A model generated the notes under the pieces. That model did no database searches and was not told the origin of the DNA. It worked only from the letters and a program-made list of their open reading frames with translations. Of a stretch of 64,000 nucleotides of DNA, positions 1 to 64,000 are shown piece by piece. How positions within the stretch are numbered: the first letter of the stretch is position 1; each line of letters begins with the position of its first letter. The DNA is from Daucus carota subsp. sativus (taxonomy: Eukaryota; Streptophyta; Magnoliopsida; Apiales; Apiaceae). Both the position numbers and the translations under genes were made by a program. The DNA lies in NCBI RefSeq assembly GCF_001625215.2, contig NC_030383.2:55604949-55668948 (forward strand). The letters are read 5' to 3'.

Positions 1-62
1 CAAATGAAATTAAAAGCGCAATGGCCAAAGCTTGCAAATTAGCCATAACAGAGGATCAGTAA
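1..62 (+). CDS. Possible 3' end of a gene entering from the left (partial)
   Basis: From base 3 the frame is open for 19 codons and ends in TAA at 60-62. The last residues read KLAITEDQ, preceded by a lysine- and alanine-rich stretch that looks more like protein than the AT-rich DNA that follows. No family can be assigned from so short a piece and no splice acceptor is visible, so this may be the tail of a last exon or chance. Confidence 0.35.
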   Translation, partial: NEIKSAMAKACKLAITEDQ

Positions 63-1241
63 ACAATTTTTGTTACTTTTGCTCTGTTCTGCTCGAAGTT
101 GTGCACGCCTTTATATAGCTTCTGATGCATTTTAGTTTTATGTTTTTCTTAATACTCTGACTTTGAAAAATAGTAGTTTATTACCTGAATTATAGAAAGA
201 CATCATGTTGAGATATCAATTATATTTTTCGGTAATATTTATGAATAAAAAATTCAACTCCCTCCTTTGTTCAAAGTCTATTTTAACGAAAAAAACACAT
301 ATTATTCTTACATATCTCTATATTCAATATAAAATTAATATTAAAATGTATTTTATAAAATTCTTAAAATCCTTTGTAGTGATTAATAATATTTATTTGT
401 TATTTTATAAAATATATTTTTAATATTTATTTTATTTTTCGTTAAAACAGATTTTTTTCCCGTTAAACCTGCTTTTAATTAAACCTTATGCAGAATTTTC
501 CCAAACTATCCCTTCCTTCTGTTAAACTTAACGGTGGTTTGGATGGAAAGTGTTAAGTGGGTGCAAAGCGTTACAGATTAAAAACTTATGAGTGCAACCT
601 GCAAAGTTTTAAACAATGAGATCAAATCGCAAAACGACCCAAAGTTAGTGGTGCAAAGTGTGATTTACTCTTTTTTAAAGTGTAATATATGATTGAGATA
701 ATTAGTCGTAGTTAGCAGCTTGGAGTAGTTGCATGAACATGTACTTGTATATAATATCTGAAAATAACATCTGACATGCTTCATATTCCGCTTAGAACAT
801 TGATAACTCCTTTTTCCAGAAACTTTTACCAATTTTTGTAAGAGGCCATACATAACTGAGATCACTGCATGTAGCTAGTTGCCAGCCTCGAGTAGTTGAA
901 CTTGAACATGTACTTGTTTATGTGATGTCTTAAAATTACACCACTCCAATGGTCTCGAACTGTCTAGAAAATATTATCAGAGTTTTAAAACTGGTATGAG
1001 GTTAATGTAAACTAGATATAGCTCTGACCACCATCATCTCTATCCTGAGATCTTCTGGGAGAGGGGTCTTGTATGCCCAGCTACAGATTCTCGAATCACA
1101 ATTATTGTTCCAACTTCGACTCTTCTGCACTACAATTCACTGCTCCAAGATAAACAATAATTAAATTATATAGATGGGATGAAGAGATTTGAACCATAAC
1201 TCCTAAACCGAGCTCTTATACCATATTAAATAATCAGTTCA
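63..1241. other. Intergenic, AT-rich, with a local duplicated segment
   Basis: No convincing gene. Two similar stretches at about 700-770 and 850-935 share a motif resembling GAACATGTACTTGTTTA. Weaker relatives lie at about 4240-4290 and 6075-6125, on either side of the first repeat-protein gene. These may be remnants of duplicated flanks of that family. About 1165-1235 resembles the 'cttataccatattaa' tail of a dispersed plant repeat also seen at 6.2 and 13.5 kb. Confidence 0.4.
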
Positions 1242-2408
1242 TTTAAAATCGGGAAAATAGATTTTTTTGCCACTCAACTTATTGTGCTTTTGGAAACCTA
1301 CCACCCAACTAAATTTTTTTTTCCTTTTACTCACTAATGTTAGGTTTGGTTTTTTTTTAGCCACCAAGTTAGGTTCGGATTTGATTACTAGTATTATGAT
1401 AATTTTTTTTGTCACTGAACTTATTGCGTATTTAGAAACTAACCACTCAACTATAATTTTTTTATTTTACTCAATAGTGTTAGATTTCGCTTTTTTTTTT
1501 GTCACTGAAATTAGGTTCGGATTTGATTATTAGCATTACATTTTATGTGTATCATTATTAAAATATAGTGGTAGTCTATAATAACATGATGATTTGATAT
1601 ATGTTTGTATTTTTATATGTAGTACTTTTTATGTCTCCAAGGTCATTTACCTTGGATGATAAGAATTTTACACGCATTATATGACCTTTAAAAGATGTAG
1701 TTTCATATATAACTTTATTTTTTTCTTCCGAATGAAAATTCAGCGTTTGAATTTTTACACACAAAAAAAACACAAAAATAAGTTATGTAATTATGTTTTA
1801 TATAAATCTTAAATACATACGAAGCAGTAGAAAAAACTGTAAGCTAATGAGAGGGATGGAGGAAGTAATAATAATATAATATGATGCATTATATATAAAG
1901 GACAATCATCGAAAATTAAGTTTTCCTCTTTATTTATTTATCTTGAAAATTGTAATAAGATAAAGTTATTAAAATTTTTGAAGATAAATTTAAAAGAGAT
2001 CTTAGACTGAGCTAGTCCATTGAAAGTTTAATAGCAAAGATGATGCGTCATATCACTCAATTGCACTGAGAGGATGAATTGTTTGAAGTTATTTATTTCA
2101 TATTCATGATTTATTGAATTTTTAGAATCTAATTACGATTTTTCCTGATTTTAATTTTTTATCAGCTCATTTTATATTATTATTGCTATATATAAAGATA
2201 TAAACATACGACACATCATCAAAATATTAGATACTATACTACAAAAAATTATCATAATGCTAGTAATCAAATCCGAACCTAAGTTGGTGGTTAAAAACAA
2301 AACTAAACCTAACATTAGTGACTAAAAGGCAAAAAAATTAGTTGGGTGATAAGTTTCTAAAAACACTATAAGTTGAGTGATAAAAAAATCTATTTTCCCT
2401 TTAAAATC
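1242..2408. mobile_element. Non-autonomous Mutator-like element (MULE) with long terminal inverted repeats and 9-bp target duplication
   Basis: The element spans 1251-2399. Its ends are inverted repeats of roughly 150 bp: the left starts GGGAAAATAGATTTTTTTGC and the right arm reads almost the same on the minus strand, including the shared stretch TTAGGTTCGGATTTGATTAC. It is flanked by an exact 9-bp direct repeat TTTAAAATC at 1242-1250 and 2400-2408. A 9-bp duplication with long TIRs is the hallmark of Mutator-like elements. Part of the left arm is repeated internally at about 1404-1541. No transposase ORF is present. Confidence 0.85.
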
Positions 2409-2957
2409 TTAAAATTTCTGAGGAAGGTTCTGAGATCTTATACTCTTCAACAAATATAGCATGAACACACAAGTGAATCAATTTATTGTTATAAATCAAA
2501 AGTATTACTGGATAGAAAAGCGATGAAGTGTTGATTTGTAGCTGATCTACAGGAATCCGGATAAATCAATATCTGATTTTTGAATTTTGACTAGAGTATG
2601 AACATCTGAAGATTCATCTAGAGTATTGCAAAGAACACAGGTAGAAAGAACTTGCACGCCAGAACGAATCAGTCTGTTCCTCGTAGCCCGCAGGAAGATT
2701 ATTTCTGAGAACCAGCCAGGTGATGTATGATAATTTAGTCGCATACTCAAATTATGAATTATATTTAATATAATGATGTTCAATTTATATGTAATGTAAT
2801 TTAGTTTTTTAGATTGTAATGTATTATGATGTGTATATGTGGTAATCAATTGTCTAATTGCATACTAGATTAAGTTAGCACGCGATTTTAATTCTTAGAC
2901 TTCTAGATTATTTTATCACTGACCAACAAATACGAATTTATATTACACTAAATTCTA
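2409..2957. other. Intergenic, no gene seen
   Basis: AT-rich sequence containing the left copy (2692-2739) of a 48-bp direct repeat. A minus-strand reading frame of 100 codons around 2547-2849 has no recognisable features and is treated as chance. Confidence 0.4.
2692..2739 (+). repeat. 48-bp direct repeat, left copy
   Basis: This 48-bp segment (starting AGGAAGATTATTTCTGAGAA) recurs at 3765-3812 with one mismatch. The copies bracket 1,025 bp that hold the nested MITEs and end in GGGCACCCCTAC, which resembles the end of a hAT-type element. It is too long for an ordinary target duplication. Confidence 0.8.
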
Positions 2958-3612
2958 CTCCCTCCATCCCATTTTAAGTGTCCTGTTTGACTTTTGAATG
3001 GTCAAATTGACCAAGTTTTGACTGATATTTACACATATAATATAATTTATAAAAGTAAAAAAAATTATATCATTATAAAGTACATACAAATTACTATAAA
3101 ATGTAATTATTAGAGCATCTCCAACGGTGTTGGCTATAATCGTTGGCTAAATTGGACCTGTAAGACATTATGTAAAATTTGCTGAACCTGTAAGACATTT
3201 TGCTTCGACGGTATTGGCTATATTGGTTGGCTATAATTTAAAAATAGTATGTTATTAATATTTTAGTTTGTTAAAATAGAATATATCAGTTCAGTATAGT
3301 AATAAATGATGTGTAATCTTCCTACAGATTTTTTACAGACCTGTAGAGGTTCGACAAATATAGCCATCCATAGGAGGTTGGCTAAAATTATAGACAACAG
3401 TCTCATGTGGTTGGAGTGCGCTTTTTTCAACAGATTGGCTATATTTTTTATATATGGTATGCCAACTCATTTTTTACCTAAGGGTTTTGTAAGGTTGGAG
3501 ATGCTCTTAGTTTTTTAAAATAGTAACAAATTTGTTCTTAATACCTGGTCAAAAATTGGTCAATTTGACCGTTGAAAGTCAAAACAGGACACTTAAAATG
3601 GGATGGAGGGAG
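2958..3612. mobile_element. Stowaway-like (Tc1/mariner) MITE carrying a nested element
   Basis: The ends are inverted repeats: CTCCCTCCATCCCATTTTAA on the left and its complement on the right, followed inward by further matching sequence (AGTGTCCTGTTTGACTTT). TA dinucleotides flank both ends (2956-2957 and 3613-3614). The CTCCCTCC terminus and TA duplication fit Stowaway elements. A second element at 3113-3506 sits inside it. Confidence 0.8.
3113..3506. mobile_element. Tourist-like (PIF/Harbinger) MITE nested inside the Stowaway-like element
   Basis: Terminal repeats GAGCATCTCC and GGAGATGCTC are flanked by TTA on both sides (3110-3112 and 3507-3509), the target duplication expected of Tourist/PIF-Harbinger elements. 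The interior is rich in repeated GTTGGCTA motifs. A second, more decayed copy lies at 11071-11453. Confidence 0.8.
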
Positions 3613-3764
3613 TATTTATAATTGACCCGATCAAACTGAACCAACCCAATCCGACTTTGATAAGGTTTACAATGGGTTCAAATTTTATAAAGCCAATCTA
3701 ATTGGGTTGGGTTACTAATTTGCTAGTAACCCGCCCAAACCGACCCGCGGGCACCCCTACTCAT

Positions 3765-3812
3765 AGGAAGATTATTTCTGAGAACCAGCCAGGTGATGTA
3801 TAATAATTTAGT
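3765..3812 (+). repeat. 48-bp direct repeat, right copy
   Basis: Matches 2692-2739 with one substitution. It follows directly after a hAT-like end (about 3740-3760). Confidence 0.8.
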
Positions 3813-4612
3813 TGCAAGCACTGCTGATGCAGTTTAGGATTCATAATACTTTTATCTTAATTTTTGATGAATAGTGTCCATCTGTTGGTGAATAAACCCC
3901 TTCCCTTTCCGAGTATACTCCATTTCTTGCTGCAGACTGCAGTTCTGGATTCATACACAATTTTTGTTCTTCCTTTAAAATATTCAATACCTTGCTCCAT
4001 ATTATGCTATCTCTTTGCTAAAAAGTCTCCATTTCTCGCATCATCATCGTCTAAAATTTAATAAAATTATTGATAAAGATATCCGATATTGAAACAAGTT
4101 CTTGTGAACACTGAACACATTTCTATAAACCAGCTTGCAAATTTTAAGTATAAAATGTATAAGACATTTTCTGATCTTCATGACTTTGTCATAGAGTACC
4201 AATGTGCTGTAATTTGAAGTTCCGTTCGATCTGCAGCCACTACTCGTTTATATTTATATAAATATCCTGTAGTTACCTTTTTCATATAATATCTGAATAT
4301 ATATCACCCTCAAGCCCTCATATTCAGCCAATTTTTTTTTTATAATATTAGGCAGTTACAATGGTTATGATGCAGTAGATGATTGAGTGTGATGTAATAC
4401 AAGAAACAAGGCTGAAACATACCATAACAAACGAAACTTTAAGCAATTATATAACTATGCATTAATCGCAGCAGGCGAAGAAGGCTTTTTTATTATTTAA
4501 TCTTTTTTATTGTATCTATCTGCATCTCGATTTTATTCCATCCTTTGCTGATCATCATATCTGTGCTCTTGCTGGCGTACATGATCAGTGCTTGATCCAT
4601 CTGGTTTTCAAA
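3813..4612. other. Intergenic, downstream of the first repeat-protein gene
   Basis: No gene seen. The stretch at about 4490-4612 reads on the minus strand as degraded continuation of the repeat (matches to the 'QGME' unit in broken frames, for example around 4530-4560). The ancestral array was therefore probably longer than the present ORF. Confidence 0.45.
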
Positions 4613-5851
4613 TTACTCTGCCCCCTTCTGATCTTCATATAATTTGCGCACTTCCTGTTGTACAACATTATCACCAAATCCAATCATTTCTGCAATGTAT
4701 TCCATCCCTTGCCAATCTTCAAATTTGGGCTCTCGCTGCGACACATGATTAGTACCTGATCTAGGATTTGGTTCCCCAATATATTCCATTCCCTGACGAT
4801 CTTCATATTCGCGCTCTTGCTTCCACACATGATTTGTGCCTGATTTAGGATCTGCTTCTCGAATGTACTCCATCCCTTGCTGATCTTCAAATTTGCGCCA
4901 TACATTATTAGTACCTGATCTAGGATCTGGTTCTCGAATATATTCCCTTCCTTGCTGAACTTCATATTCGTGCTCCTGCTGACGGACAACATTAGTACCT
5001 GATCTAGGAATTGCTTCTCGAATGTATTCCATCCCTTGTCTATCTCCAATTCCCTGGTCTTGCTGACGGACAACATTAGTACCTGATCTCTCTGCTTGTC
5101 GCATGTACTCCATCCCTTGTCGATCTCCAAATCCCTGGCCTTGCTGACGGACAACATTAGTACCTGATCTCACTGCTTGTCTCATGTACTCCATCCCTTG
5201 TCGATCTGAAAATCCCTGGTCTTGCTGAAGTACAATATTAGTACCTGATCTCTCTGCTTGTCTCATGTACTCCATCCCTTGTCGATCTCCAAATCCCTGG
5301 TCTTGCTGACGGACAACATTAGTACCTGATCTCTCTGCTTGTCGTATGTACTCCATCCCTTGCAGATCCTCAAATCGGTGCTCTTGCTGACTGACAATCA
5401 TAGTACTACCCGCTCTATCCACGTCTCGAATTTTATCTCTCCCTTGCAAACCATCAGGAGAAATATCTGATGCTGATTTTCCCTCAATATATTCAACCCC
5501 TTGCTTAATAAACTCCATCCCTTTCTGAATACTCTCCATCTCATGACGCATTTCAGCATACATCAACAGACCTGACCGTATTCTCCCTCGAATATATTCA
5601 ATCCCTTTCCGATTATACTTCATCCCTTGCCGAAAACACTCAATCCCATAATGCAGTCCTGCATACTCCATGCTTTTTCTTGCCTTTTCTTCAAGAATCT
5701 CCATTTCTTTCTGCATGATCTCCATCCATTGTTGAAGACTCTCCATCTGCTGCGGCACTATTGTTCTTCCTTGAATATATGTGATCTCTCGCTGACTAAA
5801 CTGCATCCCTTGCTTAATAGAAAGCATTGCCAACTGCAGATCAGTATCCAT
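4613..5851 (-). CDS. Tandem-repeat protein of the QG[IM]EYI family (412 aa), unrecognised
   Basis: Single uninterrupted frame from the first ATG (5849-5851) to TGA. Residues 1 to about 150 are a Met/Gln/Glu-rich, probably coiled-coil region holding early motif variants (KQGMQF, RQGMKY, KGIEYIRGR, KQGVEYIEGK). Residues from about 165 onward are an array of 27-residue units, for example DRQGMEYMRQAERSGTNVV followed by RQQDQGFG. Units 2-5 are nearly identical at the DNA level with an 81-bp period. Later units carry READPRSGTN or REPNPRSGTN variants. There is no signal peptide or membrane segment, and the protein is very hydrophilic. I do not recognise the family. Core residues QG-M-EYI-R are shared with the genes at 31.5, 34.9 and 39.1 kb, which supports a common origin. 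A function cannot be inferred. The intact frame argues that it is a gene, but expression is unproven. Confidence 0.7.
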   Translation of the reverse strand: MDTDLQLAMLSIKQGMQFSQREITYIQGRTIVPQQMESLQQWMEIMQKEMEILEEKARKSMEYAGLHYGIECFRQGMKYNRKGIEYIRGRIRSGLLMYAEMRHEMESIQKGMEFIKQGVEYIEGKSASDISPDGLQGRDKIRDVDRAGSTMIVSQQEHRFEDLQGMEYIRQAERSGTNVVRQQDQGFGDRQGMEYMRQAERSGTNIVLQQDQGFSDRQGMEYMRQAVRSGTNVVRQQGQGFGDRQGMEYMRQAERSGTNVVRQQDQGIGDRQGMEYIREAIPRSGTNVVRQQEHEYEVQQGREYIREPDPRSGTNNVWRKFEDQQGMEYIREADPKSGTNHVWKQEREYEDRQGMEYIGEPNPRSGTNHVSQREPKFEDWQGMEYIAEMIGFGDNVVQQEVRKLYEDQKGAE

Positions 5852-6629
5852 AACTGATCTTTTTCTATAATTCGATAAGAAAATTGATGGAGCGAACTTT
5901 AATGGTGTGTGTTTAATAGACAGCTTGCTATTTCTGTGTGTAAAATCTTACTGTCATCTTCTTTGACTTTGTCATTAATGTCAATGTGCTGTACTTTCGA
6001 TGGCTACCTACAGGATCATTCAAGTTGACTTTCTATTTCCATTAGATGCTTAATGTAAGTTGAATAATTAGTTGCAGTAGCGAGTTTGCGTTAGTTGTAA
6101 TGTACTTGTTTATATCATTTCTAAAGATCATATCACCCCGTGGCCTCATATTGAGAAGAAAAGATCATCCTTTCCGTATCACTCTCTCAAAATCTCAAGG
6201 TGTTATGAGTCTCTCGCATGCTTAGAGCTTTGATAAAATGTTATGTAACCAATTCTCCCAATACCTCGAGATGCTAGGAAGGCTTACGAGGATCATATAG
6301 TATTAACAAATGGGTACAGTATTTCTCTATATATTCATCCTATTTAATAAATGGTTCAAGTTTCAGCTGTGATTCAGATTGAAATTGCAAGTACACACGG
6401 GTTGTGAATTATTGGAGTGCATGTAACACTGTAAGTTTCATAAGCAAGAAATTGGCTAGTCTCTGGTAACTAGTAAGAAAATTAAGTAATCGTATTCGAT
6501 ATAAGAGCAAAAATAGAATGAAACATTTTCTCACAGAAAATAATATAAATTTATATCTGACTAATAATAGTCAGATTACAAACTATTCTGACAAGGCTCT
6601 ACTGATCTTTCAATTGCTTCCCATTTCTA
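5852..6629. other. Intergenic, presumed promoter side of the minus-strand repeat gene
   Basis: No gene. About 6224-6310 is a copy of a dispersed repeat (AACCAATTCTCCCAA, then AGGAAGGCTTACGAGGATC) also found in the first ankyrin gene at 13.49-13.57 kb. About 6075-6125 resembles the local duplicates at 0.7-0.9 kb. Confidence 0.4.
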
Positions 6630-8528
6630 GTTGAGTATCTTGTTCTTCCTTGAATATACTGCTTAGTACTTGCTGCGATACACGATTGATACCTCATCTT
6701 CTTTATCTTCTTGGCTCTCGGATATACTCCGTCCCTTGGCAATCTTCGAATTTGAGCTCTTGCTACCGTACAGGTTAAGTACCAGCTCTTATTGATCTTT
6801 TTAGTTCTCGAATATATTCCCTCCCTTGTCGTTCATCAAGTCCCCCTTCCTGCTTCTGTACTGGATTAGTATTCGTATCTGATTTTTTTGCTCTTTTTGG
6901 TTCTCAAATATATTCCATTCCTTGTCGATCTTGAAATTCACCATCTTGTTGTGGTCATTGTTATCAAGTCGACGACTAGTCGACAAGTCGTTTTATAGAA
7001 AAAGTCAACCAACGACTTATTTAGTCTGGCGACTTATTTCAACATATCAGTGTCTCCCTAATCTTTGTATCATTTCAACTTCACATTATTATTTCCTTCT
7101 TATCACTACTTTTTGGCTTCAGGCTATGTAATATTTGTATCATTTTCAACATATAAGTATATCCCTAATTTTTGTATCATTTCAACTTCACATTATTATT
7201 TCTTTCTTATCACTACTTTCTGGCTTCAATTTATATGTGAACTAACAATCTGCTACGTCGTATACATCTCCCTGTTGCTTATTATCTTTTACTTTTTATT
7301 CAAACTATAAACTAATGTATGTTCAACTATATTTTGTATATTAAATCTAGTAATAATATGTATAAGAATTACTTGTCGACTTTTTACGACTACTTAGGGG
7401 ACTTGTCGACTAGTCAATAGTCGACAAGTCGTTTTATAGAAAAAGTCAACCAACGACTTATTTAGTCTGGCGACTTATTTCAACAAATCAGTGTCTCCCT
7501 AATCTTTGTATCATTTCAACTTCACATTATTATTTCCTTCCTATCACTACTTTTTGGCTTCAGGCTATGTAATATTTGTATCATTTTCAACATATAAGTA
7601 TATCCCTAATTTTTGTATCATTTCAACTTCACATTATTATTTCTTTCTTATCACTACTTTCTGGCTTCAATTTATATGTGAACTAACAATCTGCTACGTC
7701 GTATACATCTCCCCGTTGCTTATTATCTTTTACTTTTGATTCAAACTATAAACTAATGTATGTTCAACTATATTTTGTATATTAAATCTAGTAATAATAT
7801 GTATAAGAATTACTTGTCGACTTTTTACGATTAGTCGGGCGACTTGTCGACTAGTCAATTCCAAGGTATCCGGGCGCCGAGGCTCGACTTGGCGCCGTAA
7901 TAAGCTTGGTTGTGGTACCGGTTTACTATTCGATTTTTTTGATCTGTCCGGTTCTCGTATATATTCCATTCCTTTCCGTTCTTCAAATCTAGGTACAAGA
8001 TTAGCACGTTTATGTGATCGTTTTGATCTTTTTGGTTCTCAAACATACTCCATCCCCTGTCTATCTTTGTGCTCTTTCTGCGGTACTGATCTTCTTGATC
8101 TATCCGGTTCTCGAATGTATTCATTTCCTTGTCGTTCTTCGAATCTAGGCTCTTGTAGGCTGTAGCTGCACAGGATTAGTACGTTTACGTGATCGTTTTG
8201 ATCTTTTTGGTTCTCGAACACACTCCATTCCCCGTCTATCTTCGTACTACGATCTTTTTGGTTCTCGAACACACTCCATTCCCCGTCTATCTTCGTACTC
8301 TTTCTGCGGTACAGGATTAGTCCCTGATCTTGATCTATTTGGTTCTCGAATGTACTCATTTCCTTGCTGTTCTTCAAATCCGCGCTCTTCCCCTTGTACA
8401 GCTTTAGAAGCTAGTCTTCTTGGTCTTCTTGGTTCTCGAACATATTCCTTCCCTTGTGGTTCTTCAAATACATTAGTCTTGTGACCATTTTGATCTTCTT
8501 TTTTCTTCATTTCCTTGTTCACTCATAC
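6630..8528 (-). pseudogene. Decayed member of the QG[IM]EYI repeat-protein family, interrupted by a duplicated transposon
   Basis: Read on the minus strand, 8528 to about 7950 and about 6960 to 6630 are full of family units such as QQGNEYIREPNRSRSGTN, RRGMECVREPKRS and RQGMEYI, spread over all three frames. An ATG at 8526-8528 opens MSEQGNEEKRRSKWSQD and hits a stop. The repeat frame continues one base off, so a frameshift lies near the start. Further frameshifts and stops follow; the unit near 6915 reads GMEYI and then TGA. A roughly 880-bp insertion of transposon DNA (about 6970-7858) splits the array. The units are closest to the gene at 4.6-5.9 kb (RSGTN type), so this is probably its tandem duplicate. 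Confidence 0.75.
6966..7858. mobile_element. Two tandem 441-bp copies of a small DNA transposon with GACTAGTCGAC ends
   Basis: The segment starting CGACAAGTCGTTTTATAG recurs exactly 441 bp downstream with very few differences across the whole unit. The outer and inner borders consist of GACTAGTCGAC / GTCGACTAGTC-type inverted repeats, as in many small plant hAT-like elements. The two copies lie head to tail, sharing one border at about 7400-7430. There is no coding capacity. The 69-81-residue frames here are chance. Confidence 0.7.
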
Positions 8529-9685
8529 CGGATCTTGTTCAACACTTTGATAGCAAGATCGATCAAGATCTCAGAAATTGTAACATATTAGTATGGCGCG
8601 CGTTTTGCTTAATGGTAAAGATCGTGAGGTTTTCGTTGACTTTGTTAAGCTCTCAAACCAAGTTAACATGCTAAATATGATTGCGATCATTAGTTTTAGA
8701 CTTAGTTTTGAGGATTTATGTTGATAATAATTTTACAGGGGATTTAACAGATGTCAGAGAAAATGTTATATATATACCCAGAATGCAAACAATAAAAGAG
8801 CACATAAATTTATCCTGCATGCTTGTCAATAGGATGAACAATGACATCCAAGTAAAAACAACAGGGCTGTATATAATCCAAAATTCATTATACTTCTTCC
8901 AAATCTCTAATCACTAACATTCAAATACTCAAAAATCCTCAAAAAAAAAAAAAAGGAACTTAAAAGGAGGGTTACATTTTGACATTTGCTGACCACTCCA
9001 GAACTTATCTAAATCTAACGGTGCAGGCAAGCCATTCTGCATCAAAAAATTATTTGACCGCAGCAATATTACCTTTCACCAAATGAATATTCATAATACA
9101 ATTCTATGTTAACTTGAAAATGTGCATACATAAGAACAGTTACACAAGTTCATTACTCACTAAGTGACTTTATCAAACCATAAAATTAATCCAAAAACCA
9201 AGCAACTCAATAACTCGAGAAATAGCAAGCAAAATTGTGTCAGGCAGACATACGTCGATTTACACAGTTTCACCCAACAAAGTACTACACTTTTATAGAG
9301 AAATTGATCATATGCCAGCACAAGAAAATCAGCAAACTACCAACTCTAGCTAAAGAACAATACCAAAAATCAATCTATAGTTAAAAGTTGAAACATTGCA
9401 TTGCATATAATGTCAAATAAAGGATTTTTGCCCACCAAATAATCTCCGATACAATACAATTCATTTTAACTAAAATTCTTCAAAAACAAAACATAGATCT
9501 ACAATTGCGAGATACAGATCAATCTAGGTTACAAAAACCTATCCAAACTGCTCCAAAAAATTTCCGACGCAACATATGGCATTCTCGAACAATATTCAGT
9601 AATTAACTAAATCATCTAATAAAATGCACGTGAAATCAGATCCAATTCAACTCGTATAACTTGAAATTGACCTAAATTGACCTTT
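8529..9685. other. Intergenic, probably includes the PRA1 3' UTR (minus)
   Basis: No gene seen. The AT-rich stretch next to 9686 would be the 3' untranslated region of the PRA1 gene, read leftward. A 15-base A tract lies at about 8940-8955. Confidence 0.35.
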
Positions 9686-10321
9686 TTAGACGCGCGTGAC
9701 CACAGCAGGAGCCGCCGCCGCAGCAGCAGACGACGCAGCGCCTCCGAGGAACGACAAGAATCCGGAGTTCACCTGTTCCTGATCATCCAAAAACAAATCC
9801 TCCGGCACTCTAAACGCGCCGTGCGCGCACACAATCGCCAGTCCAACCAACACCGCCGTTATAATCACCGATCCAACGCTCGTCAGGAACACCACAACGA
9901 TTGTACTCACTATGAGTATACCTAGGGTTTCGCGATCGGAGAAAGTACGGCCGAGCACCACCACCGGCTGATCCGCCGGCCTAAAAAGGTACAAAAACAG
10001 CCACGCGCCGAGGAGAGAGACGAGAACGATGAGAGAGAACGGATGAGAGAGGAGAGAGAAAGCGAGTATGACCGCGACTACGGTGAGATAGTTGACGCGG
10101 AAGTACGAGAAGTTCTTGCGGACGCGCGAGGCGGCGTCGGTGATGGAGTCAGGCCGCGAGAGAGAGGAGCGGTCGATGAGCTCGTACCAGGGGCGGCGTT
10201 GAGTGAAGGCGCGTCGGACGGAGGAGGAGAGGCGCGTGACAAAGGCGCGTAAGGCGGGGGTGGTGAGTGGGGTTTGGGAGTCTGGATTGGAGATTGGGAG
10301 AGGGGTTTGCTGGGATGCCAT
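9686..10321 (-). CDS. PRA1: PRA1 family protein (prenylated Rab acceptor), B-type
   Basis: Intronless frame of 211 codons from the ATG at 10319-10321, which opens MASQQTPLPIS, to TAA. An in-frame upstream ATG at 10498 would add about 59 AT-rich, unlikely residues and was not used. The signature PWYELIDRSSLSRPDS and RVRKNFSYFRVNYL precedes two hydrophobic hairpins (about residues 80-120 and 130-175), the usual PRA1 layout. The tail is alanine-rich. PRA1 proteins are small ER/Golgi membrane proteins that bind prenylated Rab GTPases and act in vesicle trafficking. Length and lack of introns match plant PRA1.B members. Confidence 0.93.
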   Translation of the reverse strand: MASQQTPLPISNPDSQTPLTTPALRAFVTRLSSSVRRAFTQRRPWYELIDRSSLSRPDSITDAASRVRKNFSYFRVNYLTVVAVILAFSLLSHPFSLIVLVSLLGAWLFLYLFRPADQPVVVLGRTFSDRETLGILIVSTIVVVFLTSVGSVIITAVLVGLAIVCAHGAFRVPEDLFLDDQEQVNSGFLSFLGGAASSAAAAAAPAVVTRV

Positions 10322-12623
10322 GTCGTGGCCTGTGGGAGAGTGGAGTGTAGACAAGTTAGCGTGTTTTGTGTTGATGTATGTATACACAGTGTAATAGTTT
10401 TGGAAGGTATATATTCCCTCCTTTGTTTTATTAAATGTGATCGCTTGAAATATTATTGACCGGTGAATTAAGTTTATTTTAAATTTTAGTTTTTCCAATA
10501 ATTCTTATATTATAAATAGATAGCAAAAATTATATATATTTATATTATATTGTTTATAATAATTATGGAGTTGGCATGTTTTAAATAATACGGAGTAGGC
10601 AAACATGGAGCACTTTAATTATTTATCAATTAGCAAAAATATATAGGTAATTGTTAACGGAGGATTTTGGTTAACAAGAATTTTATGATTTTGAGAATTT
10701 AGGGTTTACGAAAAAAGAGCGGTTGAGCTTGAAAGATGTGTCTTGTGTATCAGATCTCATATCCCAATATGCCTGCGTACCTATGTTTTTTATAAAATCA
10801 AGCCCACGCAGTTCTGTTCTGTTAGAATTGAGCCTGTCTCGAAAGATTTTAAGGATAATGCTGAATTAATTTATTTTAATTTGATATAATTTTCGAGTTG
10901 TGATATTCTTCCGGATTTAAAAGATATCGTTTGGAGATATCTTTTGTGATAGTTGATTCTTTCCCCGTTTGAGCGAGGATAATTACTTGTGGCCAAGTAA
11001 TTAATTAATAATCTGAATCAATAAACAAATTAGGGGATAATTAGAGAAAATAGGCTATGCTAAAATATGAGAGCATCTCCAATGGTGTTGGCTAAAAGTG
11101 GTTGGCTAAATTGGACCAGTAAGACATTATGTAAAATTCGTTGAAGCTGTAATCCCTTTTGTTTCGATGGTACTGGCTATATTGGTTGGATATATTTCAA
11201 AAATAGTAAGTTATTATTCTTTCAAGTTGTTATAAATAGAATGAATATTATCATATGGTAATATATAATACGAAATCTTGCAACAAATATTGCTACACGC
11301 CTGTAGTGGTTGGCCAAATATATTGGTTGGATATATTTTTAGACAAGGGTTATATGTGGTCGGAGTGAAGCAAATTTCACACATTATCTATAATTTTTAT
11401 TTATGGTATGATTTAATGAATTTTAGCTAAAGGTTTTGATGGATTGGAGACATAACAGTAATCATACTTGATAAGCAACATGTTAAACCAATATATTTTT
11501 ACTGTATAATTTACCTAATCATAATTATAAATAATTTTATAAAAATACATATCGTTCTCTTTAATAAAATTTTATATTATCAATATAACTAATGATAATC
11601 ATTTCATTTATCACACTTGGTGATGCCTCTGAAACCATAGAGTCCACGTAAAAATGGACGGAAAGTAGTCGACCAGTGCCCAAAGGGTTATTCTGCTCTG
11701 AATTTAACTAGCTGAAAGATATATAGGCCCAGAAAAGTTGTCTATAGGCCCAGAGGACAAAAAGAGGCTTCTTTCTTACCATGCATAATTTTGGAATAAT
11801 AATCTGCCTGTTCTGTCTCTTAAAAATAAGTGTTATTCATCTTTTACACGCATTTTAAGAATTTTAAGATAGTAAAAATTGTATTTTTAAATATTATTTT
11901 TCAGATTTCATATATTTCAAATAAAGTTATAGATGTCAAATTTTAATTTGAACTATTACATGTAAATATGTCTTTTTATTCCTCAAATTACTTGTAAAAA
12001 ATCAAAACTGTTAATGTGCGTGCACGACTGAACACTAGATTAGGTTGACTGAACACTAGATTATGTTTTTCTATCAAATATATTTGGTTATTTTTTTTAT
12101 TGATTATTTCTTGTAATTTATTATATTTTTATTTATTATAATATTAATATTTATTTGAAACAATTATGATATAAATATTAGATTAATAAATTTCTTTGAA
12201 ATATGATATGATTTCTATATATATAATTAAGTGATGTAGAAATGTGATTATAAGAATTATATTGATATTTCTAGTCGGTTTTGGGAAATATTCTCTTACT
12301 ACTTAGAAATTTTTATAAAATTTTCAGATTTTAATTCAAATCCGAATCGAACCGAAAATCGACGGTCTGGGTTTTGTTTTTAATCTTAGATTTTAATTTG
12401 GTCCGGTTTTGATTATGAAGAAAAAATTCAATTCGAATTTATTTTTTGTCAAAATCGAATTATAACGACTACAATAGCTGAATATGATTTGAAGATTCGT
12501 TTCGTAAACTAGTGAGAACATGGTTTTAAAATATTTGGTCCTAGAGTTGAACATGTTGGGTAAGAAATAAAGGTTTACACAACTTGCCTCTTGCGACATA
12601 GCAATGCCATGTTACTATGTAAC
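10322..12623. other. Intergenic, AT-rich, with MITE remains
   Basis: No gene seen. It includes the presumed promoter of PRA1 just above 10321, a Tourist-like copy at 11071-11453, and poorly conserved transposon-like DNA around 11810-12420 (a GGTTCGATTCGGATTTGAAT-like end, minus reading, near 12330-12420). Confidence 0.4.
11071..11453. mobile_element. Decayed Tourist-like MITE, relative of the one at 3.1-3.5 kb
   Basis: Opens GAGCATCTCCAATGGTGTTG and shares the succession GTTGGCTAAATTGGACC, GTAAGACATTATGTAAAATT and ATATTGGTTGG with the element at 3113-3506. The right end (GATTGGAGACATAAC) is eroded. Confidence 0.65.
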
Positions 12624-12624
12624 T

Positions 12625-12891
12625 AGTCAACTGTTTTTCATTCGTTAACAAGATGTAATCACCAACTGCTTTCACTCCCATAAATTGGTAACGTACAGCT
12701 TTGATTTCCAGAGTACACAGTACTTGATAGTATAATAATATCATTCCAACTACTGTAAGAAGAATCGTGTGGAGTAACAAACATGCTTATCTGTTCATAT
12801 TATTATCCCAGTTGACCTGGAGAATTCGAAGTCGTCGAAGACTCTGCATAATGTTAATTGACAGTGTAGCTTCTTCAAAATGCATATAAAG
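12625..12891 (+). promoter_or_regulatory. Probable promoter of ankyrin-PGG gene A, with W-box and TATA box
   Basis: AGTCAA at 12625-12630 is a W-box (TTGACT on the minus strand), the binding core of WRKY factors. ATATAAAGC at 12884-12892 is a good TATA candidate. The same order (TAGTCAACTG, then ATGCTTATCTGTT, then ATATAAAG) is found upstream of gene B at 17.49-17.74 kb, so the two promoters are duplicates. Confidence 0.55.
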
Positions 12892-13070
12892 CAAGTTGTT
12901 TCAGTTGTTTCATCTCTTAGCATCCGTCCTTACATCTAATTTGAGTGCCTCAGCGACTTTTAAGTAGAGGTAATTTTCTTTAATCTTTCGAGAACTGGTC
13001 ACTTAACATGTCGTGACTTGATTGCGTGACTACATTGATATGTTTTGGTGATTGATGATCAGGAGGAGAA

Positions 13071-16000
13071 ATGGCTGGAACTGGAACAGGTGGTTCAGCA
13101 TTTTTACGGCATGAGCACTCTATTGATATAATTACCCCGCCGCATCCACCTCTGCCGATCACTCCTTCTCCACCGCATCATCCTCGTTCTGCACCTAAGT
13201 TCCCTTCAGATATTTATCTTTCTGGTTAGCCTTTTTCATTGTCATTACACGTACGTGTTTTTGTGTTTATATATATATGTTTACAGTATCGCAATTCATT
13301 TACCTCAATGTGCTAGGAGTGCTACTTTTGGGTGCCCATATTTGGGGCATAGGGGCTTGATCATATTATATTTTAACATTCACCCAATTTTTAAGTATCA
13401 CTTTAGCTTTGTGTCCATATTTAAATATAAGAATATTGAGGTTGCGGGGAGTAGAACCCAGTCTCCCGTGAGCTCAGTTGTGATACCATGTTAAGTGACC
13501 AATTCTCCCAAAATCTAAAGGTGTTAGGGAGGACTTATCAGGATCGTATTATATTCTTAACACAAACAATCCCATACGTATGAGTCTTTTAGGACGCCCA
13601 AGAACAAGAGGTTAAAATGCACACAAATAATTAATGGAGCTATAAATCTTCTTGACCATATTGTTCTTCATTTTTATCAGAGGATTGAAAGAGTTGACTA
13701 CATTTTCCTACACCTAACTTTCTTTTCTCTTGTGGAAAACCGAGGATGAACATGAGAAGACATAAAATTAATAATAATGACCTCATAAAGTATGCTGGAG
13801 GTAGTTTGATTTAATTGATTTGGTGCAAGTAAATTTTTAGGTACCAAATGATGTCAATATTGTCTACTCTATTCTCTCTTTTTTTCCTTCTTCATTCTTC
13901 GATTTAAAAAATATTTATTCTTCAAATAATGAGACTACGATGTTGTGCACTAAGCTTTTATCTTTGAACTTTGTAGAGGATGAAAGGAAAAATTACCTAG
14001 CTATATGTTTGCCCCTCTATGAAGCCGCACTTAAAGGTGACTGGCAAACTGCACAAAAAATCATAAGCAAATGTCCAAAAGTGATTAATGTGAGCATTAC
14101 CAAGAATTATGAAACTGTTCTTCACATTGTCTCGTCAACAAAGCATGCTCACTTTGTGGAAGAGCTGTTAAAGTTAATGAAACCTGAGGACTTGGATCTT
14201 CAAAACAAAAACCGGAATACAGCTCTCTGTTTAGCAGCAGCAGCTGGAACAGTAAAAATTGTTGAGATGATGGTGGAGGTGGAGCCTAACCTTCTCATGA
14301 TACGCGGAAACAATAATATGTCACCACTCTTGATGGCAGCTTTGTTTGGACACAAAGAGATGGTGTCATATCTTTACTCTCGGACTGATAACATGACAGG
14401 CGGTGATTGGACTGATACGGATAGAATAATGCTACTAAATGCTTGCATCAGTGCAAAACTATATGGTAAGCTTTCTCCTGGTAGCAACATACTGACTAAT
14501 AAAAGCAAGTTATTTATTAATCTTATATGTTTCCTATGTCATTTTGGAAAGAATAAGTGTGATTACTTTTCATTATCCCTTTTTATCTTCGATGCCAAAT
14601 TAAATGATGCAAAACAGATGCACTGAGATCACAAGGGTTCACAAGAACTGACAGAATATAGTTAGCTTCTAATTATTGACGCCAGAACCTACAAAAAACC
14701 TAGTTTTGTCATATCTTATAGGTCTAATTGTATTGCAATAATTGATGATCAACAATTTGTAATATGGAAGACAACAGAACCCTTGTCTGGGAATAAGACC
14801 TGTTGAATTAGAAATATGCAGGACAAAAAGCCTTGTTTTTTCAGTATAGATATTGAGCTTGACATTTAGCGAAGTTCAAATATCCTGATGCCGTGTACCT
14901 GGATTCTGAAGTATCCCAGTTTAAGATCTTGATCATAAAACCACTTATTACTATAACTTCGGCCTCAGAATTTATCACGCTTTTCTGTTTCAGCGAATGA
15001 CTTGTACTGTCTTGCTATATATTTACTGATTTGATTTACGCTGTAGTTCCATTTAAGTTGTTATAACAGTTTGTTAATTTTTGAAGATGTGGCATTAAAA
15101 TTATTGGACAAACACAAGAAAAAGCTGGCATTGGCAACTGACAAGAATGCACTCCATATATTGGCTAGAAATCCATCAGAATTTGCTGGAATACGGCAGC
15201 CTGTTTATTGGAGACTACTTAATAAAAGTAAGTTTGATGCATATAATAGTTTTTTATATAAATAAAAAGGTTTAAGAAATCAAGAAGAAACCAACTTTCT
15301 AAAAGGAAAAACTGAACTCGCTTTAGGTTCTCTATGATGTCTACGATGTTTATTAATATCACTCGATTAATATATTTTTACAGTAATTCCTGGACCAAGA
15401 ATAGGACCTGGTGAGAAGAAATGTCAAGCACTTGAAATAGTCAAGGTAATTTGGGGAGAGATTGTTCAACAGAAGGATGATGACATATGGGACATAATCA
15501 GAGGCCCTCAAGAGATTGTAAGAGTTGAAGAAAAAGACCAACCTAATGCTAGGTATGTTGAGAAAAAAGTACATCAGTCCCGGCTTCTGTTTGTCGCTGC
15601 TTCATTGGGCAACACTGAATTTTTGATCGAGCTTCTTCGATTGTGTCCTGAGCTGATATGGAAAATAGATGACTATGAACGGACAATTTTCCACGTGGCA
15701 GTTTTACATCGTCAGGAGAGTGTCTACAATCTGTTATACGAGATAGGATCAATTAAGGACCTTGTAACTACTTTTAGGGACACAGGTGGCAACAATATAC
15801 TGCACTTGGCTGCTATGATGCCAGAACAAAATCGACTCCATATTGTGTCGGGAGTAGCTCTTCAAATGCAGCGGGAACTACTATGGTTCAAGGTACTGTC
15901 CCTTCTTTAGAACTTACCTCTAAGAAGAAAAACTTTCTTTTCTACCAACTAAGAAGAGTACCTTTTTTATATATTCTTTGGGGCAACGGCCAATTACAGA

Positions 16001-16800
16001 CATTTAAATAGTCATGTACACATGTCTCCACAGAGGCATGAACCGTTACCTCTCATTACCATGAATAAGAGGGGCACCCCGTAGGAAGTCTAGCAGATCT
16101 GCCCTCCAATTTTCTCAAACTTACATGCTATTCCTATATGTTAAATCTTACCCTTCCGTAACAAGTTGATATGAAATTCTTTTAGGAAGTAGAAGCTATG
16201 GTGCATCCTTCTTTAAGAGGAATGAAGAACAATAAGGGAAAAACTCCCGAAGCTTTATTCAGTGCTCAGCATGCAGATTTGATGGAAAAAGGGGAAACCT
16301 GGATGAAGGATACAGCATCTCAGTGCATGGTTGTTGCTGCCCTCATAGCTACAATTATGTTTGCAGCAGCTTTTACTTTACCTGGTGGTAGCAATCAGGA
16401 TAGTGGGCATCCAATATTCAAAAAAAGAAGTGCCTTTATGGTGTTTGTAATAACAGACGCCATATCATTGTTCAGCTCCTCAGCTTCGATACTTATGTTC
16501 TTGGCCATTCTCACAGCACGTTATGCAGAAGGAGATTTCTTGAGATCTTTACCTATAAAGTTGATGATTGGGCTCCTGGCACTTTTTATTTCAATTACTA
16601 CGATGATGATTGCCTTCAGTGCGAGCTTCTTCCTAGTTTACACAAAAGGTATGAAATGGGTACCTTATCTGATCTCCGGATTGGCTGGAGTGCCTGTTAT
16701 TCTATTTGCTAGACTTCAGTACCGTCTACTTTTTGATGTGGTTCGGACAACATTCAGTTCCAGGTTTCTGTTCAAGCCTAGGAAACATATGCTTTACTAA
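13071..16800 (+). CDS. Ankyrin-repeat membrane protein with PGG domain (ACD6-like), gene A
   Basis: Five coding exons: 13071-13224, 13977-14465, 15087-15227, 15384-15892 and 16186-16800. All have GT-AG borders and keep frame, giving 635 aa. Ankyrin repeats lie at about residues 60-190 (for example NTALCLAAAAGTVKIVEMMV) and 300-425 (RTIFHVAVLHRQESVYNLLY, NNILHLAAMMPEQNRL). The last exon encodes the PGG domain (AAFTLPGG near residue 497) and four membrane segments. Plant proteins of this class (ACD6 and relatives) sit in membranes and are tied to salicylate-linked defence; that role here is inference. Compared with gene B, the upstream ATGAGTGAAG mini-exon has become TTAAGTAGAG (12960-12969), so translation probably starts at the downstream ATG (MAGTGTGGS). 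Introns hold dispersed repeats. Confidence 0.88.
13430..13570 (+). repeat. Dispersed repeat in intron 1 of gene A
   Basis: Contains GATACCATGTTAAGTGACC, then AATTCTCCCAAAATCT and GTTAGGGAGGACTTATCAGG. This closely resembles 6224-6310, and its tail resembles 1205-1235 and 61520-61540. It looks like the end of a tRNA-derived SINE or another short retroelement; the class is uncertain. Confidence 0.5.
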
Positions 16801-17493
16801 AGCATTCCATTTTTATTTATGTTCATTATTTGATATGTTGTGACAGTTTATCTTCTGCTCAAAATGTACTCTGGTCCCACTTCATATTTCAGGAATGTGA
16901 GCTCATATATTTTTTGTTGAACTCAACACACGAATACAAGTTCCATTCTTTTTCAATCTGTAAGGTGCTGACAAAGGGAAATAAAAGATGTTTTTGTTGG
17001 TTCTAGCATTAGTAGAATGTGTAATCCACATTGAATTTAACAGTTTACACTTTGCAGTCAGCACTACCTAACACTTGATGCTTTTTGGTCCTTGTCATGA
17101 ATCTGTATATCCTACATAACAAACATACTATGGTAGTATGGAGTTTTGAAGTGCCATTCTGATTTGTGCACAAAGCCCCCTGTTGTGTCTAATGCCTCGC
17201 TGGCTTCAGTTCCTAGGAATCAATCAGCGACAAAATACTCTAATCTAATAACCATTATATGCCATCATCCAACTGGTTAGAACTGCTGCACAATCTTAAC
17301 TCTGCATTTTATTTGAAAATTTGTCCCAACTCATCACAGGAAGAGTAGCTTATATGTAAAATGTGTGTGAATTCTGAATAAAAATAACAAATCAAGTAAC
17401 GCCTGTAGCACAGGTGTGGATCAGTGGATGGGTGATGTAGCTGGTTAAGGTAACCTGTCCTTGTTTAGGAACTATGCAGATCATACTGTAATT
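16801..17493. other. Intergenic between the tandem ankyrin-PGG genes
   Basis: The 3' UTR of gene A probably occupies the first few hundred bases. No gene is seen. The right part grades into the duplicated promoter of gene B. Confidence 0.5.
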
Positions 17494-17738
17494 AGTCAAC
17501 TGCATGTTTTCATCAGATGATTGGCTTTCCCAAACCCCAGCTGTCGAGTAGTACATATATAATAACATTTTTACAACAACTCCAAGTATAATTGAGAATT
17601 GAATAACTAATTATCCAGTCACACATGCTTATCTGTTGTATTACAGTAATCATAGCCGATGTGGACAAGTTAAGGTCATGAAAAGTCTGCTGCTGAATGT
17701 TCAGTGACAACGTAAGACTCATCGCCTTCAATATAAAG
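17494..17738 (+). promoter_or_regulatory. Probable promoter of ankyrin-PGG gene B, with W-box and TATA box
   Basis: AGTCAA (W-box on the minus strand) at 17494-17499 and ATATAAAG at 17731-17738 occupy the same relative places as in gene A. The TATA box lies 81 bp before the ATG of the first mini-exon. Confidence 0.55.
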
Positions 17739-17811
17739 AAAGCAGGGTGTTTCATCTCATTCTTGCTTACAAACAATCTATGCTTGTTTAGTGAAGGTGT
17801 ATCAGCAGATT

Positions 17812-20800
17812 ATGAGTGAAGGTAAGCTCCTTGAACTAACACTCCCATATTGACTCAGCTCTTTAATTTATCTTACTCTGCGCCTTTTATCTACTAATCT
17901 GTCTTGCTTGCAATGTTGAAACAGAAGGAGTAATGGCAGGGACAAGTACTCCGAAATCATCTGCTGACATTGAACTACAGCCACATCACTCTATTGACAT
18001 CACAACAGCTCAACCAAATTTTCCTTCATCTATATATGTTTCTGGTATGTAGTCATGTTATTATACAAATCAAACTAATCGAACCTATGATTTAACGGTG
18101 CAGATGTAGGTCATGTATAAGAATTTTTCCAACATAATAATCACATCAAATTCTATAAACAAATGTAACTCTAATGCATTTAGCAAAAAAATAAAATAGA
18201 TAACTATAGTAGAATACATATCAAAATTCTATAAACTGCATGATAAGCTCTGATGTAGAACTTATATTACTTAATTTCTTGATTGGCCTCCACAAAAGTC
18301 TCTGCTTCTATCTGTGGAAGCCAGGAATCTGATCCAGATAATAATATAACCATAAGAAGTTGTACCTGTGGACTGGTAGTTTATTTTGTGTCATATGAAG
18401 AAGTTTTAAGGCACCAATATGATGTCGATGACCGTTCATTTTGTTATTATAAAACAGAAGGCTCAACTCAAAAGCAAAAGGAGGTAGATAGTTAAAAATA
18501 AGAAGATTTGAAATATCAGTACCAAGCTCTTATGCTTGTATTTTACACAGATAGAGAAAAGTACCAAACCATCTGTTTGCCGCTCTATGAAGCTGCACTC
18601 AAAGGTGATTGGCATGCTGCTCAAGGAATCATAGGCAAATATCCACAGGTGATAAATGTGAGCATTACTATGTATCATGATACTGCTCTTCACATTGCAT
18701 CATCGACGAAACACACTCACTTTGTAGAAGAGCTAGTGAAGTTAATGCAAGCGGAGGACCTGGAACTTCAAAACTCTTACTTGAATACAGCGCTCTGTTT
18801 AGCAGCAGCAGCTGGAACTGTTAAAATTGCAGAGATATTGGTAAAAAAGAACCCAAACCTTCTCACAAAGCGGGGAGCCAACAATATGTCACCACTCTCC
18901 TTGGCGGCTTTGTTTAGACACAATGGCATGGTTTCATGTCTTTATTCTAAAAGTAATAATATGACGGATGATGAGTGGACTGGCACGGACAGAGTAATGC
19001 TACTGCAGGCTTGTATCAGTGCAAATCTTTATGGTAAGCTTTCTTTAGGTAGGAACATATTATCAATTATAAAAAATCTAGTTATTTCATGTGTTATTAG
19101 CTTTCTTTACGTTCTAAATCTAAGTAAATTATATATGCATTTTGTTTTGGTAGATATATTTAGCGGTGTTAAAATAATGCACGCAGACTTGATTGCAAGG
19201 AATTTGTTAACACATTTAAATCTAGCCCTTTATGTGATGCCAGCATCTACCTAAATGAAAAGAAAGACACAAGTTTTCTTTATGTGATAACTGTAATGTT
19301 ATTGCAATTATTTTATGGTCAATAATCTACAAAATCAAACAAGACAAATTGTCTGAACATTACACCGGTGAATTTTAAGGTTTTGTTTACTGTAAATTGT
19401 TTTTACAAAATTATGTCATAGGGGATTCATCAGCACTGCATGGTCTCAGAGTATATATGTCAATCTGTGGCTTTAGATCCAGGGTGATACTTAGCTGATA
19501 CTTATTTTGCATTACTGATATTGTGCTTGACATTCAGAAAATTTCAAACATCTTGATGCAACACATCATGATTCTTAAGTATCTTACAATTAATTTAGTT
19601 GCTCCGTACCAGTTTCATAGTTAAGAGCTGAATCAAACTACTAATAAGGATTTATAAATTCAGTCTAAAATTTCTTATTCTTCCTATTTCATTGAAGGTC
19701 TTGGACTAGTAGATTCTTATGGTTGGCTTGTCATGCTATAAACATTAGCTTCACTTAATCTGTTACAGCTTTTCATCAATTTTGTAGATATTGCACTGAA
19801 ATTATTGCACCATCACAAGAAAGAACTGGCTTTGGCAACTGACAAGAATGCACTACACGTTTTGGCCAGAAATCCATCAGTATTGGAGGAAACAACGCAG
19901 GCTTTTTTTTGGAGACTATTTAATCCTTGTAAGTTATCCACTGATAAATTTTTTTGAGACGCCTGCAATATTCTTAATAATTAAAAGATAGAAAAATTCA
20001 GGGGAGAGAAACACTTATCTTGTCTGAAAGAGAAAGAAGTGAAGCGATTCAGTGTCCTCTATGGTGTGTGTAACATATATATAGTTCATTTCAATAATAT
20101 TCTTTTCTCACAGTACTTTTTGGACCAAAAATAAGTTCTGATCATAAGAAGAAATGTCAAGCACTTGATATACTCCGCATTATATGGAGGGAGGTTGCTA
20201 AACTGGAGCATGATGACATGTTGAACATAATCAGAGTCCCTTCAGAAACAGGAGATAAATGTCAACTTCTGTTTGTTGCTGCTGCATTGGGCAACACTAG
20301 ATTTTTAGTCGAGCTTCTTCGGTTGTCTCCTGAGTTGTTATGGAAGAAAGACAACAATGAGCATACAATTTTCCACGTTGCAGTTTTACATCGCCAGGAG
20401 AATGTCTACAATCTCATATACGAGATAGGCTCAGGTAAGGACATTATAACTTCTTCCAGGGACTCAGATGGCAACAGTATACTACACTTGGCCGCCATGA
20501 AGCCAGAACAAAGTCGACTCCATGCTGTCTCAGGGGTAGCTCTTCAAATGCAAAGGGAATTACTCTGGTTCAAGGTAATTAAAGATTTATTCCTCAAAAC
20601 ATAAACCTACAAAGAGTACTTTCACTTGGAAATATCTCTATACTCCCTCTGTCCCAATCATTTCTTTACGGTTTCCTTTTTGGGATATTCCATCCAATTC
20701 TTTACTTTTCAAAACTTATAAAAATAGTCAATGGTCCCACAACTCTCCCACTTTTCCTCCCTTTTCACACTACTTTTACTCTACTATCTCTCTCCGTGCC

Positions 20801-21504
20801 CAAATCAACGTAAAGAATTGGCTGGGCCGGAGGGAGTAATTTTTATAGCTCAAATTTTGTGACAAATTACAATGATATTTTTCTATCAGGAAATTGAAAC
20901 TGTTGTGCATCCTTCTTTAAGAGAAATGAAGAACAAACAAGGAAAAACACCGCAAGATTTATTCACTGAGCAGCACGCGGAACTGATGGAAAAAGGGGAA
21001 ACCTGGATGAAGGACACAGCAGCTCAGTGCATGGTTGTTGCAGCCCTTATAGCCACAATGACATTTGCTGCAGCTTTCACTCTACCAGGTGGTACCAATG
21101 GCGACAATGGGCAGCCAATATTCAAAGACAGAAGCGCCTTCATAGTATTCATAATAACAGATGCTGTGTCCTTGTTCAGCTCCTCAGCCTCCATTCTCAT
21201 GTTCCTGGCCATTCTCACAGCACGTTACGCGGAAAACGATTTCTTAGTGTCTTTGCCTCTGAAACTAATGATCGGGCTCCTAACACTTTTCATCTCGATT
21301 GCCACAATGATGATAGTTTTCAGTGCAAGCTTCTTCTTGGCTTATACAAAAGGTGTGAAATGGGTTCCTTATCTCATCAGTTTTCTTGCTGGTCTGCCTG
21401 TTGTTATGTTTGCTGCTCTGCTGTATCCCCTCTTCTTTTCTGTGGTTCGTTCAACTTACGGTTCCAGGCATCTCTTCAAACCTACAAAACACGTACTATA
21501 CTAA
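17812..21504 (+). CDS. Ankyrin-repeat membrane protein with PGG domain (ACD6-like), gene B
   Basis: Exons are 17812-17821 (ATG AGT GAA G), 17925-18044, 18551-19033, 19788-19928, 20114-20574 and 20890-21504. Frame is kept throughout and gives 609 aa. If the 10-bp mini-exon is not used, the ATG at 17933 gives 603 aa. Ankyrin repeats are spread over exons 3-5 (NTALCLAAAAGTVKIAEILV, HTIFHVAVLHRQENVYNLIY, NSILHLAAMKPEQSRL). The final 615-bp exon encodes PGG (AAFTLPGG, about residue 473) and four membrane segments. It is a tandem duplicate of gene A with the same exon order and a last exon of identical length. Exon 5 lacks about 16 codons found in gene A exon 4 between the DDD-I motif and the LLFVAA repeat. 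The intron before the last exon holds a Stowaway MITE. Confidence 0.88.
20643..20836. mobile_element. Stowaway-like MITE in the last intron of gene B
   Basis: Ends are CTCCCTCTGTCCCAATCA and its near complement (GGCCGGAGGGAG), flanked by TA (20641-20642 and 20837-20838). Subterminal TTCTTTACG / CGTAAAGAATTG also pair. About 194 bp, with no coding sequence. Confidence 0.85.
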
Positions 21505-22437
21505 AGACTTCCTCAGTTTGGCACGGTTAATTATAATTTAGATCACTTATTCATTTTAATATATCAAATATATTATCGATAAATTTTTAAACAAGTGGTA
21601 ACCAAGTGGTATATTCAAATAAAAAAGTGATCTATTCGATAATAAGATAATACTAATTTTAAACTCGTGCGTGCGATTATAGTATAGATGTTTTGTCACA
21701 GGTTCATGTGCTGGTAGAATTACTGTAACTAGTTTTTAGGTGCACGGGATTGTTAATATTTGTTTTTGAACTTTTAATGTTTAATTCAATTTAAAAATGT
21801 TAATCACTCTTGTCTATTAATTCCTGATCATCCGATTTTTAATCAGCACTTCAGGGTATTATCATGCAAGCACTTCAGGGTGTTATCATGCAAACAAGAA
21901 TATCGTGCTTGAGTTGAGGCTAAGATTTATACAATTTTTCCAATCATGTTTGAAATATAGTAGTTTGTATATATCGGTGAGATTAGTATGCTCCGATGAG
22001 GGCGGGGAGATATGACCTCGAAATTTGATAAAACATTTTTATAATACATTTTTATCTCGTCTCATCTTCGAAAAATCTCCGAATACCCGATTTGAGCGAG
22101 ACGCGGATCGAATCGGGGTCGATGGGATACCCATCCCTGATAAAATCAATCAAATATCATTAATTAAAATCCTGAAAAAAAAATTGATCACAATTTTTGA
22201 ATACCTGGCGATGTTCTTTTTTTATCTGTGATGCACAAGCGTGGGAGGATCGAAACAAAATACAAAAAATTATTGCCACACAAGCGCCACGTTAAGGCCA
22301 CACCAACCACAAAATATTGAAATAATCCGAGCCAGATAAAAATAAGATTAGCCACGTCAGAAAATCTTTAATTTTATTTACACACAGTTTTTGGTACGTA
22401 AGTTTTACATTTTCTTATCTGAAACTGAAAGTCGATA
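21505..22437. other. Intergenic, no gene seen
   Basis: 3' UTR of ankyrin gene B and the promoter side of the RETICULATA-related gene. CCACGTCAG near 22351 resembles an ACGT-core element. A 21-bp tandem echo (GCACTTCAGGGT.TTATCATGCAA, twice) lies at about 21845-21895. Confidence 0.45.
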
Positions 22438-25400
22438 ATGAAACTACACACTCCCCGAGGACTCAGTTCTCTCCCACACTTGAATTTACAATTTTACCCT
22501 TCTCCTCATTATTCATGCACACAGCCTGAATGTAAATTCCGGCTACACTCGGACGGTGATTTTAAATTCATTTTGCCGACAAAACACCGCCGGATCATAA
22601 ACTCCGATGATGTCAGCTCACTTGCGGCGAAGAAAACGAGGAAACACCGGCGGAATTTCATCTCCGCCGGTCAGATTAGTGATTCCGATGATGTTTCTGG
22701 TCATAACCGCCGGAGAGATTCAATTGCGAGACGGAGAGACGTGATTGTAGCGCCGTTGATTGCGATTGGAGCTAGTGTTTTGAAATCGGCCGTCGCGAGA
22801 GCTGACGAGAAGTCGCCGGAGAGTATTGCGACGGTGAAGAGTGCGGCGGAGACTCCGGCGGTGGTTTCTGTGGAGAAGAAGAAGGAGGAGGTGATAAATT
22901 CGAGGATTTACGATGCATCAGCGATTGGAGAGCCGATGGCGTTGGGCAAAGATAAGACGAAGGTTTGGGATAAGTTAATGAATGCGAGAATTGTGTATTT
23001 AGGTGAAGCGGAGCAAGTTCCGATACGTGATGATAAGGATTTGGAGCTGGAGATTGTGAAGACTTTGAGGAAGAAGTGTTTGGAGGCGGAGAGGTCGATT
23101 TCATTGGCTCTTGAGGCGTTTCCGTGTAATTTGCAGGAGCAATTGGATAAGTTTGTTGTCGGAAGGTGAAATTTCTTGACCGGAGATGATCATTATTTTT
23201 ACTACATAGTTTATAGCTGTTTAATCATTTCGTTAGATTAATCTATGATGAGACAATAACCTTGATGCTTAGTACTGTATGTATGCCGCAGAATTAAAAG
23301 TTTACTATATAAATCATAAAAGATGTTGAAATTGGGCATCTACCTAGTTGAGCATTCAAATATAGCGGTTCTATGTTTATATATTAGAACTAAACCTTAG
23401 CATTGTAACACAAATTTACAATCAATGAATTTTAAGGGGAATTATTAGGCTGGAACAGACAGACGTGAGTGACTTCTGCACAATAGGCTGTAGATCTTAT
23501 CCTTTTATAAATATATAGTCACGACTCGTGATTAGCATATGTATTTGTTAAGTATTTTTCAGTGTCATGAGAGAATATGATTAAACCCTAAGGCCGACTA
23601 CGATTAGCACCATGTCAAATAATCCAAATCCAAATTTTATCTATTGTCCCAAAGCACACATTGTGATTTCATTAGAAGGGGTTCATCTGATTCTGAAATT
23701 TGACTGCTTGTTCAAGGTAACTGCTCTTTTGGAATTGTGATTTTCAGTGTCATGAGAGAATTTGATTAAACCCTAAGGTTGACTACACTTAGCAGCATGT
23801 CAAATAATCCAAATGCAAAAATTTTATCTATTGCCTCAAAGCACACATTTTGATTTATTCTGATTCTGAAATTACACTGCTTTTTCAAGGTAAGTCTTCT
23901 TCTGGAGTTCTGAATGAAGAGATAAATATTACATAATCACTGGAGAAACCATAATGTCTGACTTGTATTGCATAGCAGGATTACAGGAGAAACCTTAAAG
24001 TCTTTTGTACCGCATTGGCCACCTCAACGCTGGCAGGAATATGAGCCTCTTCTAAATTACGCCCGTGACAATCAAGTGGGCCTTGTTGCTTGTGGCACAC
24101 CAATTGAGGTAATTGTACAAATTTATACAGTCAATGCTAAATTATTATTAAAGTTTTTTTTGGCACTGTACATTGCTTAAAGGAAAATGGGCGTTGTTTT
24201 AGTAACACACTCAAGGTGAATGTTTGTAGTGCTAGATTAGTTAGAACTGATCATTAATCAGGGGATAACTTATATATACATATTGCAGAACATAAGTGGT
24301 CTCCAAGGTCTCCAAAAAAATGTGGTCTCCATAGAACTTAACTCTCTCTCTCTCTCTCCGCATGCGCGCGCGGGGTTGTAATTATTGACTTTTTTTTTTT
24401 AATCTTTTCTTAAATCTGCTTACACCCTTTTCTGTCTCTTCATCTATTTCTTGGCCTTTATGAAACTGCCCTGCATCAAGTTCACTCATATCCTTTGAGG
24501 ATGGTGTAGCCAGTATCACCTCTATTGTAATATACCCACTGTTCTAAAAAGCGCATTAAGCGGCCGTCTAAGCGGGCGCTTAAGCGGAATCGGAGTGTAA
24601 ACGCTTTGATTTTCCATTAAGCGGGTGATTAAGCGTTTTCGAACATTAAGCGGCCTATTAAGCGGATTAAGCGGTCATTAAACGGATTAAGCGGTCAGAA
24701 TAATGTTGACTTGCTAATTTTATATATTTTTTACATAAATATTTATTATAAATTTTATTAAAATTATAATAAATATTAAATATATCCTTTTTAATCAAAA
24801 ACATTTTATGTTTAAATCCTTATTACTTAATTATATTATATTTTTAATTTTACATATAATATTATTATATATATAATTTTAAATATATATTATTAATCCG
24901 CTTAATCACCCGCTTAAAATTCCGCTTAAGCGTCCGCTTATCCGCTTAAGCGCTAGAAGGTCCCCTCACCGCTTAGGACCGATTTGCGCTTTTTACAACA
25001 TTGAATATACCAAATGCTTTACTCCTTGAGATAAATAAAAACTTTTCTTAGATGATTTAATCTAATAAGTTTATTTTATCACTTTCATTTTATACTCTCC
25101 ATAAGCTTTTTATGTACATGGTTAGATTTTCTTTAAACCATATAATTCTGCCATTAAATTTATTTATAATATCACTTGTTCACCTTTTATTAGGTTCTGA
25201 GGACTGTTCAAGCTGAAGGTATTCGTGGGCTGTCAAAGGCTGACCGCAAAAAATATGCCCCTCCAGCAGGTTCAGGATTTAGCTCTGGCTTTGCCTCCAT
25301 CTCACGTCGTTCGTCTATGGATATAAATTCTTTTAATACAACTGGTACTTTTGGGCCAAGCTCATATCTATCTGCACAAGCCAAAGTTATCGAGGATTAT

Positions 25401-28400
25401 ACCATGTCTCAAAATATATTGCAAGCAGTTGCTGCTGGGGGAACTGCTGGTATGCTAGTAGTGGTGACAGGCGCAAATCATGTTATCTATGGATCAAGAG
25501 GATCTGGGCTGCCTGCAAGAATTTCAAAGAAGATGCAGAAGAATAAGCAAGTTGTTATACTACTTGATCCTGAGAGACAGTATATTCGGAGGGAGGGAGA
25601 AGTTCCTGTAGCTGATTTTTTGTGGTATTCTGCTGCCAGACCCTGCAGTAGAAATTGTTTTGACCGTGCTGAAATCGCTCGAGTGATGAATGCAGCTGGC
25701 ATGAGGCGAGATGCCTTACCCCAGGTTTGTTGTCTTAGAGGTTGCTTAATTACATAGAGACATTTTTTTACTTCTGTTGATGAAAGTATGCTCATATACA
25801 CAAATCCTCGTTAATGCAATAACTTTATGGTCAAAACTTATAGTATGTGATCTTGAACTATAACTAGGTTTATTAGGTTTCCTTTACATTCTTCAAGTTT
25901 TACAATGATGTTAATTTCTTTTGAGTCTATTCTATTAATGAATCTGTACCAGGACTAGACGTAGCTTTCAAATGGCAATGAACCATCAAATGAAACACAA
26001 CTATATCAAATTCTGATATTGAAAAATACAAAAAGAGACCTACTTTACAAAGTTGTGCTAGGTCCAGTATATGATTATTGTAACGAACATTTTGACACGT
26101 TTATGCAGGCATACAGAACTTTTTGACACATTTATGCAAACTTGTGCTAGGTTCAATATATGATTATTGTAACGAACATTTTGACACGTTTATGCAGGCA
26201 TACAGAACTTTTTGACACATTTATGCTGGCATAAATGAAGAGTAAATTTACCAGTCTCTGAACTTTTATGTAATGTACTTCTATTTCTAGGCTGGCTTGT
26301 TCTATTAATTAGGTGTACAGCTGCTGGAGGGTTGAGAGCTTTAAATAAGCACGTACACTGACACACACACACACACACACGATTAGTATGCAGGAAACTT
26401 AGTTAATATATATACAATCCATGTTACAAAAATTGTAATCCAAGATATGTGGTGATTTGGTTCTCATATAATAAGAAAAATTTCGAAGTTAAAAGGTTTT
26501 ATGAAAACATCCTATGGCACACTTTTACAGTATAATATCGAGAATAATCAAGACTCTGGATTCTGGGAACATTTAACTTAGCTTCATTATATTAGGAAAT
26601 TTTCTGGTGCTATTTTTCATTTAATTAGAAATTTCTACGGGACCAAAAAAGTGATTTGATCCTGGGAATTTGGTTTACTATATGCAATGATTGTCTATAT
26701 TGTTATTACAGCAATTTCGAGGTATTAAATCAAGTAGGTTACATAAGATAATTTGACTGTTTAATTAGGTTTCCAAATAGCTTGTGTCTTTGTTTTTAAA
26801 TTGACAAATCCTGTTTAATTAGGTTTCCAAGTAGCAAATTCTGTCTGTATTTTGATTTGATAATTCTTGATTATTAATAGATGTAATATGACATGCTTTC
26901 AGGATCTTCAGAGAGGACTTGATCTTGGGCTTGTATCTCCAGAAGTGCTGCAGAATTTTTTTGATCTGGAGCAATATCCTATGATTTCTGAACTTACTCA
27001 TCGATTTCAGGTATGGTTGGTTTGTTGATGTTATGATTCGTTATCTAGGTAAGAATAGAACCTCCTCGGGGAATATAAGGTTTTCATCCCAGGCTAAACT
27101 GTCAAATTTCTTCTGATAACCATCCTTTTGCTTTTTATTTGATTTGATATTGAATTTAATATATAATACTAAATAATTTTGTATGTACTCAAGGCTGATC
27201 ATTGCTTTCTTGTATCAGGGCTTCAGAGAAAGATTGTTGGCAGATCCCAAGTTCTTGACTAGACTTGCCATAGAAGAATCTATATCAATAACAACCACAC
27301 TCTTAGCACAGTATGGAAAGCGTAAAGAAAATTTCTTTGAAGAAATTGATTATGTTATTACTGACACTACCAGGGGAATTGTGGTTGATTTCTTCACCGT
27401 ATGGCTTCCTGCCCCTACATTATCGTTCCTTTCATATGCGGATGAAACTAATGTACCTGATAGCATGGAAGCACTGAAGGGCCTTCTTGGATCCATTCCT
27501 GATAATGCATTTCAAAAAAGTCTTGCTGGGCAGGATTGGAATTTGAGTCATAGAGTTGCTTCTGTCATCATTGGTGGCTTGAAGCTTGGCGGTGTTGGTG
27601 TTATATCTAGCATCGGAGCTGTGGCTGCCTCTAATATCTTGTATACAGTGCGCAAGTTTCTCAATCCGGCTCTTGCCAACATTCAAATGAACAAAAGATC
27701 ACCTATCTTTAAATCAGCAGCAGTGTATGCAGCCTTCCTCGGAACATCAGCTAATCTCCGGTATCAGGTAGGGAGCTACTAGCTAGAACATTGTGCTCAA
27801 CATGAGTTCCCATTATTACAGTGTTGCCTTGATTAAAACACCAATTCATTTAACGAAATAAAAAAGGAGAATGCTTTTGTTTTCCCCTTACATATAAAAT
27901 TAAACATAGTGCCAATTATATTAGCACAGCTTCAATTTTTTGTTGGTGCTTCTGGGGGCAGGGTGTTATCTGATGGTCTTTCAACTATAAAAAAAAAAAA
28001 AGGGAACGATTAGGTTCATGGTTCATCAAATTTTTGTTATATCTCTTATACAAAGGTGAGAAAGAGAGCACTAGTTTCAATTTAAACTTCTTTTCACCTT
28101 GACAACTTCTGCCACTTTGTAGTCTCAACAAAAAGAATATTTTCCACTGCAAAAATCCTGTTCCAGTAATCTTCTTACTACTAATGCTGGTAATCTTAGA
28201 AAGTACTATTAGCTACTTTTAGTTATGATATATAATAATTATTATAATTCATAGTACTACTTAACTACTGCTATATTTACTTTTTCTGTTTTTGTTTACA
28301 ATAAGCAGAAGGTATATGTTGCTATATATTAGAATACATTAATTCATGACTGAAGTTTGTATTAGGCATTTTTCACAGGTAATTGAAATTTTGTACTTGC

Positions 28401-28989
28401 CTTGATAAAATTTTTGTACTTGCCTTGATAAAAATTATTACACTGGTATTGCAGGTTATTGCCGGAATAGTGGAACATAGAATTTCGGATCAATTTTCTG
28501 ATCAAGCATTGCTTGTAAATATGCTATCTTTTGTTACTCGAACTATCAACTCCTACTGGGGAACCCAGGTTAGATACATCGTATTACTAACAGTTCTTTT
28601 TTATCATGATTCATTGTTCTCAATATATATAGGTGATGGCACCTTGTTGATGTGGGTTTATTCTGTATGACTCTTTGAACTGCTGAGATGTCGAGAATAG
28701 AGACCATATTAGTTTGTTTACAGTAGGGGAGTGAGTCTCATATATGTGTATAATTATCTTATCTTCACGTTGTTTAGCTCATATAAATTTACTACTAATG
28801 AGATTAAGCAATCAAAATGTCTTCCATTTTTTGCAGCAATGGATTGATCTTGCCAGGGCTACTGGATTGCAAGCCAAAAAGAGTCAGCCAGCCTCTGATG
28901 AAGCTGTAAATACTGCTAACATCGCTGCACTGGGTTGCAACACTCCCGAAGATTCAAATATCGAAGATATCAACAGCACTGAGATGTGA
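22438..28989 (+). CDS. RER5: RETICULATA-related chloroplast protein with ChaN-like and DUF3411 regions (RER5/RER6-like)
   Basis: Seven exons: 22438-23165, 23979-24108, 25194-25724, 26903-27010, 27219-27767, 28455-28568 and 28837-28989. All are GT-AG and in frame, giving 770 aa. The N-terminus (about residues 1-100) is Ser/Arg/His-rich and acidic-poor, like a chloroplast transit peptide. A ChaN/haem-binding-uptake-like region covers about 175-400 ([37 protein letters not shown]). The RETICULATA region (DUF3411) covers about 470-720 ([20 protein letters not shown] leads in; [34 protein letters not shown], hydrophobic [13 protein letters not shown]). In Arabidopsis this family affects leaf vein and mesophyll development and plastid envelope function. 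The biochemical activity is not established. The symbol is by family resemblance; RER6 is equally possible. Confidence 0.92.
23556..23895 (+). repeat. Tandem duplication inside RER intron 1
   Basis: A stretch starting CAGTGTCATGAGAGAAT and running through GATTAAACCCTAAGG, TGTCAAATAATCCAAAT and TTCAAGGTAA occurs at about 23556-23720 and again at about 23741-23895. The copies differ by scattered substitutions and a small gap, so the duplication is not very recent. Confidence 0.8.
24537..25003. mobile_element. Non-autonomous hAT-type element in RER intron 2
   Basis: Flanked by an exact 8-bp duplication AATATACC (24529-24536 and 25004-25011), the size used by hAT transposons. Terminal repeats are CACTGTTCTAAAAAGCGC and, on the other strand, CAATGTTGTAAAAAGCGC. 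Both ends carry clustered copies of the subterminal motif CCGCTTAAGCGG or its half TTAAGCGG. The interior is AT-rich with no ORF. Its relative lies at 54139-54732. Confidence 0.88.
26053..26230 (+). repeat. 89-bp tandem duplication in RER intron 3
   Basis: Copies at 26053-26141 and 26142-26230 (starting TTGTGCTAGGT and containing TGATTATTGTAACGAACATT) are nearly identical, with only a few substitutions. A further fragment of the unit (TGACACATTTATGC) ends each copy. Confidence 0.85.
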
Positions 28990-31499
28990 GAACTCAACCC
29001 TATTTTCCAAATCTGTTATATGCAGGAGGGCTCCATATGATGAAATATTTATTTATATGTAAGCCTTACTCTCTTTCAACTAAATCATACTGTAATTCTT
29101 CAAAGTTTTAGTTAGATACGAAATAGGATTAGACTAAGCTGCTGAGGATAGAGAGTTATGTTTTTTTTCAGAGTTGCTCTGTTACCGGCAATGATTACAT
29201 AGAACTCACACGCGGGAGATTTAAACAGCTTTTTCTATATGTTGAAGTTAACCACTTGTTTCTGTCTTTTACTATTGTACATTACTGTTATCTTCGCTTA
29301 AATGTTTTATAGACGAGCAACCTGTGTATGCAAAACCTTGACCTGAGCTGTTTTCCTAGTTTGTTCCATGACATTGCAATGTGTAAGGCTGTTAGCTTTA
29401 AGTAAAAAGGTATATACTGCATAAAAGCGGCTGGGTGTCGAGTTTATTTTGAATGTCACCTGCTGCCGTCGGGTGGACATAATTCGGTTATCAGCTAAAG
29501 GAGTATTTTTGGTGAGTGTGACAATTGATTAAATGTTGGAAGATGAGTTTTTCTACCACAGGTTTGCATCTAATCTATCTTTTAGTATGCGGTGGTTAAA
29601 AGAGAGTTTGGTCTTTCACGAAAGAGAGTTGGTTTTTGACAAAGTGATTTTTTTTTTTGTGACATACGTTTATTCATAGCATGCGTAGCACATGAACGTG
29701 AAAATAAAAAGGATTTTCTATGTGTGCCCAAGGGCACACAATAGTCCCTAACTCCAATAAAAATAGCTCCTTTTGATTGGTGGATGAATAATAAATGAAA
29801 ATGGCCTCCCTGCATTCACATCAAATCCACCAATCAGAATAAGCCATTTTTATAGAATTTAGTGATGATTGTCACACAACTTATATGTCACTTCTTGCTT
29901 TTGAACCGAGTGTATGCCCCATTTTACTTGAGGGTGTTTTTTTTGTTTGGGTGCAAACCACATTGTACTTAATTTATTATTAGCTAATAAACAAACTATC
30001 GTAATACTTCTCCTGTCTGTGTCATACTCGTCTTTTCTTAACCACTGATCCAGTGCCTTTGTTTAATCCTCGCACGAAATTGAACTAATTTCACCTAAAA
30101 TTCGGTATTATGCGTTGGTCCCTTCAAAACGAGACTGAGAGACTACCTGGAGATTTATGACTTTTAACACTTCTATGCTGTTGAATTATTTGTTTGGAAA
30201 ATTATATATTATAAATTATTTATAAATTATTAAAATATAATAATAAAAATAAATTTGATCAATTATTTGTTTTGATGTTAAATTTGATTTTTATTGAGGG
30301 TAATTATATAATAAAATAATTCAAAAAATACATCCAACCAAATTGTGTTTTAAAGTCTTTTTTCAGTTTACGTTTAATTTTTGGGAGCTTCTGACTAATT
30401 ATAACTATAAAACATAGGGAATTGATAAATAAGCTCCACATTTTACTATTTAAACTCCGATTCCAGGATTTATACTCTATTTACTTTTACTTTCTCCCCA
30501 TATTTCATCCATATTAGTGGTGATAATGTGATTTGGATAAATAAAAAAATTGAAATGGAGCGTAAATAGTAAAGTTGAGAGCTTATTTATCAATTCTCAA
30601 AATGAGAAAAATATATATGTCCAGCTTAAAATCGAAAATGAACGGCTTAGAACCATGCAAACCACCTGTGAATTTACGCCAATGCAAACAACCTCTAAGA
30701 ATGACCAGAACATTAGCCACTTTAATTAATTTCCAACAACCAGAACTTGAAAAACAATTACATAGTGTCACCAATTTCAATTAATTCTGGAGAGAGTTTG
30801 CTTACAATTTGTTCTACCTATATTTTAATTTTTAAGAAGAAAAGTTGTACAATATAAACTTCAAAGAAAGTTAATTTACAGTTGAGTCTACTGCACTTTT
30901 TTTAAAAATAGGTATACTAGCTGTTACATGAACCGTGTGGAACATCGTGCATGAATGATTGAACAAAGTTTTGGTTGCATTTTCTTCTTTCAGAGTTTTT
31001 TACTTGAGTTTAATGGTCTTGAATCTGCAAAGTAAACTTCTGAATCAATATTTTAGTTTTTATGTTAGGTAATTATATTTTAAATCATACTCCTATTATA
31101 GAGATTAAATAGCCATGTGAAGATGCGAAAATTCAGAAGGTTCTCTTGATAGAATCTTCTGATTAAGATTCAGACCAGTTCAGTTTCACACTGGACAAAG
31201 AAGTCAATATGTTTTAAGTTACTACAAGTTATAAATCAGAAGTTTTTCTGTAATGAAAAACAAGCTAACACTGCAGTTTATAATCAAGCTCTTATACTCA
31301 TCTTTTCATTTCTCACTTCATTGAAAATCTATCTTACTGCAGTTTTTCTTATGCTCCATGCAGACTCATCTTATTATAGTTATCTGGTTGCATTATACAC
31401 TCTCCGTTTTTTAAAAGATAAACCAAGAAAATTAGAGAAGATTTAAGAATATTTCAAAGACCAAAATTTTCTTTTGAAAGATTTTGATCGAAATCTACA
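28990..31499. other. Intergenic between RER and the first plus-strand repeat gene
   Basis: The left few hundred bases are probably the RER 3' UTR. A short palindrome TGTGCCCAAGGGCACACA lies near 29723-29740. A MITE occupies 30417-30599 and a short frame with leucine-zipper character follows it. About 30880-31320 is homologous to the upstream region of the gene at 34.9 kb, so it is probably promoter DNA of the gene at 31500. Confidence 0.45.
30417..30599. mobile_element. MITE with about 45-bp inverted repeats
   Basis: GAATTGATAAATAAGCTC at the left end is matched by GAGCTTATTTATCAATTC at the right. Pairing continues inward (TTTACTATTTAAACTCC against the complement of GGAGCGTAAATAGTAAA). About 180 bp. 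The superfamily is not clear because no clean target duplication is visible. Confidence 0.7.
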
Positions 31500-32768
31500 A
31501 TGTCCGGATCGTCTCATGAATTTCAGTCAACTGTATCTGCAGAAAGGTCGAGTATTGAATTTGACAGCCAGGAAGATGAAAACCAGCAGAGGATCGATTG
31601 TATTCGACCGAGGGATAGGTCATTTTCTGAACCTGTGCAAACAAGTCAAGATGAAAATCAGCAAGGGATCGATAATATTCGAGAGAGACTACGTTCTTAT
31701 TCTGAAGATGTCCAACCAAGTGAATATGTAAATCAGCTGGAGGAATATAATCAACCAAGACTAGGCCCAATTTCTGAATTTGAGCAAGCAAATGAAAGTT
31801 CTACTTCTCAAGTTGTGCAAGTGGATGAATATGAATATCAACAAACAATAGAGGATATTCAGCCAAGAATGAGATCGATGTCTAGACTTGATCGAGCAAT
31901 TGAATATGAAAACCACAAAGTTGACTTCATTCAATCAAGACCAAGTCCAATTCCTGAACTCGAGCAAGCAAATGCTGATGAATATGAGCAAGGGATCGAG
32001 CATGTTCAACCGAGACAAAGATCAATTTCTACACATATGCAGCCAGATGAATATGAAAATCAGCAAGGGATGGATAACATTCATTCGAGACTAAGTTCAA
32101 TTTCTGAACTCGAGCAAATAAACGAATATGAAAATCAGCAAGGGATTGATAACATTCAGTCGAGACTAAGTTCAATTTCTGAACTCGAGGAATATGAAAA
32201 TCAGCAAGGGACGGATAACATTCAGTCGAGACTAAGTTCAATTTCTGAACTCGAGCAAGTAAATGAATATGAAAATCAGCAAGGAATTGATAACATTCAG
32301 TCGAGACTAAGTTCAATTTCTGAATATGATGATCAAGAAGTGATCGAGTATGCTCCAAAACTACGTTCAAGTACAATTTCTGAATCTGAACAAGCAAATG
32401 AGTATGAAAAGAAAGAGATCGAGTATGATCATGTGAAGATCAATTCAACAACATATACTGAAATGCGGAAAGCACAGGAAGTACTTGAAAATCTCCAGCA
32501 GGTCGATTTTATTCAAACGAAATTAAGATCAACGGAGGTCACTGACGCACATCAACAAGAAAAGCAAGGCACGGATATTCCGTCAGAGCATGCAGATCAA
32601 GATGAACACCATCAAGGAATCATATATGTTCCCGCAACAGAAAGTTCAACAGAGAAAAGAAGTGAAGAGGAAATTCAGCAAGAGAAACACGACGAAGTGT
32701 TAAACGAATTTCCCGAACATAAATTTATTTTCCGTGACCTCAAATCTGATGAGCAGCTGCATTGGTAA
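31500..32768 (+). CDS. Tandem-repeat protein of the QG[IM]EYI family (422 aa), unrecognised
   Basis: Single-exon frame from an ATG opening MSGSSHEFQST to TAA, ending DLKSDEQLHW. It is built of about a dozen 25-residue units. The best copies (about residues 180-270) read ENQQGIDNIQSRLSSISE followed by LEQVNEY; one copy lacks six residues. Units outside this core are diverged. The C-terminal 120 residues are non-repetitive and conserved with the gene at 34.9 kb (DEVLNEFPEHKF). There is no signal peptide, membrane segment or cysteine-based fold, and the protein is strongly charged and Glu/Gln/Ser-rich. Almost every unit carries R-x-x-S and S-x-S-E, possible kinase sites. The family is not recognised. 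Upstream and downstream flanks are homologous to those of the 34.9-kb gene, so it is part of a segmental duplication. Confidence 0.72.
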   Translation: MSGSSHEFQSTVSAERSSIEFDSQEDENQQRIDCIRPRDRSFSEPVQTSQDENQQGIDNIRERLRSYSEDVQPSEYVNQLEEYNQPRLGPISEFEQANESSTSQVVQVDEYEYQQTIEDIQPRMRSMSRLDRAIEYENHKVDFIQSRPSPIPELEQANADEYEQGIEHVQPRQRSISTHMQPDEYENQQGMDNIHSRLSSISELEQINEYENQQGIDNIQSRLSSISELEEYENQQGTDNIQSRLSSISELEQVNEYENQQGIDNIQSRLSSISEYDDQEVIEYAPKLRSSTISESEQANEYEKKEIEYDHVKINSTTYTEMRKAQEVLENLQQVDFIQTKLRSTEVTDAHQQEKQGTDIPSEHADQDEHHQGIIYVPATESSTEKRSEEEIQQEKHDEVLNEFPEHKFIFRDLKSDEQLHW

Positions 32769-34883
32769 ATTTACGGAAGTGTGGTGATATAACGAATCCT
32801 TCCAGGATTACAAACGCAAATAAATGCTACAAAGGATTGTAGCATATGTGACGCTGCAGTAGAAAGATACGTGATGGAGATTTTTATTTATTTTTCTTGT
32901 TTGCATGAACTTAATTTGGGACTGTATAATTGTTCAGAGACTGTAAATTAACTTTCAAATATATCAAAGTATCATAGTTCTTCTTCTTTCTGTGACTTCT
33001 AGTGTCCTATCGCTTTTTCGGAAACTTTCTTTGAAACCTTCAAAATTGAATTTATCGTAACATCTGAGTCGATTTTCAGCGGGAGTAACTGGCTTCCAGC
33101 TCCATGAGCTGGATCAGTACCTAGAAAGGAAGTCCTCATTTCTAATTCACTATTCCCTTTCTTGACTTCATTCATTAGTTTCCTTAATTTGCCGGGTTAA
33201 TAGCAATCGTTAGAGGGTTCAATCTATTTAGAATTACTAATAGGAATCGGGGATGAAGACGAGAAGAGGAGAACAAATTTGAGCGGGTCTTAGAGCAACT
33301 CCAACACGCTCCTTATTCAAGCTCTTTATCTGTATTTTAAGGAGGATTGTCCAAACCAAGCTCCAGGAACCTCTTTAACTCTTCCTCAAATATTTAAGAC
33401 TAAGAGTCTCTCCTCTCCTTACTTCATTTTTTAATAAATCTATTTGTTCTTTCTAGTTTTATTACCTGCACTTTTCTCTATTCCTGTATCATGTGTACAT
33501 TCATTAATAAAACAGCGGTTTCTTGGCAAAAATAAAACAGCGTTTTAGGAGAATAGATGAAGAAATCATTGGAGATGAAAGGTAATTCATCTGGTCCATT
33601 ATATAGTGCGTTTGACTTTTTACACATATTTTAGGTGTTTTAACCCTATAGAAAATATTAATATTTTTGTAATTTTTTTTGCAGAATAGATATATAACAT
33701 AAATATTTTTATTCCAAAAAACAAAAATTAAAGATATTAATTTTAAACATGTGGACAAACCTCATAAAGATCCTGGTAAAAAGTCAAACGCTCTGTATAA
33801 TGGACCAAAACAAATAATAACAATTAAATGCTCCTAATCCTGTAGGCTGAGGCCTGAGGGCATATGTTAGCCATGCTGTTTTATGATTTGAGTGTTAAGG
33901 TGGTCACAGATTGAAGGAACCTGACTATCTGACTTGAGGTTGGAAGTTCCGCCTGCAATTAATCATGGCCAACGCTCCTGTTAATGTTCTGACATGGAAA
34001 TTACTCCATCATAAATTGGAGCAATTGTTAGATACTCCATAAATGTAAAGTTACTGTTCTCATCATATTCAAGCTTAGTAGCTTACTACAGAAACTTCTG
34101 ATCTCTTACTTGACACCAGTTATTCAATCTTCATACTAAATTCTTGACAGGCAGAATTTTAACAACTTAATCAGGACACGCTACTCTCTCAATACTCAAA
34201 TGGACTTATTCCATTCAAGATCCAATTTAATCAATTGCAATTATTAAACGTTAACTAGAATACAAAAACTTAACAACCAGACGGGGACGACAAATTCACG
34301 AAACAAGAACTCATTGTAACAGTTCTCAATTTATTTCAATACAGATTTCGCAATTAAATCTACGAAATTGTAAAAAAGGGTGTACTTTTCAAACTTCAAA
34401 AAAAAAAAGATTTATTGACATTTAAGTCTACTGTTATTAGTAATGTACTAGCTGTTCGGTGAACCGCGTGGAACAGTAGATGGATGATGGAAAAGTATTT
34501 TGGTTCCGAGTTCAGACTCATTGAAAACTCGGGATCGGCTCTCCGCGACCGAAACTGAACTTTCGAGTGAGATGTACCTGGTTACTTAACATTCAAAATG
34601 AACTTCTGTTTATTTTCTATAACTAGCCATGTGCAGATCATGTAAAAACTAGAGGATTATGTTCTTTCAATGTATCTTCTGATGACAGTTCAATTTCACA
34701 CCAGACCACAAAGTCAATGCTAGAAAGTTACTCTTTTAAATCACAAATTGTTCTGCAAGGAACTTACAAGTTTCCTCTGAAATCTATAATCTTGGTCCTC
34801 TTCTTCCTATCTTAAACTCAGCTTTTCATTTCTAACTTTATTCAACATCTGTCTAAACCAAAACTACTTGATCAAAAGCTGTG
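32769..34883. other. Intergenic between two duplicated repeat genes
   Basis: The first 200 bp are probably 3' UTR. A MITE lies at 33592-33806. A start like GAGCAACTCCAACACGCTCC at 33295 recalls MITE ends seen elsewhere. About 34400-34860 matches the upstream region of the 31.5-kb gene (ACTAGCTGTT, then TGAACCG.GTGGAACA, then TTTTGGTT). Confidence 0.45.
33592..33806. mobile_element. MITE with about 34-bp inverted repeats
   Basis: TGGTCCATTATATAGTGCGT at the left pairs with the complement of the right end, which reads TGGTCCATTATACAGAGCGT on the minus strand. Both continue into TTTGACTTTTTAC. About 215 bp and AT-rich. Confidence 0.75.
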
Positions 34884-36467
34884 ATGTCTGGATCGTCTCG
34901 TGAAATTCCCATGCCAACCGAGTATATTCAGCCAAGAGAAAGATCGAAATTTGTGCAAGCAAATGAGTTTGAAAATCAAGAGATTGAGCATGTTCGGCCG
35001 CGACTAAGTTCAATTTCTGAAACTGTGAGAACGAATGTATATGAAGATCAGCAATGGGAGCATATCCGACCAAAACATAGTTCAATTTCTGAACATGTGC
35101 AAACAAATGAATATGAATATCAGCAAGGGATCGAGCATGTTCGACCGAGACTAAGTTCGGTTTCTGAACGTGTGCAAGCAAGTGAAAATTGGATTCAGCG
35201 GGAGATCGAGTATGATCCAGCAAGACTAAGTTCAGTTTCAAAATATGTGCAACCAAGTGAATACGAAGATAAGCAAGGTATAGAGTATATTCAATCGAGA
35301 ACAAGGACAATTTATAAAATTGAGCAAACAGATGAATATGAAATGCAGCAAGGGATTGAGCATATTCGACCGAGACCAAGTTCAGTTTCTGAATTTGTGC
35401 AAGCAAATGAAAATGAAAATAAGCAAGGGATCGAGTATATTCAACATAGGATGAGATCGGTTTCTGAACTCGTGGAGGAAAATGTATATGAAAATAAGCA
35501 AGGGATCGAGTATGTTCAACAGAGGATGAGATCGGTTTCTGAACTCGTGGAGGAAAATGTATATGAAAATAAGCAAGGGATCGAGTATATTCAACAGAGG
35601 ATGAGATCGGTTTCTGACCTTGAGGAGGAAAATGTATACGAAAACCAGAGAATCGACCATATTCAACCAAGACTTATGCAAGCAAATGAAGTACATGGAA
35701 ACCAGCAAGGGATCAACTACATTCGACCAAGACTGAGTTCAATTTCTGAACTTGCGCAAGCAAACGAGTATGAAGATCAGCTAGGGATTGAGCATATTCA
35801 ACCGAGATTAAGATCAATTTCTAAATTTGTGCAGGAAAATGAATATGAAAATCAGCAAGGGATCGAATACATTCAATCGAGACTAAGTTCAATTTCTGAA
35901 CTCGCGCAAGCAAACGAGTATGAAGATCATCTAGGGATTGAGCATATTCAACCGAGATTAAGATCAACTTCTAAATTTGTGCAGGAAAGTGAATATGGAA
36001 ATCAGCAAGGGATCGAATACATTCAGTCGAGACTAAGTTCAATTTCTGAATTTGGGGAAGGAAATAACTATGATGATCAAGAAGCAACCGAGTATGCTCC
36101 AAAACCACGTTCAAGCACAATTTCTGAATCTGAACAAGCAAATGAGTATGAAAATGAGAAGGAATTGGAGTATAATTCAACAAGGTATAGTGAAATGTTG
36201 CAAGCACAGGAAAATGAAAATTTTCAGCAAGTTGATTATATTCGACAGAAACTAAGATCAACAGTGGTCACCGATGATGCATCATCAGAGAATGCAGATC
36301 AAGATGAAAACCGTCGAGGACTCAGACATGTTACTTTAGTAGAAAGTTCAACAAAGGAAACAACTGAACTCGAAATTCAGCAAGAGATGCATGACAAAGT
36401 GCTGGATATGTTTCCTGAACACAAATTTACTTCACGTGTCCTGAAGTTTGATGAGCACCTGCATTGA
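34884..36467 (+). CDS. Tandem-repeat protein of the QG[IM]EYI family (527 aa), largest member, unrecognised
   Basis: Single-exon frame from the ATG at 34884 (MSGSSREIPMP) to TGA. About 15 clear and several diverged 25-residue units fill residues 10-400, with consensus E-[ND]-x-Q-G-I-E-[YH]-I-[QR]-x-R-[LM]-[SR]-S-[IV]-S-E. Three successive units (about 35405-35635) are nearly identical 75-bp repeats (ENKQGIEYIQQRMRSVSE). A two-unit, 150-bp block is also duplicated (about 35735-36035). The C-terminus (KVLDMFPEHKFTSRVLKFDE) is non-repetitive and conserved in the gene at 31.5 kb and the relic at 40.4 kb. It is hydrophilic, with no signal peptide or membrane segment. A helical, solvent-exposed repeat rod or a disordered scaffold are both possible. 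Function is unknown. Confidence 0.72.
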   Translation: MSGSSREIPMPTEYIQPRERSKFVQANEFENQEIEHVRPRLSSISETVRTNVYEDQQWEHIRPKHSSISEHVQTNEYEYQQGIEHVRPRLSSVSERVQASENWIQREIEYDPARLSSVSKYVQPSEYEDKQGIEYIQSRTRTIYKIEQTDEYEMQQGIEHIRPRPSSVSEFVQANENENKQGIEYIQHRMRSVSELVEENVYENKQGIEYVQQRMRSVSELVEENVYENKQGIEYIQQRMRSVSDLEEENVYENQRIDHIQPRLMQANEVHGNQQGINYIRPRLSSISELAQANEYEDQLGIEHIQPRLRSISKFVQENEYENQQGIEYIQSRLSSISELAQANEYEDHLGIEHIQPRLRSTSKFVQESEYGNQQGIEYIQSRLSSISEFGEGNNYDDQEATEYAPKPRSSTISESEQANEYENEKELEYNSTRYSEMLQAQENENFQQVDYIRQKLRSTVVTDDASSENADQDENRRGLRHVTLVESSTKETTELEIQQEMHDKVLDMFPEHKFTSRVLKFDEHLH

Positions 36468-37973
36468 ATGATTCCAGAATTACAAATGAGCAGATAAAAA
36501 CTACAGAGTATTGCGCAGGCGTGATACTGTAGTAAAAAGACGAGAAGGAGAATTTTCTGTATAATTTGTTGTTTGCTTGAACTTGATTTGGTTTTTTTTT
36601 TTTCCGAGACTGTTTCCTGAAGGTCTAGCTCCAAAATTTTATAATAGCATTGTTGTTCATTTTCGTCTATACAAGTTGTGAGTTCCTTCTACTCTTGGAT
36701 TCATCACAAACTTATGACTTGATCCGTAGATATTTGCAAGAAAAATGAGGAATTTCAGAAATGATTCCGCCTTCATTTCAGGGTCTTCTAGATATAAAAT
36801 TTTACTGTGTGCAAAAGTATACGATCAACTTGACTATCACTGTCAGGTGCACCGCAAAATTGTGATTTCCGGGGCTCCGTGGATAACCAAGTTGTTATAT
36901 GCACTTCTAATGCTTTGGGAATTCAGATTCGAAAGACACCTGATTTTCGAGAAAAAACTTAGAATTTGACCTGAAATCAAGATCTAAGAGATTTTAATAA
37001 CCCAACTCAATTAAATCGGGTTTCTAGATTAATAACCCAATCCACAAAAAAATAATTCGAAACTCCATTCATAAAAATCATTTCGGTTTGGATCGGATTG
37101 ATAGGTTTAATGGATATAGAAAAAACAAATAAAACTCAAAAATAAATTGGTAAGATAAAAGTCGTATGTTCTCGTAAAAAAAGAAGATATCAAATAACTA
37201 GAATAATTATTATTTCATTTATCACAAAGAAATTTTATTATAAACATATAACATGATCTATTATATGATTATTAGTATAAATTGATTAAAAAAATTAATT
37301 ACTAGTATAATATAATATAAACATTATATTAAAATTATACTAAACAAAACTTGTGAATGGATAAATCAAACGACGTTGCAATCAATTTCAACCGATGTAT
37401 ATTAATATTCTGAGTACCAGGGATAATACCGAACACACACATACAGTAAAAATGATCATATATATTAAGATGAAACTTGTCCCTTGTGTATTAAATTGGA
37501 TAAATGAAATGTACATTTATTAAATTTCTAACTCTTCTAATTTTAATCGGATCGGATTGGAATGAATTAGTTTGAAACAAATCGAAACCCATATCCAATC
37601 CATTAAAATCGGATAATGTATTTTTAACCCGATAATATATCGGGTTGGAAACATTTTTTTTAATTATATATTATATTTATATTTAGGTCGGGGTCGGGAG
37701 TTTATCGGATTATTTACGGCTTTTCGTGAATGTTTGGTGTGCTAGTTTTGAGGTACGGATTCTATTCCTTTTATTCAACGTTACTCCTTTTGATATATAA
37801 TGATTTTGATTTGTCCTCTTTTAATCCGTCCGATTTGCTAAGTTTGTTCTGTGCTATTCCTTTGACTGTTTTGATTTCCGAAAAATATTTTAAAAATTTG
37901 TTTGGTTGAATCGATCGAAAAATGATCGATTTGGACGGATTAGCCGACCCGTGTACACCCTATTAGGGCTGAG
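36468..37973. other. Intergenic, AT-rich
   Basis: 3' UTR of the repeat gene, then degraded transposon-like DNA with many short TCGGATTGG / ATCGGGTT motifs (about 36990-37940). No gene seen. Confidence 0.4.
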
Positions 37974-38767
37974 AAAAAACTGAATTAAAATCGAAACTGA
38001 ACCGAAACCCGAAGATACTGAGAAAAACCGATCCGAACTGAAAATTTAAAACCGATCCGATTTAAATGGTCGGGTTCCGGTTATATGTCTCAACCGAACC
38101 GATAAAACCGAACCGAACCGGTTATTAAAATATGATTTAAATAATAAATATTTTATATATAATTTATATAAATTTTTTAGAAATTACTAATATATTCGAT
38201 CACAGAATAAATATTTTATTTGCTTTTCTATTTAGTAAATATTGGATTACTGGTAGACTTTAATTTATACTGGTGTTTTGCAGATGAGCCGCAAGTTGGA
38301 AGCTCTTCAGTTGTCTGCGCAGGCCTTGTGAAGCAGGAAATGATTTAAAACTTTTGCCTTGATGATTTTTTTGCTGCTTGGCGCTTGTTGATGCTCTGCA
38401 AGTCTGCCTTGATCTTTTGCCTAGACGATCCTTTCATTTATGTCATGTTTATGAAATTCTAACTTGATTCCCTCTGCTGGAAGCCTGGAACATAAAATGC
38501 ATTCCTCCTATTATTTGTGTTTAATTACGATGTAAAATTATTTATTTTTGTATTGCAATTATCAGCCTATTTTGTATTCAATTCCTCGTATATATATCTG
38601 TTATTTTTGTAACCGAAACCGAACCGTTTACAATCGAACCGAAGTTTTTTAAATCGAAACCAAATCCGAACTGACAGTTGCAGTTTTCGATTTTAAAAGC
38701 CGAAGATATATGGTTACGGTTACGATTTTATTCAAAAACCGGACCTAACCGACGCATGCTCTCCCTA
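37974..38767. mobile_element. Probable non-autonomous hAT-type element with CCGAACCGAACCG subterminal repeats
   Basis: The left end AGGGCTGAGAAAAAACTGAA and the right end, reading AGGGAGAGCATGCGTCGG on the minus strand, are weak inverted repeats. Both sides carry runs of ACCGAACCG-type motifs pointing inward (38095-38130 and 38615-38650), a common design in plant hAT elements. The interior 38281-38560 is richer in GC and may be captured or transposase-derived DNA, but has no usable frame. Borders are approximate. Confidence 0.5.
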
Positions 38768-39077
38768 ACAAGAACTGGAGTTGTCTTCATTCACATAAAT
38801 CTATAATGGATTCACATATGATGAATATGAGTAACTATTTTATTGATTTATTATATGCAAAATAAATTGGTATAACTCTGTCATGGAATCTTTTGAGCTA
38901 AATCCAGAGCAGCTCCAGATCACACAGGACAAATAGTCGTTGCTTCATTATCGCCACTTTCAACTATAATCCAGAAGGAACTTACAACCATACAACCATT
39001 AGCATTGTACTAATTATCTTAATCTGCACAGAGTTGCGTACTATATAGCGCAGGCTAAAGATTTGCATGATCAATCA
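38768..39077. other. Short intergenic stretch before the 39.1-kb gene
   Basis: AT-rich. GTACTATATAGC near 39037 is a plausible TATA box about 40 bp ahead of the ATG at 39078. Nothing else is identified. Confidence 0.35.
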
Positions 39078-40028
39078 ATGTCAACAGCAGATTCTTTGCT
39101 TGCTGATCCACTCCTCTCTTGTAGTAATTTGAACATCGACGGTATTCACCACGAAGAAGGCTCAACTGCTGAAGCTGAAAATCCACAAAAAACCGAATAT
39201 AATAGAAGAAGAAGAGAAGAAGAACTAGGTCAGAAATATATCGAGGAAATGCATATGAGGAGACTGAATCAGCAAAGGAAAGAGCATATTCAACAGGCAT
39301 GGAGATACCTAACCACAAAAAAAGAAAAAGAGGCAACGAGATCATATGCGGCTGAGAATGTACTTCAAGAGGCATGGAGATACCTAACCAAAAAAAAAGA
39401 AAAAGAACCAACGAGATCATATGCGGCTGAGAATGTACTTGAAACACACGTATATGAAGACCGGCAAGGGATGGAATACATTCGAGAGGTAGGGGACGCA
39501 AGATCACAAATGGTTTATGTTCCGGAAACAGTTGACGGGTATAAACAAGGGATAGAGTACATTCGAGAGGCAGGGGACGCAAGATCAGTCTCGACGGTTT
39601 ATGTTCCGGAAACAGGTGACGGATATAAACAAGGGATCGAGTACATTCGAGAGGTAGAGTACTTAAGATCACATGATGGATACCAAAATCAACAAAGCTT
39701 CGGGCACATACAAGAGAAACCAGAATCACCTCCGCCTTCTAAAGGGCACATTACAGAGGAAACAGAATCACCTCCGCCTTCTAAAGAGCTGCAAACATAT
39801 GAAAACGAAAACGGGCAAGGCATCCAAAATCAACAAAGCATCGGGCACATTCAAGAGAAAACAGAATCACATTCACCTTCTGAAGTGCTGCAAACATATG
39901 AAAACGAAAAAGAGCAAGGCATCCATCGTATTCGCGCAAAATTGAGATCATTCAGAAATTACATTAAGAATGTAATTCAGCGAATGCATCCGAAACGTTA
40001 CATGAAAGGAGTGGGGCGAAAGCATTAG
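39078..40028 (+). CDS. Divergent member of the QG[IM]EYI repeat-protein family (316 aa)
   Basis: Single-exon frame from ATG 39078 (MSTADSLLADPLLS) to TAA. Several kinds of internal duplicates follow one another: a 25-residue pair, AWRYLTxKKEKExTRSYAAE (about residues 70-120); three family units with YxQGIEYIRE separated by VYVPETxDGYK (about 125-195); and a pair around QNQQSxGHIQEKxES with PPPSKE links (about 200-275). The C-terminus is basic (NYIKNVIQRMHPKRYMKG). QGMEYIRE and DARS tie it to the gene at 4.6-5.9 kb, while the overall design is different. No signal peptide or membrane segment is seen. Unrecognised, function unknown. Confidence 0.65.
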   Translation: MSTADSLLADPLLSCSNLNIDGIHHEEGSTAEAENPQKTEYNRRRREEELGQKYIEEMHMRRLNQQRKEHIQQAWRYLTTKKEKEATRSYAAENVLQEAWRYLTKKKEKEPTRSYAAENVLETHVYEDRQGMEYIREVGDARSQMVYVPETVDGYKQGIEYIREAGDARSVSTVYVPETGDGYKQGIEYIREVEYLRSHDGYQNQQSFGHIQEKPESPPPSKGHITEETESPPPSKELQTYENENGQGIQNQQSIGHIQEKTESHSPSEVLQTYENEKEQGIHRIRAKLRSFRNYIKNVIQRMHPKRYMKGVGRKH

Positions 40029-40366
40029 CTGGTGGCCCTGTTCTTCTATTTGCTGTGCTGCACTATCGTCTCATCGTCTACCAAATTAGATGTTGCATGA
40101 CTGCAATAATCTTTGTGAAATGTACATTCCAAGTGTTTTAAGGATGTTCTGCATTTAATTCATCGTGCATAGACTTTTTAAACTTTGTCGATAGATCATA
40201 CTCCATTTGGGAGAGCGTTTATTCTGAAGCACGCAAACCTGGGTACTGCCAAGTTAATCATAAAGTATCACATTCGATCTGTATCAATAAATGTAGCAAA
40301 ATTTTCTTGTAAATCAGCAGGCGTGGCAAGCCAATAATACATCAACAGCGCGTGTCACTCCAGATG

Positions 40367-40535
40367 AACGTAGTAAAGCAATCGACTATGCTTTCAAACC
40401 AAAAAAGGAAACAACTGAACATGAAAATGAGCAAGATACTGAAGACAATTACTTGAAAAAAAAATATTAATTTCCTTTCCTGAACTACGATTTACTTCAC
40501 GTAGCCTGAAGTCTTACGACTACTTGAATTTGTAA
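40367..40535 (+). pseudogene. 3' relic of a QG[IM]EYI repeat-protein gene
   Basis: Reads AIDYAFKPKKETTEHENEQ and ends near TTTCCTGAACTACGATTTACTTCACGTAGCCTGAAGTC. This aligns with the last about 110 bp of the gene at 34.9 kb (KETTELEIQQ, FPEHKFTSRVLK), but an A-rich run ending in a stop (about 40455-40470) breaks the frame. No array or start remains. Confidence 0.65.
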
Positions 40536-41085
40536 TTTAGTGAAGATCCACATTGATCCGTGCAGGCTGCAACGCAATTGAAATACTTGAACGTGTGGTT
40601 TTATTATTAATACAGTAGTATTCTTTCTGTTACTTTTTCCCATTTTTTCTTTCCAGAGGAAGAAACTATTGCACCCCATTAGTGTGTTTGTGCTCACATA
40701 ATCTATTCTGGAAAAAATTGAAACTGTATTTGTTGAAAATTCTATTGAATACTTTAGTAAGCTTTTCATATGGATCTTTTGAAAATGCAATCCAAGCATA
40801 AATTTACCAAAATTGTTCCATAGTTAAATTAAGATACAGAGATCGGAGATATTTAATCCTAAACCTGGATCATTTTGTGGCTGTTTTGCTGATTTTCTTG
40901 AGGCTGTTCTTGCATAACTTTGTCAAACTATATCTAAACATCAAGCTCGCTAACATGATATTAACAGGAGACTAAGGCAAACTATACAGGGTTATGGCTA
41001 TACCTACTCGCTAAAATGGTTTTCTTTTTGACATTTTGTACAAAGACTACCATTAGTAATGCCAAGGATCTTCCCCTTTGAAACT
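40536..41085. other. Intergenic, between a relic and the CHX gene
   Basis: No gene seen. The right part is probably the 3' UTR of the CHX gene, read leftward. Confidence 0.35.
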
Positions 41086-43991
41086 TCATATTTGTTGTTG
41101 AATCACCAAGACAGAAACCGGTTTACTGATATCCGCAGAAGCTAGATAATCTCCTATTGGACCAAGCTCTGGCAAGTCAGTCCATTCCCATAAACCTGAC
41201 AATGCCTGTAAATCCTCTTTATGACGTCGCCCTACCAAGATCAGGTCGAAAGAATCCATCAAATTTTTTATGATTGCAGTTGTTTCTGGCCCATCTTTCA
41301 CTTTATGCTCCTGATATATTACATTACTCCGGTGTGTACTCTGGAACTTCATCTCTCTCAGAGATTCAGCATCAAGAAGTTTGTCCCATTGAGTGTCACT
41401 GCCTTCATCAACAGGAACAAGCCGAATAATTGTAAGGTTAATGGCTATTGAAAACATCATACGTTTCCCATATGCTAAAGCCTCACGATCGTCATTACCT
41501 CCCAGATATATTATTGCAACTTGATATTGCTGGTTTATGGGTACTTCCTGATCATTATCTGTTTTATGACGTATCTTACGACGATCCACGTAGATTCCTA
41601 CTGAGCAAGGGGACATTTCAACAACTTTCTGGTTCATTGTCCTCACAATGCTACTGTCATAAACTACTTTCCCGTGCTGATTCCACTTACGATGAAAAGG
41701 TAGCACAATAAGAGCTGCTAATTTGTCAAAGGCAAGTGAACAGATATCTTGATCCATGAACATTGGTAATGACATGGCAGTAAACACTTGAACTACAGCG
41801 CTTCCTGTATATTGATGGCCAAAGCTTTCAAAAAGATCGATCAGTGGTTGAGCACCAGACTGATGCTTTTGGCCTAAGCTATGGTTGATGAAGAGTGGCG
41901 TGGCTCGTCCCACAAGTTCTACAAGATGGAGGGCGTATACCGAGAGGGGGGACTCCCTGGAAGGATTAGAAGCTTCTAATAACTTTATGGCAGCCAAGGC
42001 ATCGTCCTGTCGATGGATGCAAGTCACCACTCGGAGTTCAGCATTAATTCCTGTGTGTATAATGCTTCTTCTCTGGTACCCAGTGTATTTTCTCGTGTAA
42101 TCATTGAGTAACTGTACACTTATATGAGTGAATGTTGCCACAATGAAGAGTGATAATATTACTGCAGAAAATGCTACATCATCTATTGTCTGCACCACAA
42201 GAAAGTACACTCGTTAGTTTTTCTTTTCAAGATAAGTAAAAACATGATTTTCAACCTTTCTTTAGAGTACGGATGTCTGTGAATTCAAACAGGTAAAGAT
42301 ATCTATGGTCTGCAATGCCTCATGAACAGACAGACATAGAATATCTTCGCCTCTACCTTGTTTATAAGTTGGTTGATTTGGAATTTGTACCTGATTTCTG
42401 AAATTGAGGTCATATAGTGCAGCTTGGACTACGCCTTGAGCACCCATGATGAAGGCAAGAGTGAGAGCCTCTTTGACTGGAACACGTTTTACTAATGCCA
42501 CAGAAAAAACAACCACAAATTTTAACGCGACAAGAATAAGGATGACAACCCATAAGAATTCTAGGTAACTGACATCATAAACAATGAATAGGTCAATATG
42601 TATAGCAGAATATGTCAGCATTAGTGGAGCTAGTAGACCCAAGACAAACGTCTCCAGTCTGTCAGTAATCGTAGCGCCTAAAGGGGGTCCATCAGGCACT
42701 GTCAAACCGATAAGAAATGGAGCGAATTGGTAAGGGAGCCCCATATTGTCACTGATTATAGCGGATGCCAGAACCCAAGCACAAATGATAGAAATGTAGA
42801 TTCTCTTGGCTGGCTTCCCTTCTGGTGTTGACTGGATAATCAACAAGAACAAGGGTCGTGTGATCATAATGACACAAAGTAACAACGCATCAAATGAAGT
42901 GGATTGTACAGCTAACATAGGGTTTACTCCAAATCCAATTCGTAAATTAGTTGAGATCACGGCATAAGATGTGCTAGTCAAGTCACTTATTAATGCGGAT
43001 GCCAAAGAAAGGCGGCCAAGCTCAGAATTCATGATCTTCAGGTCAATGAGCAGGGCAACAATCACAGGAAAAGGTGTACTAGTTAGTATTCCAGCAATTG
43101 TTTTAGTAGTTGGTCTTCGATAAAGGGGTAACAAAATGTCAAATTGGTTAGACATGTAAGTTGCTGCCATTATAGGGACGACTGATGAGACAAGGCCTAT
43201 TGTCCATCCCTTCCTTCCGGCATTCCTTACTAAGCCTGGATCAATCTTCACTCCAACAAGGAACATAAACAAAATAAAGCCAATTTTTGCAAATGAATCA
43301 AGAATAGCATCATTAGATGGAAAAAGTTTCTCTTGTGTTTCCCCAATGATTCGTCTGAGAACAGTTTTCCCTAACAAAATACCAGCCTGCAATGAAATGC
43401 AGTAAAGAAAACTGAATATAGTAGTGTCAAATGAAAAGATTTCACTAGTACTGATCAGAAAAGTTTTCAACAAGAAATTAGACAGAATCTTCTCATTTGT
43501 TTGCATACTAAATGCGCACAATTTATCAGAAAATAACTCATTTGAGATTGGACAAGTACTACTGTACTAATACTCATTTGAGAAACTTATTTTACATTAT
43601 AGAACTTGATTTGTCATAAGTAATACAAACATTACTGACTGAATGATGAGAAACTTTTAACCAAAATACATAATTACTTGGCATTCATCTATATTCTGCA
43701 CCATTAGCTCTGTCTTTTGATATGTACATTAAAAAAAGTGCACGCAAGTACTGAAAAAATTACCAGGATTTCAGAGGTGATTCGGGGGACATTGAAGCGC
43801 TTAAGAAGCAAATGAAGCGATTGTGTGAGAATTGTAATGAGAGCCAACTGCAGAAGAAGACGGGTCAATGCATAACCCAGGAAGTTCCTATTTAACCCCA
43901 CACTCGACCCCAACAAACCTCGCGAAGACAAATGTAAATTAGACTTGCATTTCTGATCAAATTCTCCAGGGAAAAATAGAACAAGATCCAT
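41086..43991 (-). CDS. Cation/H+ antiporter of the CHX family (CPA2), CHX15-like
   Basis: Three exons on the minus strand: 43991-43764, 43386-42391 and 42189-41086. All introns are phase 0 with GT-AG borders, giving 775 aa, the usual CHX size. Residues 1 to about 430 are a Na+/H+-exchanger-type membrane domain with about ten to twelve segments (NVPRITSEIL then AGILLGKTVL, GFILFMFLVGVKIDPGLVR, PFPVIVALLIDLKIMNSELG, LPYQFAPFLIGLTVPDGPPL). The rest is the hydrophilic regulatory tail (VAIIYLGGNDDREALAYGKR, FDLILVGRR). CHX proteins move K+ or other monovalent cations against protons at endomembranes or the plasma membrane, often in pollen. The segment usually carrying an N-D pair reads SALISDL, so Asp is kept and Asn is Ser. 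The subclade name is tentative. Confidence 0.93.
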
Positions 43992-45320
43992 TTTTTTGTA
44001 TATTTATTATATATGTTAAAATATGATGGACCTCTTTATTGTTTGAGGCTGTGAAATGCAGCAACAGCAACGCAAGGGTCAGCCACCTAAGTTGTGTAGA
44101 AGAAACAAGTAAAACATTGAGAAAGAAAGATCAGAAATGCATGAAGGAAAAGAGGAAAAATTGTTGTGCATGGCGGTAAGAAAATGATATTGCATCTTCA
44201 CAAACTCACGGTGAATGCGGAAATCTATGAGTTCTAATTTAATTGGATGGAGCATGTCACATTGGAACTGAATATGAGGAACCACAAAACATTACACTTT
44301 TTATGTTGCACCACTTGTACACTGTCCTTCATAAAAAGTGTAATCTTTTACGGAAATTTATGAGTTATGAGTAATGAGTAATGTGTTGGAAATTTATGAG
44401 TAATGTGGTGAATGATTCTATTAACAATGATTCTGTTGATGTTTTTGGAGATCGGGAAAATTCGCGTCAAATCTGAGGCGGTGATAATTATTGTAAAAGC
44501 TCAATTTTCACAATCGAAGATTATTCATTCATCGAGGGTTTATATTTTCGGCATGTCTATAGTTGGTATCCGGCATGTAGATAGCTGGAGTGTCGCTTCT
44601 CCTATCTCATTTTATGAGATTAGGAGTTCTGAACACTGGTCTAATATTGACTTTTATGTGATACGATCAATTGTGATGTTACTACTTTTCGGGATGCTCG
44701 TATTGCATCACTTGGAATATCTTTGAGTTCATTTTATCTTTAAGAATTTTAAAATTCTATGTGTTAAACAATCAAGAAACAAAACATCTAATTGTTTTTA
44801 GTATGTTATTTGTTTTCCAACCTGATTGTATGAATAGTTGGGGATTTGTCCTGACTATGTTTTATTCTGATTAATGAAAGTGTGTTTCTTTTCTGGAAAG
44901 AACAAACCTACAGTTCATAATTCATAAAAAACGAGTGATATAATTACCAAAACGCTTGTACTATGTCCGTCTTTCCGGATTTCTTTTGTAGACACACATT
45001 TTAAAGTGCATACAAAATATAGTTACATAAATTATATTTAAATTTCTTCTTTTTTAAAATATTTAAATATTAAATTTCTATTCAGAAGAAAAAAAAATTA
45101 AAATATTTTATGAAATAATATTTTATAGGAGTCTTTAAATACGGGGTGTTGACCCTAATTGTCACAAATGTAAAGAAAATGACCTCGGGTCACAAGTGTA
45201 AAGAAAATGACCTCAAATAACAGTGTAGAGCAGTGTGGGAGAAGATGGCAATCAGCTATCACTTTGTAAACAAAACGTTAAATGGTCTGGCGTTTATCCC
45301 TTCTTACGTTAGACGGTCTA

Positions 45321-45573
45321 CTCCCTCTGTCCCTCTCATTTTTTTTACAGCTTTTTTTCACTCCTCAACACGCATTTTAAAACTCTTGTAAAATATAGTT
45401 TCGTAACTCATTTTTGAGAATTTTTTTTTGTGTATAAAAATTCAAACATCAAACTTTTATTCAAAAGAAAAAAAATAAAAAATAAATTATGAAACTATGT
45501 TTTTAAAGGAACATTAGAATGCGTGTCAAACTCTCATCCCCAAGGAAGGTAAATTACGAGGGGGACAGAGAGA
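45321..45573. mobile_element. Eroded Stowaway-like MITE
   Basis: Opens CTCCCTCTGTCCCTC after TA and closes with GAGGGGGACAGAGAGAA before TA. Matching inner segments ACGCATTTTAAAACTCTTGT and, opposite, a GAATGCGTGTCAAACTCTCA-type end are less exact. About 250 bp. Confidence 0.6.
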
Positions 45574-46159
45574 ATATTGTTTTGAAACTCTAAATACTAG
45601 TTCATAGTATCATATCACTTTCAAAACGCAGGAACATATTACATTTTATAGCATTTTTCAGATCAAAACACAACACGATCTACCTTTTTGGTTCAAATAC
45701 CAGAATATTAGATTTTCCAACATTAATAATAGCATCTGGGATAACTTTTTCAAGCATTGTTATTTTAGGTATTAATGGTGGATTTTGCGACAACTAGAAT
45801 CGTTTTTTTGTCCGCAAAATAAGCAACGCTCAGGTGAGAGGGGGAATATTAAACAACTACTGCTGGATGCAGGCAAGATTAATCTTCAGGGATATTAGTC
45901 TTGATGAGTACATGAATTTGAAAGATTAATTAGCAAAAAAATTTAAAACATGAATAAAAACAGCCGTAACGGCGACACACGCGCCGGAAAAGGCTGCCCC
46001 ACTAGCCACAAAAAACTTGGGCCCAAGTTGCCGACAAAGCGTTGACCCCACAAGAAGCCAGATCAGATAGATCCTCATTGGGACAAGTTACCCGCAGTAA
46101 AAACCGAACACAAAAGATCTCCTCTAAATTCTATGTTCCCTCCACCAATCCCATCACGC

Positions 46160-46297
46160 CACGTGGATTTCAACACTTGTTCAATATCTGTCATTTCCTC
46201 CCTTAGATATTCTTTCTTCCCAAAATTAAACAATCTATCCATAATTAATCTTAAAAAAACCAAGCTCAAAAAAGTCATCAAACAAGTATTTATAAAG
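46160..46297 (+). promoter_or_regulatory. CAN nuclease promoter: G-box and TATA box
   Basis: CCACGTGG, a perfect palindromic G-box (CACGTG at 46160-46165), lies about 130 bp before a TATA candidate ATTTATAAAG (46288-46297). The ATG follows about 40 bp later. G-boxes are bound by bZIP and bHLH factors in light, ABA and stress responses. Confidence 0.55.
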
Positions 46298-46337
46298 AAA
46301 CTGAAAATCTAAGCATAAGGAAAAGAAGAACATAAAA

Positions 46338-48466
46338 ATGGGAAATGCTCTGAGATTGTTGTATGGCCATTGCTGCAAGCCAACTACAGCAGATGATCAT
46401 TTTGCAGGCCACCATAGCGTCTCTGCAGGCGTCTCCGCTCTTGCTCACGATCTCTATCAATTCGAGATCACCTCTCAGGTTAGCCCGGACTCAAATTCTT
46501 CGATTTTTGTATTTTTTTTAGCTGAATTCAAGATTTTAGTACCAATTTTATTTATTGGTGGTAAATTGTCTTGTAAATATGCTTGTTCAAGCTGAATTTG
46601 AACCGGTTCAATGTTGGTTTACTGAATTCTGTGAATTTTTTTGGATCTGAAGGTTCCTGATGGACTAAGCAAGCATGTAGTCTCATCCAAGAAGGCTCAG
46701 GCTAACTGGTACCATTTTTTCTTTGTAATAATTGACAGTCCTGCGCTACTTAGATATGAGCTCAAATTAGCAAAATAGGTTCTTACATTTTTGATTTAAA
46801 ATAAAAATTCGTAATTGGCTAATGAAAAATGCTCAAGTGCTCTATGAGACAGCATTATCTCGGGGTAGTGTCTGCAAATATTTATCAGCTGTGATTGATT
46901 TTGAAGTTTCAATTCTAATATTTTATATAATGAAGGTATAGAAAAATTTCGGAGACGTGGAGAGAAGCGAAACCTCCACCAAAAACACCTGAAGAAGCTT
47001 CAAGGCTTATTATTCAGACTCTCAAGAGGCACCAGAAGGCTGATGTTGAGGTACTTTTTTTTTTTTTTTAATATCAAGGGAAAACCTCATTGGTGGGCTT
47101 TTACTTTGTACAGTATAAACTAGAAACCGGGAATCAGAACAAATCGGTTAAACAACCAATTCAGGATTTATATTGAGATTTATCGGAGATTTTCTGGATA
47201 AATCAGGAATTTTTAGTCAAATGGGAGTATAATCGGGGATTTTTTAATAAATCAGAGAGTTTTATAACACTGATTATAATGTTTATTAAATTTTGATGAC
47301 AAAAGTGCATACCGGAAATTTTGCATCTGATTTTTTTTGATGATTTTGATGGATATCAGGGTTTATTGGCCTTCTATGGTCTCCCTCTGCCTCATTCACT
47401 AGTTGAGCTTTCTTCTGAAGTGCCACAATCTCGCCCAGAAGGACTCAAATTCGAATTGCATACCCTCCCAGTAAGAATCTTTTGTTTGAAATACATTGTG
47501 TTTTTTACATTTTCTGATAATTGGCATTTCTTTCGATTTGATGAAATATGGTTGACATTATCAGGTGGATGTAAAGGCTGTTGCCGACGGTGATACAGTA
47601 ACTGTGTATGTCAGCACCATGGATCCAAGAGAGTCATCTTCTGTTCCAAAAGAAGTTCAAGTTGCTGCAGCACAACGAGCTAAAGCGCGTGCCAAGAGGA
47701 ACTATCCAGAGGCCGATGCACTTCACAAGAAAATTACTGACATGGGATATCGGTTAGGAACATGTTTTATCACACAAGATATGTGTAAACATTCGATTTT
47801 CTTCCTCATCTTTACATTTATTTTTCCCCTTTCCTTTGCATTAGGATGTTGCCAATCAATAACGAGGAAGTTCTAGCTAAAAAATATCGGATTAGACTCA
47901 GGTATGAACAAGTATATATCACAATGCTAGTGTGATGTTGTGGTGGATATCTGTTGACAGTCTGAAATATATATCGCAGAGGAATAGATGCGCCAGAAAG
48001 CAAAATGCCGTACGGGCAAGAGGCCAAGGAAGAGATGGTTAAAATTGTTGCAGGAAAGTGCCTGAAAGTGCTGGTTTTCACTGAAGATCGGTATGGACGA
48101 TGCGTCGGAGACATATACTGCAATGGCGTCTTTGTGCAGGTACCCTGTTAAACAAAAAGCATCAACCATGTTCACTGAATGTAAAATAAGTAGGTTACTT
48201 ATGAACTTTTCGTACAGGAGTCCATGCTCAAGAAGGGTCTGGCATGGCATTACACGGCCTACGACAGACGTCCTGAACTGGAAAAAGTAAGATTTCAGAA
48301 ATTTGATAATTTTTGCGGTTTAATTGTTAAAACAAACCTGGTGCTCAATGGTGAATTTTGTTGATAGTGGGAGAAGGAGGCTAGGGCAAAGAGAATTGGC
48401 TTGTGGGCATCATCGAATCCAGAAAAGCCATGGGAATGGAGGAAGAACAGACGTGACGGAAATTAA
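46338..48466 (+). CDS. CAN1: Staphylococcal-nuclease-like, Ca2+-dependent nuclease (CAN1/CAN2-like)
   Basis: Nine exons: 46338-46478, 46653-46708, 46936-47050, 47360-47470, 47565-47752, 47845-47901, 47980-48139, 48218-48286 and 48368-48466. All are GT-AG and in frame, giving 331 aa, matching plant CAN proteins. [15 protein letters not shown] at the N-terminus has Gly2 for myristoylation and two nearby Cys for palmitoylation, so plasma-membrane attachment is expected. The SNase fold covers about residues 142-310. Catalytic and metal-binding residues expected in the family are visible in [11 protein letters not shown] (Asp), [12 protein letters not shown] (Arg, Asp, Glu) and [12 protein letters not shown] (Arg). 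The enzyme degrades DNA and RNA with Ca2+ and has been linked to programmed cell death. CAN1 versus CAN2 cannot be separated here. Confidence 0.95.
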
Positions 48467-49614
48467 CCTAGTTCATAGTAGAAACTGCAATGATCTCAGA
48501 TTAATCAATTGAGCCTGAGAACTTGGCCATAAAGGCATAAACCAGTTTCCTCATCATGGTTGAGACGGCCACTAAAACAGCAGTGTTTCCGTAAGACAAA
48601 CGGTCAAGATCATAACAGATATAACCAGGAAAAGACGCATAATTAACATTATTGGGATTATTGGTGCCTTGTTTTTAGTTAGATATATTGTTGCATCTGT
48701 TTGTCAGCTTGTATTATAAAAAAATTGTTTTGTAATGATTGTTAAATATTACTGACATATCATCTCAACAGACTGAGGAATGAAGTTTACGAAGAACTTT
48801 CAGTATCATACTGTTTTTGTGACAACTGAGAATTGCAAATCTGATTTCTTGTGCAGATAAGTTATTACATTTACAGAAATACAGCACCACAGAAAAATCA
48901 ACTGAAAGAAAAACCTTCTATATAAAATGCAGTATATGGATTATCAGTGGAAATTTCAGTCCACGGGGAAAACACTATCCAGCAAACTAATCTAAGTGTG
49001 CATAATGTTTCTATCTTGAATACAAGTAGAAGGAAGAGGATCACCCAAGCACTGTAAAGGGTAGATGAGTTGCTGGTACAGGCTTTTGCTAGCCAGAATT
49101 CACTGCAGAAGTCAAGTGATTGATTAGAAACACGGCAGCAACAAGTCCTCAGCAGTTATAAAAAAAAAAAGAAAAAGGAATAAAAAGAGCAAGATGATAA
49201 ACTATCATTAGCTTAATCAAATCCAAGGATATCAGAAGCGCTCATAAAAATAAATAATTCAACCCTGGCTTTTCCAGACAGCATCTTCTTGTTTTTTTTT
49301 TTTTAAATTACTACCTCAATGAAGCTATCTGAAAGACAGTGCTCTTAAACAACAGTAAATTACAATATAAGTTTGTCTGCAAATATAATTAGGTTTAGTT
49401 CTATCATGAGAAGCAAAAACTGGGTTTCCTAAGAGTGACATTCTCTCATTTTAATTGGACCTCGTAATTCGTATTGTGCCATGTGCTTTCGTGTTTCGTG
49501 TCCAGAATGGCAAACTCATATCCAACCCATTTAGGCTTCCTAGACTTTCCTGTTCCTGTACCGTACTATTCTTGTCGTTTTTTCACACTAACAAAAATTA
49601 AAGAAATGAGAATA

Positions 49615-49840
49615 TTCTATTTTAGGATGTATATTTTGACATATAGTAACATATTTTGGATATGATTTTGCAAATATATATTAATATAAGTATCTTATAT
49701 ATAATGATATAAAAATATGTATATCTATTATATAAATACATAAATACTATGTGTTATATCTTTAAATATCTAAATCTAAACTTATTTATACCATGTACTT
49801 TCGTGTGGTATACCCAAGGGTAAAACCAAAGACGATATTA
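49615..49840 (+). repeat. Dispersed AT-rich repeat, copy 1
   Basis: Closely matches 60774-60990 in the same orientation, for example AAATACTATGTGTTATATCT and ATTTATACCATGTACTTTC. It probably belongs to a larger transposable element, since GGGCCGACAAATTTGT-type ends lie near 49910-49930. Confidence 0.7.
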
Positions 49841-49947
49841 GATCAGGTTGTGCAATTATGTGTTCGTCTATCAAAAAGAGGTTTGTACCCGTATCCATAT
49901 TTTTCATGTCGTGTACAAATTTGTCGGCCCTAATTTTATTGTCATAA

Positions 49948-50317
49948 GAGCAAGTCCAAGAGATGCATTACATGATGTCCTAAGTTAAAACTCAGGGCAT
50001 TTGATAAAAAAAATTGGTCCAACAGTGTTCTAGTGATGCCTTATATCACTAGACAGCATCTTCAAGCCTTATTTTTAAGGCACCTCTCTCCTTCCCCTAT
50101 CTTATATTTTATAATAAATTATTACATACAATCTCTTTCTTTCTCTACCTTATAATGTGCTCTAATGATGAAAGGACACCTTTAATAATAAAATATTAAT
50201 TACATAGTTGGGATAAGGCACATTGTTGGAGTTAGTTAAATATGTCCTACATCATTAGGACATCAATTTTTGTATTATATATTTAAGGCTTGAATTAGGA
50301 CACGGCTGGACTTGCTC
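49948..50317. mobile_element. MITE with GAGCAAGTCC ends
   Basis: GAGCAAGTCCAAGAGATGC at the left and GGCTGGACTTGCTC at the right are inverted repeats. GCATTACATGATGTCCTA and TATGTCCTACATCATTAGGA form inner partners. Probably Tourist-like, about 370 bp. Confidence 0.65.
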
Positions 50318-50534
50318 TGAGAACATTAACACTACACGTATGCATACAGTATATACACATTACAAATATATTTTTATTTAGTTACTGGGACCTTTTTCAA
50401 AACCAGATGATACGCCAAGACAGGGCAAAAAATTTTACATGCGAGTAAAACTGTTCATAAATGGGTAAATTTTGATTGCAGGCTAATGAGGGTTTAGGTG
50501 CAACTGCAACTTGTAATCCAGCATTTTCATTGCA

Positions 50535-50830
50535 TGACATTTATATTCGCAACTGATAAACTCCTGAAATGATCTTAAAGGATATTTCAACCACAGAAAC
50601 TAATCAAACAGATTTGCATTGCTCAACAAACAAGCAAACCCATAAGACGTTGTAATAATACAGGAAACTAGAATAATTTATGTGACATTTATATTCGCAA
50701 CTGCTAAACTCCTGAAATGATCTTAAAGAATATTTCAACCACAGAAACTAATCAAACAGATTTGCATTGCTCAACAAACAAGCAAACCTATAGGACGTTG
50801 TAATAATACAGGAAACTAGAATAATTTATG
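50535..50830 (+). repeat. 148-bp tandem duplication
   Basis: Copies at 50535-50682 and 50683-50830 (starting TGACATTTATATTCGCAACT) differ by only a handful of bases, so the duplication is recent. The unit contains no recognisable gene or element end. Confidence 0.9.
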
Positions 50831-52167
50831 AAAATAAATACATAAATCAATAAAAAGTAAATGTGAGTGAGAGATTATTATTTGCTTGAAATTAGAAATC
50901 CATAAACTTAACAGAGCCAAGCTGAGTCCTCCTTGAACCCGATATAGTTAAAGCAATGTAAAAAAAAAAAATTAGGTTTCCAATTTTATTTATCACTAGA
51001 GTCTTCTAATTTTCTAATCCAAACAAAAGTAATATTCTAAATCTAATATAGGTGATAAAGTATTATTCTCCTGATCTATCCTTTTTTAACATACTTCTTT
51101 AATCTTTCTTCTCAACTTTTGTTTGACATATGCAAAAACTCGGTTGTACTCTATCAGTTTTTGTAGGGTCAATAATCAATTAGGTTATTCATTGCATCCA
51201 GAAGTATGAAGTAGGTACATGCAAAAAATTTAAGTCTCAATGTGATTCCAATTTCTTAAATGAGTTTCAAGTATTAGATTCAAAATCATGTCAAACAAAA
51301 CGAGTAATAAGGATCTGAGACGGCATTCGAAATGGCACTAATAACTGATCAAGTATGAAATAAATAGGTTACTTGTTGAACCAAAAAGTCTCGGCTAGGT
51401 CAATCTATGTCAGAATTGGATTAATAATATTATATTTCATTATGTTTGGATCAGCCGTAATTTATTCCGAAGACCATAAAACATGAGTTGTCCTTGAACC
51501 AACGAATGAGAATTTTTAAAATCACGAATGATCTACTTGATAGTTCATTCGTTATTGAAGCCATGTCGCATGCTACCTCCGTGACTCACATCACTTGCAC
51601 TTTTGATAGACCAGGATTCTTTTTACAAAAATCAATGGAACTATTTGAAAAAACAGTTACCACACTGAAACCAATTTGTTTGTAGTGACCTATTTGGTAG
51701 TTTAGGACGCAACAAATGACCTATATGAATCTTTGACCACTTTATTCTCCTGCATGTTTATTAACTATATAGGCTTTCATAGTGACTCATTTGCCAAATT
51801 ATTTGCTACATATTTCACACAAATTCAATTGTCTTCAACTTAACTATTGTATGTAATTGTTCTCAACAAGTAGCAGTGTGTAAACCATGAATTAGGGATC
51901 TGAACAAGGATAAAACATGAGCATCACTCAAAGATCCGGGAGGTAAATTCTCTTACAGAAAAAGGATATGATGCATTGGGCCATTTAATCAGAATTAGTC
52001 GGAGTTTTCTGCTGCACGTTTTCCAAATTAAAAGATACAATCATGTCCAGTTATCTATAGGGTCAGAGAATTAAAACAGAGCATTATAAAATTAAGATAA
52101 GCAGGGATTAGAAAAGTATATATAATAAGCAGTACACATGTCACTTACTTTGTCATTGCTAATTTCA

Positions 52168-52924
52168 TCATGCTTCAGCATTTACCTTATCCGAATCTGA
52201 GTCACTGGCATTGTAGCCTAAAGCATCAAACGAAACACATAAAAAACATGGCATAGCAACGAATCCAGTCCGTAAAATAGAAATTCACAAAAAAGAAAGC
52301 AAGCATCACCTGGACGCTTATCACCAACTTTTCGCGCAGACGACCTACTTCTTGAAGCCTTCTCAATCCAAGCATTTCCCTACATTATTCACACAACAAA
52401 ACCCAAATCAAAACACATTCTTTGCACCAAACTTACACACCCCATAACCCCATTCCCCCCAAAAAAACCAGAATTTCACAAAAACAAACAAAACAATCTC
52501 ATTGAGAAGATTCATCAAACACCTTGCGTGCATTCATAGTAACCCCATATCCACTATTATACATCTGCCCCACCAACACTTGCATTGTAATATCACCCGC
52601 TTTCGCCTCCTTCAACGTGTCCAGAAACCACCGCCGCACGCAGTCGTTGACCACCGCCGCCAACGGGAACCGTTCTTCAATCTCCGGCGAGCTATTTCTA
52701 CTCATATTTTTATCCTTATTAATACGATTATTATTGCTATTATTGTGGTCCATTTTCGACTTTTGTTTTTCGGGTTCGATTTTGATGGATTTGGGCTTGG
52801 TGGGCTCGGGTTGGGGAACGACCCGGGTGGCGGAAAAGGGGTGGGAGAGCTTGGGGCGGTGGTGGTGAGAAGCGATGAATCTTGAAAGATGTTGAAGTTT
52901 TATTAAGGGGAGTGATTTTGCCAT
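52168..52924 (-). CDS. Small plant protein with a Sel1-like motif, probably organelle-targeted
   Basis: Exons on the minus strand: 52924-52523, 52379-52310 and 52217-52168, with GT-AG borders and frame kept, giving 173 aa. The N-terminus (MAKSLPLIKLQHLSRFIASH) is basic and Ser/His-rich, like a mitochondrial or plastid presequence. A Pro/Lys/Asn low-complexity linker follows at about residues 35-78. Residues about 80-135 hold a conserved block (RFPLAAVVNDCVRRWFLDTL, then AKAGDITMQVLVGQMYNSGY) that fits one Sel1-like TPR-type repeat. The tail reads GNAWIEKASRSS and then GYNASDSDSDK. GATAAG|GTAAAT near the stop is a good donor, so a further exon could replace the last few residues. The exact function is unknown. 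Confidence 0.75.
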
Positions 52925-53175
52925 GTATTGTATGCAAAGGAGATGTGAAAAAGTGTGTGTGTTATTGTTTGTGGAAAATTTGGATATGGGATTTGATTAA
53001 GGATGGTGATGGCCTTGGAAAATAAAAGTTTTATTTTTATTTTGTTTTTTCTGTTTTGAAGCTTTGTATAGTTTCAATTTTGATGAAATTTGTCTTTTAT
53101 TTTGGTAGCTCTCAAACTCTTTTTAGTGTCTATATTTTCTCTTTTAAAAAAAATATATTTTCTCTTTTCTTATTA
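52925..53175. other. Intergenic, promoter side of the Sel1-like gene (minus)
   Basis: AT-rich with T runs. Nothing specific is identified. Confidence 0.35.
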
Positions 53176-53365
53176 TAGTTGCCAAATCTAGCAGCTGTAA
53201 ATAGAAGCCCTTCAACCATTTTCATCTTTGGGTCAGCAGCAATTTGTTTCAGTACCTCTTCATGCTTATTTTTGATTATTTCTCCCCACATTATCCTGAC
53301 TATTTCAGCTGCTCTAGAGTCATTTATAGATCATAATCTTGGTCCAGGGAGTACTGAAACAAAAA
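53176..53365 (-). pseudogene. Orphan ankyrin-PGG exon fragment with an in-frame stop
   Basis: On the minus strand a splice acceptor (TTTGTTTCAG) is followed by LPGPRL, a TGA stop, then SRAAEIVRIMWGEIIKNKHE and KQIAADPKMKMVEGLLFTAA. This is clearly the start of exon 4 of the ankyrin-PGG genes and is closest to the gene at 61.7-64 kb (63169-62995). Similarity breaks off at 53176 inside the LGN motif. No other exons of the gene are nearby, so a single exon fragment was moved or left here. Confidence 0.85.
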
Positions 53366-54138
53366 AGTAACAGGTATTTTAGAGATAATAATGTGTGAGA
53401 AGCAGAACAAAAAAATGATAATTCATTCTTCATGACAATGTCCTTTTGCAACAACTGCAAAAGGACATCCTCCCAAAAGCTTACATTTTTGAGGTCTAAT
53501 TAATTCCAAACAGATGTGAATGGTGAATAAATCACGTCAAATAGCAGACAGTATTGCAGCCGAACAAACAAAATACAAACAGAGTAGCTAATTTTACAGG
53601 AAACTACGCCATTTACTACATATAATTTATGACAGATATCTGGAGCGCCTCAACTTACGATGCAAATCAAGAATCCGTCCTAAATTGTTAGGACAGAAAT
53701 GATCAAAAAGTGTTAATTGTGAAAACGAAGTCATCTTGCACCGGAACTTATGATGGATATTTCTGTCGCAAAATCACTATTTTACGACGGATATTTCTAT
53801 AGAAAGTTTATGTATTATTATAGTGAGAATGTGGGGTCCACTTTTTTAACTCGCGATGCTCAAATGTAAAAAGTTCCGAAGGTTTTCCAGATTTACTATT
53901 TGAGCAAAACTGGTGGAACTTTTCCGTTGTAAATTGCAACTTACAATGAATTGTAGGCTTAATTAATTTTCATCGTAAATAGGCTAGTTAGCTGTAGTGT
54001 CATTCTTCTTTCTGTTACTAACGAAAGCTTTGGTTAAATTTCATGCAATAATTTTAATTGCGGTCATTAATAGCCAAATATTTGAAGCTTGTATAAGAGC
54101 TCCTTGCATCGATGGCCGGGATTGCACCTTTTTGTAAT
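53366..54138. other. Intergenic, no gene seen
   Basis: About 53600-54000 is low-copy-looking but repeat-like (TTACGACGGATATTTCT, AACTTACGATG motifs), ending in TTAGCTGTAGTGTC, which on the minus strand resembles a CACTA-type start. The opposite end was not found. Confidence 0.35.
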
Positions 54139-54732
54139 TAGTGTTCTGAAAATCGGTCTACGCGGTCGCATAGGTGCTAGGCGGCACCGAAACGCCCCGA
54201 TTCGGACCTAGACGGTGAATTAGACGTTTTTTACAAAAATCGGTCCTAGGCGGTCAACATCCTGCCTAGGCGGTTCAAATCCCGCCTAGGCGGTCCAGGC
54301 GGCCAATAACAAAAAAAATAATATTTTTCATAAATAAAATCTAAAATTATGATTATATAATAAAAAATTAAGTATTCACTTGTACTTAACTTAATATCCT
54401 TTTAAAAAAAATGTAAAATGACTAATATTTTTATTTAATATTTTTTACACTATTTATAAGAGATTGATTGGTCTATTTTTCTTTAATCACATTTTTTATT
54501 GCATGTATCAAGTATTTATTTAATATATGATCTTATATTGTTTACCGGTTTGACTCTACTAGTAGTGAAAAATTGATAAAATTATTAAATTACATTTAAT
54601 TATAATAATTTAAAAATAATATATGTCCCATTAATGCTCCAATTAATCTTTTCAATTAATCTCCGATTTCCCGATTAATCGCTAGAAGGAACCCCGACCG
54701 CTCTGGGACGCCTAGCGATTTCTGGAACACTG
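54139..54732. mobile_element. Non-autonomous hAT-type element, relative of the one in RER intron 2
   Basis: Flanked by an exact 8-bp duplication TTTGTAAT (54131-54138 and 54733-54740). Terminal repeats are TAGTGTTCTGAAAATCGG and, on the other strand, CAGTGTTCCAGAAATCGC. The subterminal clusters consist of CCGCCTAGGCGG or its halves, where the relative at 24.5 kb has CCGCTTAAGCGG. The right-end motif CGCTAGAAGG is shared by both. The interior is AT-rich and non-coding. Confidence 0.88.
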
Positions 54733-54740
54733 TTTGTAAT

Positions 54741-55259
54741 CTACTAACTCCTTTTTTCTATTGTAATTATTAAAATATTTAAATTCAACTTTGTTGTTGG
54801 TTTTTCCTGTGTTCCAAACAACATATATTAGGAGTAAAATTTGTAGTGCATTGACCAAATATTTCGTATGCGAATCACGATTGATGTTGAAATATAATAT
54901 AAGATTCATTCGGGGTCTTTCTAAAACATGTTAAAATTTTAGATGAAGTGGTTGATATCAGAGCTCAGCTCAACGATTGAACTGACATTTCCAAAATGAT
55001 AAGCAGCAAAACAAAAGCAGTCATGTGTTTCCAATGATAAGCAGCAAAACAAAAGGAGTCATGTAAAGGATGCACGTTTCTTCAAATGTTTAGACAACAA
55101 ACCCAATAGTCAATAGAGATCATATGAAATTGCTCAGTTAAAAATTTCATTAGCTAAACTTGCTTCGTCAAGTCGTTGAAGCACACTTAATTATGTGTAC
55201 ATGAAATACATACATCTTAACTTTTAGACCATTGATTCTACAGCCTCAGGAGTCAGGCC
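54741..55259. other. Intergenic, 3' side of the four-pass protein gene
   Basis: No gene seen. A short direct repeat, CCAATGATAAGCAGCAAAAC preceded by variant sequence, occurs at about 54995 and 55030. Confidence 0.4.
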
Positions 55260-55856
55260 TCATGTACTTGGGTACTTAAGGCCGTTTTTATTTTCTCCAC
55301 TTTCGGACTTATGATGATCACTTTTATAAGAAGCATAAATAGCTATAGCCACCGAAACAACATAAATGAGCAAAGCAAACCCAACAAGGACGCCAAGAAC
55401 CACCACGGCAGCAGTGGATTCTTCGCACCCGCATGATAGCAACCCGACTCGAATTTCAATTATGTACACAATCGAAACAGACACCGAAACAATCCCAGCA
55501 ACTGAGCCGCACGCAGATAACGCTAACATGAAGTCCTTCAAATCTAAATCAGGACTCGTGAAGGCATAATTACCATTTCCATCAAGGTAGAGATGAAGCT
55601 TAAGTACCTTGGCAACAATGCTTGACAAGATGAAGCAAGAAAATGCTACAACTTCACAGAGAATCAGCTTTTTGGCTTCTCTAGGACCTGCGCGACACTC
55701 GTGTCTCGAATCGAGGCTTTTAATGTCTGGCGTAGCCAAGGATAAGCCCACAAATACAGCCACAGTCAGTAGTGAATTCACGTTGACAAGATCATCCAGG
55801 AGTCTTAGATGAACTTCTTTTACATCAAGTCCCTTCTTCTTTTCGTCGTTACCCAT
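55260..55856 (-). CDS. Four-pass plant membrane protein, family not identified with certainty
   Basis: Frame from ATG 55854-55856 (MGNDEKKKGLDVKEVHLRLL) to TGA, 198 aa. Four hydrophobic segments are visible: VNVNSLLTVAVFVGLSLA, LILCEVVAFSCFILSSIVAK, LALSACGSVAGIVSVSVSIV and AAVVVLGVLVGFALLIYVVS. The C-terminus is hydrophilic (SDHHKSESGENKNGLKYPS). The layout and the first membrane block recall the PGG-type membrane part of ankyrin proteins and small MEE60-like unknown proteins, but I cannot confirm either. An upstream intron in the 5' UTR (about 55983-55910, GT to TTTTAG) is likely, because the frame runs open back to a good acceptor while exon-like sequence above it has stops. Confidence 0.7.
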   Translation of the reverse strand: MGNDEKKKGLDVKEVHLRLLDDLVNVNSLLTVAVFVGLSLATPDIKSLDSRHECRAGPREAKKLILCEVVAFSCFILSSIVAKVLKLHLYLDGNGNYAFTSPDLDLKDFMLALSACGSVAGIVSVSVSIVYIIEIRVGLLSCGCEESTAAVVVLGVLVGFALLIYVVSVAIAIYASYKSDHHKSESGENKNGLKYPST

Positions 55857-55909
55857 GTGTAGGCCTTTGTTAATTTTCAGACCAGCTTCGAGAATTAAAT
55901 CTGAAACCA

Positions 55910-55983
55910 CTAAAACAAGAATAAATAATAAATAATTTTATAAACAAGAATAAGATAGATTTGTTTTTTAACAGGATATACAC
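55910..55983 (-). other. Probable 5' UTR intron of the four-pass protein gene
   Basis: Minus strand CAAG|GTGTAT at 55984/55983 and TTGTTTTAG|TGG at 55910/55909 make a 74-bp intron. A 19-bp hairpin (AAGTCG and CGACTT arms, 56036-56054) lies in the presumed leader just upstream. Confidence 0.5.
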
Positions 55984-56886
55984 CTTGTCACACTAGGTGC
56001 TCTGAAATCTGAGCGAGTGAAGTTTAGCGAACATGAAGTCGTGAGCAACGACTTAAATAACCGAGAAGAGCGTCCATAAAAAAACATGAGTCGACCCAAC
56101 CAAATTTAATATATTAGATTGTGTATCACTTGCGCGGGAATTTATTTTTCTGACATTCCTTACAATTATATGCAGAAATCTTTATGATGCAGCCGTGCAG
56201 GTAGTTATTGGGAGAGCAAGTTTTTCTTTAAATACTAAAAAAAATTGTTTTCTAAATCTTATTTTTTTTAGTAGAAAATCAATTCAATAATAAAAAGTCA
56301 TACGACATCTACAAAAATAATCGCGTCGAACAAACATAAAACAGAAACAATTGTTGATTAATCCTTTTTCAGGAAATCACGCAATTTGTTGAAGATGAGA
56401 TATTTACAAGCACCCTCTTCTCCACATTCCGTTGGAGTTAATCCTGTTTCTAAATCTTAAAGTACTCATCGATTTATATGTTTTTATCAGCGTTGTAAAC
56501 AAGGGAATGGTACTTACTCTGTAAAGATACAAGATTAATCGAAAATTAATTAGAGATTAATCGGATGATTTATTGAACAATCAGAGATTTTACCAATTTG
56601 ATGAATTAAGGAGGAACAACCAATTTAATGAATTAAGGAGGAACAAGGATTGAGTTACAATTCTCCTCTCTCAAAACCCTAAATTTCTCTCTCACCTCGA
56701 AGTAGCCGCCGCCTCTTTTATCTGAGAGGTTTTCATCGGCTTTCACACGTGCAAAGCCCAAATCTTGTCTTCTTTTATTACTGTTAGTTAATCTCTTATT
56801 TTCTTCAATAAGTTCCCAATTTATTTGGGTTTTGTTTGGTCTCTCTTTCGGTGAGAGTTTGATTTTTGTTTGGATTTTATGTGTTC
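55984..56886. other. Intergenic; right half looks like a plant 5' leader
   Basis: About 56660-56886 is unlike its AT-rich surroundings: CTCTCTCAAAACCCTAAATT, then AGTAGCCGCCGCCTC, then T-rich CT-rich leader-like DNA. This is the usual look of a plant 5' UTR. It leads straight into the ATG at the LINE insertion site. Confidence 0.45.
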
Positions 56887-58574
56887 ATCATGTCCGGGAT
56901 TTCGGACATCCAGGATGCCGAGGGAGTGGCGGTTAAGTGTTGTTGTACCCATTTATAAAAATAAAGGTGATGTTCAAAGTTGTAGTAATTATCGTGGTAT
57001 TAAGTTGCTTAGTCATACAATGAAACTCTGGGAACGAGTTATTGAGAGCAGGATTAGAAGAATTGTTACCATTTCGGAGAATCAATTTGGTTTTATGCCA
57101 GGCAGGTCAACCATTGAAGCGATTTATCTGATTCGCTGCCTTATGGAGAAATATCGAGAGCGTCGTAAAGATCTTCATATGGTGTTTATAGATCTTGAAA
57201 AAGCTTATGATAGTGTACCACGGGTTGTTCTTTGGAGATGTTTAGCAGCGCGAGGGATTCCGGCGGTGTATATTCGGACCATACAAGATATGTATTCAGC
57301 GGCGGGAACATGTGTTCGGACACCTGTCGGTGATACTCAGTATTTTCCAGTTGAGGTAGGGCTTCATCAAGGGTCGGTATTAAGCCCCTTGCTTTTTATA
57401 ATTGTATTGGATGTGATTACTCGTGACATTCAAGCTCCTATACCTTGGTGCATGCTTTTTGCTGATGATATTGTATTAGTAGCTGAGTCTCGGACCGAGG
57501 TTAATGTCAATCTCGAACGGTGGCGTACATCGCTAGAGGGTTATGGATTGCGATTGAGCCGTTCTAAAACTGAGTATTTATGGGCCAATTTCAGTGAGGA
57601 GATTCATGAGGAGGATGTAGCTGTATGCATCGCGGAGGCCCGTGTACCACAAACGAATACTTTTAAATATTTGGGTTCGATCATTCAGAGTAATGGTGAT
57701 ATTTCTGCGGATGTGACTCATCGTATTTTGACAGGATGGTTACGCTGGAGGTCTGCTACTGGTGTGTTGTGTGACAAAAATGTACCGTTGAAGTTGAAGG
57801 GTAAATTTTATCGGGTGGCAATTAGACCGTCATTACTATATGGTTCTGAGTGTTGGCCATTGCGAAAAGTTCAGGAGCGTCGACTAGAGACAGCAGAAAT
57901 GCGCATGTTGCGTTGGATTTGTGGTAACACCATGACAGATCATATACCGAGTGTTACTTTTCGCCGTCTTTTAGGTGTTGAGCCTATCTCTAAGAAAATA
58001 AGGGAGGGGCGTTTGCGTTGGTATGGACATGTTAGGCGTAAATGTAATTCAGCGCCGGTTCGAAGAGTTGAACACTTATCGGTTCGGGGCAAGAGAAAGA
58101 GAGGTCGGCCCCGTCGCACGTGGTCTGATCAATTAAGTTTGGACTTGGGAGCCCTAAATCTCACGGGGGATATGACATTTGATAAGAATGATTGGCGACG
58201 GCGTATTAAAGTAGTTGAGACTCGGTCTCGTGGTTTACAGAGGTTTTAAGTATTGGGGTGTTATGCTTTAGGAAGAGGTTTGCACCAATCTCTCTTCTCC
58301 CACGCCTTTATCCTTGCAATTGTTTCCTCCACCGGACTTTGCCACTGCTGATGGGTAATGTTTCGGTAAGTCTCATGTGAATAAGGCCATGAGCTAAGGT
58401 ATTGTAATAATATTGTATCACACACCTTTTTAATTATTGTGCACTAAGCCGGGGGTCTTCACGGAAACAGCCTCTCTATAGGGGCAGGGCTGCGTACATT
58501 TTACCCTCCTCAGACCCTGCTCTAAGCGGGAATACTGAGTACGTATGGTATGGTATGGTATCATGTCCGGGATT
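56887..58574 (+). mobile_element. 5'-truncated RTE-like LINE with perfect 15-bp target duplication
   Basis: ATCATGTCCGGGATT occurs at 56887-56901 and again at 58560-58574. The LINE lies between them (56902-58559). It starts inside the reverse-transcriptase region, so the endonuclease part is missing, as expected after incomplete reverse transcription. The 3' end has CACGGAAACAGCCTCTCTAT, GGGCAGGGCTGCGTACATT and CCTCCTCAGACCC, which strongly resembles the tail of plant Au-type SINEs. It closes with a short tandem tail of TATGG units, typical of RTE-type elements. Confidence 0.9.
56915..58249 (+). CDS. Reverse transcriptase (C-terminal part) of an RTE-like LINE
   Basis: Open for 444 codons from the first Met in the element (MPREWRLSVVVPIYKNKGD) to TAA, with no stops, so the insertion is young. 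Reverse-transcriptase motifs appear in order: NYRGIKLLSHTMKLWERV, QFGFMPGRSTIEAI, VFIDLEKAYDSVPR (first catalytic Asp), GLHQGSVLSPLLF and FADDIVLVAES (catalytic Asp pair). The C-terminal region has RWYGHVRRK and GKRKRGRPRRTW, usual in this group. The N-terminal endonuclease domain is absent, so it cannot be autonomous. The real polypeptide start is not defined, because the frame continues back into host DNA. Confidence 0.9.
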   Translation: MPREWRLSVVVPIYKNKGDVQSCSNYRGIKLLSHTMKLWERVIESRIRRIVTISENQFGFMPGRSTIEAIYLIRCLMEKYRERRKDLHMVFIDLEKAYDSVPRVVLWRCLAARGIPAVYIRTIQDMYSAAGTCVRTPVGDTQYFPVEVGLHQGSVLSPLLFIIVLDVITRDIQAPIPWCMLFADDIVLVAESRTEVNVNLERWRTSLEGYGLRLSRSKTEYLWANFSEEIHEEDVAVCIAEARVPQTNTFKYLGSIIQSNGDISADVTHRILTGWLRWRSATGVLCDKNVPLKLKGKFYRVAIRPSLLYGSECWPLRKVQERRLETAEMRMLRWICGNTMTDHIPSVTFRRLLGVEPISKKIREGRLRWYGHVRRKCNSAPVRRVEHLSVRGKRKRGRPRRTWSDQLSLDLGALNLTGDMTFDKNDWRRRIKVVETRSRGLQRF

Positions 58575-58802
58575 ACAGATTTGCGGGGTTTTCATGGTGT
58601 TGATTCAGTGATAAAGGTTTGTATGGTGATGCATTTATGGTTGATTGCTCAAAACAATATCGGGAGTATTAGAGCATGTACATATCTCTTCAAAAAATCG
58701 CTTGGTTGCCTACCGAAAAAGGAAGGATTCAACGGCGATATGATTATGTGTTTGTTCGATTTTGATTATATCCGTAGATGCCGTATGATTTTTCATTATT
58801 GA
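58563..58802 (+). pseudogene. Possible host reading frame cut at its start codon by the LINE
   Basis: The target duplication contains ATGTCCGGGATT. On the right it continues as MSGITDLRGFHGVDSVIK and stays open for 79 codons to TGA. The left copy of the duplication follows the 5'-leader-like sequence. Removing the insertion would join leader and frame. The encoded peptide matches nothing I recognise, and a GGTTTG splice donor (about 58615) could end a real first exon after VIK. Whether this was ever a gene is uncertain. Confidence 0.3.
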
Positions 58803-59689
58803 ATTATTTCCTTTTTTCAAAAAAAGATTAATTAAAAATTAACTGCAATTAAAAAAATAACTCTTATGGTCTTTTTGTTTCAAAAGTTTCTGTCAGGGAG
58901 AAAATATGGTTTCGAGACTAAAACCAATATTAATCTTACAAAGACCAAGACTATTTAAGTTGCCTTCATTTATATCACAAATTTCATTTTATTCCTTTCA
59001 AATGAACAAAACCTCAATCTTATGTTCATTTATACATCTACCCCAGGTGACTGACTGAGCGCCTAATTTATCTACTTTAGCCGAGATCTTCCGAACACAA
59101 TATCATTTTAAAAGTCGGTGACTATAACTAAAAAATTTATAAATCATCAAATTGATTCACCTTCAAATTATTCAATTAATTATTTGATAATCTCCAATCA
59201 ATTTAATTAATTTTTAATTAATCCTTATTTATTATCTTCATCGATTAAATTTGATTCTCAATTTTTTAAGACATTATAATTAAAGTTGATTCTCCATTTT
59301 TACTCACAACTAGAAAGTGATTGTTGCAAGTCTGCCAATACCGCAGTACCATTTAAAACCTAATTAACATGAGAATTTAGTAAAAAGTAGTAATAATTTA
59401 TTTAGCTAAAGTTGGCCGGCTAATTAGACTGTGAATCTGTGATTCACGACTGTCAATATATATGTGATTCACATGTCACCAATATTTAAATATATTTTTA
59501 TATTTTTATTGGCAGTTAACCGGTTAATTTTTATTTTGAAGAGAAGCAGTTGGCCTTTGATGATTTAGGAAACTACAGACTCATTAAGCTAACTTTAAGA
59601 TGTGATCAATTACAATTTACACGTAACTAATTCCGTCCATGTTTTCGAATAACGTTCGATCCAGAAGAATATGCGCTTACGAGACGAAG

Positions 59690-59825
59690 ACTATTAATCT
59701 TGTTTTTACATAGTCTTCTTGTTTCAAAAATTTTTGAGACAAAATTTTGTCTCGTACTATTAATCTTGTTTTTACATAGTCTTCTTGTTTCAAAAATTTT
59801 TGAGACAAAATTTTACATCGTCTTC
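59690..59825 (+). repeat. Tandem repeat of about 65 bp, two copies plus part of a third
   Basis: CTTGTTTTTACATAGTCTTC followed by TTGTTTCAAAAATTTTTGAG occurs twice in a row. A diverged third part (ATCGTCTTCTTATTTC) follows. GCGCTTACGAGACGAAGAC flanks the block on both sides (about 59670 and 59850). Confidence 0.85.
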
Positions 59826-60250
59826 TTATTTCAAAAATTTCTATCCGGAAGAACATGCGCTTACGAGACGAAGACCATTAATCTTTTATTCATGTACATG
59901 TCAACCCCACGTCACCATTTCGCGTCACTGAAGGCTCAAATTCGTATACTAGTACGAGTTAGGCCTCACGTCGTCCCTACTTAGCATACAAAATTTTGTA
60001 ACCTGAAAGTCACTTTATCTAAAAAAATTCAATAACAATATAATAACAATATTTCTTTATGACTCTATCGATCTGAAGGGGCCTGCTGCACTAAACAAAT
60101 TAGAGTGTGATTCACATGACACCGATTTTTTTTAAAAACATTTTATATTTTAATTGGAAGTTAACACTTGACCCTGATAACTTGAGAAACTATAGACTCA
60201 CCACTGCTTCTAAGGCCTTGCCGCTGTATGACCGGTGGCGGAATCAAGAC

Positions 60251-60585
60251 TAAGGTCCTGTTTGGAGATTAACTGTTAGCGGATTAAATTAGATGTTTTG
60301 ATTAGCTGATTGAATTATATGTTTTGATTAGCGGATTGGATTAGATGTTTCTCATTAAACTGTTTGGTAAATAGCTGATTCATTAACTTTTTCTGACACA
60401 AACCAAAACCTCTAATCCAAAAAACTCCTAAAAGTAGCTTTTTCAAAATTAGCTTTTTGGACCAAACCTCTATTTCAATCCGCTAACTACCAAACACTAA
60501 AATTAATAGATTTGAGTGGTCAAACCTCTAAATCACTCAAACCTCTAATTTTTGTCCCAACCTTTAACTTCCAAACAGGGCCTAA
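60251..60585. mobile_element. hAT-like MITE with GGNCCTGTTTGGA ends
   Basis: TAAGGTCCTGTTTGGA on the left and TCCAAACAGGGCCTAAG on the right are inverted repeats, a common plant hAT-type terminus. Inner motifs on both sides are AGCGGATT and AATCCGCTAA, again inverted. About 330 bp, non-coding. Confidence 0.75.
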
Positions 60586-60773
60586 GAGTTAGGGGCTCAA
60601 ATTTCGTTATCTATACTTGTTAAATAGCTTTCATCATTATACCATCATTCAGTCATGCATCTCTCATCCTGTTACACTCATAAGTCTTGATTATTTTCAT
60701 AACTGAAAAAACTATCCCAACAGTAGCAATCACAACAGGTAAAATCAGAGTTAACTCAAGCAGAAGATTCTAT

Positions 60774-60990
60774 TTTAGGATGTATTTTTTACATATAGTA
60801 ATATATTAATATATATTTTTGCAAATATATATTAATATAAGTATCTTTTTCATATAGTGATACAAAAATATGTATATTCAATTATATAAAAACATAAATA
60901 CTATGTGTTATATCTTTAAATATTTAAATCTAAACTTATTTATACCATGTACTTTCTTGTGGTATACGCGAGGTTAAAATCAAAGACGAC
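60774..60990 (+). repeat. Dispersed AT-rich repeat, copy 2
   Basis: Direct-orientation match to 49615-49840 over more than 200 bp. It is followed by Ala/Glu-like CGAGCT-rich DNA that ends in a TE-type terminus near 61155. Confidence 0.7.
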
Positions 60991-61699
60991 ATTCGAGCTG
61001 AACTCGAGCCTATCAAACTGTTTACGAGCTGAGTTTCGAACTTAAAATTAAAAACTCAGTCGAACTCGAACTCGAGTTCGAGCCCCGAACTTTTCAGTCG
61101 AGCTCAAGCCGAGCCCGACAGTGTTCGACTCGGATCGGCTCGATTACACCCCTAGCGGGAGCAAAAAAAAATTATATTGACATCACTAATTCAACGGGGG
61201 TCGGAAAAAAATATACACTGTTTTTTTGAAGTTAGGGGGCTCTAGCATCCCCTGGCCCCCTCTGGTTCTTCCACTGTGTAGGACTTTGCTACATGACTTG
61301 ATAAATTTTACTTGCAGGGACCTGCTTGCAACCTTGCCCACGTTAGTGATAGATCCTTCTGAAAATTTGTGAAACTTTGTGATAAACGGTACATGAAAGT
61401 TTGACATGCTACAATATTAGAAAAGTTCATATGATACATGTAGATGTGCCAAACAAATTGACCAACTTCTCTCACATTTAAACAGATACAAGACAACTTG
61501 AGACCTCTGACAAACCATAGTTCCGATACCACGTTGTGAACTACTCCATCTAAAACTTTAAGACGTTAAAGAAATGTCTTAAATGAATCTTATGTTATAT
61601 TTCAACATATTCAGAAAACAGACAGTACAAGTACATTCCGAGTGGATATACAACAAATATTACATGCTTAATTCAGCTACGCAATTGATGTGGAATTTG

Positions 61700-64000
61700 C
61701 TAATAGAGCATATGTTTCCGATTCTTTAGAAGATACCGGGAACTGAATGTTGACTGAATCATGTCCAAAAGTAGGCGAAATTGCAGGCAAGCAAATAGAA
61801 AAACAGGCAAACTAGCTAATGCAGTGACTAGTATAGGTGCCCATTTCATACTTTCTTCGTAGAGGAGGAAGAAGCTCGCGCTGAAAGCAATCATCATTGT
61901 CATAATTGAGATGAAAAGTGTTGAGACTCCAATCATCAATTTCACAGGTAAGGATACCAGGAAATCTTTTTCTGTATAACGCGCAGTGAGAATGGCCAAG
62001 AACACGAGTATGGAAGCTGAAGAGGTGCATAATGATATTGCGTCTGTTATAACAAACACCGCAAAAGCTCTTTTACCCAGGTAAATTGGTAGCCCATTGT
62101 TTTGGTTGTTGCCACCAGGCAAAGTGAAGGCTACAGCAAACATAATTGTGGCTATAAGGGCTGCGACCACCATGCTGTGAGCTGCTGTTTGCTTCATCCA
62201 GTTTTCTCCTTTCTCCATTAACTTAATGTGCTCATCAGTGAATAATTCCTGGGGGCTTTTCCCTGCGTTGTTCTTCTTTGTTCTATCAACTGAACTCACC
62301 ATTGTATTTACTTCCTGATACAAAGTTTCTAAAATCAGGGTCGCGCTCAAGAGAGAACTAATTCTTAAAATAAAAACTTAGAACCATCTGTTGTAGAATC
62401 CTTAATTTTAAATAGATTTTCATGATCTAAATTAAAATACACGTTTTTTTGTATCATTGTGTGTGTTCAAATATAATTCTAAAATATAATACATACGACA
62501 TTTTTTGCATGTGCAATTCTGTTGCAGAACCGTAATTAATACCAGAAATAAGGTGAAGCGTTCTAAGGGTAGTTAGACTGAGGATTCTAAGAGAAGCATG
62601 ACCCTTTAAAGTTATATTATTGTACGCTTAAACAAATTTGGTAGGCAATGTAAGATGCTACATCACATCTAAGAATTTGAGAAACAGATATATCATACTA
62701 TATGAGATTTTAGGAATATCTACCTGAAACCATATCAGCTCTCTTTGCATTTGAAAAGCTGCTCCGGACACAATATTAAGTCGATTTTGCTTTGGCAATA
62801 TGGCAGCTAAGTGTAGAATGTTATTTCCATCTTTGTCAACTACCCCCAACTTCTTGGAGCCAAGTTCATAGAGTAGATTGTACACATTCTCTTGACGATG
62901 AATAACTGCAACATGAAATATGGTGTGCTTATTCTCGTCTATTTCCCATGTAATGTCTGGACACAAGCGGAGGAGCTCAATTATGAATTTATGATTTCCC
63001 AATCTAGCAGCTGTAAATAGAAGCCCTTCAACTTTTTTTATACTAGGATCACCAGCAATTTGTTTTAGTATGTCCTCGTGCTTCTGCTGAACAATTTCTT
63101 TCCATATTATCCTGACTATTTCAATTGCTTTGTGGTGAGCAAAGGGTAGCCTTTGTCCAGGGATTAGTACTGAAACTGAAAATAATCAAATTATTAGAGA
63201 GATTGTAATGTGAACAAAGTGATAGTAACAGAAAAGGGATGTTCTGCTTCAGGCCAATGTGCCTTTTCCCCTATACTACATAAGCCATAGAAACACAGAT
63301 TATATAGGCCAAACTCTTTCATTTAAGATGTATAAAACTTTGTCTAAGAATTTTATCTGGAAAGAAATGGTTTGAGCACAGTAACACATGCATATTGCTT
63401 CATTGAATGTAATTGTTTTTCTTTTTTAGAGTGACTCTTAAAGCTTCTTTAAGGCGATCACATTAGCTAGTCAAAAACTTACTTGTGTTTATCAGTCTTC
63501 GAAGAGCCGTTTGTCCTTGAAATGCAGAAGCATTAGAAGCCAAATACCTCAGTACAAGTGTTTCTATAGTTAGGATTCCCTTCTCTCTTGTATCGATTAA
63601 TATCTTCAAAGCAATATCTGCAGATTTTCATATATTATATGATATGGTACTACTGAAAATCACTTAAGATACTAATGATCAAGAAAACTACAGAAACAAA
63701 TACACACACAGTCACAAACATTACATGGTTAGGCCTAGCATAGTAGCACTCACATAGGAAAACAACTTTTATTCGATAGAAAAAGTTATGGTCCTAAACA
63801 GAGTAGAAAGAAAAAAATAAGGGGCTGTGTGGAGAGAGTTTCAAATTTACCAAGCAAGCCAAAAGCAAGGCAAGAATCCAGTATACGAGTTTTATCTGAA
63901 TAGTTCCACTTGAGATCTACCAGATCAGTCTTGGAATAGATATGTTCCACCATGTTTCTGTCTCCTGAATAAACTGCACACAAGAATGGTAAGTCACCCT
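61700..64000 (-). CDS. Ankyrin-repeat membrane protein with PGG domain (ACD6-like), gene C, partial
   Basis: Minus-strand exons visible are 64000-63851 (cut by the window edge), 63617-63483, 63169-62724 and 62314-61700. Splice sites and phases are the same as in genes A and B. The edge exon reads GDLPFLCAVYSGDRNMVEHI, an ankyrin helix pair. The next exon is diverged (DIALKILIDTREKGIL). Then come LLFTAARLGNHKFIIELL and HTIFHVAVIHRQENVYNLLY. The last exon is again exactly 615 bp, with PGG (AVAFTLPGG) and four membrane segments, ending KNRKHMLY. The 5' part lies beyond the window. It is a member of the same family on the opposite strand, about 40 kb away, with the nearest orphan exon at 53.2 kb. 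Confidence 0.88.

What the first reader, a model, noticed from the sequence alone, without database searches (positions are those of the whole stretch)
4613..40535. Local cluster of an unrecognised tandem-repeat protein family built on QG[IM]EYI units
Four intact single-exon genes (4613-5851 minus; 31500-32768, 34884-36467 and 39078-40028 plus) and two relics (6630-8528, 40367-40535) share the core Q-G-[IM]-[ED]-[YHN]-[IV]-[RQ] in 25- or 27-residue units. All are hydrophilic, with no signal peptide or membrane segment. Three subtypes differ after the core: RSGTN, RLSSISE/RMRSVSE, and REAGDARS with VYVPET. Frames stay open over 950-1,580 bp of low-complexity DNA, and damaged copies look clearly different, which suggests selection on the intact ones. 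I know no family with this unit. This is the best candidate in the window for something undescribed.
Basis: partly seen in the sequence, partly recalled or inferred. Interest (0 to 1): 0.85.

Follow-up and report, generated by a model that had tools for sequence, protein, structure and literature searches.

The report
Carrot-family disordered repeat proteins
The carrot genome holds a scattered, so far undescribed family of genes for water-loving proteins built from a repeated short motif, mostly floppy and sometimes capped by small helical domains; its relatives found so far are all from the carrot plant family and its job is unknown.

Summary
The repeats and four long ORFs are real. The window is carrot, contig C3. 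No credible Pfam match was found, no PDB sequence match for the one protein tried, and no paper in the library searched holds the motif strings. All 11 named relatives found are Apiaceae (carrot, Heracleum, Apium).

It is not only a local cluster: carrot has further copies just left of the window and on C4, C5, C7, C8 and C9. Fuller copies carry an N-terminal segment and a C-terminal helical domain under purifying selection (dN/dS 0.17-0.31 among the three closest paralogues). The window's P0001 instead starts with a predicted four-helix bundle; the C4 copy with a hydrophobic stretch. What they share is a motif of about 15 residues, E[ND]xQG[IM]E[YH]I[QR]xxxRS, every 24-28 residues, in a region AlphaFold2 leaves unstructured.

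Best reading: a structured or anchoring end piece with a disordered, multivalent linear-motif tail. The architecture is well supported; the docking function is inference. Single-exon structure and expression are unproven. An undescribed, apparently lineage-restricted family of a known broad kind.

The parts
4613..5851 (-). ORF P0001, 412 codons: predicted four-helix bundle followed by a 27-28-residue repeat tail
5468..5848 (-). Predicted four-helix bundle of P0001 (residues 2-128)
   Evidence: AlphaFold2, helices 2-27, 33-59, 63-93, 98-128, block pLDDT mostly 72-90
4652..5374 (-). P0001 tail with nine QG[IM]EYI-type units, low model confidence
4535..4612 (-). Further P0001-type homology beyond the P0001 stop codon (P0019 match runs to 4535)
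3860..4006 (-). 49-codon open stretch with one stray unit
   Evidence: unit profile at 8 bits or more
6669..8522 (-). Broken P0001-type relic with stops and frameshifts
31500..32768 (+). ORF P0002, 422 codons: 25-residue units and Daucus-type C-terminal tail
32004..32300 (+). 297 nt bounded by GT and AG, missing from the P0005 protein: predicted intron inside the repeats of P0002
32412..32765 (+). C-terminal tail module of P0002
   Evidence: 56% identical to the P0003 tail
34884..36467 (+). ORF P0003, 527 codons: 25-residue units and Daucus-type C-terminal tail
36171..36464 (+). C-terminal tail module of P0003
   Evidence: 82% identical to the start of P0007, 57% to P0002
39078..40028 (+). ORF P0004, 316 codons, three strict units; homology to P0007 begins upstream of its ATG at 39006
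40315..40535 (+). C-terminal remnant: P0007-like last 51 codons (96%), then a frameshifted tail module (40443-40529)

Best explanation
The four ORFs belong to an undescribed protein family of Apiaceae. Shown by comparison or predicted: members have a disordered-looking stretch of 24-28-residue units with a conserved motif of about 15 residues, E[ND]xQG[IM]E[YH]I[QR]xxxRS, joined to different end pieces: a four-helix bundle (P0001 type), an N-terminal segment plus a C-terminal helical domain (C5, C7 and C8 copies, Heracleum, Apium), a hydrophobic N-terminus (C4), or a Daucus-type C-terminal tail (P0002, P0003). Inferred: the end piece folds or places the protein, and every unit is a short linear motif that docks one common partner, so that the tail binds through many weak sites; valency is set by unit number and perhaps tuned by phosphorylation near the conserved R-S. 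P0002-P0004 would be versions without the conserved end domains.
For: Homologues with the same units in three Apiaceae genera and in further carrot loci. Terminal segments under purifying selection: dN/dS 0.17-0.28 (N) and 0.20-0.31 (C) among the C5, C7 and C8 copies. C-terminal domain of P0015 identical to that of the C8 copy although the two differ by an indel of about 30 residues and by substitutions in the unit region. Units at pLDDT below 50 in both models, ends confident. Flanking positions not used to choose the units are conserved: E -3 69, N/D -2 84, Q/R +6 93, R +10 61, S +11 79 of 105. P0003 units taken by register: dN/dS 0.35 in the core, 0.61 elsewhere. P0002/P0003 C-terminal part 0.43, bootstrap 0.24-0.83. 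P0001 bundle and the other end domains show no sequence relation, so the unit is the common element.
Against: No partner, transcript or protein evidence was available. The hydrophobic moment of single units is weak: on average 5 to 29% of shuffles do as well, so a helical docking mode is unproven. Alignments for the structure models were shallow (10 and 5 sequences), which itself lowers confidence in repeats. dN/dS within arrays is confounded by exchange between units, and the relic gives a low core value too. pS values of 0.42-0.64 are close to saturation. The C4 protein rests on one ORF only; the search for its relatives did not complete (and earlier).
Confidence: 0.5

Rival explanations
1. 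Decaying cluster: the family is functional elsewhere in carrot, but P0002-P0004 (and perhaps P0001) are leftovers that lost the end domains, kept open for a while by their repeat structure.
For: P0002-P0004 lack the N and C domains; broken copies and stray units lie beside the ORFs; the P0007 protein suggests that the array differs between carrot assemblies.
Against: P0002/P0003 C-terminal dN/dS 0.43 with upper bound 0.83; intact frames of 316-527 codons (with the caveat on repeats); the tail module is shared by P0002, P0003, P0005 and P0007.
Confidence: 0.2
2. Dehydrin- or LEA-like protectant: hydrophilic disordered tails act by bulk properties under stress, without a specific partner.
For: GRAVY -1.10 to -1.26, about 31% charged residues, few Cys and Trp in the four ORFs; repeats predicted unstructured.
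Against: No dehydrin or LEA model among the Pfam matches of the family proteins scanned; the conserved helical end domains and the sharply conserved core are not needed for a bulk role.
Confidence: 0.13
3. Peptide precursor: the unit array is cut into short signalling peptides (prosystemin-like, without a signal peptide).
For: Head-to-tail units with a constant core and variable linkers; no hydrophobic N-terminus in P0001-P0004.
Against: Conserved end domains in fuller members; no regular cleavage-like site stands out between units by eye (columns); no BURP match.
Confidence: 0.06
4. Remnant of a mobile element or other selfish DNA.
For: Dispersed copies on several chromosomes; repeat-rich DNA; a reverse-transcriptase ORF elsewhere in the window at 56870-58249.
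Against: No transposase, reverse transcriptase or integrase match in the family proteins scanned; purifying selection on the end domains; few copies.
Confidence: 0.03

Closest known systems
Unnamed 'hypothetical' and 'uncharacterized' proteins of Daucus, Heracleum and Apium (P0005-P0012, P0016, P0019, P0020)
   Same: Direct homologues by sequence with the same units.
   Different: No function assigned by their sources; several have end domains that P0002-P0004 lack.
Paxillin LD motifs with the four-helix FAT and GIT1 domains that bind them (animals)
   Different: Different motif (LD consensus recalled); Z at that level is common for helical bundles by the tool's own note; sequence identity 3-7% or so; docking of the unit to the bundle is not shown. 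An analogy, not membership.
Dehydrins and other LEA proteins
   Same: Hydrophilic, repeat-bearing, largely disordered plant proteins (recalled; listing only).
   Different: No Pfam match to them; conserved helical end domains.
Rice PBI1 four-helix domain (PDB 7x8v)
   Different: 3% identity; a level that may mean only a common arrangement; no sign of a repeat tail was examined.

Membership tests
Apiaceae QGIEYI-unit family (defined here) | Tandem units with E[ND]xQG[IM]E[YH]I[QR]xxxRS | tested here: met
   P0001 11, P0002 8, P0003 13, P0004 3 units at 5 bits or more
Apiaceae QGIEYI-unit family (defined here) | N-terminal segment and C-terminal helical domain of the fuller members | tested here: not met
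   Profiles of both, searched over six frames of the window: no hit of weight. So P0002-P0004 share the units only; P0001 has another N-terminal domain
Dehydrin / LEA proteins | Match to a dehydrin or LEA Pfam model | tested here: not met
   P0001-P0004 at E up to 1; relatives at E up to 0.1 or 1: none listed
Dehydrin / LEA proteins | Induction by drought or cold | not testable with these tools
   no expression data
BURP-type peptide precursors | BURP domain | tested here: not met
   no BURP model among the matches of P0001-P0004; precursors without that domain are not excluded
Paxillin/FAT-like pairing | Four-helix bundle | tested here: met
   P0001 residues 2-128 predicted; fold shared by many unrelated proteins
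Paxillin/FAT-like pairing | Homology to FAT or GIT1 domains | tested here: inconclusive
Paxillin/FAT-like pairing | Units bind the bundle | not testable with these tools
   needs a binding experiment
Transposon-encoded protein | Transposase, integrase or reverse-transcriptase domain | tested here: not met
   none listed

The most novel reading that the evidence does not exclude
The tail units are exposed copies of a helix segment of the proteins' own bundle: the unit profile finds helix 3 of the P0001 bundle (residues 79-94, 0 of 400 shuffles as good). Tails of one molecule would then pack on or into bundles of others, giving a self-assembling plant scaffold whose valency is set by unit number, with tail-only genes (P0002-P0004) as cross-linkers and the C4 form tying it to a membrane.
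Probability: 0.1. Interest if true: 0.72.

Novelty: new variant of a known kind. Interest (0 to 1): 0.45.

Why it matters
It adds a family that the libraries searched do not name, apparently confined to the carrot family, in which one short motif array sits on several unrelated end pieces. If expressed, it is a handy case for how a young, largely disordered protein system arises and diversifies, with natural variation in unit number in a crop. It also shows that annotation of such genes is shaky: the P0005 model drops 99 residues of repeats as a predicted intron.

Tried and rejected
Pfam matches. Three lie just above their cut-offs: Anticodon_2 in P0003 (25.0 against 23.6 bits), CNOT1_1st in P0011 (28.1 against 27) and DUF3791 in the C7 ORF (27.8 against 25). 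The first and third cover repeats and have no single stretch that passes; the second lies on copies of the helical domain of P0011 but on none of the other relatives scanned. I take them as composition artefacts; CNOT1 is the only one I would recheck. The other weak matches are below cut-off.

Missing upstream exons with the N segment near P0002 and P0003: nothing convincing. Amphipathic helix of single units: weak. Within-array dN/dS with units chosen by the core (core 0.00-0.23 in seven genes, but the relic 0.14) was set aside for selection bias; one search replaced it, without confidence limits.

Papers: motif strings QGIEYI, QGMEYI, QGIEHI and two gene names gave 0 papers; 'Daucus carota' with 'orphan genes' and 'tandem repeat protein' gave 0; one coriander orphan-gene paper (PMC11901849) was seen as passages and does not hold the word 'repeat'. 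Papers were seen as listings with the starts of abstracts.
Full report
WHAT IS THERE. The window lies at C3:55604949-55668948 of a 441-Mb genome; C3 is 64,558,952 bases long. A contig of the same length carries a protein named DCAR_0313389 of Daucus carota subsp. sativus (P0019), and the ORF just left of the window holds that protein's sequence for most of its length, so the window is carrot. Their frames are longer than in Markov shuffles (316-527 codons against at most 221 in 500 trials each). That control is lenient, because a repeat with a period that is a multiple of three keeps any frame open; antisense ORFs of 268 and 224 codons exist over P0003 and P0004. The stronger evidence for coding is comparative.

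ADDITIONS AND CORRECTIONS. P0001 (4613-5851, minus) starts with about 130 residues that AlphaFold2 builds as a four-helix bundle, followed by a tail at low confidence. P0002 and P0003 are tandem duplicates: besides the coding part, two upstream stretches and some downstream DNA align at 67-69%. They share a C-terminal tail that, among the proteins compared, is seen at high similarity only in P0002, P0003, P0005 and P0007, with a remnant at 40443-40529. P0005, from another carrot assembly, equals P0002 but lacks 99 residues; the missing stretch is bounded by GT and AG at 32004-32300 and its ends do not fall at equivalent places of two units, so I read it as a predicted intron and not as repeat contraction. 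P0007, numbered next to P0005, matches the P0003 tail at 82%, the P0004 region at 47% (starting upstream of the P0004 ATG, at 39006) and 40315-40467 at 96%. I infer that the array differs between carrot assemblies; exon structure here is unsettled.

SELECTION. For the last 110 codons of P0002 and P0003, Nei-Gojobori dN/dS is 0.43, bootstrap 95% 0.24-0.83 (97 aligned codons); over the whole local alignment it is 0.48 (367 codons). For 12 units of P0003 taken by register it is 0.35 in the core, 0.61 elsewhere and 0.52 overall. A first version with units chosen by the core gave 0.00-0.23 in the core of seven genes, but 0.14 in the relic too, so it proves little.

THE FAMILY. Three protein searches gave 16 relatives besides the window's own P0002 (P0005-P0020): 11 named (3 carrot, 4 Heracleum sosnowskyi, 4 Apium graveolens) and 5 unnamed. 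Heracleum and Apium are Apiaceae; Daucus by general knowledge. Two of the searches scored only about 8000 candidates and all need shared five-residue words, so absence elsewhere is provisional. In carrot, searches with P0002, P0001 and P0020 found, beyond the window: C3:55602057-55603061, C4:40.63, C5:6.34, C5:27.16, C7:5.38, C7:24.11, C8:28.22 and C9:44.68 Mb, and a 31-residue P0001-like piece on C6 with a stop. Frames are open at C4 (271 codons; 235 from ATG), C5:6.34 (412), C7:5.38 (409), C7:24.11 (436) and C8 (285); C5:27.16 and C9 have a stop in some matches. The tool calls such counts lower bounds, and searches with P0015, P0009 and P0021 did not complete.

ARCHITECTURE. The copies at C5:6.34, C7:5.38 and C8, and several from Heracleum and Apium, carry an N-terminal segment (around EAWSQLV and PPSDMS) and a C-terminal helical domain around the units; in P0006, P0009 and P0011 the helical domain occurs more than once. 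In the P0015 model both ends are confident while residues 40-209, which hold the units, are below pLDDT 50. Neither end was found in the window. Among the C5:6.34, C7:5.38 and C8 copies the N segments have dN/dS 0.17-0.28 and the C domains 0.20-0.31; the seven pairs with C9 or C5:27.16 give 0.35-0.57, with upper bounds up to 0.96. Synonymous differences (pS 0.42-0.64) are near saturation. P0015 is almost the C8 protein: identical in the C-terminal domain, with an indel of about 30 residues just before it. The C4 protein begins with a strongly hydrophobic stretch (Kyte-Doolittle 2.47) followed by units. Profile comparison shows no relation between the P0001 bundle and the N or C pieces of the other type. 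The unit is what all share.

THE UNIT. In 105 units chosen by the strict core from 25 proteins, flanking positions not used for the choice are conserved: E at -3 in 69, N or D at -2 in 84, Q or R at +6 in 93, R at +10 in 61, S at +11 in 79. The unit profile of the P0001 type, built from 26 tail units, also matches the N-terminal parts: in P0001 residues 79-94 in helix 3, 0 of 400 shuffles as good; in P0016, P0017, P0018 and P0019 0, 5, 6 and 0 of 400. The P0019 best hit (131-139) may be an early tail unit and not part of a bundle. So the tail unit may have arisen from a bundle helix.

NOVELTY. No credible Pfam match in the proteins scanned, no PDB sequence match for P0003, and none of the 5.39 million papers held contains the motif strings or the two gene names tried. 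This is an undescribed family of a known broad kind, lineage-restricted and repeat-rich plant proteins with disordered tails. One motif array on several unrelated end pieces is the unusual point.

Noticed in passing
window 41086-43521, minus: Two ORFs in one frame match the halves of a plant cation/H+ antiporter (CHX); they are separated by about 50 bases with an in-frame stop: short intron or broken gene.
   Followed up: partly
window 6977-7859: A 441-bp unit duplicated in tandem at 98% identity sits between the two parts of the first relic.
   Followed up: partly
window 13940-21512 and 61700-63130: Tandem pair of ankyrin/PGG genes on the plus strand at 71-79% DNA identity, with a third partial copy (PGG part) on the minus strand near the right end.
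   Followed up: no
window 56870-58249, plus: ORF of 459 codons with a reverse-transcriptase domain (RVT_1).
   Followed up: no
L022 4381-5088 (carrot C4:40.63 Mb): A 235-codon ORF with a strongly hydrophobic N-terminus followed by basic units of the same motif (pI 10), unlike the acidic members in the window.
   Followed up: partly
window 32004-32300: A protein of another carrot assembly (P0005) lacks exactly this GT...AG-bounded stretch of repeats: likely mis-annotation, or an intron kept inside a coding exon.
   Followed up: partly
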